Assembly: GCA_947561395.2 (NCBI GenBank)
Contig: OX387192.1
Span: 12,002,221 to 12,066,220, forward strand
Length of the DNA: 64,000 nt
Source of the DNA: Buxus sempervirens
Lineage: Eukaryota > Streptophyta > Magnoliopsida > Buxales > Buxaceae
Reading direction: 5' to 3'
Shown here: piece after piece, positions 1-64,000 of the stretch
How the letters are laid out: every line of letters begins with the position of its first letter
How positions within the stretch are numbered: position 1 is the first letter of the stretch
The notes under the pieces: generated by a model
Databases searched by the model: none
Seen by the model: the letters and a program-made list of their open reading frames with translations, nothing else
Told to the model about the DNA's origin: nothing
Position numbers and translations under genes: made by a program

Positions 1-560
1 CCCGTATTATTTATCTTTTATTATTATCGATATATTCTACATGATTTTCATCAAAAAGTAATAATAAATAAAAGAACGAAAATAATAAAATTTATACCCA
101 AACACCTATATCCATTTGTTTTGGGCATGAATGACCAGCACAAGAGGAAACTTAAACTATAGATATGGTGAGTTATTATGACAACAGTAACACAAATAGT
201 TTGTCCGGTCAAAATATTTTGGTGAAGTATGAAATTTTAAAGTTTAAGATTTCTCACAAGTACCAATGAAATATACATGTGACAGACAAGTGATAATTGT
301 TGCTATGCTTTTTATATTCAAAAAAAAATTGCAATTTGTAGACTGGAAATATTTAGAAAATAGAATACCAATTTAGAGCAAGCATCTACATCTAACATGA
401 AATGATTGATGTTTACTGAATGGAATGCCCATGTTATATTACGCATCCACATTTGAAAATGGAAATAATTGAAGGAACAACTTAAAAAAAATAACACTAA
501 TCACAACAGTAATATTTTATGGCCATCAACATCTAAAAATGGAAAATTGAAAGTCCTTAC
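1..560. other. AT-rich intron of NTH1, no gene seen
   Basis: This stretch follows the splice donor of the 561-679 exon on the minus strand, so it should be the next NTH1 intron. It is AT-rich. I find no coding similarity to the rest of NTH1 (the HhH-GPD core should come next) and no recognisable transposon in it. Confidence 0.5.
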
Positions 561-679
561 CTTTGCAGGTAGAAAACTGCCAGCTTTCTCACACCCCATA
601 GAATCTACTGGGGCACCTTCAGAAGACCTCATTTTACAAATACCTTCAAGGACATCTTTCCATTTAGCAGGTGATTTCA
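561..679 (-). CDS. NTH1: NTH1 exon: endonuclease III homologue (DNA glycosylase/AP lyase), segment before the catalytic core
   Basis: NTH1 is a bifunctional base-excision-repair enzyme. It removes oxidised pyrimidines and cuts the abasic site through an HhH-GPD fold with a [4Fe-4S] cluster. The 119-nt exon gives 40 residues when the G left by the previous exon is added. It contains [17 protein letters not shown] and [16 protein letters not shown], which I recognise as the conserved block just before the helix-hairpin-helix core of plant NTH1 proteins. The acceptor is TTTGACACAG, after a pyrimidine-rich stretch. The donor is AAG|GTAAGG at 556-560, and the exon ends in phase 0. Its 5' phase (1) fits the two exons at 27684-27749 and 44323-44386. 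A LINE ends only about 100 bp upstream of the acceptor. The frame is also open 5' of the acceptor to an ATG at 746, so a longer exon cannot be excluded. The catalytic Lys and Asp exons lie beyond position 1. Confidence 0.85.
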
Positions 680-975
680 CTGTGTCAAATGAAAATAATG
701 ATTTAGATATCCTCTTAGAAGTTAGACTAGGAGATTGCTCATACATACATAATTAACCATGAAATCCAGAGCCAATTATATTTTTTTGATCAGTAATAGT
801 AGGAATTATATAAATAGTAGAAATAAAGAACATGTACACAAAAGGTGTACAGCAAAAAAGGAAAGAAAAGAAAAGACATAGCTTCCACAACATCATAAAA
901 TCCTTGAACGACACTACTTCCTGAAAATTCAGATCTTGGCAGGATTCCTTGGAAGATGACCAAAACAAAAACATC

Positions 976-1521
976 TTAGAACAGACTCAAATATCCTTGG
1001 ATAGATCTTGTTTTGTTGTCAAAGATTCTCCTGTTCCTCTCTTTCCATAATGTCCAGAATATTGCTGCTAGAGTCAAACTCCACATCACTTGCAATCTAG
1101 ATGATCCTCTTTCATTATTCCAGGAACTGAGTGCTTGCTTTACATCTTGAGGTTGAGCCCAACTTACTCCAAATCTTGATAGGAACGCATTCCAAGTCTC
1201 ATGTGCCACCGTACGATGCAACAGAAGGTGGTTCACTGTTTCTACATGAGATCTACATAAGGCGCATCTACTAGGAAGTTGCCATCCTCTTTTCATAAGG
1301 TTATCCACTGTTAGGATCTTCCCTGCTGCTATTGTCCACATGAAAAAACCTATTTTTGATGGTATGAGAGGCTGCCAAATCATATTTGATAAGTTAAAAC
1401 GCCAACCTTGCCCACATAAATGTAAGTAGAGACTCTTGACTAAAAAATCTCCAGCTTTTCCCCATCTCCACTTCATACAATCCAAGCCACTTCCCGGTGT
1501 TTGTCCATTAATCCTCTCCAA
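976..1521 (-). pseudogene. LINE A ORF2 C-terminus: zinc-binding RT-associated domain (zf-RVT)
   Basis: An open frame of 181 residues with the hallmark zf-RVT pattern of plant LINE ORF2: WQPLIPSKIGFFMWTIAAGK, then CALCRSHVETVNHLLLH, and later WTLWKERNRRIFDNK. The Cys-x2-Cys plus His-x-His-type spacing is visible. No RNase H domain follows. LINE B (11364-11629) and LINE I (60798-61355) carry close relatives of this domain, so these three belong to one lineage. Confidence 0.8.
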
Positions 1522-1717
1522 TAGGCAGCCAAGGGACTCAAGCTCCCAATCAAATTAGGCTCTTCTAAAATGCATGTTCCATGAGGCCCCTCCTCCTCCT
1601 TAGGAACACAAATCAGCAATATATGCTTGAGAAGATGAGGAAATTGTAAACAAATCTGGAAACTCCTCCTTTAGGGTAGACTTGCCACACCACAGGTCTT
1701 CCCAAAATTTGATCTGG

Positions 1718-3747
1718 TCACCTCATCCCAATTGAAGCCTCAACCTCGGGAGAAGAACATGGTGGAGACTGGAGATTACAAATTGGCCTCCATAGGCTAC
1801 AACCTTTGTTACCATTCACTGAAGTTGGCAACCAAGAGGCTTGATTGTAGCTATATTTTCTAGTTATCAGATTTCTCCATAAACTTGATGCTTCACTTCC
1901 AAACCTCCAACACCATTTTGCTAACAAAGCCACATTGAAGAGTTGCAAATTTCTGATGCCCAAGCCTCCTCCACTTCTAGGTCTACATACCTCTTTCCAA
2001 TTGACAAGATGATACTTTTTAGATTCATCCCAACCTGCTCATAAGAAATCCCTTTGAATTTTTCCAAATCTTTCAATAGGTTGGGAGATTTGATAGAGCA
2101 CTTTTAATGAGGACAATCTTTCCACCTTCTGACAGGAAATTGCCTTTCCACCCCGCTAGCTTCCTCTTCATCCGAGCCACCACCGGTTCCTACACTATCG
2201 TAGCCTTAAACGAGCACCAATTGGGACTCCTAAATATGAAGTTGGAAGAGTGCCTAACCAACATCCCAGAATTCCACACAACTTCGCTGCTATATCATTA
2301 TCTCCCACATTGAACAACTTGCTTTTTAGCAAGTTTATTCTTAATCCCGAACAGCTTCAAAGCATGTCAAAAGAACTCCAATAATGAGGATCTGAGATGC
2401 TTGGGCTTTGCAGAAAATCACTGCATCATCTGCAAACAAGAAGTGTGAAATCTTTAGGTTCCCACCATCAAAACATACACCTTCCAACAGCCCCCAAGTC
2501 ACTTGCTTTCCTCACTAACCGACTAAACGCCTCCATTACGATTAAGAATAGTAGTGGGGAGAGAGGGTCCCCTTTTCTCAAACCTCTTGAGGATAGAAAA
2601 TGACCTACCACCACCCCATTGACTGGAACTGAAAAAGAAAAGAAACTGAGGATAAACGAACTTTCATCCAATTACACCACTTGGCACCAAAACCCATCCG
2701 CCGAAGGAGCTACCCCAAGAAGCTCCAATTGACATGGCCATACGCTTTTTCAATATCCAACTTGCACATTACCTTATCTTCACCCCCTCGTTGGATAGAG
2801 TCTAGACATTTAGTTTCTATCATGATTGCATCAAGAATTTGCCTCCCTCCCACAAACGCCTTTTGAGTAGTTGATATAATCACTAGAAGGACCTTATGCA
2901 ATCTTTTTGAGAGCACTTTAGAGATTATCTTATAAAAACTTCCCACCAAACTAATTGGACATCAAGGATGCCGCACCCTCCTTATTTGGGATAAGAGAAA
3001 TAAATGTGGCGTTTAAACTTTTTTCAAGGATGGCTGAATTGAAAAACTCATCAGCTGCCTTCACAAAATCCTCAGTGCATGTCCAACACTTCTTATAAAA
3101 GGCAAGAATAAACCCATCCGGCCCGCGAGCTTTATCCCCTTCCAATTCATGTAGCGATTCTAAAACTTCTCCTTCCTCTAATTGACCTTCCAACATATCC
3201 TTTTGCGCATCTGATATAGAGTCAAACTCCATCCTGTCTAAAAAAGGCCTCACCTCTTCTTTCTCCTCAAAAAGATCTTTATAAAAATCTACAGTTGCCT
3301 CCTTAATCTCCTCTTCTTCAAGAAGAAAATAATGCTCCACTTCTAAATGGTCAATGAAATTATTCCTCCCTTGTGCCGAGGCCATCTTATGAAAAACGCT
3401 CGTGTTCTTATCTCCCAACTTCAGCCATGTTGCTCTTGACTTTGCCTCAAACTTATCTCTAGCATTTCCGCCGTTTTCTTGTACTTCATTTTCAGCTTTT
3501 CCTTTTAAACCAAATCGTTAACTAACATTCCACCTTCTTCCTCCAATTTCTCTAATTCTTTTAGTCTAGCAAAAATGCCATCTAATTTGAGAATCACTTT
3601 CCCGAATACTTCTCTATTCCACCTTATTATCTTGAATTTCAATTCTTGCAGCTTCCTTGCAAACACATAGGAATATATACCATGGAAATCCATTTCCTTC
3701 CACCATTCCCCAACTAAATTCATAAATGACCTGTCTTCAAGCCACAT
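1718..3747 (-). pseudogene. LINE A ORF2 reverse-transcriptase region, broken into several frames
   Basis: Read on the minus strand, the frames follow the normal ORF2 order. First comes the linker (3747-3505). Next is GDKNTSVFHKMASAQGRNNF and GDKARGPDG (3418-2951), the usual start of the LINE RT. Then come IISKVLSKRL and KLDIEKAYGHVNW (2949-2710), [19 protein letters not shown] (2671-2468), and the NLQLFNVALLAKWCWRFGSE block (1963-1718) before the zinc-binding domain. Several frameshifts and stops separate these pieces, so no RT would be made. The FADD catalytic motif is not in any long open frame here. Confidence 0.75.
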
Positions 3748-3795
3748 GTTCTCAAACGTAAATGGGGAGGCGTTCCCCCCCCCCCCCCCCCCCCC

Positions 3796-4190
3796 CTAAG
3801 CCCTTGCCTCTGCCAACTCCTTCCACACTTTCCAAGATTTAGATGTATCATTTGGCCCATAAACCCCTGAAATTAGTACCATATCAGTTCTTGCTGCCTG
3901 TTCAGGAGTACTGAAACGACATACTGTCCCATCCAACCCCGTGCCTTCAGAAATTTGAGACTCATCCAAGCTAATATGACACCTCCAGATGCTCCATGAG
4001 ATGGCAAAAGAACCCAATCTGCCATGCTGCAGTCCCAAACCCCCAACTTTACTCTGTCTAAACTGCCCAGTTTTGACTCCTGGAGAATAATCACATCAGG
4101 ATCCCACTGTCCAATGCTTATCTTCACCCCCGCCCTCTTTTCTGGAGCATTTAGCCCTCTCAGATTCCCTGATGAATTTTTTACAATCAT
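3796..4190 (-). pseudogene. LINE A ORF2 N-terminus: AP-endonuclease (EEP) fragment
   Basis: The frame 4190-3873 reads NLRGLNAPEKRAGVK, then DVIILQESKLGSLDRVK and GASGGVILAW. These are the N-terminal blocks of the exonuclease-endonuclease-phosphatase domain that nicks target DNA for LINE insertion. The overlapping frame 4038-3796 carries on with VLISGVYGPND, so at least one frameshift lies between them. The fragment stops at the long C run at 3775-3797. Confidence 0.75.
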
Positions 4191-4319
4191 AATAACTTTC
4201 CTTTACCATACCTTATATCTTCTTGCAGCCTTCGATGTATCCTTCTGTTTACCTCTCTCCATTAATGACCAAGACAATTTATTCAGTTCCCTCTCTGTTT
4301 TTCTACTAGGATCCTTTCC

Positions 4320-4973
4320 CTAAACTCTGCCATGCTCGATCGCTGTAAACAGCGCCTGTGCCTCACTTTCACAGCCTTCAAATGAGACCCCAAGTGCTTT
4401 ACTAAGTTTCATTATGTTCTCCAAGACCCATGTAGACACCTCCACAGAAGAACGGGATGGGGAAGGAGTGAATTTAGCCAAGCTTTCTTCCAACGACACC
4501 ATCACTAACTTCTTCGATGGTGGGGTTTCAACTCTGACCACACTAAGGGAATAATGAAAGGAAGAAGGCAGCTCGCTTTCAGGATCAAAACAATTACAGC
4601 CCTCCATATCTTTACTTATCTTTGGCCCCTGCACCTCGATCACAGACCCCTCATGTACCTTTTGAAATGCAGTTCCACTTGTCTTCTCTACTCCATCTCC
4701 CAAAGTGCTATCATAATTTGACAGCACACCTGTCACCTGATCAGTACCCTTCTTCCACCTTTCAAATAGTTCTAGACAATGATCAACCTCCATCTGTTTG
4801 CTGGCCTCTGACCCCTGCGTCTCATACGAAGACTCTTCAAGAGCCTTATGAAAATCAGTTCCACTCAATAACTTTGCACCACCTACGACTTCATTACTGA
4901 ACTTTGACAGAGAATCATTCTCCTTATCAATGGCATCACTCTTCATGAACGAAGCAATCTCCAACTCCTTCAC
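4320..4973 (-). pseudogene. LINE A ORF1, C-terminal part
   Basis: A 217-residue open frame lies directly 5' of the endonuclease region, where LINE ORF1 is expected. It is acidic and Ser/Thr-rich, with no zinc knuckle visible, and I do not recognise its sequence as a known domain. The assignment rests on position. The 5' part of the same ORF1 is probably the frame at 5828-6172, with the nested LINE (5003-5838) between the two. Confidence 0.5.
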
Positions 4974-5002
4974 AGTCCCCTCAATAATTTTTTCTACATC
5001 TT

Positions 5003-5838
5003 CTTTGTTTTTTTTTTTTTTTTTTTTTTATAATTGATGAAATTTCATTTAAAGAGGGAAGGGAGGAAATACAAACAGAAGAAAAGAAAACAAAAGGAGC
5101 CACACAATCCAAAAGGCCCCCAAGAGAACTAATACAAACTAACTCTCCATACAATAAAACATCTCTCCAAAGACCAGAGAATTACTAGTCGCTCCAGCCT
5201 TAACTAATCTGTCTACAACATCATTGGCGGCTCTTAGTACATGTTTGAATGAGACGTTCAAACACCGCACCAAAGAGCGAGTTACTCTTATCAGCTCCAA
5301 ATATCTCCATGGACAAAAATCCTCTCTAATCATCCATCCCAATATATTGGCGGCGTCCCCCTCAATTATAACCCCCTGAAGCCCCATAGTATGAATATAG
5401 CGAATCCCTGTGATAAGTGCCAATAACTCACCCCGAGTAGAATCCGCTACACCTATAGGGCCACGATAAGTAGAAATGACTTGACCTAGGTGGTCTCTAA
5501 AAACTCCTCCAACACCTACTAATCCAAGATTACCCAAAGAACATCCATCGAAATTCAACTTAATAAACCCTTCAAAAGGTGGTAACCAAACACAAGTAGG
5601 TGCGAACACTACTGGGGAAGAAAAACAAACTATAGCCTAACTCCTCATCGTATCATTACCGAAAATACCATGAAACTCAAGGTACCTGTTAGCCCATAAT
5701 ACAACTGATAGTTTCATAGCTTCAATTACTGACCATCTAGGGGACTTTTTATCCTAAAAAATTCTGCTATTTCGCTCCTTCCAAATGAACCTTAATCTTG
5801 CATTAAACAGTAATTTGTACAGAATCTTTAAACAGTAA
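5003..5838 (-). mobile_element. LINE A2: 5'-truncated LINE nested in LINE A
   Basis: A 22-nt T run at 5008-5029 marks the A tail of a minus-strand insertion. Matching sequence around TTTTTCTACATCTT (4988-5002) and TTTTTTACATCTT (about 5840-5852) is an imperfect target duplication. The copy carries only the last part of ORF2, an RNase H domain, followed by its 3' untranslated region. It therefore belongs to the RNase H-bearing lineage also seen at 37253-40001 and 50057-58631, unlike its host LINE A. Confidence 0.8.
5139..5609 (-). pseudogene. LINE A2 RNase H domain
   Basis: A 156-residue open frame with the plant LINE RNase H pattern. It has KLNFDGCSLGNLGLVGVGGV (first catalytic Asp), STRGELLALITGIRYIH (catalytic Glu), VIIEGDAANIL (second Asp) and HVLRAANDVVDRLVKAGA (C-terminal motif). 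All usual acidic positions appear present, but the domain is cut off from any RT and is 5'-truncated. Confidence 0.8.
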
Positions 5839-6172
5839 TTTTTTTACATCTTGCCATTGCAACATCCACCAGTTGTTCAACTCCAATAGAGCTCGCCAAT
5901 GGGAAGGGATTTAATTGATACTCACATGCTTCTTGTACAGCCCCAGAAGGCTTATCATGTCCACCAGAAAGATAGGAGAGCAGATGAGGCGAAGCCTCAA
6001 CCGCTAAGATAGGCACTTTATCTAATGTCGGCCCAGGCCCAAGCCCATTATATAACTCCCTAGCCTTACGAACTTGTGCTGCCCCATCACCAGCACCATT
6101 TGAATTGGATCCACATCGAACCACATCTACATAACTTCCACCTGGTCGAGACACCCTCCCACCTTCCTCCAT
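5828..6172 (-). pseudogene. LINE A ORF1, N-terminal remnant
   Basis: A 114-residue frame starts MEEGGRVSRPGGSYVDVV and lies 5' of the nested LINE A2. Its position, at the start of LINE A and ahead of the second ORF1 piece at 4320-4973, suggests ORF1. A leader of about 280 bp separates it from the possible 5' end of the element. No domain is recognised. Confidence 0.4.
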
Positions 6173-6458
6173 CCTTCATCGCCCACTTCCATCCTCTCCA
6201 GCCAAGATGATGCTTGCTGGATGGCTGCATATCTTGGAACCAGAAGAAAGATAGGAGAGATTGGTGAAAGGACCCTCAGCAAATAAACCACCTAAGACCT
6301 AAGATCGAAGCTTCCTTCTTGCTTTCCAGAATGCTCACAGTACCGCAATCCACCCGCTTCATAAAAAATGGGCTACCACCTTTGCCTCTGCTTGTGATCG
6401 CTGCTAAGCTAGATGGGAGAACATCAATGGACTTCTTCAACTATAATCTGGAGCCAAT

Positions 6459-8350
6459 AATTTGATAGATCAACCCTAGGAAACCTCTTATAAATATACC
6501 AATTGAGATCCTATGGAGCTTCTATCTGCATTTTTATTTTGAGCATCATAGGATCATGACATGTATATAAAAAATCCAAACATGAGAACCTTGAAAAGTT
6601 TAACAGCAAATTTTTTAAGAACACTTGGCAAAATCCTATAGAAAGCTTCAAATAAAAGTGTAGGTAGATCATAGATGTGAACCTGAAATATACAGTCATT
6701 GGGATAGTTACAACAATTGGATTATGGATTCTTATGACTGTCTGCCATGCCTTTCATGGCCATGCAATTGAACAATATAGGTCCAATGGCATGTGAATAA
6801 TGGACCTGAAAAAGAATGGAACAAGAATTTCCTCTGGCTCATGATGATAAAAAATTCCACCAAGTCAGTTCCTGAACACACCAGGAATTGTCTATTAGAC
6901 AGGTCATAAGGGACCAAATGAATAAACACAAGAAAACATGTTCCCTCTTTGTCCCTGAGATGTCATATACGAAGTCTAACATCTCAACCTCAGATATGAG
7001 CGCAAGACTAAAACAACCATCCTCTAGCCAACCTTCAATCTTCAATCTTGGGTATATTCCATCACTCTCCATCTCCATGTCTTTTCTATTCTATGCAGTA
7101 CATAGAAGACTAGGAAATCACTATTCTTCAGGAAAATGTCTTTTCTTTCAGCTCCTGTGACTACTTCAAAATTAGTTTCTTACCTCATGCTAGAGGTTTT
7201 CAAAGCCATGTCTAACAACGTTTCTCTCGTAACCGCAGGTCAATTTCATTCATGCCAGCTGAAATGTCTTAAAGATTATTAAGTGGCATGCTCCACCTCC
7301 ATAGCAATGAAAATTTTGATGGATCCGTGGCTTCCCATGCAGAAAGAAATGGTATAGAAGCTGCTCTAAAGATATAACCATGCAGGTTTCAAGCCAGTTT
7401 AATTTATCTTAATGGAGCAGCGTGGTCCAACAGCAAAGGAAAAACTGAGCTTTAACAGCTATGTATTCAACATGTCAAAACAGTGGATGGAAGGAGAATC
7501 TAAATTGTCCAAGGATATATTTGACCAAAGCGTATCAACTATGCAGTGTACCCAACAAATCACTGAGGACATCTGCTTCACACATCATCAGATCACTTAC
7601 AGCCAGAGAGAAGCCAACCAAACAACCAACCACTTATCTAACTTGGGTCTTCATCAGACATGGCAAGCATGGAACTCATCAATCACTTCAGGAGATGGTG
7701 CATGATTACTCAATTAGACGATCTACTGTGTCATTCAACGAGGTTAGTTCAGTGTATGAGATCCTACAAGTGTATCTTACCAGAAGACTGAACCAGATCC
7801 CAAAACCCCTGCATGTCTGTCTTTGCTTTTTTTAAAGACTCTTATGGCATGAGGCAATGCGTTGGACCTTGTCTTGGAGCAAAACATAAACTTCAAAGCA
7901 TGAGGTGTGAGCCTAACAAAGGGCCTTTCTAATATATGAATAATTAACAGAATATATGAGGAATTAGTATAATCATTTAAATCATCTTTATAGGCCATTG
8001 ATCAGTGAAGATAGACTACCCAAACACTAAAGTATGATCTGCCATGCTAGACGCATTAGAAAATAAGCATAAACCGAATTATATAGTGTGCATAATTTAT
8101 AATATAAACAGAAAATTGACAAGATAATCACACAATAGTATAGTGGCACATGAGTGGATTGTAAAAATAAAAATACAAACAAACTTCGAATTCTAAAATT
8201 AATTTAAAGGATGTGAAAGTTGGATTCATTACTTGAGCATCTTAATGGGTGATCATTAACTCTTCAATACCTAATGATAGGTATTGATCTCCTAATTCCT
8301 GACGCCAGTAATCTTGTATATCTTCGATGTCACATTTTCGAAAGCTGTAT
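6459..8350. other. NTH1 intron sequence, nothing recognised
   Basis: AT-rich sequence between LINE A and a LINE fragment. Several short frames exist (such as 6839-7078 minus and 7412-7835 plus), but none resembles a known protein or has paired splice sites in frame. A stretch at 7185-7265 minus has an acceptor-like and a donor-like end, but it contains stops in all three frames. Confidence 0.5.
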
Positions 8351-8357
8351 ATCCAAC

Positions 8358-8700
8358 CACCTTTGGAAAGCTAAATTCCCCCTCAAGGTGAAGAAATTTT
8401 CATGAATTGCTTTTTTGAATAAGATCAATACCTTAGAAATTCTTTAGCATCGTAGGAAAACCTGGGCCATTTCACCACATGTTTCTACACTTCGTATGAG
8501 GGCTGGGGAGTCAGTGGACCACTTGCTGGTGCATTGTGACTTCGCTGGTTTTGTATGGACGAGATTGTTGTATATGTCAGGAGTACAGTGGGAAGTCTTT
8601 GTAAATTAACTGAATAGTAGTGTTTTCCACATATGTCTATAAAAGAGGGAGAAGGCTTTACTTGGGGGTATTCATTGCTACTATTTGGTTAGTGTGGCTG
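8358..8700 (+). mobile_element. LINE fragment K (zinc-binding domain only)
   Basis: The plus strand reads, with stops, LWKAKFPLKVKKFS, then FLNKINTLEIL and MRAGESVDHLLVHCDFAGFV. This is the zinc-binding RT-associated region of a plant LINE ORF2. No A tail or target duplication was found. It is a short, old fragment just outside the left end of the hAT element. Confidence 0.65.
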
Positions 8701-9505
8701 AACTGAACTCGACGTATCTTTGAGACTATTCATATCAAAAGAATAGTACTAAATATCATATCGTATTGCACGTATTATGTGATACACAATGTTTTGTTAA
8801 TTTGATAATTGACTGTATCATGAGATACAGTTGATACGCTACAGTATATCAATTGTATCACTCGATGCAGCTCATAACTTGCAAAAAACAAATAGAAGAG
8901 GTGATCAGAAGATTGATTACCTCTCCCAAACCAAAACCCCTTTCAAAAACCTCACACCCCATTCTTTAGCATACATTTTTGACCTAATTAGTGGAGAAAT
9001 TTCTGGAAAACAACTTCATTCCATGAATCAAAGCAAGTCACGATCGTGCACAATTTTGACAAGTATTGAAGACTTTCAATTTTTTTCATCTTGAAACATA
9101 TCTTTTTGTATTTATATATGATTTGAAAATTTTTCTATGAATCTATGAAATCCATGGATCCAAATTGCTTTTGAGAAAATAATCAAATTTTTAGATTTTG
9201 AGAAAAATGTAACAAAATATCTTCTGTTTTTTTTTTTAAAAAGCTATATAAAACTTATCAGTTTACATTAGAATTTTTTTATGCAATGTACATGGGGTTG
9301 ATCTATCACCCCCATGATTATTGCAATTTTTCATCAATAAAAATATTTTTAATAATTGTTTTTACATAATATTAGTTAAAAATATGGAAAAAAATTTTAA
9401 TTTTATTTAAATTTGATATTTGGGTATCAATTTTTTTCTTGGGAGGCTCGCATAACCGGATAATAGTCATAAGATGCTTGATATATTTTCAATTCTTTTG
9501 TAAAT

Positions 9506-9720
9506 ATGGCACCCAAAACGCAAAGAAGAGTAGCAGACATCGGTTGGCAACATGGAGAGATGTCTAAAGGAAATAGATTATGAACGAAATGCAAGTATTG
9601 CCATAAGGAGTTAAAAGAGGGTGGAATTACTAGATTGAAGCATCATCTTCCTAGTGGGAATCCTAATGTAGAGAGATGCTTCACCTGTCTTATAGAAGTT
9701 TCCAAGGCTATGGGTGAGCA
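9506..9720 (+). pseudogene. hAT 1 transposase: BED zinc finger
   Basis: The frame from ATG 9506 reads VADIGWQHGEMSKGNR, then after one stop CKYCHKELKEGGITRLKHHL. This is the BED finger that binds transposon ends in plant hAT proteins of the DUF659 group (Cys-x2-Cys and His residues visible). The frame is interrupted by a LINE fragment at 9725-9907 before the next transposase block. Confidence 0.8.
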
Positions 9721-9724
9721 TATA

Positions 9725-9907
9725 TTTTTTTTTAATCGGTAATAATAGATATCGTATATATATAAAACAAAAATAAAAGCAAGTACACAAATCGTGTACT
9801 GCTAGAGAAAGAAAATAATAAAAAGATTATAACAAGATAAACACCAGAACACCCAAAAGCCTAAAGCCCCACAATGTCGAGGAAAGAACTATAAACCAAA
9901 AACATAT
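9725..9907 (-). mobile_element. LINE N1: short 3'-end fragment
   Basis: A T run at 9725-9733 is followed by AATCGGTAATAATAG, the inverse of the LINE 3'-end motif CTATTATTACCGATT. About 170 bp of 3' untranslated sequence is present. Short matches (CATAT) on both sides may be the remains of a target duplication. It splits hAT 1 between the BED finger and the next block. Confidence 0.65.
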
Positions 9908-9954
9908 CCAGATTTGATAGAGATGGTAATGGGATTGCTGATGACCAACAAAAC

Positions 9955-11350
9955 ATGAGTTTAAGCACTGCTCTCTCAAGAAATACCTATTACGGCTACA
10001 AGGAGAAGGAAGACATTGTTATGGAGAAGGATGCTTTCATAGAGAGGTTAGGTCGGAGGACAACACAGGAGGATAGAGGAAAGAGTATTCGTGTAGATGA
10101 CAATGATACTGATGATGAGATAGAAAAGGTTATGACACAGGAGGAGAAAGAGCAGCTTGATGCAGCAATTAGAAGATCAATTGGGGATATTCACTATAGA
10201 GGGCAGAGAAGAAGCGTTGATATTGGTTTTACTCTCTGTAGAGATAGTTTTGGTGGGCACCGTGAACGTGGTTTGATGCATAGTACAAGTGTGGGAGAAG
10301 CTTTTGATAAAATGGTTGGAAAGTCCAAGAAACCAATGAAGAAGTCAAAGGGTCCTGATATAGAAGAGATAGATCCTTCAGTATATCGGAATAAGGATGC
10401 AAAACATATATGTTGAAGGATGTTTGGCATCCAAAAGCTATTAGTAGATGGTTTAGCTATGGTAATATCCCACCAAATGCTATAACCCTTAATACCGGAT
10501 GATGATTGATGAAATTGCCAGGGCTAGACTAAGAATTAAGGGTCCCACTCCATATGAGATCACAAACTCTATATTGGATATTGAGGTTGAGGAGATGCTG
10601 ACTTATATCAAATCATTCATGAAGGAGTGGGATACTTATGGTTTGACTCTCATGTGTGATGGCTGGACGAGGACTACTAGACATTTATGATCATAAACTT
10701 TTTGGTATATTATTATGGAAAAGCAATTTTCCACAAGTCAGTTAATGCTTCTGATTGAATCAAGGACCATTAATAGTTGTTCACCTTGATGGATGGGTTG
10801 CAAAGGAGATTAATGAGGAATATGTTGTACAAATTGTTACTGACAACCAATCTTCATACAAGAAATCCAACGAGTTGTTGATACAGAAAAAGAAGCATCT
10901 TTATTGGACCCCATGTGCTGCGCATTGTATCAATCTTATGTTGCATGATTTTGGTGATAAAAAGATGATGAAAAGTGTGCTTGAAAAAGCAAAAAGGTTG
11001 ACAAATTTTATTTGTAACCATAATTAGGTACTTACCCTCATGAGGGAGCACACTACAGGGGAGCTGCTTAGGTCAGGCGTCACAAGATTTACTACTAATT
11101 TTATTGCAAATAATAATACTATGTCTAAGAAGGCTGGATTGAGAAGAATGCTTTTATTAGATAAGTGGCAAGAATATTGGGCTAGCAAGAACATCATTGG
11201 AAAAAAGGTTGAAAATTTTGTTTTAAGCAACAATTTTTTGAATAATGGATGTTTGGTAGCTGTAACACATGATCCTATTATGAAAGTATTAAAGGTTATA
11301 GATAGAGAGAAACATGTCACAATGGGTTATGCATATGAAGCTATCAGAAG
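9955..11350 (+). pseudogene. hAT 1 transposase: DUF659 and RNase-H-like catalytic region
   Basis: Four consecutive frames (9955-10416, 10499-10690, 10755-11027, 11040-11350) match the plant hAT transposase. Visible blocks are RMFGIQKLLVDGL, ARLRIKGPTPYEI, YGLTLMCDGWT (the conserved Asp-Gly-Trp of DUF659), VVQIVTDNQSSYKKSNEL (a catalytic Asp block) and YWTPCAAHCINLMLHDFG (CxxH block). Several stops and frameshifts divide them, so no transposase is made. LINE B interrupts the gene at 11363. Confidence 0.8.
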
Positions 11351-11363
11351 TTATTAAGCTTAC

Positions 11364-13433
11364 CATCAAGATTTGGAATAAGTTGGGCTCAAACTCAAGA
11401 TGTAAGGCAAGCACTAAGTTCTTAGAAGAATGAAAGAGGATCATCTACATTTCAAGTGATGTGGAGTTTGACTCCAGCAGCAATATTCCGGACACTATGG
11501 AAAGAGAAGAACAGGAGAATCTTTGACAACAAATCAAGATCTGTCCAAGGCATATTTGAGTCTACTCTAAGATGTGTTATGTTTTGGTCATCTTCCAAGG
11601 AATCCTGCCAAGATCTGAATTTTCAGGAAAAGGAACTACCTTTCTTTCGGGGGCAGGATTATATTGATTAAGTCGGTCCTCGTGAATTTACCGGTCTACT
11701 TTATGTCCTTGTTCCGAATGCCTAATAAAGTGGTGACAATCATTGAAAAAGCACAAAGGAACTTTCTATGGGAGAGAGAGAGGAGGGGGGGGGATAAGGT
11801 GTGCTTGGGAAGAAAGCAGGGAAGTCTAGGCTTGGGCAAGGTGGTTGCCCAAAAACTCCTCTCTTCTAGCTAAGTGGTTGTGGCGCTTCAGCATAGAAAA
11901 GGAAAGTTTATGGCATCTGGTGATTATACTAGCAAATATGATAACAATGATAATGGATGGTTCATTAATCAGAGAGCACGTCCATTTGGAAATTGTCCGT
12001 GGAAGGACATCATGAGATTAGCATCCTCGTTCTATCCACATGTCAAATTGAGTATTGGGTCTGGGGTGTCTATTCGTTTCTGGAGGGATTTGTGGTGGGG
12101 TAGTTGTTTATTGTCGACTAAGTTCCGTCGTCTATTTCCTAATGCCCTCAATCCGAATGCTTCTGTGGCCAAAGTCCTATCCTGGTCACCATCTAGTATA
12201 TGATGTATATCATGGAACCTTCCTTTTAGGAGAGACCTTCATCCCCCCGAATTAGAAGAGATTGTTGTGTTGTTAGATAGTCTAAAGGAGGTGGTGATTG
12301 ATCCTCTAGATCATGATAAGGTTACCTGGTCTCTATCTTCTTCTGGCTCTTACTCATGCAAATCTTTCTTCAATTATATGAGTCAGAATCCTTTACATAC
12401 TAGGGTGCCTTTTCCTGTGTCTAGGCTATGGAAGCCCAAGGTACCTCTTAAGATCAAAGCCTTTCTGTGGATAGCCCTTTTGTATAAAATTAACACGGCA
12501 GACCAAATCCAGAGAAAATGGAAGATGAATATCTTGTCTCCGCAGGTGTGCTTTATGTGTATGGTGGCAGGGGAGAGCATTGATCATTTGTTTGTTCAGT
12601 GCCAGTTCGCGAGAGCCATATGGATGCGGGTGTTATAGGTGATTAAGGTGTCATGGGTTCTAACTGCTTCACTTCAAGATTGTTTTGTTCAGTGGCAGAT
12701 GAGGGGTTGGGGAAAAGAGGCCATACCATGTATAGAGGAGTGTTCACGCTGTTGTGTGGTTTATTTGGTTGGAGCGGAATGGAAGGATCTTCCGAGATAT
12801 TCGGTCAACGGTGGACCAGGTGGTTGGAAGCATTAAGGTAGCAATGGTGTCATGGGTTTCGGTTCTTCTAGAGTTTATGGATATTTCACCTTCAGATATA
12901 GTCAGGGAGTGGCATAGATGGTGCTATTCCACATCTACTGTGGAGGGTAGTTCGGCAAAAGGGATGGGTCCACGTTTATCATGGGATGTTGGGTAGTTTT
13001 GGTGGAGGGTGGTCAACCTTGGTACATTATTAAATGACTTGTTTAGTAATGAGCCAAGATACGTTGTAGACATGAGCTAGTGGGTGGTAATTATTTTCTT
13101 GGGAGGCTTTTTGTGTTTCGGTGTATAGGAGGGTTTTTGGTTGATTTATGGTCATGTTGACCTGGGCATTGAATTGTGTGGTATGTACAATTCTCTTTCT
13201 TTACTCACATATATATATATATATACACACACACATCTGCATTATTCATAAAAAGTAAAAATAAAAAAGATCTGAATTTTCAGGAAGTAGTGTCGTACAA
13301 GGATTTTATGATGTTGTAGAAGCTATCTTTTCTTTTCTTTCCTTTGTTGCTATATACCTTTGGTGTACATGTTCTCTATTTCTTCTATTAATATAAATTC
13401 TATTATTACTGATCAGAAAAAAAAAAAAAAAGA
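11364..13433 (+). mobile_element. LINE B: 5'-truncated LINE inside hAT 1
   Basis: This plus-strand LINE ends at an A run (13417-13431) after TATTATTACTGATCAG. A 12-bp target duplication, TATTAAGCTTAC, flanks it at 11352-11363 and 13434-13445. The piece 11364-11629 encodes the end of the zinc-binding domain (MMWSLTPAAIFRTLWKEKN) and is closely related to LINE A. LINE C is inserted within it, and the rest of LINE B (13287-13431) resumes with matching sequence. Confidence 0.9.
11630..13267 (+). mobile_element. LINE C: 5'-truncated LINE inside LINE B
   Basis: A perfect 19-bp target duplication, AGATCTGAATTTTCAGGAA, lies at 11611-11629 and 13268-13286. The element starts in the RT C-terminal region ([14 protein letters not shown]) and continues through the zinc-binding domain (RLWKPKVPLKIKAFLWIAL, then CFMCMVAGESIDHLFVQC). 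It ends without an RNase H domain in an A-rich tail after a (TA)n/(CA)n stretch near 13208-13233. Frames at 11664, 11874, 12267, 12639 and 12754 show that ORF2 is broken at several points, including a G run near 11785. Confidence 0.9.
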
Positions 13434-13439
13434 TATTAA

Positions 13440-14350
13440 GCTTACTATTGCTGTAGTTGCTCCTTCACATCACCAGGGATATCATGCAATTATTGATATA
13501 AGGTGTGACAACCAACTCATTCAAGACATCCATCATGCAGGTAATAATGGTAAGATATGACATTAAATTTGTTGTCAACTTCCTATCTTGATTACACCCT
13601 ATGAAGCAAGTTACGAATTTTTTTAATTCAATCAACATTTTACCTCCACCCAGCGTATCATTATGCTAAAGATCTTGGAAGTGACAAAAAATTAACCAAT
13701 GCATTCAAAAGGGTGATGTTAAGGTTGGAAAGGGGTCCGCAAGTGTTTAATGAGGTGATTTAGGACTTTTAATGGTCATTGAATTGTCATTGTTTTTTGT
13801 AATTAACAATCACTACTAGTGTTTCTTTAAGAAGAGAAAATATTTAAAGATGCTATGTTTGGCTTTGGAGATCCAACTGCTATTAGGGTAAAGACTACTT
13901 CCGAGCTAGGTAATACAAAATAAACAAATCAAAGTAGTTATTTCATTGTTTCAGTGGATTATATATGGGATTCATTTTTGTTTTTGGTTACTTGTAGCTG
14001 AGCGGTGGCTCTTGTATGGAACTGATGCACCAGATTTGAGAAGAGTTGCATTGAGACTTTTATCACAGACAACTTCATCAAGTGGATGTGAGTAAAAATT
14101 AGAGTACTTTTTCTCTCATCCACACTAAAGTGTAGAACCATTTGAGTTATATAAAGTTTGCTAAGCTGGTTTTGTAAACTACAATATCAACTAAAGATAA
14201 GACGTTCAGAAGCAAAACAAAAAGAGCAAGGGCAAGGGCGAGTTTAGGCCGATTGACCTTGCACATGTATTTGATGAAGATGAACTTCTTACGGAGTGGT
14301 TGAATAAACCAGATGAAATAGTGCTTGATGAATTGAATGATGAAGCCTAC
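13440..14350 (+). pseudogene. hAT 1 transposase: C-terminal dimerisation region
   Basis: After LINE B the hAT gene resumes in three segments. These are VVAPSHHQGYHAIIDIRCDN near 13450, KDLGSDKKLTNAFKRVMLRL near 13672, and ERWLLYGTDAPDLRRVALRL followed by LSQTTSSSGCE near 13998-14090. The last is the hAT dimerisation signature. A final block, PIDLAHVFDEDELLTEWLNK (about 14250-14310), is the usual C-terminal extension. Introns and stops separate the pieces. The palindromic hAT 2 interrupts after about 14370. Confidence 0.75.
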
Positions 14351-14628
14351 CAAGCCAAGTGGTTATGAGGACGAGACGGGCTAGGCCAACCCGATTTGCC
14401 TAAAACAATTCAATAAAATTCAAAAAGAATTCTAAGAAAATGCATAAAAATCCTAAAAATTAAACAAAAAATATGTATGCCTAAAGGGGTTAAAATTTTG
14501 AAGATGGGCTTAAAAAAATGGCATTTAGAATGCAAAACTCTTCGATAATGAGGTATTTCATATCTTATGTAAACAAAAGTTGTGAACATTGAACATAATA
14601 ATACAATAAACATCATATGCACAAATAT

Positions 14629-16592
14629 TGTAGAATCCTGAATTTTGAGGATATAATAATATAATTTTAAATCTGAAAATTTTGGAAGAAATTTAGTTAT
14701 TAAATATGGTTTAAATAAAGAAAGAATATTTTTGTCTTTTTCTAGAGAGTCAATTAGTAAACAAATTAATTTATTAATTATCAAATCTGAAATATTCAAT
14801 TAAATCTAAGTTGAGTTTAAATTGGATTTAAATATCATGATTTATAGTATAATAGGTGAGAAAAAGGCCTATTAGTAATTATACTTAATGAGGGGCCTTA
14901 AACTTGGAAATAAGAGAGATTTTGGACAATTTTGGTAATATTTAAAAATAGGGAATTAAAATAGCATGAAGATTGATTAAAATATAAGTTTCTTTTATTT
15001 GGGACTTTGGAAAGAGGATTTAGAAAGAGAGTTGTGATAAAATAGGAAACTTGGATTAATAGGAAAGTTTCCAAGTAAGATTAGGACTCATAATTAGGCA
15101 AGAGTATAAAAGTAGGAGTTAGAGAGAATTTAGGGTTTCTTATTCTTTTAGGTGGATTCATACGGCTGGAGGAAAGAGAGATAGAGAGATGGGTTGACCG
15201 AAAAAGAAGAAGAGGAAGATCAAGGAGAAAGAAGGAGAATGAAAAGAGAGAATTTCATGTGGATTTAAGTTGAGAGAAAAGCTTGCTGATTTCATGAGAT
15301 TGCAAGAGGGCATTATTTGAGATCTTTTGGTTAAGATTTGATCAGAGGAAACAAGTCAAGTAGCCCCTTTAAACTTGCATTAAAACCAGTTTCTGATTTC
15401 TTAGGATTCATGTTTATACGCATGATTTATTGGAATTTTGATGATCAAATGTTTGTATGTTGTGATTTATTTGTTTTGGATTGATTTGGTATTTTAGAAG
15501 TGATATTAGATGATTTAGAATTGATTTGAAGTGCTGAAAATAAGATATATAGTTTTAGTTTGAAATTTCGGAAAGTTTAGAAAAAAATTAAATTTTTGCG
15601 AATTTGTACGGTCGCCCAATTCTTGCTCTAGCTCCAACTCAGGCGCCCTTTCGAATAGGTTTAATGTATTGTGGACACCTGATATAGGTCAAGCGTCCCA
15701 CCTGTGTATTTATTTTAAATTTGAACCCGAGAGTTGGATTTTAAGGATTTGTACGAGCGCTCAATATGAGGCCCAAGTGTCACCTTGAGTGCCTAGAAGT
15801 TCTAAAACCCAGATTTAGTCACCCGACCCATCGCTTGAATGCGATAAAGAGTAGCATTGCCTAGCTTGATTTTGAAATGACGCTCAATATAGCGCCCTAC
15901 CCACATCGAGCTCCCGAACCCTGATTTTCAGGAATTAGATCATTTGACCTAGTTTTTTATTCTAAACTTATTTTTACGGATTTTCAACTCATGTACCAAC
16001 TAGATTAGAATATTTTGAGAGTATTTGCATTAGCCAAAACTTAATTTAGATTTTATAAGGATTTTTGGTACGTTTTGCCCAAGTAACTTATATTTTGGGG
16101 TTTTGGGTAAACATGTGGATTTCTTTCAACTTAAGAAGTGTTTATTGTTTTCAATACTTGCATTTGAACTATATGAACATGTTTTGAGTGTTAGAATGAG
16201 TTAAACTGAAATTGAACTTAATTTGAGTATTCTAACCATGTCTTGGCTTATGGTTTGAAAAGATAAGATTTATAGTTACCCTACTTTTGTATGTATGTCT
16301 CCACGTATGTGACTTCGCGTATGCAGTTATTTGTAACGTATGTCGTTTACCCAGTATTGGTGCTTTGATTCACCCATGTATTTGTGATGAAATTATTGGT
16401 GATTATAAATGTGGCTGGATGGTCTCGATCTATGTACTCAGTGGACCAATAACGACAATCCACTTTCTCGATCTGTGTACTCAGTTGAAAGTGGGGTTGC
16501 ATTATCCTCGGTTTGTGTACTCGGCGAGATATACTTCCTCGATCCGTGTACTTGATGGGAAGATTGTATTGGTAATTTGTTTATTATCCTCA
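14629..16592. mobile_element. Solo LTR, probably Ty3/gypsy
   Basis: Starts TGTAGAATCC and ends ATCCTCA where similarity between the palindrome arms stops, giving about 1.96 kb. It has a TATA-like GTATAAAAG near 15110 followed by a leader-like stretch, and a four-fold repeat of CTCGATCTGTGTACTC type near 16424-16560. Both are common in long plant gypsy LTRs. No matching second LTR or internal coding region is present, so it looks like a recombined remnant. The flanks are not a target duplication, because the hAT sequence on its two sides is not contiguous. Confidence 0.55.
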
Positions 16593-17537
16593 TAATTTGT
16601 TCGGCTCCAATCTTTCGGTCACACGCATTAATCCTTCCCTAATCTCATTGTGTGCAGACATGTTATAATTATATTAGACACTATACATTTCTTATGAATC
16701 ATTGGCACCAAATATGACTAAAAAGAAATATACCTGCAACATGGATATCCTGATGAAACTGCTTGTCCCATTTTTTGTCAATGATGTCCGAATATCGTTT
16801 ATAGTGCTTCAACGATTCTTTTGTTTCCAATTTGGCTCTATCGATTGTTTCACATAAGATGGGAATCATTGGCTTTTATCTTTGATCCACTAGCTTCAGA
16901 ACCTTTGCTAGTCACTCCATGACCTTAACAACGTATTCAATCTTTGGCCATAAGTTTTTACTAAGGTCAAGCTCCACAAATTCCTTTCCCTCAGCCTTCT
17001 TTGTTTTTGACAACCACACCTGATTCTGAATTCGATGCTACTCATCCAATACAAACAACTGCTTCAAACTAGCTTGATATCAAAGCAAGACTAAATATAT
17101 ATATGAACTCCATACAAAAACTTGTAGTGCCGAGTCTCAGTAACTCTCAGCCCTTAGTAAACCTTGCCTTCATTAAATTTACTAACCGTGAACTATTTTA
17201 AATGAAGGTGGTTATCTTCTTCCTTAGCACAAGTCTTTTCTTAATCCTCGGCATTTTTGACATGTCCTCAAGTATCAAGTCGATAATGTGGATGGCATAT
17301 GGAGTCCAATATAAATGCTTTTTCTTTTCCATTAACAATCGTCCAATTGCTTTATATGATGCTTCCTTGTCACTGATGACCTATTAGGGTAGAAAAACAA
17401 TTTATGATATAAACAAATTACCAATTTGTAATTAAATGATAAACTCTAAATAAACCTTATAAATAAAAACGAAGTAAATTAAATACCTGAACGACGTTCT
17501 CCTCCCTTACCTCTTCAACCATGTCATCCATTAACTT

Positions 17538-18361
17538 TTTTTTTATCGGTAATAAGAATCATATAAATATATATATAAAAAGAAAGAACATACATTATAC
17601 AAGATAGCACCCCAAAAGAAGGGTACCATAAACCACCCCGAAACCGCTCCATAATCATCCTCAGTGATCAAAACCACCCCCAAAAAGAAAACCTAACTCC
17701 CCATAGGAAAGCACCTGCACAAGAAGAAACCCAATACGAACACCCGCAGACATAATAGAACAAGGTGTTCTATACCTGTCGCAAGCGTACATACAACAAC
17801 ATAAAAAATAGGGACTAGAAGCAATCAGCACACCCCCTTTATACCCATCACTATCCCCTACACCATACCCCATACACACAAGGCTGTCCAGCAACGTCTG
17901 ATATCCTCAATCGAGTATCCTTGAATGACAAAAGAAGAACAACCCAAGAGGACACGTGGACGATAATGGAATCCACCACAGCAAAGAGTGGAGACCGTTT
18001 ATCCTCAAAAATATGTCTATTCCTCTCCATCCAAAGCACCAACAGGTAGCATAGAATAATAGCCAGTACATGCAACGACCATGAGCTCCCAACACAAAGA
18101 ATCTCCATTGGGCAAAGAACTCAGACAAGGCATGAGGGAAGACCCAATCAATCTCAATCATACCAAGAAAGTGCTGCCAAATTTGCCGTGTGAAGGTGCA
18201 GTGAATGAGAATGTGATTTGCCGACTCCCCACATGATCGACATAGGAAACACAAATGTGGAGACAAAACCATGTAAGGTCTCCTTCTCTGGATAGTATCT
18301 ACAATGTTAATCTCATTCCACAAGGCAATCCACAGAAATCCTTTGATTCTCAATGGAATAG
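17538..18361 (-). mobile_element. LINE J: 5'-truncated LINE in the left arm of hAT 2
   Basis: A T run after 17537 is followed by ATCGGTAATAAGAATC, the inverse LINE 3' motif. The 8-bp sequence ATTAACTT is repeated at 17530-17537 and 18362-18369 as a target duplication, and the uninterrupted right arm has the site only once. The copy encodes a zinc-binding domain (RIKGFLWIALWNEIN, then CFLCRSCGESANHILIHC) and no RNase H. Confidence 0.85.
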
Positions 18362-19139
18362 ATTAACTTAAATATAAATTGTTTCGTTTTACTCATGTTT
18401 GACGCGTCTACACTCTTCATAAACATCATATGTCAATCATAATACACAAGGAATCAATTATGTTCGCTCGAGTACATGATAACCAACCATTACACATGAT
18501 TTTCACCCCCATGTCTTCGACTTTCTTCTTTGTTTATTTATGTATCCCTTTATTTCATCAACCTCCTTTCTCAAGTACTCTTCATTCATTTGTGTTGGTG
18601 TCGGCCCCCTACCACCAAACCTTGCAAGTGCAATCACATCTATTATACTTTGAAATAGGAAGTATTGGTGTCACTAAAAGGAATGGAATTATATGCAAAA
18701 AACTTGTACCTACTCTTCCAATCCTGTGAATCCATTTGGTGCTAAATATATCTTTTAACATTTTCTGCCTTGAATAGTGTGATGGATACATGTACAAATC
18801 CATGTTCCTCAAAGGATCCCTCTGTGTGCAGGACCTACAAGCATCAGCATCGGACCTACAAGCATCAACATCGACGCCATGGTACTCTCTCTATGTCTAT
18901 AGGATTGAAAGCCTCCCCCTTCCTCCCTTAAGCTACATATGCGACTGATCTCAACTCCTGCTCTATTACACCCAGATGATCCCCCTAAATGAAATTGAAA
19001 AGGGCGTACTGATACAGAATAGCGCCTCAAGTCATCAGTTTGCATCGTCTCCATACTTTGTCGTCGAGCAAACTTTATCTACTTTCTCTCACTGTTCCAT
19101 CTCATCATCATTGTCACCACTTCCATGGCCAAATATTAC

Positions 19140-22100
19140 AGATATTTTGCTAGACGACGGAGTATGGACACGATGCGAATTGATGACTTGAGGATCCATT
19201 CTATATCGATATGCCCTTCTCAGTTTGATGTAGGGGATCATCTAGGCGTAAGAAATCAGGGGTTGAGATTAGTCGCACCTGTAGCTTGAGGGAGGGAAGG
19301 GGAGGCTCCCAATCTCATAGACATAGAGAGAGTACCATGTCGTCGATGTCGATGCCTGTAGGTCTTGCACATAGAGGGGATCCTTTAAGGAGCATGGATC
19401 TGTATATGCATCCATCACGCGAGTCAAGGGAGAAAAGATTAAAGGATATATTAAGCAACAAATGGATTCACAAGGTTAGAAGAGCATGTACAAAGTTTTT
19501 TTGTATATAATGCCATTCCTTTCAATGCCACCAATACTCCCTATTTCAAAAGTATGATAGATGTGATTGCACAGGTAGGGTCTTGTGTTACGAAGCCGAC
19601 ACCAGCACAAATGAGTGGAAAGTACTTGAGAAAGAAGGTTGATGAAATGAAGGGATACATAAATGAACAAAGAAGAAAGTGGAAGACATAGGGGGTGAAA
19701 ATCATGTGCAATGGTTCGTCATCATGTACTCAAGCGAACATAGTTAATTTTCTCGTATATTGTGATCGAGATATCATGTCATGAAGAGTGTAGACGTGTC
19801 AAACATGAGTAAAACAAAAGAATCTATATTTAAGTTAATGGATGACATGGTGGAAGAGGTAAGGGAGGAGAACATTGTTCAGGTATTTAATTTACTTTGT
19901 TTTTCTCATAAGGTTTATTTAATGTTTATCATTTAATTATAAATTGGTAACTTGATTACATCATAAACTGTTTTTCTATCCAAATAGGTCATCAGTGACA
20001 ATCAAATATCACATAAATCAATTGGACAATTGTTGATCAAAAAAAGAGAAAGAATTTATACTGGACTCCATGGGCGGCCCACACTATCGACTTGATGCTG
20101 GAGGACATGTCAAAAATGCCGAAGATTAAGGAGGCACTTGTGCTAATGAAGAAGATAACCGCCTTCATATATAATAATACAGGGTTAGTAAATTTAATAA
20201 AGGCAAGGTTTACTGAGGGTCGAGAGTTGGTAAGACTTGGCATTATGAAATTCTATTTGGAGTTCGTATCTATGGAGTCCCTGCTTTGATATCAAGCTAG
20301 TTTGAAGTTGTTGTTTGTATCGGATGTGTGGCATTAAATTCAAAATAAAGTGTGCCCATAAAAAATAAAGAAGGCGGAGGCAAGGGAAGTTATGGAGCTT
20401 GTCCTTAGTAAAGACTTATGGCCAAAGATTGAATGCGTAGTTACGGTCATGGAGCCACTAGCAAAGGTTTTAAAGCTAATGGATCAAGAAAAAAGGGCCA
20501 ACGATGCCCGTCTTGTATGAAGCAATCGATAGAGAAAAAATTGGCAATGAAAGAATCATTAAAGCATTATAAACAATATTGAGACATCATTGACAATGGA
20601 TGGGACAAGCAATTGTATCAGGATCATCCATATAGTAGGTATATTTCTTTTCTTTTTTCCTTTCTCTTTTTTTTGTTGTCATATTTGGTGCCAATAATTC
20701 ATAAGAAATTATAGTGTCTAATACTTTTCTTTTATATTTTTCTATGCACAACATACTTCCTTAATCCTGCTTATCAATATAAATACGACATATCTGCACA
20801 CAGCAAGATTAGGGAAGGATTAATGCGCGTGATGGAAAGATTGGAGCCCCACATGGATTGGGCAACCCAAGCCAAGAATGAAGTAAAAGAAGGTTAATAG
20901 GTTCGAGATCTTCTATCAATTAATTTGCATCAAGGTCGCATTAAATAAATGTTGCTTACTTGATTAATTGGTTAGAGACTTTCAAGATGGAATCAAGCGC
21001 TTCGGGGATTCCATAGTTATCAACCAACGAGAAAGAGACCTTCTATGTAAAATTTCAATCATTCTTATTACATAACTTTGTTTACTTAATTGAATGTTCC
21101 TCTTAACTACAAAGTGGACACCCTTATTGTATTTGTAGGTTCCTGGTGGAATAGCTACGACTCACAAGCGCCCCACTTGAGATCGGTAGCACTAAAAGTA
21201 TTAAGTGTGGTATGCTCTTCGTCCGAATGTGAGCGTAATTAGAATATGTTTGCAGCCATTCACACGAAAGCTCGCAACTGATTGAAGGTGAAGAAGTTGC
21301 ATGAACTTCTTTTCATTACAATTTGAGGTTGAAAGTACGTAACTTACAACAGCAAGATCATGATGATGCGTACTATAATCCAGTATACATGAATGTAATA
21401 TTTGAGGAGGATGATGTGCTTGATGAATGGACAAGGGAAAAAGAAGATGCCTTTCTAGATAGTGAGGGAGACAGAGATGATGTGCAGAATGATTGGATTC
21501 AATCAGATGATGAGGGAGACAGAGATTGTCGTCATTCTGATGCTATTTCAATTGATAGCAATGATGAGGAGCATGAGGTCCAATAGGATGCAGCTCCTCG
21601 TACTAGCCAGATAGATGAGAATGAGGATGATGACAATGACGATGATGATGATGACGAGCACAACTATGATTCTACTAGTGCAGGTGGATCCACATCTCCA
21701 TCTACAAGTGGCGGAGGTAGTTCTGATGAGAGTGAGCGTGTGCCTTTGACTGTGGAGGAGGCTATCCATATCAAGCGATGCATGACACTCACCATGGTGT
21801 GCCATATCAGCAACGTGGAGCTGGTGCACATGGTCAAAGTTAGAGGGACAAGGGAAAGTCTATATGGCGTGACAGTGATGAGACCCCACCACCTGACATT
21901 TATCCTCATGATGAGTTGGAGCACAGGTTTGGCATCTTGGGCTTCGGAGATTATCTAGCCTCTCCAAGATCATCGCATTATCCTCCATATTCACATGATT
22001 ATTCACAGTTTTATCCATATGGACCGGGACCATATCCTCCGTTGCAACCGCAACCATCGCCAAACTCAAGTGATAGTGCAGTTGAATATCATCAGGGAGG

Positions 22101-22665
22101 AGATTATCCACATCATCCTCATTCTAGTAGTAGTTCTAGGGTCTAGACTTTGGGATATTATAATTATTCAGAGTCAGTCGATTCAAGGCATTTAGTGGAA
22201 GAGGAGATCATGACATTTTTTTTCCCAAAGGGTGGGTCAGATCTAGTTCATTACACATATCAGCAGAGGGATGGCAATGGAAGTGGGGAAGGTGGTGACT
22301 TGGCCAGTAGTTGGTGGACACCATGGAGATGAGATTTGCTATTGCTATTTGCTACTTGCTACTACTACTAGGATTACTAACTGGTGAGTTTTAGTAGTTT
22401 GTAAGATTTATATTTGTGCACAAGATGTTTATTGCATTATTATGTTCAATGTTCACAACTTTTGTTTACAGAAGATATGAAATAGCTCATTATCGAAGAG
22501 TTTTTCATTCTAAATGTCATTTATTTAAGCTTATCTTCACAATTTTAACTCCTATTAGGCATACATAATTTTAGTTTAATTTTCAAGATTTTTCTTCATT
22601 TTTTTACAGCTTTTTTGAATTGTTTTGGGCAAGTTGGGTCAGCCTAACCCATCTCGTCCATGACT
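19140..22665 (+). mobile_element. hAT 2, right arm copy (plus strand), transposase remnants
   Basis: The plus strand shows a hAT transposase with many stops. Blocks are NAIPFNATNTPYFKSMIDV and QMSGKYLRKKVDEMKGYINE (DUF659, about 19510-19680), WTPWAAHTIDLMLEDMSKMP (20060-20120), and a dimerisation block with SQAPHLRSVALKVLS then SSSECERN (21165-21240). An acidic tail (21323-21590) and a Pro/Tyr/His-rich tail (21916-22146) follow. The protein is similar in plan to hAT 1 but clearly a different family. The sequence CAAGGTTTAAATTCTCAG, read inward on the minus strand from 23102, resembles a hAT terminal inverted repeat and may be the true right end. Confidence 0.75.
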
Positions 22666-22667
22666 CA

Positions 22668-22793
22668 GCTGGTATTACCTGTATCAGCCAAGTTAACTCG
22701 GTATCGGGCAAGGTTTACCATTTCTGCTCGGCTGGTATTACCTATATTAGCCAAGTTAACTTAGTATCGGGTAAGGTTTACCGTTTCGGTGTG
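22668..22793. repeat. 63-bp direct repeat, two units, beside MITE M1
   Basis: The sequence GCTGGTATTACCT and about 50 following bases occur at 22668 and again at 22731. Each unit ends with GTATCGGG and then a form of the MITE start (CAAGGTTTACC or TAAGGTTTACC). The first unit holds only the first 16 or so bases of the MITE, while the second runs into the full copy. Confidence 0.75.
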
Positions 22794-23065
22794 CCGCCGA
22801 AATGATGGAAAAATCAAAGAGGGCAAAAAATGGACAAAAACTAGATTTTTTTAGATTTTGGGGAAATTTCGCCAACACGCCGCCATAAATAGCCAATGGT
22901 AATTAAAAATATTTCTGTTTCCCTCCCTGTTTCGCCCGTTTCGCTCGACATGCCGCCCCGTTTCGCCGGCATGCTGCTAGAAATGCAAATCGTCGATTTT
23001 CAACCTCCGAAACCATTGCTAACCTAAAAAAAATGAAATTTCGGCGGCACATCGCGTAAACACTG
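22772..23065. mobile_element. MITE M1: non-autonomous hAT element (294 bp)
   Basis: The terminal inverted repeats are TAAGGTTTACCGTTTCGG at the left and CAGTGTTTACGCGATG (inverse) at the right. An 8-bp target duplication, GTATCGGG, lies at 22764-22771 and 23066-23073. The 8-bp duplication and CA-x-G ends fit the hAT superfamily. There is no coding capacity. The inside holds several copies of a GC-rich motif like TTTCGCCGGCACGCCG in both orientations. Three more copies are at 41544, 42143 and 63836. Confidence 0.85.
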
Positions 23066-23102
23066 GTATCGGGTTGGGCCGATACTGAGAATTTAAACCT
23101 TG

Positions 23103-23676
23103 GGTGTTTCATCACCACCACAGGGTGGTCAAGGTGGGGTATAATTCTGGTGCTGACTATGGTGGCATTCACTTTACAAAGGAGCAGTGTTTTGATCGTG
23201 CCACTTAGGATTCAAACTATAGGGCATGTCCACCCATTCGAAGTCAATATCATTGGCAAAAGGCTATTTAGGATCAAAACATCAACTATAAGGACATGAT
23301 GATGTGATGAGGCCATGTGGACGTGGTTTAAACGCCATTACACAAGGAGTAGAAATGATTAATGTTGGTCTTTCAGGAATATTTGGAAGTAGACCACATC
23401 CAAAGTCGAGGACATCAACTTTTGGGTATGATCGGGAGATGACTTCATCTTCATATGATTATGGTTATGGCAATGGGCATCATCTACAGCGTACGTTGTA
23501 GATAGGCCCTCACATTCATTGTGGGGGCCCCCCAAATGAATGGTGGGACCCCAAATGAATGGTAGGCCCCTAAATGAATGGTGCCCCCTCCCCTCCCCCC
23601 CCCCCCCCCAATTGAATATGAGGGGGTGTATACAGCGTACGCTATAGGGGATGCAAATCGTGGTTATGGCCATGGG
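23103..23676 (+). pseudogene. hAT 1 Gly/Tyr-rich C-terminal tail, part 1
   Basis: In one frame, with stops, the sequence reads YNSGADYGGIHFTKEQCFDR and later TSSSYDYGYGNGHH, a low-complexity Gly/Tyr/Ser tail seen after the dimerisation domain in some plant hAT proteins. It continues after the solo LTR as YGYDYGYKHIGYGHS. The run of G/C-rich sequence at 23510-23615 (repeated CCCCAAATGAATGG, then a C run) is an extra low-complexity stretch. The assignment to hAT 1 rather than hAT 2 is by position. Confidence 0.45.
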
Positions 23677-25402
23677 TGTAATACCTTGAAATTGTAAAAA
23701 GGGTAAAATAGTAAATTTGCAATTAAAACTAAAATAATTAATTAAGGACTAGGTGGGTTAGCCTATTTCAATAAAATAAAGGAGGTGCACCTAACCCAAG
23801 TTCTATATGGATTTGGGGTAGAATAGTAATTAGGCAAACAAAAACCCTACTATAAATACTAATTTTAAAATCAAATTAGGATCTTTTCATATTCTCTGAT
23901 TGATTTGGGTGTGTGGTGATTTGGAGGAACCCTAGGGAGTTGCTGCCTTGCTGGATATGTGATTCTTGAGGAAGGAGAGTTTTGAAGAGCAAATTCAACT
24001 GATTTTGATAACAAGATTATATATCTATAGATTTCAAGTTGTTTGTAGAATCCTAACCAAGGAAATTATGCCTAAACCTAATTCTGAAAATTTCTGAAAG
24101 CATGAGATGATGTGTAATAGTAATCTTTTGATGAATATATACAAAACCCATGATCTACATTGCGAATTATTGCACATTTGCATGATTGTATGAAATTCAT
24201 AGAAAATATGCATGGTAGGTGTGAATTTCTATTCCATGAGTTAAACTTTATTTTTATTCATGGGTTTTGCTTCAAACATGTCTAGAAATATGCTACTAGG
24301 CTTATATGTATAAGTGTTTGATTGTTTGAATGAAAACACGAAATTTTGGTACGAAACCTAAACTAGGAAATTTAGGATTTCAATGGTGAAGTAGCTATAT
24401 TTTAATCCAGGTGAATTTGATGCACATGGATAGTTAGGAAGTTGCTACTGGATGCTTAGAAACATGTTAGAATCAATGAATTTGGAGAAAATCAAGTTGA
24501 ATAGCTTGAAAACCTGATGTATGGAAATTTATGAGCAGGCACTTGATGAACGCTCGAGCGTTGCATTAGGCGCTAAGGTACTCCATGATGCAAAGATAAA
24601 TATCTCTAGAGGTTACACACACTTTCACTGCATTTATTACATGCTTCATTGTGTTTGACATTGAGTATTTTGGTGTGATTCTTTCATATAGAGTTTTCTT
24701 ATGGAAATCATACATATAGACCACATATAGAGATATTAGGGGTCTTTCATGCAAATTTGCACTTTGTTATTGTCTTGTTTTAATTATTCGCCTAACATGT
24801 TATACTTGTTCTGTTTATGTTCATATTGATTATGTTTTAAGGGTATAGTTCTACAATTGGAGCTCTGCATGGGACTTGATCTATAGAAGTGATACCTACT
24901 GGGTTATTTGATCATTCCCTACTATATTTTTCAGGTGTGTATGATGCAGCACATGAGGAGCAGGACGATGTGTAGGATGTGGACATGTTTCCACGTGCAT
25001 GGCGTCAACGTAGTCTACCTAGAGTAGTAGTTGATTAGCATTTCTATTTGATGTCATATGCTAGTAGTGTAGGGATTATTTTGTATTTCTTTTACTTGTG
25101 GAGTTATTATTAGTGGATTATTTATTATTCATGCGTAATCTGATATTATTTCAATTAATGCATATTGAATTTAGTTGTCTTAAATGTGCATTGGTATTTA
25201 AATTTTGTTTTCTTCTGAAATTTTTAATTGTACGGATATATTGTACATCAAGCACATGAAAGTTGAGTTTTGCTTTGGTTTTCACATTGGGGTGTGTGGA
25301 AACTGCAGTTACATCCTAGTATCCATATCACCCCATTTCCCTTAATATTTATCAGTTAAATAATTATAGGGATAATATAAGTATAAATTTCAAGGCGTGA
25401 CA
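23677..25402. mobile_element. Solo LTR, Ty3/gypsy type (about 1.7 kb)
   Basis: It begins TGTAATACCTTGAAATT and ends AAATTTCAAGGCGTGACA, the paired TG...CA ends with a short inverted repeat typical of plant gypsy LTRs. The flanking 5-mers ATGGG (23672-23676) and ATGAG (25403-25407) form a 5-bp target duplication with one difference. A TATA-like CTATAAATAC lies near 23851. No internal region or second LTR remains, so it is a solo LTR formed by recombination. Confidence 0.85.
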
Positions 25403-25760
25403 ATGAGGACCATCTTATCAGCCTAGTTATGTATATGGATATGATTATGGTTATAAGCATATAGGCTATGGGCATAGCTAAGAGGGATCATCTTCTCAAT
25501 CCTCATTTTATGGGCAGCAGATGGGTCAATATGGCGATGTTGGAGGTTACCATGGGTCCATTTCAGTATAATATGAGCAGTTTAGAAGGGAGTATGAGGC
25601 ATGGTATCAAAATATATGGATTGGGCCTATTATTGTTAGCATGTTCAGACTTGCATAGTGTGCTATTGGCTAATTATGAAGAAACTGAAGCTGATCCTAC
25701 ATGTGACTCCTTATGGTATTGAAGATGCAATAAGGCAACTTTGGAACCAGATATTTGTAT
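25403..25760 (+). pseudogene. hAT 1 tail, part 2
   Basis: This continues the low-complexity tail cut by the solo LTR. In one frame it reads SYVYGYDYGYKHIGYGHS, then SSSQSSFYGQQMGQYGDVGG and YEQFRREYEAWYQNIWIGP. The last part resembles the end of a hAT protein. Stops are present. The stretch 25761-26097 is AT-rich 3' sequence leading to the putative terminal repeat. Confidence 0.45.
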
Positions 25761-26097
25761 GCATTATGGAAGATTTTATGTATTGTTGTCTTAAGTTTTA
25801 TATGGATGAATTTTTCAACTTTATTTATTAGTTTATCTAGCCTATTATACCTTTTTTTAATCTTTAGCTAGTGCTTACAAAGTTTTCATTCATCTTCACG
25901 TATGCCTATAATGCACCAATATTCTCTGTGTAGACCTATAATGTCAAAAACATGTTTATTTGTCATATTTTTAGCTTATCTTTCTATCTAGATAGGTTTT
26001 GTTTTATGTATCCACCATTTTATAGCGTATCCCATACATAACCTGATATTTATCAACTTTTCAATCGGTCGATACGGCACACTGGCATGATATTTTG

Positions 26098-27683
26098 AAC
26101 CATGATCGAAAGAGTGGCAGTCCTAGATGCAGGTTTGGCCCTCGCAACCTTTTGTTCATTGATCTCCTCAGAGTTTTACGGCTACCGGGTGGGGGGAAAT
26201 TCTAAGAAGCTGGGAGACCATGGTAGTCTAGAGGCTTCTAACATGTATTTTATGGTTATTCGTGAGTGATAAAGGTGGCATAGTTTTGATGCATCCCATT
26301 TCTAATTACAAACTCTTCATACCAGAAACACTACTTGTCAAATCAACAGATTAAAATAAGACCCATAAAATAAAATTGTAAAATGCATAAAAAAATGTTA
26401 TGCAAACAAGTTTCCAAAATTAAGTAAACAAATTAAATTCAAATAGAAAAAATGTAACAGTCGAATAAGAAAGTAATGAATAGGGTCATAAAAAAAATTT
26501 GAAAATTCCCTCAAAATTAAGTGTTCTGATTTGTTGCAAAACAATAACCATTAGATCATCAATGTGAAGAGCACGGGGGGAGAAGAGAGAGAGAGAGAGA
26601 GCTGAGAGGTTCGAGGTAAAAAAAAGGGGGAAAACAAGAGTTTTTAAACCCTGACCTTTTAATTGATTGATTATACAAATAGAGAAAGAGAGAAAGGAAG
26701 GAAGATTTTCAAAAGAATAATAATAATAACAAAAACATACCTGCCACGAAAGCTGAGTGTCACAAGTTCTTGATAAAAAATAATGTTGTAAATTTTGTTA
26801 TGATGACAGCCAAATTTATGTTCTTAAATCATCAAAAACCCTGATCCCTCTCATTCCCTTTATCCTTTTTCCCCTTTTCAAGTCAATCCCTTCTTCAAAT
26901 GCAATTTCCATTTCATTTTACTTTATTTTTTTAACTCTACTCACTGAAATAAAATATATAAGTTAAAAGGCTGTACAAGTGGCTTCTCATATCTCATGGG
27001 TCCCATGTGTCCTTTGTACCTTTTTTTTTCCCCTCTTTCATATTTATAATTCAATACTCTATCAACCATTAAAGAATTAATATAACATAATAAAATTTAT
27101 AAGTTTTTAGGCTGTGGTTGCCGCTCATGGTGTGAACCCTTCAGCCAAGGGATGTTAAAACGTGAAATGCGTATGATATTTCAAACAGCTACTTGACTGA
27201 GGTGTAGGGCTCATGCTGCCTTGCATTACTGAATTGTGCCGCATGCCTCACATTATACACGAGAGCGTTGAAGTATAAGCCATCACTATCATAAAAACAC
27301 TGGTGGAATTGAGGGAAACTCTTTCCAGTATAGGTTTTGATAGGAAACAAATCCAATACACGAATATATGTACAAACAAATACATATACATGACATGGAC
27401 ATGCATACACATATTTGTGTTTATTTATGTATTTATTTATTTATTTTTTACATGAAATATATATTGTTCAGGGAACAGCTAACCAAAGTAACCATTATGA
27501 AACAAAGTGAAATGCCACTTTTAGAGTTTCAGTCAAATATCATCTAAAGGAGTCTCAAATTGAGTCTGCAGAAGAACTTTCAAGAATTCCATCTTTCTTT
27601 GCGCAGATGGGTATAAATGCACCTCCAACAAAAACTAGTCCTAAGGAACAACCATTATACACAAATTATTTCCAGAAAAATAC
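26098..27683. other. NTH1 intron sequence with an AG microsatellite
   Basis: AT-rich intron between hAT 1 and the 27684-27749 exon. An (AG)n stretch with neighbouring purine runs lies at 26580-26610. The minus-strand frames at 27189-27410 and near 27490-27650 are short and not recognised. No transposon structure is seen. Confidence 0.5.
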
Positions 27684-27749
27684 CTTTTGGGCTAGTGGAA
27701 GAAACCTCACTTCCAGTTGTAAGCACATTTCTGGAGGGTTCTGATGGTT
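27684..27749 (-). CDS. NTH1: NTH1 exon, N-terminal linker (22 residues)
   Basis: A 66-nt interval is bounded by a strong acceptor (CATTACTCTGCAG) and a donor (CCAAAAG|GTATTTTT). With the G left by the exon at 44323-44386 it reads EPSEPSRNVLTTGSEVSSTS, then PK, and leaves one G for the 561-679 exon. Both sides are phase 1, so the exon can be kept or skipped without changing frame. It is Ser/Thr-rich and falls in the poorly conserved linker between the DIEEFAY block and the [13 protein letters not shown] block, so sequence similarity alone does not prove it. The open frame also continues upstream as a hydrophobic stretch (about 27790-27860) that I do not include. Confidence 0.55.
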
Positions 27750-29183
27750 CTGCAGAGTAATGTTCACAAGAGAACATTTCAGAGTCAACAGTAAAAACAA
27801 AGAACCAAATGAACAAGAGCAAGCTTAGTGCAAGGGACACACCCAAAAAAACATGCTTAACCCTGCACAAGTATGCATAAATACACATACAGGCGCATAT
27901 AACATGGATACACACACATGCATGGATGCATTTACATACACATGCACATGCACACGCAAACAAATTATTGTATTAAATTCCATGCGTGCATGCACATATA
28001 ATGGATATGCACAAGCATGGGCGCATTCACATGCACAATGACACGCGCATGCAAACGAGTAAATGTCATGACATGTCACTAGATATTGCCAACATGTCAT
28101 AATATATGGGAATATATGAAAATTTCACAAAATGCCACCTATTTGAATTGACATTTCACTATGAATTTAGGTAAATCCATGTCTTTCTCTTTCAAATGCT
28201 TCCAAAATTATTCTTGCAATATTTTTTGTGGTTTGTCACAAGGATTGGAGCGTTTGTACTATGCTATTTGGGAATTTTCATTATATACACACATATATAC
28301 GTGCAGAAAGAGAGAGAGACACATATAGAGATAGAGAGAAAGGGAGGGAGGAAAGAAGAGAGAAAACCTTTTACAATGCAAATCAACATATAAGCAGAAC
28401 CAGCTGTGAACATCTATGTATCAAAACCATTGATGTCCTTGCTACAAAATTATTATAAACAAAGTATGTACTTGCGCTGTGAGAGCATTGATTGATGCAT
28501 TCTTGATTTTTCTCTTTCACCTATCATTTCCTCAACTGCATAAAAATATTAATTATTACTATACCCTAATAAAGAAAAAGCTTTTTGGGCACCATAATAT
28601 ATCACTTGAGTATACTTTTAAAACACCATATATGGTTGTACACATTACAAACCATGTGATGCAACTGATTATATGTGGAACAGTTTTCGAAGAGTAAAAA
28701 CAAAATTCATTACTTTCAGTAGAAGACAATTTACTACCCATCAGCACATGTTAACCTGATATAAGCATATTAATAAAATAAGGGAAAACACAATTAAAAC
28801 AGAAAATAAGCAAAAGCAGCATAACTATGAAGAAAAAGAAAATAAATAAAAAGATAAAACCATATTGCAAGTATTAATAATTCCCAAGAAACTTGAACAA
28901 CCAGTACCATATTATCCCAATCCAAATGACAACAAATGATCATCCCACAGTGCGAACTTCAAATAAGTGGAAACTGTTTGCCACTATAAATTTATCAGGA
29001 AAAAAAAAACGCTCAAAAGCCCCTCTAAGAAGAAAAATATGAAGCAATAATGGAAAATGAAACACCATTATTGCATGAGTGTGCCATGGAGCTGCGGTAC
29101 ATGACTAACCATTACTACAAGAAACCGACAGACTGCCAACTGAACAGGCATCAATGCTAAAATCCGGGCCATCAAATTATGAG
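27750..29183. other. NTH1 intron sequence with CA/TG-rich low complexity
   Basis: The stretch 27870-28060 is an imperfect alternating purine-pyrimidine repeat (CACATGCA, CATACACA and similar). A purine-rich run (GAGAGAGACACA and AGGGAGGGAGG) lies at 28306-28365. The rest is AT-rich with no recognised gene or transposon. Confidence 0.5.
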
Positions 29184-29384
29184 GATGTTTGGTGACAATT
29201 TCAAATAGAGTTTTCCTGTTTTTAAAAACAAAAATCCAAAAATGTGTTTGGTAAGCAAGGTTTTCAAATCATTTAAAAAAAACAATTGAGAATAAGCCTG
29301 GTTTCAAAAAAAGAGAAAATTTCGGTTTTGAAAATCGACAAATCATGTTTCTGCTACTTCTGACTGCATTTATGTAATTTTTTT

Positions 29385-30326
29385 AGTTTAACTCCTACAC
29401 ACCTAGCGCTCATCCCTCTTCCTCACAATCACAGAAAAACACAAAGGAAGCTAAGAGAACCAAGCAGCAAAGAAATCCACATTCCACGGTTTCCTTGTGT
29501 TCGATGATCTGGTTCTACTCTTTCATTTTCGTTTTTAGGCGGATTCATCAAGGTCACCAATCTCTAGTACTTGATTAGGGCTTTTTGTATTTCTAGTTTG
29601 TATTTATTTTTGTTCAGATTGATTCACCTTCATAAACGGGCACTAAAATACTGTTAGATTCAGCACCAATCTTATTGTATTTAGGTCTCATGATTTATAG
29701 ATCTCAGATGTATGGATTCTAGTTTCGTTTCTATTTAGATTTATTTTCATTTACTTTTGTTTAACTGTGTTTCTGATCACATTATGCACAAGCACCTTCA
29801 GATCTCTTCTTACTCTATGAGCTTTGGAAGTTTGAAAATTTTTTCTTTACCAATGACCTTATTATTCCCATAACAGTTTTGTCGGCATTTGGCTTCTACT
29901 GAGGATCCATTGCTTGTGAACCGTTTTTCCTGTATGACTATGGCTTTTGAAGCGTTGATAAAAGAAAGATTATTCATGTTTGCCAAATCTGTTTTGTTGC
30001 TTGCAGGGGGTTGTTGTGGTCTGACTCTGAATATGCAATGTTGTGTTTGGGGTCTGAGTATACAATGTTGTGTTTGTGTCAGGTGTTTCACTTGTTTTAA
30101 GCTTTTCAAGAGTGATCATCTCAAATCCTAGTCCTAGATTAAAAGGTTAACCTCAATACATGCTCAAATTAGAAAGCTTAGAAAAAAAATTATTTATAGC
30201 ATCAGTATTATATAGAAGTCATTGGAATGCCCATCTGAAAAGTAATCTCAGACAACCAAATTGAAGGAACTGTTCACAGTTAATCACTTCCTAAAATGTT
30301 TGAAATTTCTTCTTGTAGATGATAGG
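29385..30326. other. Possible 5' leader of the Harbinger element, no ORF recognised
   Basis: The stretch 29395-29640 resembles a plant 5' untranslated region (CT-rich, with CACAAAGGAAGC and GATTAGGGCTTTTTG). It lies in the expected place for an element promoter. I see no coding sequence that I recognise. The assignment is inference only. Confidence 0.3.
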
Positions 30327-30966
30327 GTGTGGCTGGGTCTTGCCTTGAGATAAAAATTGCAATGAAGTTCATACATAAATGGCGTTTTAGGGGAATGGGG
30401 AAGCAACTTTACAAGTGTATTTGCATGCAGTGATGTGGGGAATTTGGAATTTGGAATTTTGGAGTGAGTGATGGGAGAAAAATTGAAAATATCTACTCTA
30501 CTCCTCAAGCAAACTTGAAAATTTCTAGTATACTCAAGCAGTGTCACTCAAGCAGTGTCATTGATGATATGATATATTCATGGTAGCTAGTTAGGTTCAT
30601 GCTATCAAGAAATTCAAGGATGTGTCTAAAATCTTGATCATTAGGGACTAGAGTGTGGCTGGGTCTTGCCTTGAGATAAAAATTGAAATGAAGTTCTTAC
30701 ATAAATGGCATTTTAGGGGAATGGGGAAGCAACTTTAAAAGTGTATTTGCATGCAGTGATGTGGGGAATTTGGAATTTGGAATTTTGGAGGGAGTGATGG
30801 GAGAAAACTTGAAAATTTCTAGTCTACTCCTCAAGCAAACTTGAAAATTTCTAGTATACTCAAGCAATGTCATTGATGATATGATATATTCATGGCAGCT
30901 AGTTAGGTTCATGCTATCAAGGAATTCAAGGATGTGTCTAGAATCTTGATCATGAGGGACTCGAGT
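30327..30966. repeat. 326-bp tandem duplication
   Basis: The unit starting GTGTGGCTGGGTCTTGCC occurs at 30327 and again at 30653. The two units are very similar through GATCAT and AGGGACT near their ends. The first also has a short internal repeat, CACTCAAGCAGTGTCA. Neither unit encodes a protein I recognise. Confidence 0.9.
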
Positions 30967-31483
30967 TAGCTTGGCTTCTCTAGCTTCTCCACTCTTCTAT
31001 CATCTTTGATCAGATTCTTTCTTCACATGAATTGATATCGTCAATGGCTACTCCCTTGGAAATCTGGTGGGTTCTAGAGTTAATGGTGTTTTTTTAGATG
31101 ACAAGGGCAATATAATCTTATTTAATGTTCTGCATACTAGGACAGGGAGATGCATTAAAGCTGAACTTGAGGAAATATTGTTCTTTCTGAAGAAAGTGAG
31201 GAGACCGGATATAGTCCTGTAGTGAAAGGTCATTCATCCACCATTATCTCAATTGGGCTAGAAGTTGCATTGTCAAATGATGGAGGTTACAAATTGGATT
31301 TTATTATTCAAATGATACTCACCTTTGATAAACACATCTTAAATTTTGAAGAAGGTAATTCCTTTAGCACACCAATGGATTGCTAAATGAAAATATGTGG
31401 AATGCATCTAGGTTGCAACTCCAAGTGGGATCTATGGATCCATCTCTTTCAACCCAAATTAAAGGGAGTCGAGAAACCTAATC

Positions 31484-31890
31484 TTATTTGGAGGACTCAG
31501 AAGTTGTTGGAAGAAGTAAGAAGAAGTCAGAAATCATTGAGGTGCTAATCAGTTCTTGCAACCAAGAGTCTGTATCAGTACTTCCCATTATTGGTTTTGG
31601 CGGCCTTGGTAAGACCACACTAGCTAAATTGGTCTGCAATGATGAGTTGGTGGTGAGGTATTTTGACATTAGAATTTGGGTTTGTCTCTGATAACTTTCA
31701 TGTCACCACAATTTTAAGCAAAATCTACAAGTATGTCACTAAAAGTAACATAAAAAGCAGAGATTTGATAGTACAGATTCTTCAAGAAAAGCTCAGTGGG
31801 AGTGTTAGATGACGTCTAGAATGAGGATAATGAGTGGAAAGATTTGAAAGCACCACTGGTATTTGGTGCAAGTGGAAGCAAAATTAAAAT
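31484..31890 (+). pseudogene. NB-ARC (CC-NBS-LRR type) resistance-gene fragment
   Basis: The frame 31488-31691 contains SVLPIIGFGGLGKTTLAKLV, the P-loop of the NB-ARC ATPase, preceded by SEVVGRSKKKSEIIEVL, the block before the P-loop in non-TIR plant NLRs. After breaks, the sequence continues with RIWVCL and DNFHVTTILSKIYK, then VLDDV and NEDNEWKDLKAPLVFGASGS, the kinase-2 region and the start of RNBS-B. There is no coiled coil, LRR or start codon, and stops are present. It is a short remnant of an immune receptor gene inside the interval bounded by the Harbinger ends. Confidence 0.85.
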
Positions 31891-32550
31891 GAAATGCAAT
31901 TTGTTTGATGTAGTTTAAAATTCCTCATAAAAGATTAAACCTTGGCAACCTCTCTATGTAGTGCAACTGCCATCCCATTTATAGACTCAAGGCCTTGTTT
32001 TGTGCTTACTCTTTTATGCTCAAAAGAACACAAAGGGAATATTTAAACAACTTAGATTTTTCCCTTTGTTCTTGTCTTTTAATTTTTTCATTTTTTCTCC
32101 TTGTCTTATTACGAAGAATTTCTTGTATGTAAACACCAAAAAAGTGGCTATTTCTTTTGGAAATATATAGAGTCCCGAAGTAGTATGAAACCCAATAGAT
32201 AAGAAGAAATTTATGGTGGCTAGTTGGCAATGCTATCTCTTGTGTAACAACTTTTGGTTAGCCTGCTTTTCGACAACCTGTGACCCAAGCTCACCCATCT
32301 GTCCTATGTAACTTAGAAGTCTTAATAAAATCATTGTTCTTGTTTGTTATGATTTTGTTGGTTCCTTACATAAAATCAATGTCCATGAAATTTATCCATT
32401 AGTAATCTGCTTTATAACTTATATGACATGTTCAATTGTTGCCAACTTATATGGTTTGAATTCTAAAAAACTGAGAGAACATACTTTATAAATATTCTCC
32501 CACTATATCCTAATATGTTGGCTATAATCCTAATATATCTATGTTGACTA
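31891..32550. other. AT-rich stretch between NB-ARC remnant and Harbinger ORF1
   Basis: No coding sequence, repeat or splice signal that I can support. It may be 5' sequence of the Harbinger ORF1 or unrelated sequence. Confidence 0.4.
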
Positions 32551-32554
32551 GAGA

Positions 32555-33503
32555 TACTGACCTTGAAGAGGTTGAAGCTGCCACTTGGACAACAAAAAAT
32601 GAGCAAGTATTTATCGAACTTATTGGTTGACCATGGAAAAAGAGGAAATAGGCCTACATGGGATGAGTTCTTTCAAAGATCAGAAAATAAGTATACAAAA
32701 GATCAATTGAAGAAAAAGTATAATAATCTAAAGGTAAAATATAGGGATTTCAAGCTAGTGGAAAAAGAAAGTGGATTTTGGTGGGACCCAAAAATAAAGA
32801 ATGTCATTGCCTAGGATGAGAAATGGGAAAATTATATAAATGTAGATATCACTCAATCCATCTTAAATATACATTAATTCAATATTATTTTATTTTAATA
32901 CTTTATATTTTGATTAACATACAAATTTGCAAATATTAGGCAAATCCGAATGCAAAAAAACTACATAGGTCAGGGTGCCCAATGTATCCAGAGCTATGTA
33001 TCATGTATGATGATACAAGTGGAGAAGGATACAAGACTATCCTTCTCTTAATTTTAATAAAATTGTATTTACCTATCAGAAAAAAAAATACAATGGATCC
33101 TCCACCTAGTGAGGATGAGTTCCATTTAGAGGATATCAATGTGGTGGTGAAGTCTACTAATGATGTCAAGGAGGATGATCCTATTTTGGATGATGCCCCA
33201 CAAAGGATACAGCTAGTAGTAGCAAAACAAAGAAAGGAGTCAAGGACTATAGAGTTGTCTAATTCAATTCGTATGATTGCTGAAGCATATATGGCTATAG
33301 CCACTACATTGACTCGATTGGCACCCAAGTACACAATTGGTGAATGTATTAAATGCCTTGAACAGATGGACGGTTGGACACTTGATGGGACATTAAGGCA
33401 ATCGAGAAGTTTCAATCCAAAGGTTGGAGAGAAGCTTTTATGGAAATGTCAACAAAAGGGAGCGCCATTTGGTTGGCTTCTCTACACTAAACTTTTTAGA
33501 TAA
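32555..33503 (+). pseudogene. Harbinger ORF1: Myb/SANT-like DNA-binding protein
   Basis: The first segment reads ATWTTKNEQVFIELI, then GKRGNRPTWDEFFQRSENKY, KKKYNNLKVKYRDFKLVEKE and SGFWWDPKIKNVIA. This is the Myb/SANT-like domain of plant PIF/Harbinger ORF1. After a likely intron (about 32850-32938) the frame from 32982 has MYPELCIMYDDTSGEGYKT, the conserved block that follows the domain. The C-terminal frame reaches a stop at 33503 with EAYMAIATTLTRLAPKYTIG. ORF1 and the transposase act together on the element ends. There are breaks in the first segment (a frame change near 32615 and a stop near 32814), so it is probably inactive. Confidence 0.75.
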
Positions 33504-33904
33504 TAATTTTCCTTTAAGCTTTACCAATGACCCTGTTTTATATTGATGGTTTTTGTTAAAATTAAACACCTTTTTTAAAAGGATGATGTTTTAGGGCATT
33601 ATTTTTAGAGGATATTATTTTTGACTCTTTCTACTATATTGGTGATTCCTTTGTTGTGGTAAATTTTTTTTTTTTTTTTTTTTTGCTTTTCTTGTTGATT
33701 ACTAACTTCTATGTTGATTGTTACTTTCGTATGTTTTTGATATGGTGGTTTGGTTGGCATGAATGATTTATTAAACTTATTATAGATGATGTGGCGTAAT
33801 GTAGTTTAAATAAATTCCTTATTCTTCAGGTACATGTTTGTATATAGTGATTTTTTTTCTTATGTAAATGTTATAAGATGATCTTTTTACTTGTAACAAA
33901 AATA
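33504..33904. other. Spacer between Harbinger ORF1 and transposase
   Basis: AT-rich, with a T run of about 24 nt at 33661-33684. No gene is seen. Confidence 0.5.
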
Positions 33905-34430
33905 ATGGATTCAAACAGGGAATCAAAAGTGGATTCAGAGAGTGACTCTATTGTGTTATATGATGATCATTCCCATTTAGATGAAGATTACAAGTATATA
34001 GAATCAGATGAGGAACATGATTTGATGTTTGAAATGGTTGTAACTGTCGTGGCTTTAGATCATTATGATTCACATATTTACAAAGAGCCATATAGAAGTG
34101 ATGATTATATGGGTGCTATGATATATTCAGGATGGAAAGAAGTTTTTTTTATCTCTTTGTCAAATCCTCAAAGAGAAGAATTATTTATGTGGATCACAAT
34201 ATGTGTAAGCCTAGAAGAACAAGTGGCAATGTTTATCATGCCCTTGGACTATAATCAAAGAAATCAAAAGATTGCAAATTGCTTTCAACACTCAAGAGAA
34301 ACTATTTCTAGATACTTTAAGAAGGTGTTAAAAGCTATTCTGCGATTGGGAAAAAATTTATTGTGCCACCATCCTTTAAAGAAACTCCCCATGAAATCCG
34401 CAATAATATGAAGTATTATTCATGATTTTA
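33905..34430 (+). pseudogene. Harbinger transposase, N-terminal part
   Basis: From MDSNRES the frame runs through an acidic N-terminus to LEEQVAMFIMPLDYNQRNQK, then IANCFQHSRETISRYFKKVL, the conserved helix-turn-helix region of plant PIF/Harbinger transposases. A frame change near 34345 is followed by FIVPPSFKETPHEIRNNMKY, the sequence just before the catalytic region. The copia element interrupts the gene just after this, and the next part is at 43053. Confidence 0.8.
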
Positions 34431-34511
34431 GGTAATAAAGAAAGCGTGTCTTATTTAGTGGTATCTAAAATATATCTTTAATTAATTAAAATTTAATAGA
34501 CAATTAATATC

Positions 34512-34834
34512 TGAAACCGAGCAGGAAACAAAAGACAAAAACACTGCAGAGAAAGGGGGAAAACTCAGACTACTTTTCTTACCTTGAAACAAAAGATATA
34601 CAATGTTTTTATAGGCTAGGTTCTGTAACAACAGCGCCTTATTCTAGGAAAGAAATTAAAAAAAAAAAAAAAAAAAGAACTAAATGGAGAGAATCAAGGT
34701 GATTCAAACCATTTTACAGCTATCAATTACAATCAATCAAACAGATATTACAACTGGCAACCATATTTAGAAAACAACCAAATCTGGATTTTATCCTTAT
34801 TTTGGAAAGTAAAGATAATCCAAGATTCTCTACA
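34512..34834 (-). repeat. Ty1/copia 3' LTR
   Basis: A 323-bp terminal repeat, matched by 42750-43055. It includes an A run at 34656-34677 that is much shorter in the other copy. On the minus strand a purine-rich tract (GTTGAGGAG) precedes it, as expected for the polypurine tract that primes the second strand. Confidence 0.85.
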
Positions 34835-34838
34835 CTCC

Positions 34839-36868
34839 TCAACCTGGACTAAACATGTTGAATAAACCCCGCTTGTCAACCATCTTCTCAAACATGGGCT
34901 TAAATAATCCCTTGGTCAACAAATCTGTAGCTTGTTGCGATGAAGGCACATACTCAACACAAATGCTACCTTCTTCAATTTTTTCTTTGATGAAATGGCG
35001 GTCCACCTCTACATTCTTTGCTCTATCATGATGAACAGCATTATGAGAGATGGCAATGGCAACCTTATTGTCACAGTAGATCTTCATAGATTCATTCCCC
35101 ATAAATTTCAGTTCATTCAGCAGTAACTTTAACCAGAATAATTCGCAAATTCCATATGCTTCTAGCCACCACTATCTATTTCTTGCTCCTCCAAGTCACT
35201 AGATTGCCCCACACAAAGGTAAAATATCCAGTTGTTGATCTCCTATCTTTCACTGATCCAGACCAATCTGCACCCGTAAAAGCTTCAACACACCTATTTC
35301 ATTCTTATTAAAGAATAGACCTCATCTCAAAGTCCCTGTGAGGTACTTCAAAATTTGATACACAGCTTCCATGTGTTCTTTATAAGGAGAATGTGAATAT
35401 TGGCTCACAACTCTAACTGCAAAGACAATATCAGGTCTAGTATGAGAAAAATAAATAAGCTTTCCTACTAGACGTTGAATCAGACCCTTATCAACCGATG
35501 CACTTTCCAACTGTTCTCCAAGCTTCAGCTTAGGATTTGTAGGTGTATCCATAGGTTTACACCCTAACATTCCTGTTTCCTTTAAGAGATCTAGGACATA
35601 CTTCCTCTGAGAAACTGAAATTCCACTTCTATTCCTTGCCACTTCCACACCAAGAAAATATCTCAATGTGCCTAGATCTTTTATCTCAAATTCTACTGCA
35701 AGAGTTTTTTTTTTTTTTAGCCTCTCCATTTCTACAACATCATCACCAGTCAAGATTATGTCATCAACATAGACTATGAGAATTGCAGTTTTACCCTCTT
35801 TATGTCTGTAGAACAAAGTGTGGTCGGATTGAGCTTGCCGATACCCTTGTTGACAAATAGCCTTTGTGAATTTACCAAACCAAGCTCGTGGGGACTACTT
35901 TTGTCCATAAAGAGATTTCCTGATCTTGCAGACCTTTCCATGAACCTTAGCCTCATCAAAACTTGGTGGCAATTCCATATAGACTTCTTCCTCCAATTCA
36001 CCATTCAAAAATGCCTTTTTGACATCAAGTTGTAGGAGTTTCCAGTCCAAGTTTGCTGCCAAAGATAGAAGTACTCGAACAATGTTTAACTTTGCCACTG
36101 GTGCAAATGTTTCTTGATAGTCAACTCCATAGGTTTGAGGAAAACCTTTCACCACTAACCTTGCTTTGTAGTACTCAATGGATCCATCTGACTTATATTT
36201 AACTGTGAAAACCCATCTACAACAAACAAGGGATTTGTTTCTTGGCATTCTTACAACATCCCAAGTCCTATTCTTCTCCAGGGCCAACATCTCTTCTCTT
36301 ACTGCCTTTCCCCATTCTAGTACTGATAAAGCTTCTTGTATAGTCTTTGGAACTTCTACTACTGATAGATAAGTTACAAGAGCTTGAACATATGGTGACA
36401 AGTGATTGTAAGCTACAAAATTAGAGATTGGATGTTGGGTACAAGGTCAGGTTCCTTTCCTGATAGCTATAGGAACATCAAGGTCATCATCTTCTAAAAT
36501 AAAGTGAGGGTTAGAAGTTTCATTACCTGAGATTTATTCAAATTCATGGTTTTGCAAGAGGTCCGTGAGATGTTCCACTTTTTGAATATTCTTCCATTTT
36601 GAATAAACATCAGCTTGGATGATTGGAGTTTCAAGTCTCCCCCTGTCATTGAACCATGGTTTGTTACCAAAGTAGGCTCAGGAGGTGGTGTTTGTGGCTG
36701 TTCAGGCTCATTTATTATAGGTGACTCAATGGAAGGCTTAGGTTCAGGTTGAGTAGGTATAGGTGTAGTGATGTCCCGAAAATTTCCATCCCTGTCAACT
36801 CTAACTTTCTCCCCCTGAAGGAAATTTTTGGTAAAAAAAGGTTGGCGTTCAAAGAATGTCACGTCCAT
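34839..36868 (-). pseudogene. Ty1/copia RT and RNase H region (fossil)
   Basis: Open stretches read in copia order. At 36401-35895 is the start of RT (WDVVRMPRNKSLVCCRWVFT and AFAPVAKLN-type sequence). At 35816-35322 are VYVDDIILTGDD (the YVDD active site) and KYVLDLLKETGMLGCKPMDT. At 35102-34839 is MKIYCDNKVAIAISHNAVHH of RNase H. The stretch 36868-36494 is the variable linker after integrase. It is broken in several places. RT would copy the element RNA to DNA, and RNase H would remove the RNA. Confidence 0.85.
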
Positions 36869-37252
36869 AGAAACATAGTACTTATGTGTTTCTGGTGAAT
36901 AACACTTGTACCCTTTTTGTATAGGAGAATATCCTAAGAAAATACATTTTCAGGCTTTAGGGTCAAGTTTACTCCTATCATTATCATGGATATGAACAAA
37001 AGAAGTACAGCCAAAAACTCTTAGAGGAATTGAAGAGATAGATTGAATGTAAGGTAGGCTTTAAGGAAACAGTTTAAAGGTGTTTCATAATTGAGAGCCC
37101 AGGTTGGCATTCTATTTATTAGATAACAAGCAGTTAGGGCAGCATCCCATCAGAAATATTTTGGAACATTATTTGTGAACATGATGACCCTAGCAACTTC
37201 GAGAAGGTGACGGTTTTTTCTTTTAGCAATGCCGTTTTGTTGTTGAGTTATT

Positions 37253-40001
37253 TTTTTTGATAAGTAATGATATTTGATTAAGAAATGAGGAGTACATAGT
37301 ACCTATGAGAAAAATACAAGTATGGGGATCCCTTTTCAGAAACAAATCGAAAAGGGAGAATGAACTATAACCTATTCATGTGAGCTAGCCACCACCCAAA
37401 TATACACCAAAAGCCAAGAAACAGAAAAAAACCATCCCATGTACAATGCTAACAACAAAAAGAACCAGCTTTCTAGGCTGAACACATCCCAGAAAACTCA
37501 TCTATAATCGGCCCGAAATAGAAGTCTGATCTCCTTGCTCCATGCTTTGCTAGTCTATCCGCTATTCCATTTGCTTCTCTAGGTACGTGGCTGAACGAGG
37601 CATTCAGATCACGTGCCAAGAATCTTGCGCAACTGATGATGTGGGATAGCCTCCATGACCCTAGGTCCTCCTGACGCATCCATCTCATGATTGTAGTCGA
37701 ATCTCTTTCAATAATGCAATGTGAAAAACCCCTTTTATTAGCCTCTATGAGACCAAACAAAAGGGCCATCATCTCCGCACGAGTAGAGTTACCATCTCCC
37801 ACTGGACCACTGAAGATGAAAATAATCATCCCCGTACTATCCCTTCCCACTCCACCAATGCCTGAAGGTCCAGGATTGCCTAAGGAGCTGCCATCAACGT
37901 TTATCTTCATAATGCCAGTCGTAGGTGCTTTCCAAGAAACCCCACTCCTTGCCTTTGCCCCAATGGAAGAGAAGCAACACACCATCCAATCTCTCAAAAT
38001 TTGGGTGCAACTCCAATCTCGAAATTCCGAAGTGACAAATGCCCAGAAAGCTACATCCATTAGGATTTTATCAATCACTTGTTCCCTACTAAGAAGGGCA
38101 TCCCGGAAGATCCTCCGGTTGCGCTCCAACCAAATATACCATGTCACTGCATGGAAAATCCACCCATATAAAATGCAGCCCTTGCTCCCTAAACCCGGAA
38201 TCCTCCACTGCTGGAAAAAGTCTCCAAGTGATGTAGGTAAGACCCACGGAATATCAATCATTTGAAATAGACGACTCCATATTTCTCTAGAGAAATGGCA
38301 GTGAAGAAAGATATGGTCAATATCTTCACCTGCTTCCTTGCACAGAAAGCACATGTTGGGTAATAAAACATACCTTCTCCACCTTCTCTGTAACATATCT
38401 GCCGTGTTTATGCTGTACGAAAGAGCAGTCCAGAGAAACGCCTTTATTTTTGGGGGCACCCTAGGTTTCCATAGTTTTGAGGCTGAAAAATATGCAAGTG
38501 GGGCATTGAAATCAGGACGATGAGAGGCAAAAAAGGATTTACATGAAAAAACCCCAGAGGAGGACAAGGTCCAAATAACCCTATCCCTGGATTCTGGGTC
38601 AATAAAGCAATCTTTTAAAGAATCAACAAGAGAGGCCAGATCCAGAACTTCATGAGATCGTAAGTCCCTTCTAAATGATAAGTTCCAAGCAAGACCCTCG
38701 TTAGACCAAGTCAATATATCAGAAACCAGAGCATTAGGAAGATTGGCAACAAGAAATAAAGATGGGAAAGAGGTGGCTAAGGGAGAATCCCCCACCAAAG
38801 GTCATGCCAAAAGAGAACAGAGGAACCGGATCCAATGCAAAGACGGAGGTGAGGATAGAAAGTGTCTCCCAGTCTGACCACAGCCTTCCATGGGCATGTA
38901 CCCGTAGGCCGAGCCCGCATCTTAATGGTCCACCGATTAACCCCTCTTCCGTATTTGTGAGCTATCACTTGATGCCATAGGCTTTCCTGCTCAAAGCTAT
39001 AACGCCACAACCACTTAGCCAAGAGAGATAAATTGCGAGAGGCTAGATTCCCAATGTCCACCCCACCCCTTGCCTTGTCTTTGCAAACCATTTTCCATTC
39101 AACCAGGTGAGACTTCCTTTCTCCTCCACCTTCCTACAAGAAGTCTCTTTGGGTTTTCTCAAGAGTGTCCACTACCCTTTGAGGCATCCTAAAAAAAGAC
39201 ATGTAGTATACAGGAAGGTTGGCTAATACCGCTTTGATTAATGTGATTCTACCCCCCCAAAGACAGATAATTACTCTTCCACCTGGCCAATCTCTTTTCC
39301 ACCCTTTCAATGACCGGATCCCAAAAGGTTGCCGATCTAGGAGAAGCGCCAAGAGGCAAACCAAGATAAGATATAGGGAGGACACCTATGCGACATCCGA
39401 GCACTCCGCTAAGGTTTAGAGCAACTGAATCCTGAAGGTTAAGACCAACCAGCATACTTTTTGCCCAATTGACTTTCAAGCCCGATAACATGTGGAAAGT
39501 ATGCAGAATACTCTTTAACCATAGAATCTGATCCGTAGATGCCTCTAGAAAAACTATGGTATCATCCGCAAATTGGAGATGAGACACTTGGAGAGCATCT
39601 CTTCCAATCGTGAAACCATGGAACAATCCCCTAGCCACTGCGCTATCCAAGAAGCAATGTAGCACCTCCGCCACTAATGAAAACAGAAAAGGAGACAAAG
39701 GGTCCCCTTGCCGCAAACCCCTAGAGGACTCAAATAGACCCACCACTGATCCATTTAGCAAGAAAGAGAATTGAACTTTACTCAGACATCCCATGATCCA
39801 CTTTCTCCATCGAAACCCGAAACCTTTCCACTCCATCACAGCATCCAAGAATTTCCATTCCACCTTATCAAAGGCTTTCTCTAGATCCAATTTGCATAAT
39901 ACTCCCGGACGGCCTGAACGACGTTGAGCATCTACACACTCATTAGCGATAAGAGCACTGTCCATAATTTGCCGCCTCTTAATGAAAGCACTTTGGGATG
40001 G
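37253..40001 (-). mobile_element. LINE D: 5'-truncated LINE inside the copia element
   Basis: An 18-bp target duplication, TTTTGTTGTTGAGTTATT, lies at 37235-37252 and 40002-40019. The minus-strand A tail is a T run near 37251-37258, followed by GATAAGTAATGATATTTG. The element carries the RT C-terminal half, the zinc-binding domain and an RNase H domain. Similarity to LINE G (50057-52900) is high throughout, including the 3' end. It splits the copia integrase region. Confidence 0.95.
37473..38798 (-). pseudogene. LINE D ORF2: zinc-binding domain and RNase H
   Basis: A 441-residue open frame. Residues about 100-170 hold KLWKPRVPPKIKAFLWTAL, then CFLCKEAGEDIDHIFLHC (zf-RVT). Residues about 295-425 hold the RNase H domain with KINVDGSSLGNPGPSGIGG (first catalytic Asp), STRAEMMALLFGL (Glu), CIIERDSTTIM (second Asp) and HVPREANGIADRLAKHGARR. 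The catalytic positions appear intact. The upstream RT is in other frames, so the frame is not part of a working ORF2. Confidence 0.85.
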
Positions 40002-40025
40002 TTTTGTTGTTGAGTTATTATGCAA
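39134..40025 (-). pseudogene. LINE D ORF2: reverse transcriptase, C-terminal half
   Basis: The frame 40025-39249 reads KLDLEKAFDKVEWKFLDAV, SSRGLRQGDPLSPFLFSLVA and HLQFADDTIVFLEAS. These are the central RT motifs, with FADD as the catalytic pair. The overlapping frame 39385-39134 continues with GGRITLIKAVLANLPVYYMS, so a frameshift lies near 39250, at a C run. A third frame at 39091-38777 (VCKDKARGGVDIGNLASRNL) leads to the 37473-38798 frame. The first part of the RT is absent because of the 5' truncation. Confidence 0.85.
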
Positions 40026-41005
40026 GTGCTTTGATGTATTACGCCATTTTCAAAGAGAGAACTTCCTAGAATAGAATGAAAATATTCTTTTCTGTTGTCT
40101 ATTCTGAAAATTTTTAATGTGTGCATTATATTGAGTTTTAATCATGGTATAAAAACTTCTGAAGACATACTTTGCTTCAAATTTTTCTTTCAAAAGATAG
40201 ACCCAACAAACTAGGGTGTGATCATCAATAAATGTGATAAACCATCTTTTTCTCGTTGAGTTTTTAACTTGTGAAGGACCCCAAACATCACTATGGATTA
40301 ACGTAAAGGGTGAGGAGGCTTTATAATTTTGAGAAGGAAAAGAAGAATGAACATGCTTGGCTAATTGACAAATTTCACACTAAAAGGAATCTCTCTCCAT
40401 TATGAAATAGAGATGGAAACAAAGTTTGTAAATACGAAAAAATAGGGTGGCCTAGCCTACGATGCCACAACATTATTTTTTGTTCTCTAGAAAGAGACTT
40501 ACAACTTGCAGTTTGAGCTTGTTTATTCAACTCGGCTTCCTCCTCAAAATAGTATAAACCCTCATGTTCTCTAGCATTGCCAATCTTCTTCCTTGAAGTC
40601 AAGTCCTAAAACACACAAGAAGACTCAAAAAAAATGAGTCCTCCACTTTAAGTCTCTAATCAGCTTACTAATAGAGAGAAGATTGCACGACAAATTTGGC
40701 ACATGTAAAACAGAATGTAGCTCAATATTAGAACTAGTTTTAATAGTTCCAGTTCCCGCCACTGTCAAAAGGGATCCATCTGCTATTTTAACCTTAAAAT
40801 TCCCTAAACTAGGACTATATGAAGAAAACTTTTCACAGCCCGTCATGTGATTTGTGGCTCCAAAGTCAATCAACCATAGTCCTGAAACAATGCTGCAACT
40901 ATAAAGGGCTGAGAAAAAATTAACTCTCTGCGCTAGTAATAAGGTATTATTGGCTGCCTATGATGGTGTGAGCAACTTGTATAGTTGCTCTAATTGTTCT
41001 TTAGT
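40020..41005 (-). pseudogene. Ty1/copia protease to integrase region (fossil)
   Basis: At 40873-40625 is MIDFGATNHMTGCEKFSSY, the protease-region block of copia elements. At 40602-40375 is the pre-integrase block (IMLWHRRLGHPIFSYL), with His-His characters of the integrase zinc-binding domain. The integrase core follows, and its remainder lies on the far side of LINE D at about 36870-37235. It is broken in several places. Confidence 0.75.
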
Positions 41006-41543
41006 CAGAGAAAGCCGTGTATCTCCTCCAGAACCAACTTTCTTTGGGTTGAGATTAGCTTCAGACTGGTTCTCAACAAAAATCTGGAAACCAGAGAGTT
41101 CACGGTTTCCAACCTTGTTATTTTTCCAATTTGGTGGCTTACCATGTAACTTCTAGCTGCGATCTTTGGTGTGATTTGTTTTCTTGCAGAAATCACTCCA
41201 AAGATTGTTTCTTCTTGGGTTCTTAGGAGATTCATAGCCACGGTCAGCTAGAACAGAAGCTTTGATTAATGATGGTTTGTACCCATCCCTCATAACTCAT
41301 TTTCGGCTAGCCTCTCTACGAACTTCAGCAAAAATCTCAGCAATCAAAGGAAGGGGTTTGATTCCTAGAAGCCGGCCCTTGACTTCATCAACGTCAGAAT
41401 TCAGCCCTACCAAAAAATCATATACACATTCTTTTTCAATCTGCTTTCGGTATTTTTCAGCATCATCAGAACATGACCAATTACTAGGGAAAAATAGGTC
41501 AATATCTTACAATAATCGAGTCAAGGCATTGAAATATTGGGCT

Positions 41544-41930
41544 CAGTGGCGTGCCGCCGAAATTTCATTTTTTTTAGGTAATGATGCGTTTCTAAAGGAG
41601 AAAATTGCTTAATTGCATCGCTGGCGATTTTTTGCGACATGCCAACAAAACAGGGTGGCATGCCAAGCGAAATAGAGCGAAACGGACAAAGCGGGTGAAA
41701 CAAAGGAGGGAAATTAAAATTTGTTTATTTTTATTGGCAAAATGGAGCGGCGTGCCGGCGAAACGGAGCAGTGTGCTGGTGAAATTTCCCCAAAATCTAA
41801 AAAATCTAGTTTTTGTCCATTTTTTTTGCCCTTTTATTTTTCCATCGTTTCAGCGGCACGCTCGCAGCATGGCGGCGAAATTTTGTTTTGGGCCATGGGC
41901 CGCCCATCGGCACCGAAACGGTAAACCTTA
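41544..41930. mobile_element. MITE M2: non-autonomous hAT element (387 bp) in copia gag
   Basis: The element starts CAGTGGCGTGCCGCCGAAAT and ends with the inverse of TAAGGTTTACCGTTTCGG. An 8-bp target duplication, ATTGGGCT, lies at 41536-41543 and 41931-41938. The inside has repeated GGCGTGCCGGCGAAACG-like motifs. It is the longest of the four copies in the window and is non-coding. Confidence 0.85.
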
Positions 41931-42142
41931 ATTGGGCTACAACTAGTTCCCCTTGTTTCAATTCAAGAGCACTGTTTCGAAGATCAAAAAGTTGAGCTGA
42001 GTTTTCCAAGTCTGAGAAGGCTAGAGTCAATGCATCCCATAATTCCTTAACAGTGGAATAATACAGATAAAACTCCTTGATATCTTTCTCCATTGAGTTC
42101 ACAATCCACACCATAACCATTGAGTTTTGAGCATCCCATATC

Positions 42143-42441
42143 CAAGGTTTACTATTCGGCGGCACGCTAGCAAACGGTGGAAAAATTAAAAAGGGCAAAA
42201 TTTGGTTTTTTTGGATTTTGGGGAAATTTCGCCGGCACGCCGTCCCGTTTCACCAATAAAAATTAAACAAATTTGCATTTCCTTTCTCTGTTTCACCCGT
42301 TTCCCCCATTTCGCTTGGCATGCCTCCCCGTTTCGCTGAAAAATCGCTAGCGATGCAATTAAGCGATTTTTACCCTCTGAAACGGATCATCATATCCCAA
42401 AAAACGAAATTCGCGGTGTGCCGCCGAAACGGTAAACACTG
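42143..42441. mobile_element. MITE M3: non-autonomous hAT element (299 bp) in copia gag
   Basis: The ends are CAAGGTTTACTATTCGGCGG at the left and the inverse of CAGTGTTTACCGTTTCGGCG at the right. An 8-bp target duplication, CCCATATC, lies at 42135-42142 and 42442-42449. It is the same family as M1, M2 and M4. It was inserted about 200 bp from M2 in the same copia element but is clearly a separate event, because the duplications differ. Confidence 0.9.
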
Positions 42442-42737
42442 CCCATATCGAATAAAAGGGATCTCCTGCCTCAAGTTTTTTTGTTGAGCCATCCACATAA
42501 CCAAGACGGCCTCGTCGTCTTATCACCATAGAGCAGACCGAGACCATTGAAGAAAGTTCTTATTATTCAGTTTTGTGGTTGTGATTTGAAGGGAAGAATT
42601 TTCAGAAAAGGGTGAAAAAGTTGCAATGGGTGAACCTTTAAGAACGGATTGAGAGGCTTCCGAACAGGCCTCAGAAGCAGCATCCCTACGCTCACCAATC
42701 AAGGCCGATTTATACATCTTTGTCTCAACTGGCTCTA

Positions 42738-42749
42738 GCTCTGATACCA
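42738..42749 (-). promoter_or_regulatory. Ty1/copia primer-binding site
   Basis: On the minus strand TGGTATCAGAGC lies directly after the 5' LTR end. It is the classic plant copia site complementary to the 3' end of initiator-Met tRNA, which primes first-strand DNA. Confidence 0.9.
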
Positions 42750-43055
42750 TGAAACCGGCAGGAAACAAAAGACAAAAACACTACAGAGAAAGAAGGAAAA
42801 CTCATACTAATTTTCTTACCTTGAAACAAAAGATATAACATGTTTTTATAGGCCAAGTTCTGTAATCACAGCCCTTTATTCTAGGAAATAAATAAAAAAC
42901 TAAATGGAGAGAATCAAGGTGATTCAAACCATTTTACAGCTATCAACTACAATCAATGAAACAGATATTACAGCTAGCAACCATATTTTAAAAAAAAAAA
43001 CCAAATCTGGATTTTATCCTTACTTTGCAAAGTAAAGATAATCCAAGATTCTCTA
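42750..43055 (-). repeat. Ty1/copia 5' LTR
   Basis: A 306-bp terminal repeat matching 34512-34834. It carries a possible TATA-like ATAAAAAC on the minus strand near 42847. The outer end is followed by TTATC, the probable target duplication, and then by the Harbinger transposase. Confidence 0.85.
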
Positions 43056-43830
43056 TTATCTTATGTAGGAATGCATTGGAACAATCGATGGAACACATTT
43101 CAGTGCTTGCGTTCCAACAAACAAGCAAATTCCTTATCATGGAAGAAAGACTATCACCACCCAAAATGTAATATCTGTATGTTCTTCTAGTATGAAATTT
43201 AAGTTTGTCTATACAGATTGGGAAGGCACAGTACATGATTCTTGAGTACCTCTGAATGCAATCAATAATCCAACTCTAAACTTTCCTCACCTGCCTCCAG
43301 GTATATGCATTTCTAATTATGATGTTGAGTTACAATATAAAATCATATTTTTACTAACAATTATTATGCTTCCTTAGGTAAATTTTATGTTCTGGATTAT
43401 GAGAATGCCAGGTTATTTCACGCCTTATGGTGGAGAGTGTTATCATCTAGGGGAGTTTAAAGGAAGAAATCGACAACGTAGGACATCCAAAGAATTGTTT
43501 AACCATGTTCACTCCTCATTGCATAATATGATAGAGCTTTGCTTTGGGGTGTTGAAGGCTTGATTTCCCATATTAAAACTTATGCCGTCGTAACCCCTTC
43601 GAACTCAAGGTTATATTGTTATTGCAGCATGCACACTTCATAACTTTATTAGAAATGAGATGTAAAGAGATTAATTATTTGAAAATTTTGAGAAAGAGGA
43701 ATTGGTTATTCCAAGTGAAGGCAAGTAAGATGTTATAGATCCCCCTGAAGAAAGTTCACAAGCAGCTAGACGAAAAGAAGTGACAATACTAAGAGATAGA
43801 ATTGTACGAGAGATGGCAAGATCTCATGGT
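43053..43830 (+). pseudogene. Harbinger transposase, C-terminal DDE part
   Basis: The sequence resumes with IGTIDGTHFSACVPTNKQIP, the first catalytic Asp block (GAIDGTH in relatives). YHGRKTITTQNVISVCSSSM and FVYTDWEGTVHDS, the second Asp block, follow. After a likely intron (about 43302-43379) it reads GKFYVLDYENAR, PGYFTPYGGECYHLGEFKGR and LFNHVHSSLHNMIELCFGVL (final Glu region), then ACTLHNFIRNEM. Most of the motif residues remain, but stops are present. A transposase cut from its N-terminus by 8.5 kb of copia could not be made. Confidence 0.8.
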
Positions 43831-44322
43831 ATGCAAGTTGTATAGGATATGAGTAATTTGGTCATATTATTTAGACCCATTAAGATGGTTATTATCCTTT
43901 ATTTTAGTAGTATAATTATAGTATTATTCCTTTCACACTGGTTGATGTAAATGATAGTACTTTTTCTATGATCCTTTTAGAATGCATTATGCATCATTAT
44001 GTACAGTCCTTATAGAAGGCTTTATGCATCACATCATGTAAGTTAATATAAGAAAAATAATCAAATTTCAATTGCTTACCAAATGCAATTTTATAGATTT
44101 TTAAAGATTGTAATTGAGTTTGACTTAAATGTTACCACACAAGTTTCGCTTGAACTATTTTTAAAAAAAAAAAAAAAAAAAAAAACAATTTGAAAAGTTT
44201 TTAGTTTTCAAATTGTTTATAAAAAAAAAATTAACCTTTTATAGTTTACATGAGTTATGTATCATGTATGCAATTTATGAGTTAATTGTATATTCATATA
44301 ATATTGAAGAAAAAGATCTTAC

Positions 44323-44386
44323 CTGAGTGCATAGTCCCATTGGCCTTTCCATATGCAAATTCTTCAATATCAGGTAAGCCACCAAG
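44323..44386 (-). CDS. NTH1: NTH1 exon with the DIEEFAY block
   Basis: A 64-nt exon with acceptor TTTTCTCTGTGCAG and donor CACTCAG|GTAAGA. It reads LGGLPDIEEFAYGKANGTMH, then S and one spare G. The PDIEEFAYGK block is conserved in the N-terminal region of plant NTH1 proteins, before the linker and the [19 protein letters not shown] block. It ends in phase 1, which fits both the 27684-27749 exon and the 561-679 exon. The exon upstream, with the start codon and basic N-terminus, was not found between here and the right edge. Confidence 0.75.
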
Positions 44387-46457
44387 CTGCACAGAGAAAA
44401 CAAATAAATATAGAAAATAAATAAATAACCCTGCACTGTCAGAATTTAAATAATTTGGCTGCAACCAAAGGATTTTGCTGCATTTGTTTATTCCAATTCA
44501 ATTAAGAGAAACATAATTTGTACATAGATTAAGAGAAGAAACTTGTGGAATCCAACCATATACAATATAAGAATCAATGAACTGTGAAATTTGGGATATT
44601 GAATGTACATCATATACTATGATTGAAACATTAGAAATCCATATAAAAGGTTCAATGTTTAGAAATGGTATGCCAAATCTGAAAATAAATGCAAATTATG
44701 TCATGAAGAATTGAGGAAAATAAAAACAATCATGTTCAGTTTCTGACATGTCCAATTGCCTGCCAGAAATGGATATGGATCTAACAAGTTGCCTTGGGAT
44801 CATTGATAATAGAGGGAGAGAGTATTTTATTGCATCATCAACATGTCCTCCTGGTTTTAGCCAAATAAAAGATATATCTGTTGATATGCAAAGGATAGGA
44901 AAGAGAAATAAGAATCATACTTTGAAGCAGAACGACAGTGCGAAAGATAAACACAGAAAATAAAGAAAATAAATAAGAAATCACTGCACAATCATATGTA
45001 TATTTCACAAGGCTCGTCAAGGGTTGCCAATGAAGCAACTGAAGCTGGCCAACCCCTGTTCAATCATATGTTAATTGTACTTATTCTATAATTATATATT
45101 TTAATCACATATTTTACTTGAACAGTATATTTTTCTTGTCATATATGATAAATCTGTATATACTCCAACTGGCTTAGGTGTGGGTTTGGTACATGGAGTG
45201 GAGCCCTATAGGGCAGGTTTGGGTTCAATAAACCAATACAAAAGCCCATCTCCAGCCACATCCACAGGTAAAGACAATAAAAAGGGCCTCCATGTTATTG
45301 ATTACAAATAAATACTCTGCAAAAAAAATTACAAAAAACTAAGAGCAGAAAAAACCACCAAAATCACCAAGAAGAGTTAATCCCGAAGCTCATTCTATAA
45401 AAAGAAAACAAAAAACACTCTAAAAGAATCACAATCTTAGCCAGAAAGAATACCAATAACAAGAGGCAACCATCCCAAAGCTATCCCAACACTCTCACCA
45501 AGAACCAGAATAGGTGCCAAGAGCAACCCTTCTCTCAAAGAGCAATAGGATACACCCTAAAAAGCACCTAATAATGGTCTAAGGTCCCAGATCTCTATGG
45601 GTTTTAACAATAAAGGTAGACACAAAATAAAGAGAGCACAAGACACACAATATAACGAGGAAACCCTAAACATCCATCTAGGTAAAACCTCGGGTCTCTT
45701 AAGGCAACCACCCCTAGAAAATCAATCCACTATATAAAAATGTGAATACAAGAGTTACAGCGTTACAGACCTCCCATCTCACAAACTCACTCTTGCTTGC
45801 TTTCCATGATGAATCAATCATGTCCTCGCTTGGAGTTCACCTCACGATCACGAACGACACTTTGGAATCTAGCAAAGTGTTCTTCTCACTCTTGAGAATC
45901 CACCCCAAGAGCTTCTTTGGAGTCCACCAAAGAAATCACTAATCCCTTAGAAGAATAGGAAATAATTTTTTAGGTTTCTCAAAGAAACTCTCCTTAAAAG
46001 CACAAGGGCTAAGCCGTCTTCAATCACCTTTCTTCTTTCAAAGAAGCCCAAAAACAAAGAATGAAAAAAGAAGTACAAAGAAAAACCCCAAAAACCTACT
46101 TATAGGGCTAAAACAATGTCAGACGCAAGCTGTTGGCAGTTGCACCAGGTTGGGGCAAGGTGCTCGTAGGTTGTGGCAAGTTACAGTCTTCTGCAAGCTT
46201 AAGAACCCAAGGGCACCTCGCAAGTGCGGCCAGGTTTCGCATAGACTTTGCACAAGTGCGCACATGTTGCACAAACCAATCCAGTTTGCACGGTTGCACC
46301 AACGTGCACACAGGCTCTGTGCAGGCTGCCACAAGCTCTATGTAGGCACCCAGAGAGTGCTCAAAGGGTGCCGACTAACAAAACATGCTTGAAACTTGAT
46401 TTCTTTGACTTGGAACTTTTGTACTTGATCTTCCAACCTGTTTTTTACACACACTTG
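44387..46457. other. Unassigned sequence upstream of the NTH1 exon
   Basis: The minus strand at 44905-44730 is open in one frame (IWLKPGGHVDDAIKYSLPLL and following) after an acceptor-like site, but I do not recognise it. The stretch 45170-46440 has low coding potential. It contains ACAATATAACGAGGAAACCC and a GC-richer segment with TGCACCA and GTGGCAAG motifs (46130-46350), which look repeat-derived but without an identified family. No NTH1 first exon is recognised. Confidence 0.4.
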
Positions 46458-46675
46458 AACTTTTTTTTGCAAAGATAATGAGAATATAAGGCGAGAAGAG
46501 GAGTAAAAGATACAAGATAGCTGATCCCAAATATAAGATAGCACCAGACAAAACACACCAGTAGAAATAAGGCCCTAAGACTGCCCAAGGAAAGAAACTA
46601 CATCAGACCCCTCCCATAATGATGACATTCCAGCTCCCGCCTTAGCTAAACTATCTACAAGTGAATTGGCTGATC
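46458..46675 (-). mobile_element. LINE E0: 3'-end fragment with end of RNase H
   Basis: Minus strand, with a T run at about 46459-46467. The coding part ends NSLVDSLAKAGAGMSSLWEG, the last helix region of the RNase H domain in this LINE lineage. LINE E begins immediately at its 5' side, so E0 may have been cut by it. Confidence 0.65.
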
Positions 46676-47155
46676 TTTTTTTTGATAAGTAATGATATTT
46701 GATTAAAAGAAAGTCGGTACATGGTACTTCCCAATGTGAAAATACAAGTGTGTATGAGGATCCCCTTTCCAAAACAAAAAAACATGGAAAAGGGCTTAGA
46801 ACTATAACCTATCTCTGAATCTATCCACAACACATGTACAAATATGTCGACAAAAGTAAAACATCATACTATACTGAACACATCCCAAAAAACTCATCTG
46901 TAACTGGGTACATGGTTGAATGAGAGGTTCAACTCATGTGCCAAGAAGCGAGCCAAACCCACCGAATGAGACAACCACCAAGGAGGAGGATGGACAGACT
47001 TAAGCTAGGATACAATAGTGGCGGAGTTGGCCCTCCACTGCAAAATCACGGTAACCATCACGATGAGCCATCTGCAAACCATAAAATATAAAGAGGAGCT
47101 CTGCTCTAGTAGAATCCCCAAACCCAATAGGGCCACTATAAGCACAAATGACCAA
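46676..47155 (-). mobile_element. LINE E: 5'-truncated LINE, RNase H remnant
   Basis: A T run at 46676-46683 is followed by GATAAGTAATGATATTTGAT, the same 3' end as LINE D and LINE G. Further 5' the minus strand has IGFGDSTRAELLFIFYGLQ-like RNase H sequence in a broken frame (about 47150-47050). No clear target duplication was found. Confidence 0.7.
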
Positions 47156-47829
47156 AAGGTATTTGTTATGCATTTGTCACTTGGGTGCAATTTTGAACTA
47201 ACACACCCAAATCCTCCCAAACACACAACCCCTGCAAAGGAGAATACCATACTTCTCAAATCTTGCCTCCTAAGAAGAGAAACTCTGATTAAACCCAAGC
47301 TTAAAAACAATTATAGAGAATCTCAAGATTATATTCACATTAAAGTAAAAAAAAAAAACCCTAAACCACTCCCAATTAAGGAAAAAGGTAAAATTTATTC
47401 CTAAATAAGAACACAAGAATAAATATCTAAAATACATAAAATAAGTTTCACTAAGAATATAAATAATAGTCCTTCGACCCAAAAAAATTCAAAATAAAAA
47501 TTACCATTCACCAAATACAATTGCTTGACATATATGGAAAGAAAGTCACATGAAAGACAGTTTCTTCTTGGCAATTTTGGTTTGTCAAATTGTAATTTTG
47601 AGGGTAACCAGCCTCCAAAAGTTGAGTATTTAGAATAAAAAAGACAGTTTAATTATTCAATAATATGAAAAGAAACTCAAATACATTCAGCTCCCTTCCT
47701 TTACACCTATCTACATGTAGAAAACTACTCCTATAAAGCAACAACTTCTATCACAACAAGAAACTTCCTACAACTACTAATATATTAACAAATTATTCTA
47801 AAACTGTAATTAATGAGACATGATCATAA
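47156..47829. other. No gene seen
   Basis: AT-rich, with A runs and no open frame that resembles a known protein. Confidence 0.5.
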
Positions 47830-48015
47830 GTGAAGGAAACATCTCTAGACATCTTTGGTACAAATGCTTGAGGTGCACAACAAATATCACATCAAATCAT
47901 GGATGCAATGTCCCCTCCCCTTTGGCAGAAACATTGTTCTCAAGGCATAAATCAGGATATTGACTTTTTAATTTGTAAAATTATTCCAATGTGGCATCCT
48001 TAACTGAGTAATTAG
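47830..48015 (-). repeat. Degraded repeat, copy 1 (possibly gypsy pol end)
   Basis: The stretch GAAGGAAACATCTCTAGAC onward, with TTGTTCTCAAGG and GTGGCATCCT, matches 60505-60690. LINE F interrupts this copy, and the part after 60067 continues it. On the minus strand the second copy reads LEDKVLAKE, which may be the end of a Ty3/gypsy pol. It is a fossil and is too decayed for firm placement. Confidence 0.35.

Positions 48016-48057
<42 letters not shown>
48016..48057. repeat. (TG)n microsatellite
   Basis: About 20 TG units, nearly perfect from 48020 to 48057. It lies at the 3' boundary of LINE F and may have grown from its tail. Confidence 0.95.
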
Positions 48058-48321
48058 TAAAAAGTGTACAATGGTTACAAATATGAGCTAACCCCTAAGT
48101 AACAAACCTATACAACCATCGGAATAGATAGCAGACTACACAAAGATACAAGAATTACAATGCCCATCACATGCCCCATCCCACATCAAAAGACACAATG
48201 TACAATTTCTAAACGACCATGAATTGTAGCAGAACAAGCTATTCCACTACAATTGAAGGCTGCCACAACACAAAAAGCCATCACCCGAGACGACCCACAA
48301 TCCCAACCATCACTCTATAAC

Positions 48322-49939
48322 CTAAGTAGAATTCGAGAAGCGCCATGATTGCCATCCATCCAATAACTCTAACACTCCAACCCCTTGGAAATTTGGAAGT
48401 ACGGAGGCCCAAGATGCTATGGATACTAGAATAGTATAAAACACATGATCCACCGGTCTCCTAATATCCTGGAATATCCCGGCATTCCTCTCTAGCCAAA
48501 TGTACCATACCACCGTATGAAAAAGAAGGCTGTAGATAATACTTCCTCTCTTCCCCAAACCCCTAACTCGCCATTGTTCAAACCATGCTTCAAATGAATC
48601 CGGCATCACCCAAGACACCCCAAACTAGCACTACACAAACAGATGATTAATTCTCTCTCCTGCTCTCATAAACATAAAACATACCTGAGGGCATAAAGAC
48701 ATTGTCTTCCACCTTCTTTGGAGGCAATCAGCTGTATTAATACTGTACAAGAGGGCAGTCCAAAGAAAGGTCTTAACTTTAGGAGGAACCTTTGGCTTCC
48801 ATAGCTTAGAGACAGAGAAAGATGGATTAGGAATGGAGGAGTTATGACAGATCTTTCTAAAGAAGGATTTGTAGGGAAAGGAACCAGAAGCAAATAGTCC
48901 CCAAATGACCTTGTCTGAACCTAATGAATCGAGATGCACATCTTTCAAGATGTGAAATACTCCTCCATTTCAACTAGACGTGGGTCGCTCCTAGGTTCCA
49001 TGAAATACCAGATACCGATGGAGAGAGGATGTCAGCTACAAGAGCATTAGGATGAAGAACCAAAGAAAACAACCGAGGAAACTAATTAGACAACACCGAC
49101 CCTCTCCACCACAAGTCATGCCAAAACCAGACAGAAGACCCAAAACCAATGCACAATTTTATATGAGGATAGAAAGCAGGGGCTTGGCTCATGATGGCTT
49201 TCCAAGGGCAGTTTCCTGAAGGTTAAGCCCTCAAATTAATCAACCATCTATTATCATTTCTACCATATTTTCTTGTGATCACTTGATGCCATAAACTTTC
49301 CTTTTCTGTGCTAAAGTGCTATAGCCATTTAGCTAGAAGAGAGGAGCGGCGAAGAGCAATGTTGCCCAAACCTAAACCCCCTTTCTCCCTTCCCAAACTC
49401 ACCTTATCCGTCCTAACCAGATGCTCCTTCCTTTCCCCCCCTTCCCTTCCACAAAAAGCCTCTCTGGTCCTTTCAACAATAGCCACGACCCTCCTAGGTA
49501 TCCTAAACAAAGACATATAATACACCGAAAGATTGGCAAGCACCGCCTTGATCAATGTAATTCAACCCCCAAAAGAAAGATAATTGCACTTCCATATCGC
49601 TAATCTTTTCTCCACCCTTTCTATCACCGGCTCCCAAAAAGACAAATTGCGAGACGATTCACCCAATGGTAGCCCAAGATAAAACATGGGCCACAAGGAC
49701 ACCTGACAGCCTAATATCCAACCAAAAGACAAAGCTTCCTCCTCACTTAAATTCAAACCCACCAAGGAGTTCTTGCCCCAATTCACCTTCAACCTAGACA
49801 CCATGTGGAAAGTATGCAATATACTCTTCAATCCCACCACTTGATCTCTAGATGCTTCTAGAAAGACCAGTGTGTCATCAGCGAATTGAAGATGGGAAAC
49901 ACTAACCTGATTCCTCCCAATCTTAAAACCCTCAATCAT
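48322..49939 (-). pseudogene. LINE F ORF2, C-terminal half
   Basis: Frames 49939-49562 (HLQFADDTLVFLEASRDQVV and NWGKNSLVGLNLSEEEALSF), 49555-49319 (MIKAVLANLSVYYMSLFRIP), 48948-48631 (zinc-binding start) and 48618-48322 (YIWLERNAGIFQDIRRPVDH) follow one another in ORF2 order with breaks between. The C-terminus ends without RNase H, as in LINE C and LINE H. Confidence 0.8.
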
Positions 49940-50300
49940 GCCCCCTCTCCCTCCCTATAGACAAAAAGCTATGAAGAACCTCTGCTACAATGGTGAATAA
50001 GAATGGAGAAAGGGAATCCCCTTGGCAAAGACCCCTAGAGGAAGGGAAGAAGCCTTTTTTTTTTTTGATAAGTAATGATATTTGTATTTGATTAAAAGAA
50101 AGTCAGTACAACCTACAGGTGTGAAAATACAAGTGTGTGTGAGGATCCCCTTTCCAAGAACAAAACATCGAAAGGGGGTAAGAAGTATAACCTATCTCTG
50201 AAGCTATCCACACTTCATATACAAGTAACCCATGTATAAATATATCGACAAAAGAAAAACATCATACTATACTGCACCCATCCCAAAAAAGAACAACATA

Positions 50301-51074
50301 CTATACTGCACACATCCCCAAAAACTCATCTGTAACTAGGCCACAATAGATATCTGGTCTCTGAACTCCCTGCTTGACTAGTCGATCCGCGATTGCATTT
50401 GCCTCTCTTGGTACATGATTGAACGAGGCATTTAGATCACGTGCCAATGATCGAGCACAACTGATGGTATGTGACAACCTCCATGATCCTAAGATATCAT
50501 ATCGCACCCATCTCATGATCGTGGCTGAGTCTCCTTCAATAATGCAATGTGTATAGCCCTTTTTTTTGGCCTCCGATAGACCAAACAAAAGGGCCAACAT
50601 CTCCGCCCAGGTCGAATCACCGACACCCACCAAACCACTAAAAATGAAGGAGATCAGACCCATACTATCCCTTCCAACCCCTCCAATACCTGAAGGTCCA
50701 GGATTGCCGAAAGAACTCCCATCAACATTTATCTTCATTATACCAGATGTAGGCGCTTTCCAAGAAACCCCGCTTTTTGCCCTTGTCCCAACTGAAGAGA
50801 AACAACACGTCATCCAATCTCTCATAACTTGAGAACAACTCCAACCACGGAATTCCGGAGTAACAGATGCCCAGAAAGCTACATCCAATAAAACATTATC
50901 AATCACCTGATCTCTCTTGAGATAAACATCTCGAAAAATCCTCCGATTCCACTCCATCCAAACATGCCATGCCACTGCATGGAAAATCCACCCATATAAG
51001 ATGTGGCCTCTGCTCCCTAATGCCGGAACCTCCATTGCTGGAAACAGTCTCCAAAGGACACGGGCAGAACCCAT
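50301..51074 (-). pseudogene. LINE G ORF2: RNase H domain
   Basis: A 257-residue frame with KINVDGSSFGNPGPSGIGGV (first Asp), STWAEMLALLFGL (Glu), CIIEGDSATIM (second Asp) and HVPREANAIADRLVKQGVQR. The catalytic acids appear present. It overlaps the upstream frame 51017-52015 in another phase, so a frameshift lies near 51030-51070. Confidence 0.85.
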
Positions 51075-51947
51075 GGAATATCAATCATCTGAAGTAAGCG
51101 GCTCCACACTCCCCATGTATAATGACAATGAAGAAAAAGATGGTGAATACTTTCCCCTGCCTCCTTGCACAGAAAACAAATGTTGGGAGATAAAACATAC
51201 CTTCTCCACCTTCTCTGTATCATATCCGCAGTATTTATCTTGTAAGAAAGAGCAATCCAGAGGAATGCCTTAATTTTTTGGGGCACCCTAGGTTTCCATA
51301 ATTTTGAGGCCGGAAAAGCTGCAAATGGGGCAGAGAGATCCGGTCGGTGGGTGGAGAAAAGAGATTTGCAAGAAAAAGCCCCAGATGGAGACGGGGTCCA
51401 AATGACCCTATCCCTGGATGACGGGTGAATAAAACAATCTTTGACAGAATCAACTAGAGAGGCCAGATCTTCAACCTCATGGGATCGAAGCTCTCTTCTA
51501 AATAACAGGTTCCAAGTTAGACCCTCACCAGACCAAGCCAAGATGTCAGAAACAACGGTATTTGAAAATCTGGCAACATAGAATAAAGATGGAAATGAAA
51601 TAGCTAACGGGAAGTCCCCCCACCATAAATCATGCCAAAAAAGAACAAAAGATCCAGAACCAATACAGAGACGAATCTGGGAATAAAAGAAGTCTCCCAG
51701 TTTGACCACAGCCTTCCATGGGCTTGTACCAGTAGGCCGAGCCCTCATATTAATGGTCCACCAATTAACCCCTCTTCCATATTTATTGGATATCACTTGG
51801 TACCATAGGCTTTCCTGATCAAAGCTATACTGCCACAACCACTTAGCCAAGAGAGATGAGTTGCGAAAGGCTAAGTTTGCAATGTCCACCGCACCCCTTA
51901 CTTTGTCCTTGCAAACTGTTTTCCACTCAATCAAATGTGACTTTCTT

Positions 51948-51982
<35 letters not shown>

Positions 51983-52015
51983 ACCTTCCCACAAAAAGTC
52001 TTTGAATTTTCTCAA
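51017..52015 (-). pseudogene. LINE G ORF2: RT thumb region and zinc-binding domain
   Basis: A 332-residue frame starting in the FLWEGGGG stretch, which is encoded here by a 34-nt C run (51949-51982, G on the coding strand). It continues through [20 protein letters not shown] to KLWKPRVPQKIKAFLWIAL and CFLCKEAGESIHHLFLHC, the zf-RVT motif. Related LINEs have a far shorter G stretch here, so the run is a local expansion. Confidence 0.85.
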
Positions 52016-52090
52016 GTATATCCACTACCCTCTTAGGCATCCTAAAGAGTGACATATAATACACTGGTAGATTGGCCAAAATAGCTTTTG

Positions 52091-53233
52091 TTAAAGTGAT
52101 TCTACACCCCCCCCCCCCCCCCCCCCCACCCCCAAAGATAGATAGTTAGTCTTCCACGTAGCCAATCTCTTTTCCACTCTTTCAATGACCAGGTCCCAAA
52201 AACTCATAGATCTAGGAGATGCACCAAGTGGCAAACCAAGGTAAGATATAGGGAGGGCACCTACCTGACAACTGAGCACTCTGATAAGGTCTAGTGCAAT
52301 TGGGTCCTCAATGTTGAGGCCAACCAACATGCTTTTTGGCCAATTAATCTTCAATCCCGATATCATATGGAAAGTATGCAGGATACTCTTCAACCATAGA
52401 ATTTGGTCCCTAGAAGCCTCTAGGAAAACCATAATATCATCCGCGAACTGGAGATGAGACATTACTAGAGCATCTCTTCCAATCGTGAATCCATGGAATA
52501 GACCCCTGGCCACTGCACTATCCAAGAAACAATGCAACACCTCCGCCACTAATGAAAACAGGAAAGGGGACAAAGGGCCCCCTTGTCGCAGACCTCTAGA
52601 AGACTCAAATAGGCTCACCACTGACCCATTCAGCAGGAAAGAGAATTGGACTTTACTCAAACATCCCATGATCCACTTCCTCCATCTTATCCCGAAACCT
52701 TTCCACTCCATTACTGCATCCAAGAATTTTCATTCCACTTTGTCAAAGGCTTTCTCTAAATCCAGTTTGCATATTACTCCCGGATGGCCTGATCAACATT
52801 GGGCATCTACACATTCATTTGCAATGAGTGAGCAATCCATAATTTGCCTCCCCTCAATGAAAGCACTTTGGGTTTGACCAATGATATTAGGAATCACCTT
52901 TCTCAATCTACATGATAGAACTTTGGCAATGATTTTGTATAGACTAGTTGTGAGGCTAATGGGTCTAAAGTCCTTAATACCAACAGCCCCTGGTTTTTTG
53001 GGAATTAGCACTAAAAAAGTTGCATTAATAATCTTGTGTACAATCCCTCCAAAAAAGAATTCCACAAACACCTTCATGATGTGATCTTTGATAGTCACCG
53101 AGTTCCTTTTGTAAAAAGATATCGTGAAACCATCCGGTCCTGGGGCTTTATCTCCATCCAATTCCCAAATTGCTTCTCTAATTTCCTCTTCCTCAAATTC
53201 TCTCTCTAGCCAGTCTTTTTCCATTGGATTCAC
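52091..53233 (-). pseudogene. LINE G ORF2: reverse transcriptase core
   Basis: The frame 53233-52793 has GDKAPGPDGFTISFYKR, NATFLVLIPKKPGAVGIKDF and RPISLTTSLYKIIAKVLSCR. The frame 52723-52091 has SSRGLRQGGPLSPFLFSLVA and HLQFADDIMVFLEASRDQIL with the FADD pair. One frame change separates them near 52730-52800, and the second ends at a 21-nt C run (52107-52127) in the LGGRI motif. In the SSRGLRQGGPL block the usual Asp of QGDPL is Gly. Confidence 0.85.
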
Positions 53234-53556
53234 CTTTTTTTTTTTTTTGATGAATAATGAAGGTGGTGAAATATATATTATATGGAAGAAAAATGAAAAG
53301 TAAAGAATATAGAGTATAGAGCATACAAACGAAAAACCCCAAGAACACCATACCTCACAAAACCCAAACCATACCCCAAAAAAACAGAAACCAAGAACAC
53401 AACGGCCAACACTCCATTGTACATGTCAAAAAGCAAAAACCACACACACTAGACCCCAAAATCAGAAACTAAACAAGTCGTTTAGTGTTTCTGATCACAG
53501 CACATCTCAAGGCATGGCGTCTAAAGCTCATATCCCCATATCTAGGAGTGACCCCC

Positions 53557-53991
53557 TCATCCCTCTCGACAGACCTCCTCCACTGTAAGATCCGAATAGC
53601 ACCACTTCTTCCAATCCTTCACAATCTGAAGGGGCCATAAACCCTGGAACTCCAGAAGCACCGACGCCCACGATGCCACAGCAATCAACATGGAATCAAA
53701 CACCTGATCCACTGATCGCCTGACATCCCTGAAAATCCTGCTATTTCTTTCCATCCATATGAACCATACCCCTGCATGGAATAACATATCATACAAAATA
53801 CTGCCCCTCCTACTAAGACCCCTCACCCTCCACTGATCAAAGCATGCATTAAAAGAATCTGCGAACACCCAAGACACTCCAATCAACTCAAGCATCCGTC
53901 TCCATAAGATACTGGCAAACCGACAATGAACAAAAAGATGATCAATGCTCTCACCATCCTCCATACACATGAAACAGATCTGCGGGGACAA
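53557..53991 (-). pseudogene. LINE H ORF2: zinc-binding domain, C-terminal piece
   Basis: In frame with the 54004-56628 frame but after a stop codon (TAG) in place of the expected Trp at 54001-54003. It reads CFMCMEDGESIDHLFVHCRF (Cys-x2-Cys and His-x4-His/Cys of zf-RVT), then FIWMERNSRIFRDVRRSVDQ. It ends at 53557 without RNase H. Confidence 0.85.
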
Positions 53992-54003
53992 TGCATTCCC
54001 TTT

Positions 54004-56628
54004 CTATCTTCTTTGGATTAAATCAGCTGTGTTTATCCTATTTAAAAGGGCGGTCCATAGAAAAGCTTTAACCTTTAGAGGGACCTTAGGCTTCCAGAGC
54101 TTACGGACCGGGAAGGGGACAAGAGACTGAGATGGAGTTTGCGAGACAAAAATAAAGAAAGATCTACAAGAGAACAACCTATTGGATGAGAGGGACCATG
54201 ACACCTTATCAGATCCAAGGGGATTAATGACTACATACTTTAGCCCATTAATAAGGGAAGAGATCTCTTCAATTTCAGAAAAACGAAGGTCTCTCCGAAG
54301 AGGAAGATTCCAAGAAACACCAGATGATGACCACTGCAAAGTGTTTGCGACAACTGCATTAGGAGAAAGGGCCAAAGAGAAAATACGAGGAAATTGAAGA
54401 AAAAGGGGCTGATTGCCCCACCAGTGGTCAAGCCAAAAACGAACCGAGGATCCCGAATCAACAGACAATCTAATATGAGGGTAGAAGACAGAAGCAAGTT
54501 TCAAGATAGCTTTCCATGGGCAATTTCCTGACGGCCGAGACCTTAAGTTTATGAACCATTCATTATCATCCCTTCCATATTTGCTTGTAATCACCTGATG
54601 CCACAAACTTCCTTTTTCTGTGCTGAAGCGCCACAACCATTTAGCTAAAAGAGAGGAGTTACGATGGGCAACCATACCCATCCCAATACCACCCTTCTCC
54701 TTATCCAAACACACTCTATCCCACCTTACTAAATGAGTTCTCCTCCTCCCCCCTCCCTCCCATAGAAAGTCCCTTTGGGCTTTCTCAATGATAGCCACTA
54801 CTCTTGGAGGCATCCTAAACAAAGACATGAAATAAACAGGAAGATTTGCAAGCACAGCCTTGATTAAGATTATCCTCCCCCCCAAAGATAAATAATTCCT
54901 TTTCCAAAGAGCTAACCTCTTCTCCACTCTCTCAATGACTGGCTCCCAAAAACTCGCGTTACGAGGGGAAGCCCCAAGAGGAAGACCCAAATACGACATA
55001 GGCCAGCTACCCACCTGACACCCTAATATCCGACTAAGAGATATAGATTCATCCTCCTCAAGATTCAGACCAACTAAGGAACTCTTCTCCCAATTCACCT
55101 TCAACCCTGATACCATGTGGAAGGTATGCAAGATGCTTTTCAACCAAACCATTTGGTCATTCGAAGCTTCCAAAAAAACCAATGTATCATCCGCAAACTG
55201 TAAATGGGATATTGTCACCCCATCTCTTCCCACCTTGAACCCTTTGATCAACCCCTGGTTGCATCCCACCATTAAGAAACTATGTAATACCTCTGCAACC
55301 AAAGTGAACAAAAAGGGAGATAGAGGATCCCCCTGCTGAATACCCCTGGATGACTGAAAGAATCCCATCACAACACCATTTACCAATATAGAAAAATGAA
55401 CATTTTTGAAACAACCCCAAATCCACCTCCTCCACCTTTCACCAAAACCTTTCCATTTAAGCACTGAATCAATAAAGGCCCATTCCACTCTATCGTACGC
55501 CTTTTCAATATCTAATTTGCACACAACACCAGGCTCCAAAGACCTCCTCCTACTCTCCACACATTCATTAGCGATCAACACTGAGTCCACAATTTGGCGA
55601 CCCTCCACAAAAGCGCTTTGATTCCCCGATATAATCTTAGGTAGCACCTTCTTCAACCTAAGCAACAAGACCTTTGCAATAATCTTGTACACACTATTAG
55701 TAAGACTAATAGGCCTGAAATCCCTAATCCCAATCGCCCCAACCTTCTTGGGAATAAGAACAAGGAATGTCGCATTTGTAGCCTTGTGAATAACTCCATT
55801 CGTGTAAAACTCCTGAAAAACCTGATGCAAATTGTCTTTAACAATCTCCCAATTATGTTTAAAAAATTCAATTGAATAACCATCGGGCCCAGGAGCCTTA
55901 TCCCCTTCCATCTCCCAAATCGCTTCCTTGATTTCTTCCATCTCAAACCCTCTTTCAATCCACCTATTCACCTCGTCGCTCACCTTTGATTGATTAAACT
56001 CCTTTAGGTTGAAGTACAACTCTTGCTCAGATTTATACAGATTGGCATAGAAGTGACATAGGGACTGACCAATTACATCACCATCCTCAATAACACTACC
56101 ATCCACCTCCAACCTCAAAATTGAGTTTTTAGTTCTTCTCCCATTAGCCATCCTATGGAAGAATGTTGTGTTCCCATCTCCCTCCTTTAGCCATCTAATC
56201 CTTGACTTTTGTCTCCAATGAATTTCCTCAAATTTTAAAACTCTTTCAAGAGAAGCTTGAACCTCAACTCGTCGATTCCTATCCTGGGTCCCCCAAATCC
56301 CGCTTCCCTCCTTAATATCCAAATCGGCGATTTCCTCCAGAGCCGCCTTTTTCTGACTTTCTAACCTCCCAAAAGTTTGCTTATTCCACTCCTTGATTTT
56401 ATGCTTGACCTCACGCAAACACCCCATAAATCTGAAACCTTCCCACCCATACACAGCGTTTCTCCCTGCCCTCCACCACTCCTGAATAAGGTTTTGGAAA
56501 GAAGGATGAAGAAGCCACATGTTTTCAAACCTGAAAGGGAAAGGACCACCATGCATGGGCTCATTCGACAACAACAATGGAGAATGATCTGATATAGGAC
56601 GAGGGAGGACCATTTGAACCATTGGCAT
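54004..56628 (-). CDS. LINE H ORF2: endonuclease end, linker and reverse transcriptase
   Basis: The longest open frame in the window, 874 residues. It starts in the C-terminal part of the endonuclease (RPISDHSPLLLSNEPMHGGP, residues about 10-30; SDH is the catalytic-end motif). The linker follows (GDGNTTFFHRMANGRRTKN near 160), then the RT: GDKAPGPDGYSIEFFKHNW near 250, RPISLTNSVYKIIAKVLLLR near 305, KLDIEKAYDRVEWAFIDSV near 370, SSRGIQQGDPLSPFLFTLVA near 430 and HLQFADDTLVFLEASNDQMV near 475-490 (FADD catalytic pair). It ends in KLWKPKVPLKVKAFLWTAL at the start of the zinc-binding domain. ORF2 is a replicase that nicks DNA and copies LINE RNA at the nick. The stop at 54001-54003 cuts the protein before the Cys residues. 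Confidence 0.9.
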   Translation of the reverse strand: MPMVQMVLPRPISDHSPLLLSNEPMHGGPFPFRFENMWLLHPSFQNLIQEWWRAGRNAVYGWEGFRFMGCLREVKHKIKEWNKQTFGRLESQKKAALEEIADLDIKEGSGIWGTQDRNRRVEVQASLERVLKFEEIHWRQKSRIRWLKEGDGNTTFFHRMANGRRTKNSILRLEVDGSVIEDGDVIGQSLCHFYANLYKSEQELYFNLKEFNQSKVSDEVNRWIERGFEMEEIKEAIWEMEGDKAPGPDGYSIEFFKHNWEIVKDNLHQVFQEFYTNGVIHKATNATFLVLIPKKVGAIGIRDFRPISLTNSVYKIIAKVLLLRLKKVLPKIISGNQSAFVEGRQIVDSVLIANECVESRRRSLEPGVVCKLDIEKAYDRVEWAFIDSVLKWKGFGERWRRWIWGCFKNVHFSILVNGVVMGFFQSSRGIQQGDPLSPFLFTLVAEVLHSFLMVGCNQGLIKGFKVGRDGVTISHLQFADDTLVFLEASNDQMVWLKSILHTFHMVSGLKVNWEKSSLVGLNLEEDESISLSRILGCQVGSWPMSYLGLPLGASPRNASFWEPVIERVEKRLALWKRNYLSLGGRIILIKAVLANLPVYFMSLFRMPPRVVAIIEKAQRDFLWEGGGRRRTHLVRWDRVCLDKEKGGIGMGMVAHRNSSLLAKWLWRFSTEKGSLWHQVITSKYGRDDNEWFINLRSRPSGNCPWKAILKLASVFYPHIRLSVDSGSSVRFWLDHWWGNQPLFLQFPRIFSLALSPNAVVANTLQWSSSGVSWNLPLRRDLRFSEIEEISSLINGLKYVVINPLGSDKVSWSLSSNRLFSCRSFFIFVSQTPSQSLVPFPVRKLWKPKVPLKVKAFLWTALLNRINTADLIQRR

Positions 56629-57257
56629 AAAGTGATAATCCCAAGATCCAAAAGCAAGACATCTATCAATCCTAGTACATAACGGAGGAATCTGCAGGTT
56701 TGACCATGTGAACTGCCCCCCCCCCCCTGCAAAGGATAGTCAACTAACTCACTCTGCTGGATCCAATTTGAGAAGTCCCTCATGCTCCTAGTGACTCGGT
56801 TTCTACCGTTGTTCGACTCATGGGAAAATCTGTATACGTTAAAGTCACCCACCACCAGCCAAGGAGAGGAATTCCTCTCATTCAATTCCTGCCAGAATAA
56901 CTCTCTCCCCCTAGCCCGACAAGGGCCATAAACAGCAGAAAGAGACCACTTGAAACTATCCCTAACCGACTCGAACCCTATAGTAATTGAAAAAGATCCC
57001 AACTGACAATCAATCTTACTGAGGCTTAAAGAGTCCCACATAACTATAATCCCACCAGATCTACCTAAAGATGGCAAAAACGAGTACTCAACTCCTTGGA
57101 GTTGCCACAACCCTCTGGCCACTCTCTGATCCACCTCCTCTAACTTAGACTCAACGAGAACGACCACATCTGGCTTCCTACGGTTGCACATTTCCTTAAC
57201 CGCCCGTTTCTTGTCACTTCCCCCCAATCCCCTAATATTCCAACACAGCACCTTCAT
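56361..57257 (-). pseudogene. LINE H ORF2: AP-endonuclease N-terminus
   Basis: The frame starts MKVLCWNIRGLGGSDKKRAV (catalytic Asn in CWNIRG). It continues with DVVVLVESKLEEVDQRVARG (Glu), SAVYGPCRARGRE and WLVVGDFNVYRFSHESNN (GDFN). It shifts frame at a 12-nt C run (56716-56727), after which the normal sequence continues in the 56628-54004 frame. The start ATG overlaps the ORF1 stop as ATGA at 57254-57257. Confidence 0.9.
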
Positions 57258-58162
57258 GGATCACTATACATTCCTTGACCCCCAATCTTTCCTTTGAACT
57301 GATCAACTGCCATACCGATCTGCATTTGCTCCCCGCTCCGGGGAACGACCTCCTGAATCACCATCTCAGAGAAGGCCTCAACTCTGTTCCACATTAGATT
57401 GGAATCCACCCCCGAAGTTCCATCCATCCTACTAACCCCTTGATCCCCTCCATTTAAAATAGCCTGATCAGCCCCCAAACCCCCCTCCTCAGAGCTCAGA
57501 AGTTGTGGCTCTTCAGCACAAACATTCAGGTTGTTGTAGCACCTGGTAAGAGAAGCATCCGGAAGAGAAGATAATGCATATTCATTACATGGAGACAAAC
57601 CGACAGGGAACATACCTACGTTCGGCCCTTCTTGGTACTTGCAACCATCAACAGGGTAGAAAGGCCCAGACGAATGAGGAGAAAGAGAATCACGGAGAGG
57701 GACCGGAGATGAGGAAGCCTTTGGATCTCCTCTCAAGATTTCCACCTCTGCCCCAGGTTCACGCCAGCTAAGATTCCCCAAAGCCGATGGATCCGGATTG
57801 ATGCCTCGCAACTTCGACCTCCTGGAATAAACCATGTGGAAAGAATTCAGAGCATTGTCTTCCCTGCTAGGCCCCGTGCGCACCTCCTCCACACTACCAC
57901 CATCTGCGACCTTGCCTGATTCGCCGTTCCTTCTCGAAGAGCACCCAGGTGACGACCACGCTTGCTGCAGGGTAACATCACACAACCGAGCCCCTGTAGA
58001 CCCGTGAAGGAACTTAAACATGATCTCCTCCACCCACTGCTCGATCTGCGCCTTCCACCTTTCTTGCGCAACCTCATCCTCTTGCAAATTTATGCTCGAC
58101 CTCTGCACCGTCCTTGAACCAGGAGATAAAACGTCATCGACTTCCATCTCTGTAGCGCCCAC
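57254..58162 (-). CDS. LINE H ORF1 (302 residues)
   Basis: An open frame directly upstream of ORF2, with its stop overlapping the ORF2 start by four bases (ATGA). The protein is rich in Ser, Gly, Glu and Pro. It has no CCHC knuckle and no DUF4283 fold that I can see, so it looks like the C-terminal part of the usual LINE ORF1. ORF1 proteins bind the element RNA. The start codon at 58160-58162 is the first ATG of the frame, but the frame is open further upstream to the element edge, in keeping with 5' truncation. Confidence 0.7.
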   Translation of the reverse strand: MGATEMEVDDVLSPGSRTVQRSSINLQEDEVAQERWKAQIEQWVEEIMFKFLHGSTGARLCDVTLQQAWSSPGCSSRRNGESGKVADGGSVEEVRTGPSREDNALNSFHMVYSRRSKLRGINPDPSALGNLSWREPGAEVEILRGDPKASSSPVPLRDSLSPHSSGPFYPVDGCKYQEGPNVGMFPVGLSPCNEYALSSLPDASLTRCYNNLNVCAEEPQLLSSEEGGLGADQAILNGGDQGVSRMDGTSGVDSNLMWNRVEAFSEMVIQEVVPRSGEQMQIGMAVDQFKGKIGGQGMYSDP

Positions 58163-58216
58163 CTTCGACGCGCCTATGCCAGAGACTTTGGAAGCCCCTC
58201 CCTCACCGCAAACCCC

Positions 58217-58609
58217 TCAGACCCCACCATCTTCCGACGACGAGAACACCCTATTTGAACCCTGGTCAAGACACCCTCCGGCCACACCTCTTCCCTCTCG
58301 CAGAGAAGAGACACCGTCTTCGTCACCCGTAGAGTCCTCGGGCAAAGGAGACGGGCCAGCCCCTGGGTGCGGATTCACCTTTGATTGGCCACAATCTTTC
58401 AAAAGACATTTAAACTCTTGTTTCGATCCATATAAGTCAGAATAAAATTCTGCCAAACAATCCCCAATCTCCTCCCTATTCTTGACCATCCTACCTTCTA
58501 TCTCCAACCGATGAATGATATTCTTGCATTTTCTTCCATTTGCAACACTATGGAAGAAGGCCGTATTCCCATCCCCCTCCTTCAGCCATGACACCCTTGA
58601 TTCTTGCAT
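58217..58609 (-). pseudogene. LINE G ORF2 linker piece joined to LINE H 5' end
   Basis: The frame starts in LINE G (SRVSWLKEGDGNTAFFHSVA and KCKNIIHRLEIEGRMVKNRE), then runs across the LINE H boundary at 58371. The last 40 or so residues are therefore a chance fusion with the LINE H 5' end. The remainder of LINE G ORF2 is at 53233 and below. Confidence 0.8.
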
Positions 58610-58648
58610 TTTCTTCCATTTGCAACTCTATGAAAGGGAAGAAACCTT

Positions 58649-60066
58649 TAGCCACCCCGTTCACCAAAATGGAGAAGAAAACCTTATCCAAACAACCCCT
58701 CATCTAGCGTCTCCACTACTCCCTAAAGCCTTTTCACTCAAGAACCGCATCTAAAAATCCCCATTCCATACTATCATATGCTTTTTCAATATCCAATTTA
58801 CACGATTCCTGGAATCCCTGATCTCCTCTTACTCTCAACACACTCACTAGCAATTAAGGAACAGTCCAGAATCTAGCGACCCTCCACAAAAGCACTCTAA
58901 TTTGCCGATATGACATTAGGAAGTGCCCTTTTCAACCTGAAAAACAAAACATTTACAATGATCTTGTACACACTTGTCGTAAGACTAATAGGCCTAAAAT
59001 CTTTTATACCAACTGCCATTACTTTCTTAAGAATGAGAACCAAGAAAGTCGCAGTTGTAGGCTTATGAATGACCCCGTTCAATTAGAATTCCTTAAATAC
59101 CTTGAACAAATCCTCCTTAAGAACCTCCCGATTCCGCTTAAAATATTCAATTGTAAAACCATCAAGCCCCGGCACTTTATCCCCTTCCATCTCTCAAATC
59201 GCCATTCTAATTTCCTCCAAATCAAAGTCTCTTTCGATCCACTCATTCATCTCAGCATATATCTTTGACTGGCCACACTCCTTTAAATTACACCTATATG
59301 CTTGCTCTGATTTGTACAAATTTGTATGAAATTGACAAAGACACGACCCAATCTCCTCATTGTCCTCAACCATCCTTCCTTCCTCTTCCAACCGCATGAT
59401 CATATTTTTCGTTCTTCTCCCATTTGCAATCTTGTGGAAGTAAGTTGTATTCCCATCTCCTTCCTTCAATCACTTAGCCCTAGACTTTTGTCTCCAATGG
59501 ATCTCCTCATCCTTTAGAATTCTCTCCAAAGACTCCTTGATTTGTAATCGTCTTATCCTATCATGAGAATCCCAATCCCCACTTCCTTCCTTAATATCCA
59601 ACACTGCCAACTCCTCCAATGCCTTCTTTTTCATGATCTCCAATCTTCCAAAACATTCCTTGTTCCAAGGTTTGATCTTGTTCTTAATCTCTTTTAGATA
59701 TTTCATGAAGGAGAAATCTACCCACCCCGATACCGCTCTCCTACTTTCATCCCACCACTCCTTAACAAGATTAGGGAAAGATGGATGACCAAGCCACATG
59801 TTTTCAAACCTAAAAGGAATTGGGCCGTTGAACACAAATTCATTCGACAAAAACAAAGGAGCATGGTCCGAGACAGGTCTAGGGAGTAGCCTCTGGGAAA
59901 TAGATCTGAAATGACTGTCCCAAGAAACTGACACAAGGCACCTATCAAGCCTAGAACATAGAGGAGGGACTTGGAGATTAGAGCATGTAAACTGACCGTC
60001 GTACAAAGGATAATCAAGCAACTCGCATTGCTGGATCCAATTAGAAAAGTCCCTCATGCTAACCAT
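58649..60066 (-). pseudogene. LINE F ORF2: endonuclease end, linker and RT start
   Basis: The frame 60066-59470 has SNWIQQCELLDYPLYDGQFT, LDRCLVSVSWDSHFRSISQR and LPRPVSDHAPLFLSNEFV (SDH motif of the endonuclease). The frame 59469-59194 has the linker. The frame 59082-58897 has NATFLVLIP-like and IKDFRPISLTTSVYKI sequence of the RT. It then meets the LINE G boundary. Here the endonuclease block YDGQFTCSNLQ shows what LINE H has at its frameshift site. Confidence 0.85.
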
Positions 60067-60677
60067 GATTATATTAAGACTTTTGTCTGACCATGATTTC
60101 TACTTTAATAATTCTACAATTCATAATATTTTGTAGTAAAAGCTAGAGGATTTTTTCGTTTTTCTACACCTAGTCTCTTTATCTTTTTCATTTTTTTCAA
60201 ATAAGAAACATAAAATACCAGATGAATTTTATATTCTCAAGGAGCTTCAACAAGTAGATTACCTCTCCAAAATTTTCAAAGAACTTGAAATTGACCAAAG
60301 TATATTATGATAGCTTCAAGTTTTTCCTCATTGTTGCTGATTATTAAGATAAAATTAGAGATAGAGGTTACAAAATCCATTAGGTGGTCAACCTTTCAGC
60401 CTTCGTGAAAATTTATGAGCCCGATTGGTCAGCCATGCAAATTCTTATAACTTCTCATAGATTAATAACTTCCTTAAAATAAACTACACTTATGAAGATA
60501 TCCCCACAACTAAAGGAAACATCTCTAGTGCACGTGCATAATGTGCATAATAAAAACACGTCTGAAGTGCACAAATAATGCACATAACACCCCCTATTCC
60601 TTGGCAAGAACTTTGTCCTCAAGGATTAGATTAGGATGTTGACACTTTCAAGTTTTTAATAATTTTCGGATGCGACA
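60067..60677 (-). repeat. Degraded repeat, end of copy 1 and start of copy 2
   Basis: The stretch 60067-60170 resembles 61868-61970 (GATTTC...TTTAAT, then ATTTTGTAGTAAAAGCTAGAGG against the other copy). The stretch 60500-60677 resembles 47834-48005. The two copies thus lie in the same order in tandem, each split by a LINE. The stretch 60171-60500 has no gene that I can identify. This is possibly Ty3/gypsy-derived and is a fossil. Confidence 0.35.
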
Positions 60678-60696
60678 CTCTCAACTTTCAACTCTT

Positions 60697-61848
60697 TTTT
60701 TTTATCGGTAATGAAAAATTAAATTAAAGTGAAGCTGAAATCAGAATACATTGCTGCACACCAAAGGTGTACATAACAATCATCCCCTCCCCATCCTCTA
60801 CAAGCCATTGAAATCCTCACACATTAATACATCATGACATTTCAATCCCTTACAAGATTCCACAGCAGACGCCCAATATAGGATAAAACTAAGTGAGTAA
60901 TTGAAAAGAACATCCCGAGATCTTTCCTTATTCTCAAAGATCCTGTTATTCCATTCCTTCCAAACTGCCCACATCACTGCCCCCGGTGTTAACCTCCAAA
61001 AGACCTTGAAAGGAGAGTCTCCTTTTGAGATCTTCCAACATAAAAGAAGTTTAGAAACATATTTAGGCTGAACCCAAGCTACACCAAATCTAGCTAAGAA
61101 CTCATTCCAAATTCCACTTGTGACTGGGCAATGAATGAGAAGGTGATTGATTGACTCTGCATCAGCTTTGAAAAGACTGCATCTATTTGGAAGCTGCCAT
61201 CCTCTCTTCATCAAATTATCCAAAGTCAAGATTTTCTCCAGCACCGCTGTCCACAAAAAGAAACCTACCTTTGATGGGAGTAAGGGTTGCCATAACAGTT
61301 TATGGACCTTGAAATTGAGATTTCGCTTGGTAATATACCCATAGAGGCTCTTCACTGAGAAAACCCCATCACTACTCCTTCACCAGCTCATGAAGTCCTG
61401 ATGAGAAACAAAATCCTTACCATTGATGCACTCCAGAAACTGGGACAATCCTTCCAACTCCCAATCAAACATACCTCTTCTGAACTGCAAGTTCCATTGT
61501 ATGCCTCCCACTCCTTAGGAATACAGGTCTGCAACAAAGGCTTGTGGGGATGTGGATATGCTATAAAGCGTAGGATATTGATCCTTAAGAGCTCCACCAG
61601 AACACCAAGGATCCGCCCAAAAACCTAACCCTATCTCCCCTCCCCACCTGATACTTAACTCCTACCTCAACCAGGGGAGACAATCTGCATATGGGCCTCC
61701 ATAAGCTGCAACCAATTCTCCCATTCACCTGATCTGGGAGCCATCTTGTCTCATCATAGCCATACTTAAACGATAATTAATTTCCTCCAAAGACTATTTA
61801 CCTCCTGGCCAAATCTCCAGCACCTCCAGCACCACTTCACCAAAAGGG
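60697..61848 (-). mobile_element. LINE I: 5'-truncated LINE with a perfect target duplication
   Basis: The 19-bp target duplication CTCTCAACTTTCAACTCTT is identical at 60678-60696 and 61849-61867. The A tail is a T run at 60695-60703, then ATCGGTAATGAAAAATT. The frame 60798-61355 encodes the zinc-binding domain, with LLWQPLLPSKVGFFLWTAVL, NLMKRGWQLPNRCSLFK and WAVWKEWNNRIFENKERSRD. It lacks RNase H and is closest to LINE A and LINE B. The part 61390-61848 carries the preceding RT-linker region in broken frames. Confidence 0.95.
60798..61355 (-). pseudogene. LINE I ORF2: zinc-binding domain
   Basis: A 185-residue open frame with the zf-RVT layout. The first Cys pair is altered (CSLFKADAESINHLLIHC where relatives have CxxC), so metal binding may be lost. 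It is similar along its length to the 976-1521 frame of LINE A. Confidence 0.8.
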
Positions 61849-61970
61849 CTCTCAACTTTCAACTCTTATAACTAGATCAAAACATTTGTGGCAGTATGAT
61901 TTCCTCTTTAATGATCCTATGATAAAGCATCTTTTGTACAGTAGGCTTAAGGATCCTTTCGTTTTATATA

Positions 61971-63160
61971 GCTGGTAAAGATGTCAATATGTCATATCCT
62001 GCTCCTTGGATATGAGTTAGTAGGATTATTTTATTTATTTAATACTTTATTGGGAATTGTGCGACTCATTTATGGTATTAAAATATTGCAGATAAACAGT
62101 AGACCATGTCCCTGTAGTTTCAGAATTTTCAGAAGTACAGAAAACCTTGATTTGGTAAAGTTTGTTTATGAAAAGATATGATTCGTACAGCATAGTATAA
62201 GGGAATTGCATAAATGGTCCATAGTGAAGTCCTTAGTGGATTCTACTTGTCAAGTAATAAAAAGTGATTAGGCATTCTATGTATATATATGGGGCATGGA
62301 ATCATTGTGAACTAGTGCATGTGTTTGAGTGGTGCAATGCATGGAAATTATTTGTGTGAAGTACAAAATCAAAGTGATATAATGGAGGATAGGTGGTAGA
62401 CTAGGATTGGTGGTCTAACATGTTTTTATAAAGGTGAGATGCATGGAGACCAAGTCTTTATGCCACTTATGTTGCAGGCCCCTTTAATCGAACACATGGC
62501 TTGGGGTTGCTTGGTGTGTTGACACCTCATCTATGAGGTATCCAACAACCTTTGACAAGTGGCTTGCATGCTTAAGCTTATTTAAGAGATATTTGACAAG
62601 TGACTTTCATGCCATTAGACTTAAGTTTGTTTGGGAGATAATTAAGTTGTATTAATTAAACTAATCAATAGTTAAATTAAATGACTTGATTAGACTTAGT
62701 GTTAAATTAGTGACATATTAATCTTACTAATACATTTACTTATCACTTACTAATACCTAGTATATAAAGCCTTGTATTTGCAAAAGAGGGGGGTTTTAGA
62801 GATTTGGAAGAGTGGGTTTTGCTGGAGAAATTTGGGGGTTTCTTCCTCTTGGAGAAATCTGAAGCTATTTTGGAACTCCACATTCAAATTGAAAGGAGCT
62901 GAAATTAATAAAGTGGTTGCAGCAATTTAGAGGTTGAACTTGGTGGTTTGGAGTAGACTTTTGAAGTCAAGTTTGCAATTCAAAGGTAAGTAATACCCTA
63001 GGACCTAAGAAAATGATTTCAAATGATATTCAACTGAATTTAAATTCATGAACATGTCTTCAAGGATTAAATTTTGCTGCTGTATCAAGTTGTAATTTGA
63101 AACTAGAAGTTCTCAGATTTGTAGCTCTTCTATTGCACAGTTTTAGAGTTTTACCCATAA
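61971..63160 (+). other. Possible long LTR or leader, unassigned
   Basis: It contains a TATA-like TAGTATATAAAGCC near 62758, then a transcript-leader-like stretch and a donor-like CAAAG|GTAAGTAA at 62982-62990. No open reading frame is recognised. The layout is what I would expect of a plant gypsy LTR and leader, but I see neither TG...CA ends nor a second LTR, so I leave it unassigned. Confidence 0.3.
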
Positions 63161-63815
63161 CTTTCTCATACGAGGTCGAAATGAGACATTCTTAGATGAT
63201 TTAGAAAGCTGATTCAAAGCTTTAAAAACTTGTATTTCATCATAATTTCCTAAATCTGTCGTTTAGGGGTCCAAATTTTCTTGCCTTTATAGCTAACAGT
63301 TTTAACACATGATAACTCAAAGTTGCTATATTTGGAGCATCTCTCTCATACGGTAACGAAATTTAGTCATTCTTGTTTCTGTGGTTTCTTTTGGATGTCT
63401 ATTATGTGCATACCAAATTTCATAATTTTATCATGAGATTTAATAGCTCGTTTATATCCAAGAGTCATAACTGTACAGATATCCCTTTCAAGCATTTAAG
63501 TTACTGTATTTTGACTATATCTTCCTCATACAGTAATTAAATTCAATCATTCTTGTTTCTGAGTATTTCTTAATCGGTTTAGTACTTGTAAAATAAATTT
63601 CATAATGTTATCATTAGAATTGATTGGTCAAATATGTAGGTTAATCAAAGACTGAACAGTTTATTTTCCACGTAGTATAGCTGCTGTGTTTTTGTCATTT
63701 TTCTCTCAAATGTTAACCAAATTTAGTGATTCTTGTTTCTGAGTCATTATTAGGATGTTGTTTATGTGCATACCAAATTTCATGATATTCCAGCACCATA
63801 TGATAGGTCAAATGC
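63160..63815 (+). repeat. Tandem array of about 180-bp units (about 3.5 units)
   Basis: The core CTCATACGGTAACGAAATTT, then a few bases and ATTCTTGTTTCTG, recurs with changes at about 63167, 63349, 63529 and 63707. Each core is followed by CATACCAAATTTCATAAT-like sequence. The spacing is close to 180 bp each time. The units are strongly diverged, and no coding function is seen. Confidence 0.8.
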
Positions 63816-63835
63816 TTAAGCAAATCAGGTATATG

Positions 63836-64000
63836 CAGTGTTTACAGTTTTGGCCGAAATTTCGTTTTTTTCCAATTAGTGATGCGTTTCCTAGGTGGAA
63901 AATTGCTTATTTGTATTTTAAACGATTTTTTGCGGTGTGCCAGCGAAACGGGGGCAGCGTGCCGAGCAAAACGGGGGGAAACAGGGAAGGAAACAGAAAA
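63836..64000. mobile_element. MITE M4: hAT MITE, cut by the window edge
   Basis: It starts CAGTGTTTACAGTTTTGGCC with GGTATATG directly before it (63828-63835, the expected 8-bp target duplication). It continues like M2 (AAATTTCG, GATGCGTTTC, AAAATTGCTTA, then GCGGTGTGCCAGCGAAACGG). The right end is beyond 64000, so the duplication cannot be checked. Confidence 0.8.

Follow-up and report, generated by a model that had tools for sequence, protein, structure and literature searches.

A single-copy NTH1 gene of Buxus sempervirens with four giant introns probably inflated by transposons

The best explanation for the 64,000-nt stretch of Buxus sempervirens DNA analysed here (the window; OX387192.1:12,002,221-12,066,220, on C15 of the 676.5-Mb assembly) is, with good confidence, a single-copy NTH1 gene that specifies a full product of 378 residues and in which LINE, copia, hAT-type and Harbinger-type insertions have swollen each of introns 2 to 5 to 16.6-35.3 kb. 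A preliminary description of the window had proposed three minus-strand NTH1 exons in one frame, lying 16.6 and 27.0 kb apart and joined in phase 1 throughout. AG acceptors and GT donors are found at exactly the proposed bases, the two gaps measure 16,573 and 27,004 bp, and the frame of the trio runs stop-free into exons outside the window; both introns within the trio are indeed in phase 1, whereas its outer edges are in phase 0. The gene itself turned out to be larger than described, with 11 coding exons and four giant introns spread over 112 kb rather than three exons and two giant introns. Splicing across giant introns is needed for the full enzyme, as had been supposed, but the window contains neither the HhH-GPD domain nor the start or stop of the gene.

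The window and its flanks form 164 kb of contiguous sequence without a single N, and window-scale coordinates are used here beyond both edges. In the joined gene model, the 11 coding exons of NTH1 lie in order on one strand (minus) of one contig, and the gene measures 111,898 bp from the ATG through the stop codon. The coding frame is 1,137 bp (378 residues), its sole stop is terminal, and it makes up 1% of the 112 kb; the introns total 110,761 bp. From intron 1 to intron 10 the lengths are 115, 35,338, 16,573, 27,004, 27,323, 1,305, 206, 77, 1,696, and 1,124 bp, so that the four consecutive giants, introns 2 to 5, account for 96% of the intron sequence, while the remaining six measure 77-1,696 bp. 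The parts of the gene are as follows.

80097-79962 (window-scale), minus strand: exon 1, upstream of the window, found with an N-terminal NTH1 query at E 1.3
79846-79725 (window-scale), minus strand: exon 2, upstream of the window, found with an N-terminal NTH1 query at E 2.3e-4
44387-64000, minus strand: in-window part of giant intron 2, which is 35,338 bp as a whole and runs on to window-scale 79724, with exon 2 beyond
44323-44386, minus strand: exon 3 (LGGLPDIEEFAYGKANGTMHS), AG acceptor and GT donor, phase 0 at its start and phase 1 at its end, a single match in the genome
27750-44322, minus strand: giant intron 3, 16,573 bp
27684-27749, minus strand: exon 4 (EPSEPSRNVLTTGSEVSSTSPK), AG acceptor and GT donor, phase 1 at both ends, a single match in the genome
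680-27683, minus strand: giant intron 4, 27,004 bp
561-679, minus strand: exon 5 (40 protein letters), AG acceptor and GT donor, phase 0 at its end, a sole match in the genome; the alignment with human NTHL1 starts here
1-560, minus strand: in-window 5' part of giant intron 5, which is 27,323 bp as a whole, with exon 6 at window-scale -26763 to -26829
-26763/-26829, -28135/-28226, -28433/-28570, -28648/-28752, -30449/-30532, and -31657/-31800 (window-scale), minus strand: exons 6 to 11, downstream of the window, the last ending with the stop

Nine of the 10 introns are of the GT-AG type; intron 6 is GC-AG (donor gcaagt), which belongs to a normal minor class in plants. Thus 19 of the 20 splice dinucleotides are of the commonest type. 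Exons 1 and 2 were located by relaxed similarity to N-terminal NTH1 sequences, and they are supported by matching phases and by the joined frame rather than by a database match. A motif scan for exon 1 had returned transposon and low-complexity frames and missed the exon, which relaxed similarity then located. The chosen ATG is the first to follow a stop in the same frame, giving a protein that starts MSLIFVRNPIIPFAYARINLK, and translation may start at Met22 instead.

The translation of exons 3 to 11 carries three Pfam domains, PF00730 (HhH-GPD; E 3.2e-21), PF00633 (HHH; E 8.3e-10), and PF10576 (EndIII_4Fe-2S; E 8.3e-5). Compared with solved structures in the PDB, the same translation matches human NTHL1 at E 1.2e-69 and the best adenine glycosylase at 4.3e-14, the nearest structures being of the NTH type and not MutY. 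The sequences LPGIGPKMAH and VDTHVHRI are present and aligned with human NTHL1, in agreement with the motifs LPG-x-G-x-K and VDTHVHR, whose Lys and Asp, respectively, have catalytic roles. The iron-sulphur motif C-x6-C-x2-C-x5-C is found in exon 11 as CTPLRPRCGICSISDLC. On these matches the locus is identified as NTH1, an endonuclease III-type (HhH-GPD) DNA glycosylase. The HhH-GPD domain occupies residues 177-305 of the 378-residue model and lies entirely within exons 6 to 11, exons 1 to 5 providing residues 1-169 only.

The size of the giant introns was set against control genes of the MutS_V, Rad51, Cpn60/TCP-1, and DNA polymerase B families, in which adjacent exon pairs continuing the same profile were taken (the rows used were 17 of 18 for DNA_pol_B and the full 42, 22, and 89 for the other three families). 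Over 76 such pairs, several of them non-independent because they belong to near-identical duplicates, the median gap is 301.5 bp and the largest 4,443 bp; a further 27 looser pairs, in which exons may have been skipped, give gaps of up to 10,285 bp. The one DNA_pol_B row left out has gaps of 525 and 1,224 bp and does not affect the maximum. All four giant introns of NTH1 (16.6-35.3 kb) are therefore longer than every control gap in this set, which consists of conserved housekeeping genes and is not a random sample.

The transposon content noticed earlier in the introns was borne out by LINE domains, by a copia reverse transcriptase with its LTR pair and primer-binding site, by DUF659 at two places, and by a Myb/SANT-like piece. 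Searches against Pfam detected LINE reverse transcriptase, RNase H-like and zf-RVT domains and the copia reverse transcriptase in the NTH1 introns; beyond the window edges, introns 2 and 5 hold more LINE pieces. The LINE block at about 48.6-61.4 kb is also inside NTH1, because intron 2 covers 44387-64000. The principal elements are listed below.

53235-58372, minus strand (sense to NTH1): LINE of about 5.1 kb in intron 2, with RVT_1 in an open frame of 911 residues
34512-43055, minus strand (sense to NTH1): copia-type LTR element in intron 3, with a reverse transcriptase domain, LTRs at 34512-34832 and 42750-43055, and a primer-binding site at 42738-42749, directly inside the latter LTR
37248-40000, minus strand: LINE inside the copia element of intron 3, with RNase H-like and zf-RVT domains
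32548-32811, plus strand: Myb/SANT-like piece of Harbinger type in intron 3 (PF12776, E 1e-11)
16598-20853, strand not assigned: inverted pair of element arms in intron 4 (arms in 16598-19081 and 19137-20853), the second with DUF659 at 20017-20286 (E 1.2e-9)
11626-13264, plus strand (antisense to NTH1): LINE fragment in intron 4, with inverted similarity to the LINEs at 48.6-54.9 kb and an open frame at 12204-12635 on the plus strand
10493-11024, plus strand: hAT-type transposase pieces (DUF659) in intron 4, at 10755-11024 (E 2e-22) and at 10493-10687 (E 9.3e-8, under the curated cut-off)

DUF659 is taken here as a hAT component, and this type of Myb/SANT domain as a PIF/Harbinger component. 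The one dated insertion is the copia element of intron 3. Between its LTRs, 23 of 303 gap-free positions are mismatched (K 0.080), and assuming 1.3e-8 to 4e-9 substitutions per site per year, the insertion is about 3-10 million years old. Among the matches scored, copies of this element at C9:18680632-18685686 and C3:52447452-52450995 are without the inner LINE; their matches break at 37252 and restart at 40099 (C9) and 40002 (C3), and the two flanking matches of the C3 copy share 18 bases, as expected of a target-site duplication. The LINE is thus nested in the copia element. Also among the matches scored, the nested LINE has siblings at 95% identity over its length and 97% over a shorter match, the LINE at 53235-58372 has relatives at 92% over nearly its full length and 96% over shorter matches, and the LINE fragment of intron 4 has siblings at 91% over its length and 93% over a shorter match.

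Genome-wide DNA searches with intron 3, with positions 8000-27683 of intron 4, and with the window part of intron 2 gave 3,815, 6,643, and 3,387 first-look candidates, respectively, and among those scored (39, 39, and 28) one LINE predominates in each of the three queries. Similarity to another place within the 164 kb extends over 56.5%, 27.7%, 28.3%, and 21.7% of introns 2, 3, 4, and 5, values that are not a TE fraction. Searches of the window for Rfam families at gathering scores and for tRNAs returned none. Repeated and partly nested insertions of LINEs, copia, hAT-type, and Harbinger-type elements would have produced the swollen introns 2 to 5, and the gene would span 112 kb because transposons enlarged these four introns.

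Since the coding pieces look intact, the plant probably still makes the NTH1 enzyme. Under neutral decay since the copia insertion, and on the assumption that CDS and LTRs mutate alike, the coding exons should have gathered about 1.8 stops, 1.6 splice-dinucleotide losses, and 2.5-3.75 frameshifts, or about 5.9-7.1 disabling changes in total. The chance of finding none is 0.0008-0.003, or 0.034 if substitutions only are counted; with the GC donor of intron 6 counted as one damaged site, the probability of no more than one change is 0.006-0.019, or 0.15 for substitutions only. The estimate speaks against an old pseudogene and is compatible with recent loss, as it is blind to any loss later than the copia insertion.

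A recently dead gene, lost after the dated insertion and so still open in frame, with no full transcript owing to early polyadenylation in a transposon or to promoter loss, is an unlikely reading. In its favour, each giant intron holds 18-39 sense AATAAA motifs (sense/antisense 20/45, 18/21, 35/30, and 39/51 in introns 2 to 5); the sense/antisense counts were dropped as evidence because the base composition of LINEs is skewed. A direct repeat that starts 4.2 kb upstream of the ATG, its 2,280-bp copies being 99.74% identical, looks like a young LTR element of 21 kb. A nearer repeat-like stretch at 80322-80672, present in introns 2, 3, and 4 too, comes to within about 225 bp of the ATG on its upstream side and might disturb or replace the NTH1 promoter; a shorter similarity lies at 80164-80227. 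The GC donor of intron 6 was set against a working gene, so that confidence in the latter is slightly lower and recent loss slightly more probable than otherwise. Arabidopsis with both NTH genes knocked out shows no overt phenotype, according to a review (PMC10573277), and a plant therefore need not keep NTH1 functional. Against recent death stand the open frame of all 11 exons, the near-uniform splice dinucleotides, the decay estimate, which disfavours death before the copia insertion, and the fact that this is the sole NTH1 detected in the assembly. Large-intron genes of grapevine, moreover, are described as having EST support (PMC3058033).

If the gene is working, as the intact coding pieces suggest, its pre-mRNA would be transcribed across 112 kb and the giant introns removed by ordinary splicing; a strict ratchet pattern for recursive splicing occurred 0 times in sense and 0 times in antisense across the four giant introns. 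A transcript ending in introns 2 to 5 would be without the enzyme domain, since the HhH-GPD domain comes from exons further downstream. The transposons may be silenced without halting transcription, by analogy with IBM2-type machinery in Arabidopsis and rice, in both of which transcripts are polyadenylated early inside heterochromatic introns once IBM2 is lost (PMC7145194). In rice, heterochromatic introns are long and tend to lie towards the 5' end, and their genes are affected by OsIBM2 loss (PMC7145194); in a 39-gene subset of grapevine, the large introns are for the most part 5' introns (PMC3058033). The giant-intron arrangement of NTH1 fits this IBM2-type heterochromatic-intron class by analogy.

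Another reading, which we consider very unlikely, is that the invasion divided NTH1 between two transcription units, one giving a full-length, organelle-targeted form and the other a short form. The full-length form would need all four giant introns to be spliced, and the short form would have a promoter in intron 4 and a start at Met146 in exon 5, keeping the whole HhH-GPD domain and lacking the targeting peptide.

A compact working NTH1 elsewhere, of which the present exons would be a dead or incomplete copy, was one of the outcomes that the preliminary description had named as fatal to its proposal, and it is highly improbable: no supporting point was found, and three protein searches of the 676.5-Mb assembly revealed no second NTH1 copy or fragment. 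The whole 378-residue model gave 11 matches, one per exon, with no others at E up to 1 (all 14 first-look candidates were scored), exon 5 alone matched only itself, and a catalytic-domain query matched six places within the NTH1 exons and one place on C4 at E 0.835. As the search with the whole protein matched these exons alone, no compact copy was found elsewhere, and NTH1 is, judged from these searches, single-copy in the assembly. The sole match in a search for the HhH-GPD family, at C12:39046878, is a frame of 375 residues without VDTHVHR and without the four-cysteine motif, and was rejected as NTH1; it resembles an AlkA-type glycosylase. That family search was silent at the NTH1 locus, which presumably reflects the distribution of the domain over several exons. 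An assembly artefact in which wrongly joined contigs created the exon spacing is barely credible, given 11 exons in order on one strand with phases agreeing over 112 kb, the absence of N in the 164 kb, and the resolution of intron 3 into a coherent nested insertion.

The analysis corrects the model of a gene that could readily be fragmented in automatic annotation, exons 3 to 5 being isolated among tens of kilobases of transposon-bearing sequence. The splitting of large-intron genes by annotation has been described for grapevine (PMC3058033). NTH1 also offers a single-copy case for asking how transcription and splicing stay accurate across silenced transposons; on its own, it does not change ideas on intron or repair function.

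By its Pfam and PDB matches, Buxus NTH1 shares an enzyme family with Arabidopsis AtNTH1 (At2g31450) and human NTHL1. The AtNTH1 gene is compact in Arabidopsis, in contrast to the 112 kb in Buxus. One NTH gene was found here, against two in Arabidopsis (PMC10573277). The literature searched on plant NTH1, introns, and transposons, which excluded most subscription journals, yielded no report of a giant NTH1. Very long introns as such are known from other lineages: in gymnosperms, introns of more than 20 kb are numerous and linked with transposons (PMC9364684), and in the endoparasite Sapria, introns of more than 100 kb occur in 23 genes and very long introns in many highly expressed genes (PMC10246380). 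In grapevine, ESTs revealed 2,697 introns of 3-100 kb that are more than 80% repeats, with LINEs and copia prominent; about 30% of the intronic LTR pairs there are more than 99% identical (PMC3058033), whereas the one dated copia element of NTH1 is older. The rice genes regulated by IBM2 resemble NTH1 in having long TE-bearing introns near the 5' end, and they are transcribed (PMC7145194). A further close parallel is MSH1, a gene for organelle DNA repair of which most species have one copy; it is longer than 50 kb in 34 species, and its longest intron is 101,025 bp (PMC10487979). Like Buxus NTH1, it is a mostly single-copy DNA-repair gene with conserved coding sequence and TE-driven giant introns, and its expansions are listed in orchids, gymnosperms, Nelumbo, Vitis, and Liriodendron, among others (PMC10487979). 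Unlike the MSH1 cases, the gene here is NTH1, the genome is 676.5 Mb, and the swelling is confined to introns 2 to 5 of 10; Buxus NTH1 is a rather extreme case of the TE-swollen plant genes, a kind already published.

Members of one small repeat family lie both within the giant introns of NTH1, the minus-strand gene for an endonuclease III-type DNA glycosylase, and just 5' of its start; these copies, which could bear promoter sequence, are as follows (80322-80672 being window numbering extended to the right).

Copies of the small repeat family
41551-41929, copy in the copia element of intron 3
22791-23003, copy in intron 4
63855-63952, copy in intron 2
80322-80672, copy 5' of NTH1 that stops some 225 bp short of the ATG

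Farther out, at 84281-105235 on the same extended scale and to the right of the window, is a 2,280-bp direct repeat, whose copies are 99.74% identical and start 18.7 kb apart. As judged from sequence, it looks like a candidate LTR element of about 21 kb that is very young, and it begins 4.2 kb 5' of the NTH1 ATG.

In the control families searched genome-wide, a lone RAD51/DMC1-like exon (profile 18-54 or part) was found at five places (C19:15304939, C19:15364808, C21:13017066, C10:20587927, and C19:34605957, by assembly contig), besides a multi-exon RAD51/DMC1-like gene at C21:226989-230279; capture and subsequent spread of one exon is possible. Five similar copies with MutS_V, all on the same strand, lie inside a stretch of about 430 kb at C14:7.50-7.93 Mb, one of them carrying a TAG within the match.

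Within NTH1 itself, intron 6 is of the GC-AG type (donor gcaagt at -26829, window numbering extended to the left). Intron 4 contains, at 16598-20853, two inverted hAT-type arms separated by 55 bp at the centre, with blocks that are 79-95% complementary, and RNA from these arms might, from its sequence, form a long hairpin within the intron. Intron 3 holds a short open frame on the plus strand (31482-31691) with the P-loop stretch GFGGLGKTTLAKLV, which presumably resembles a fragment of an NB-ARC disease-resistance gene.
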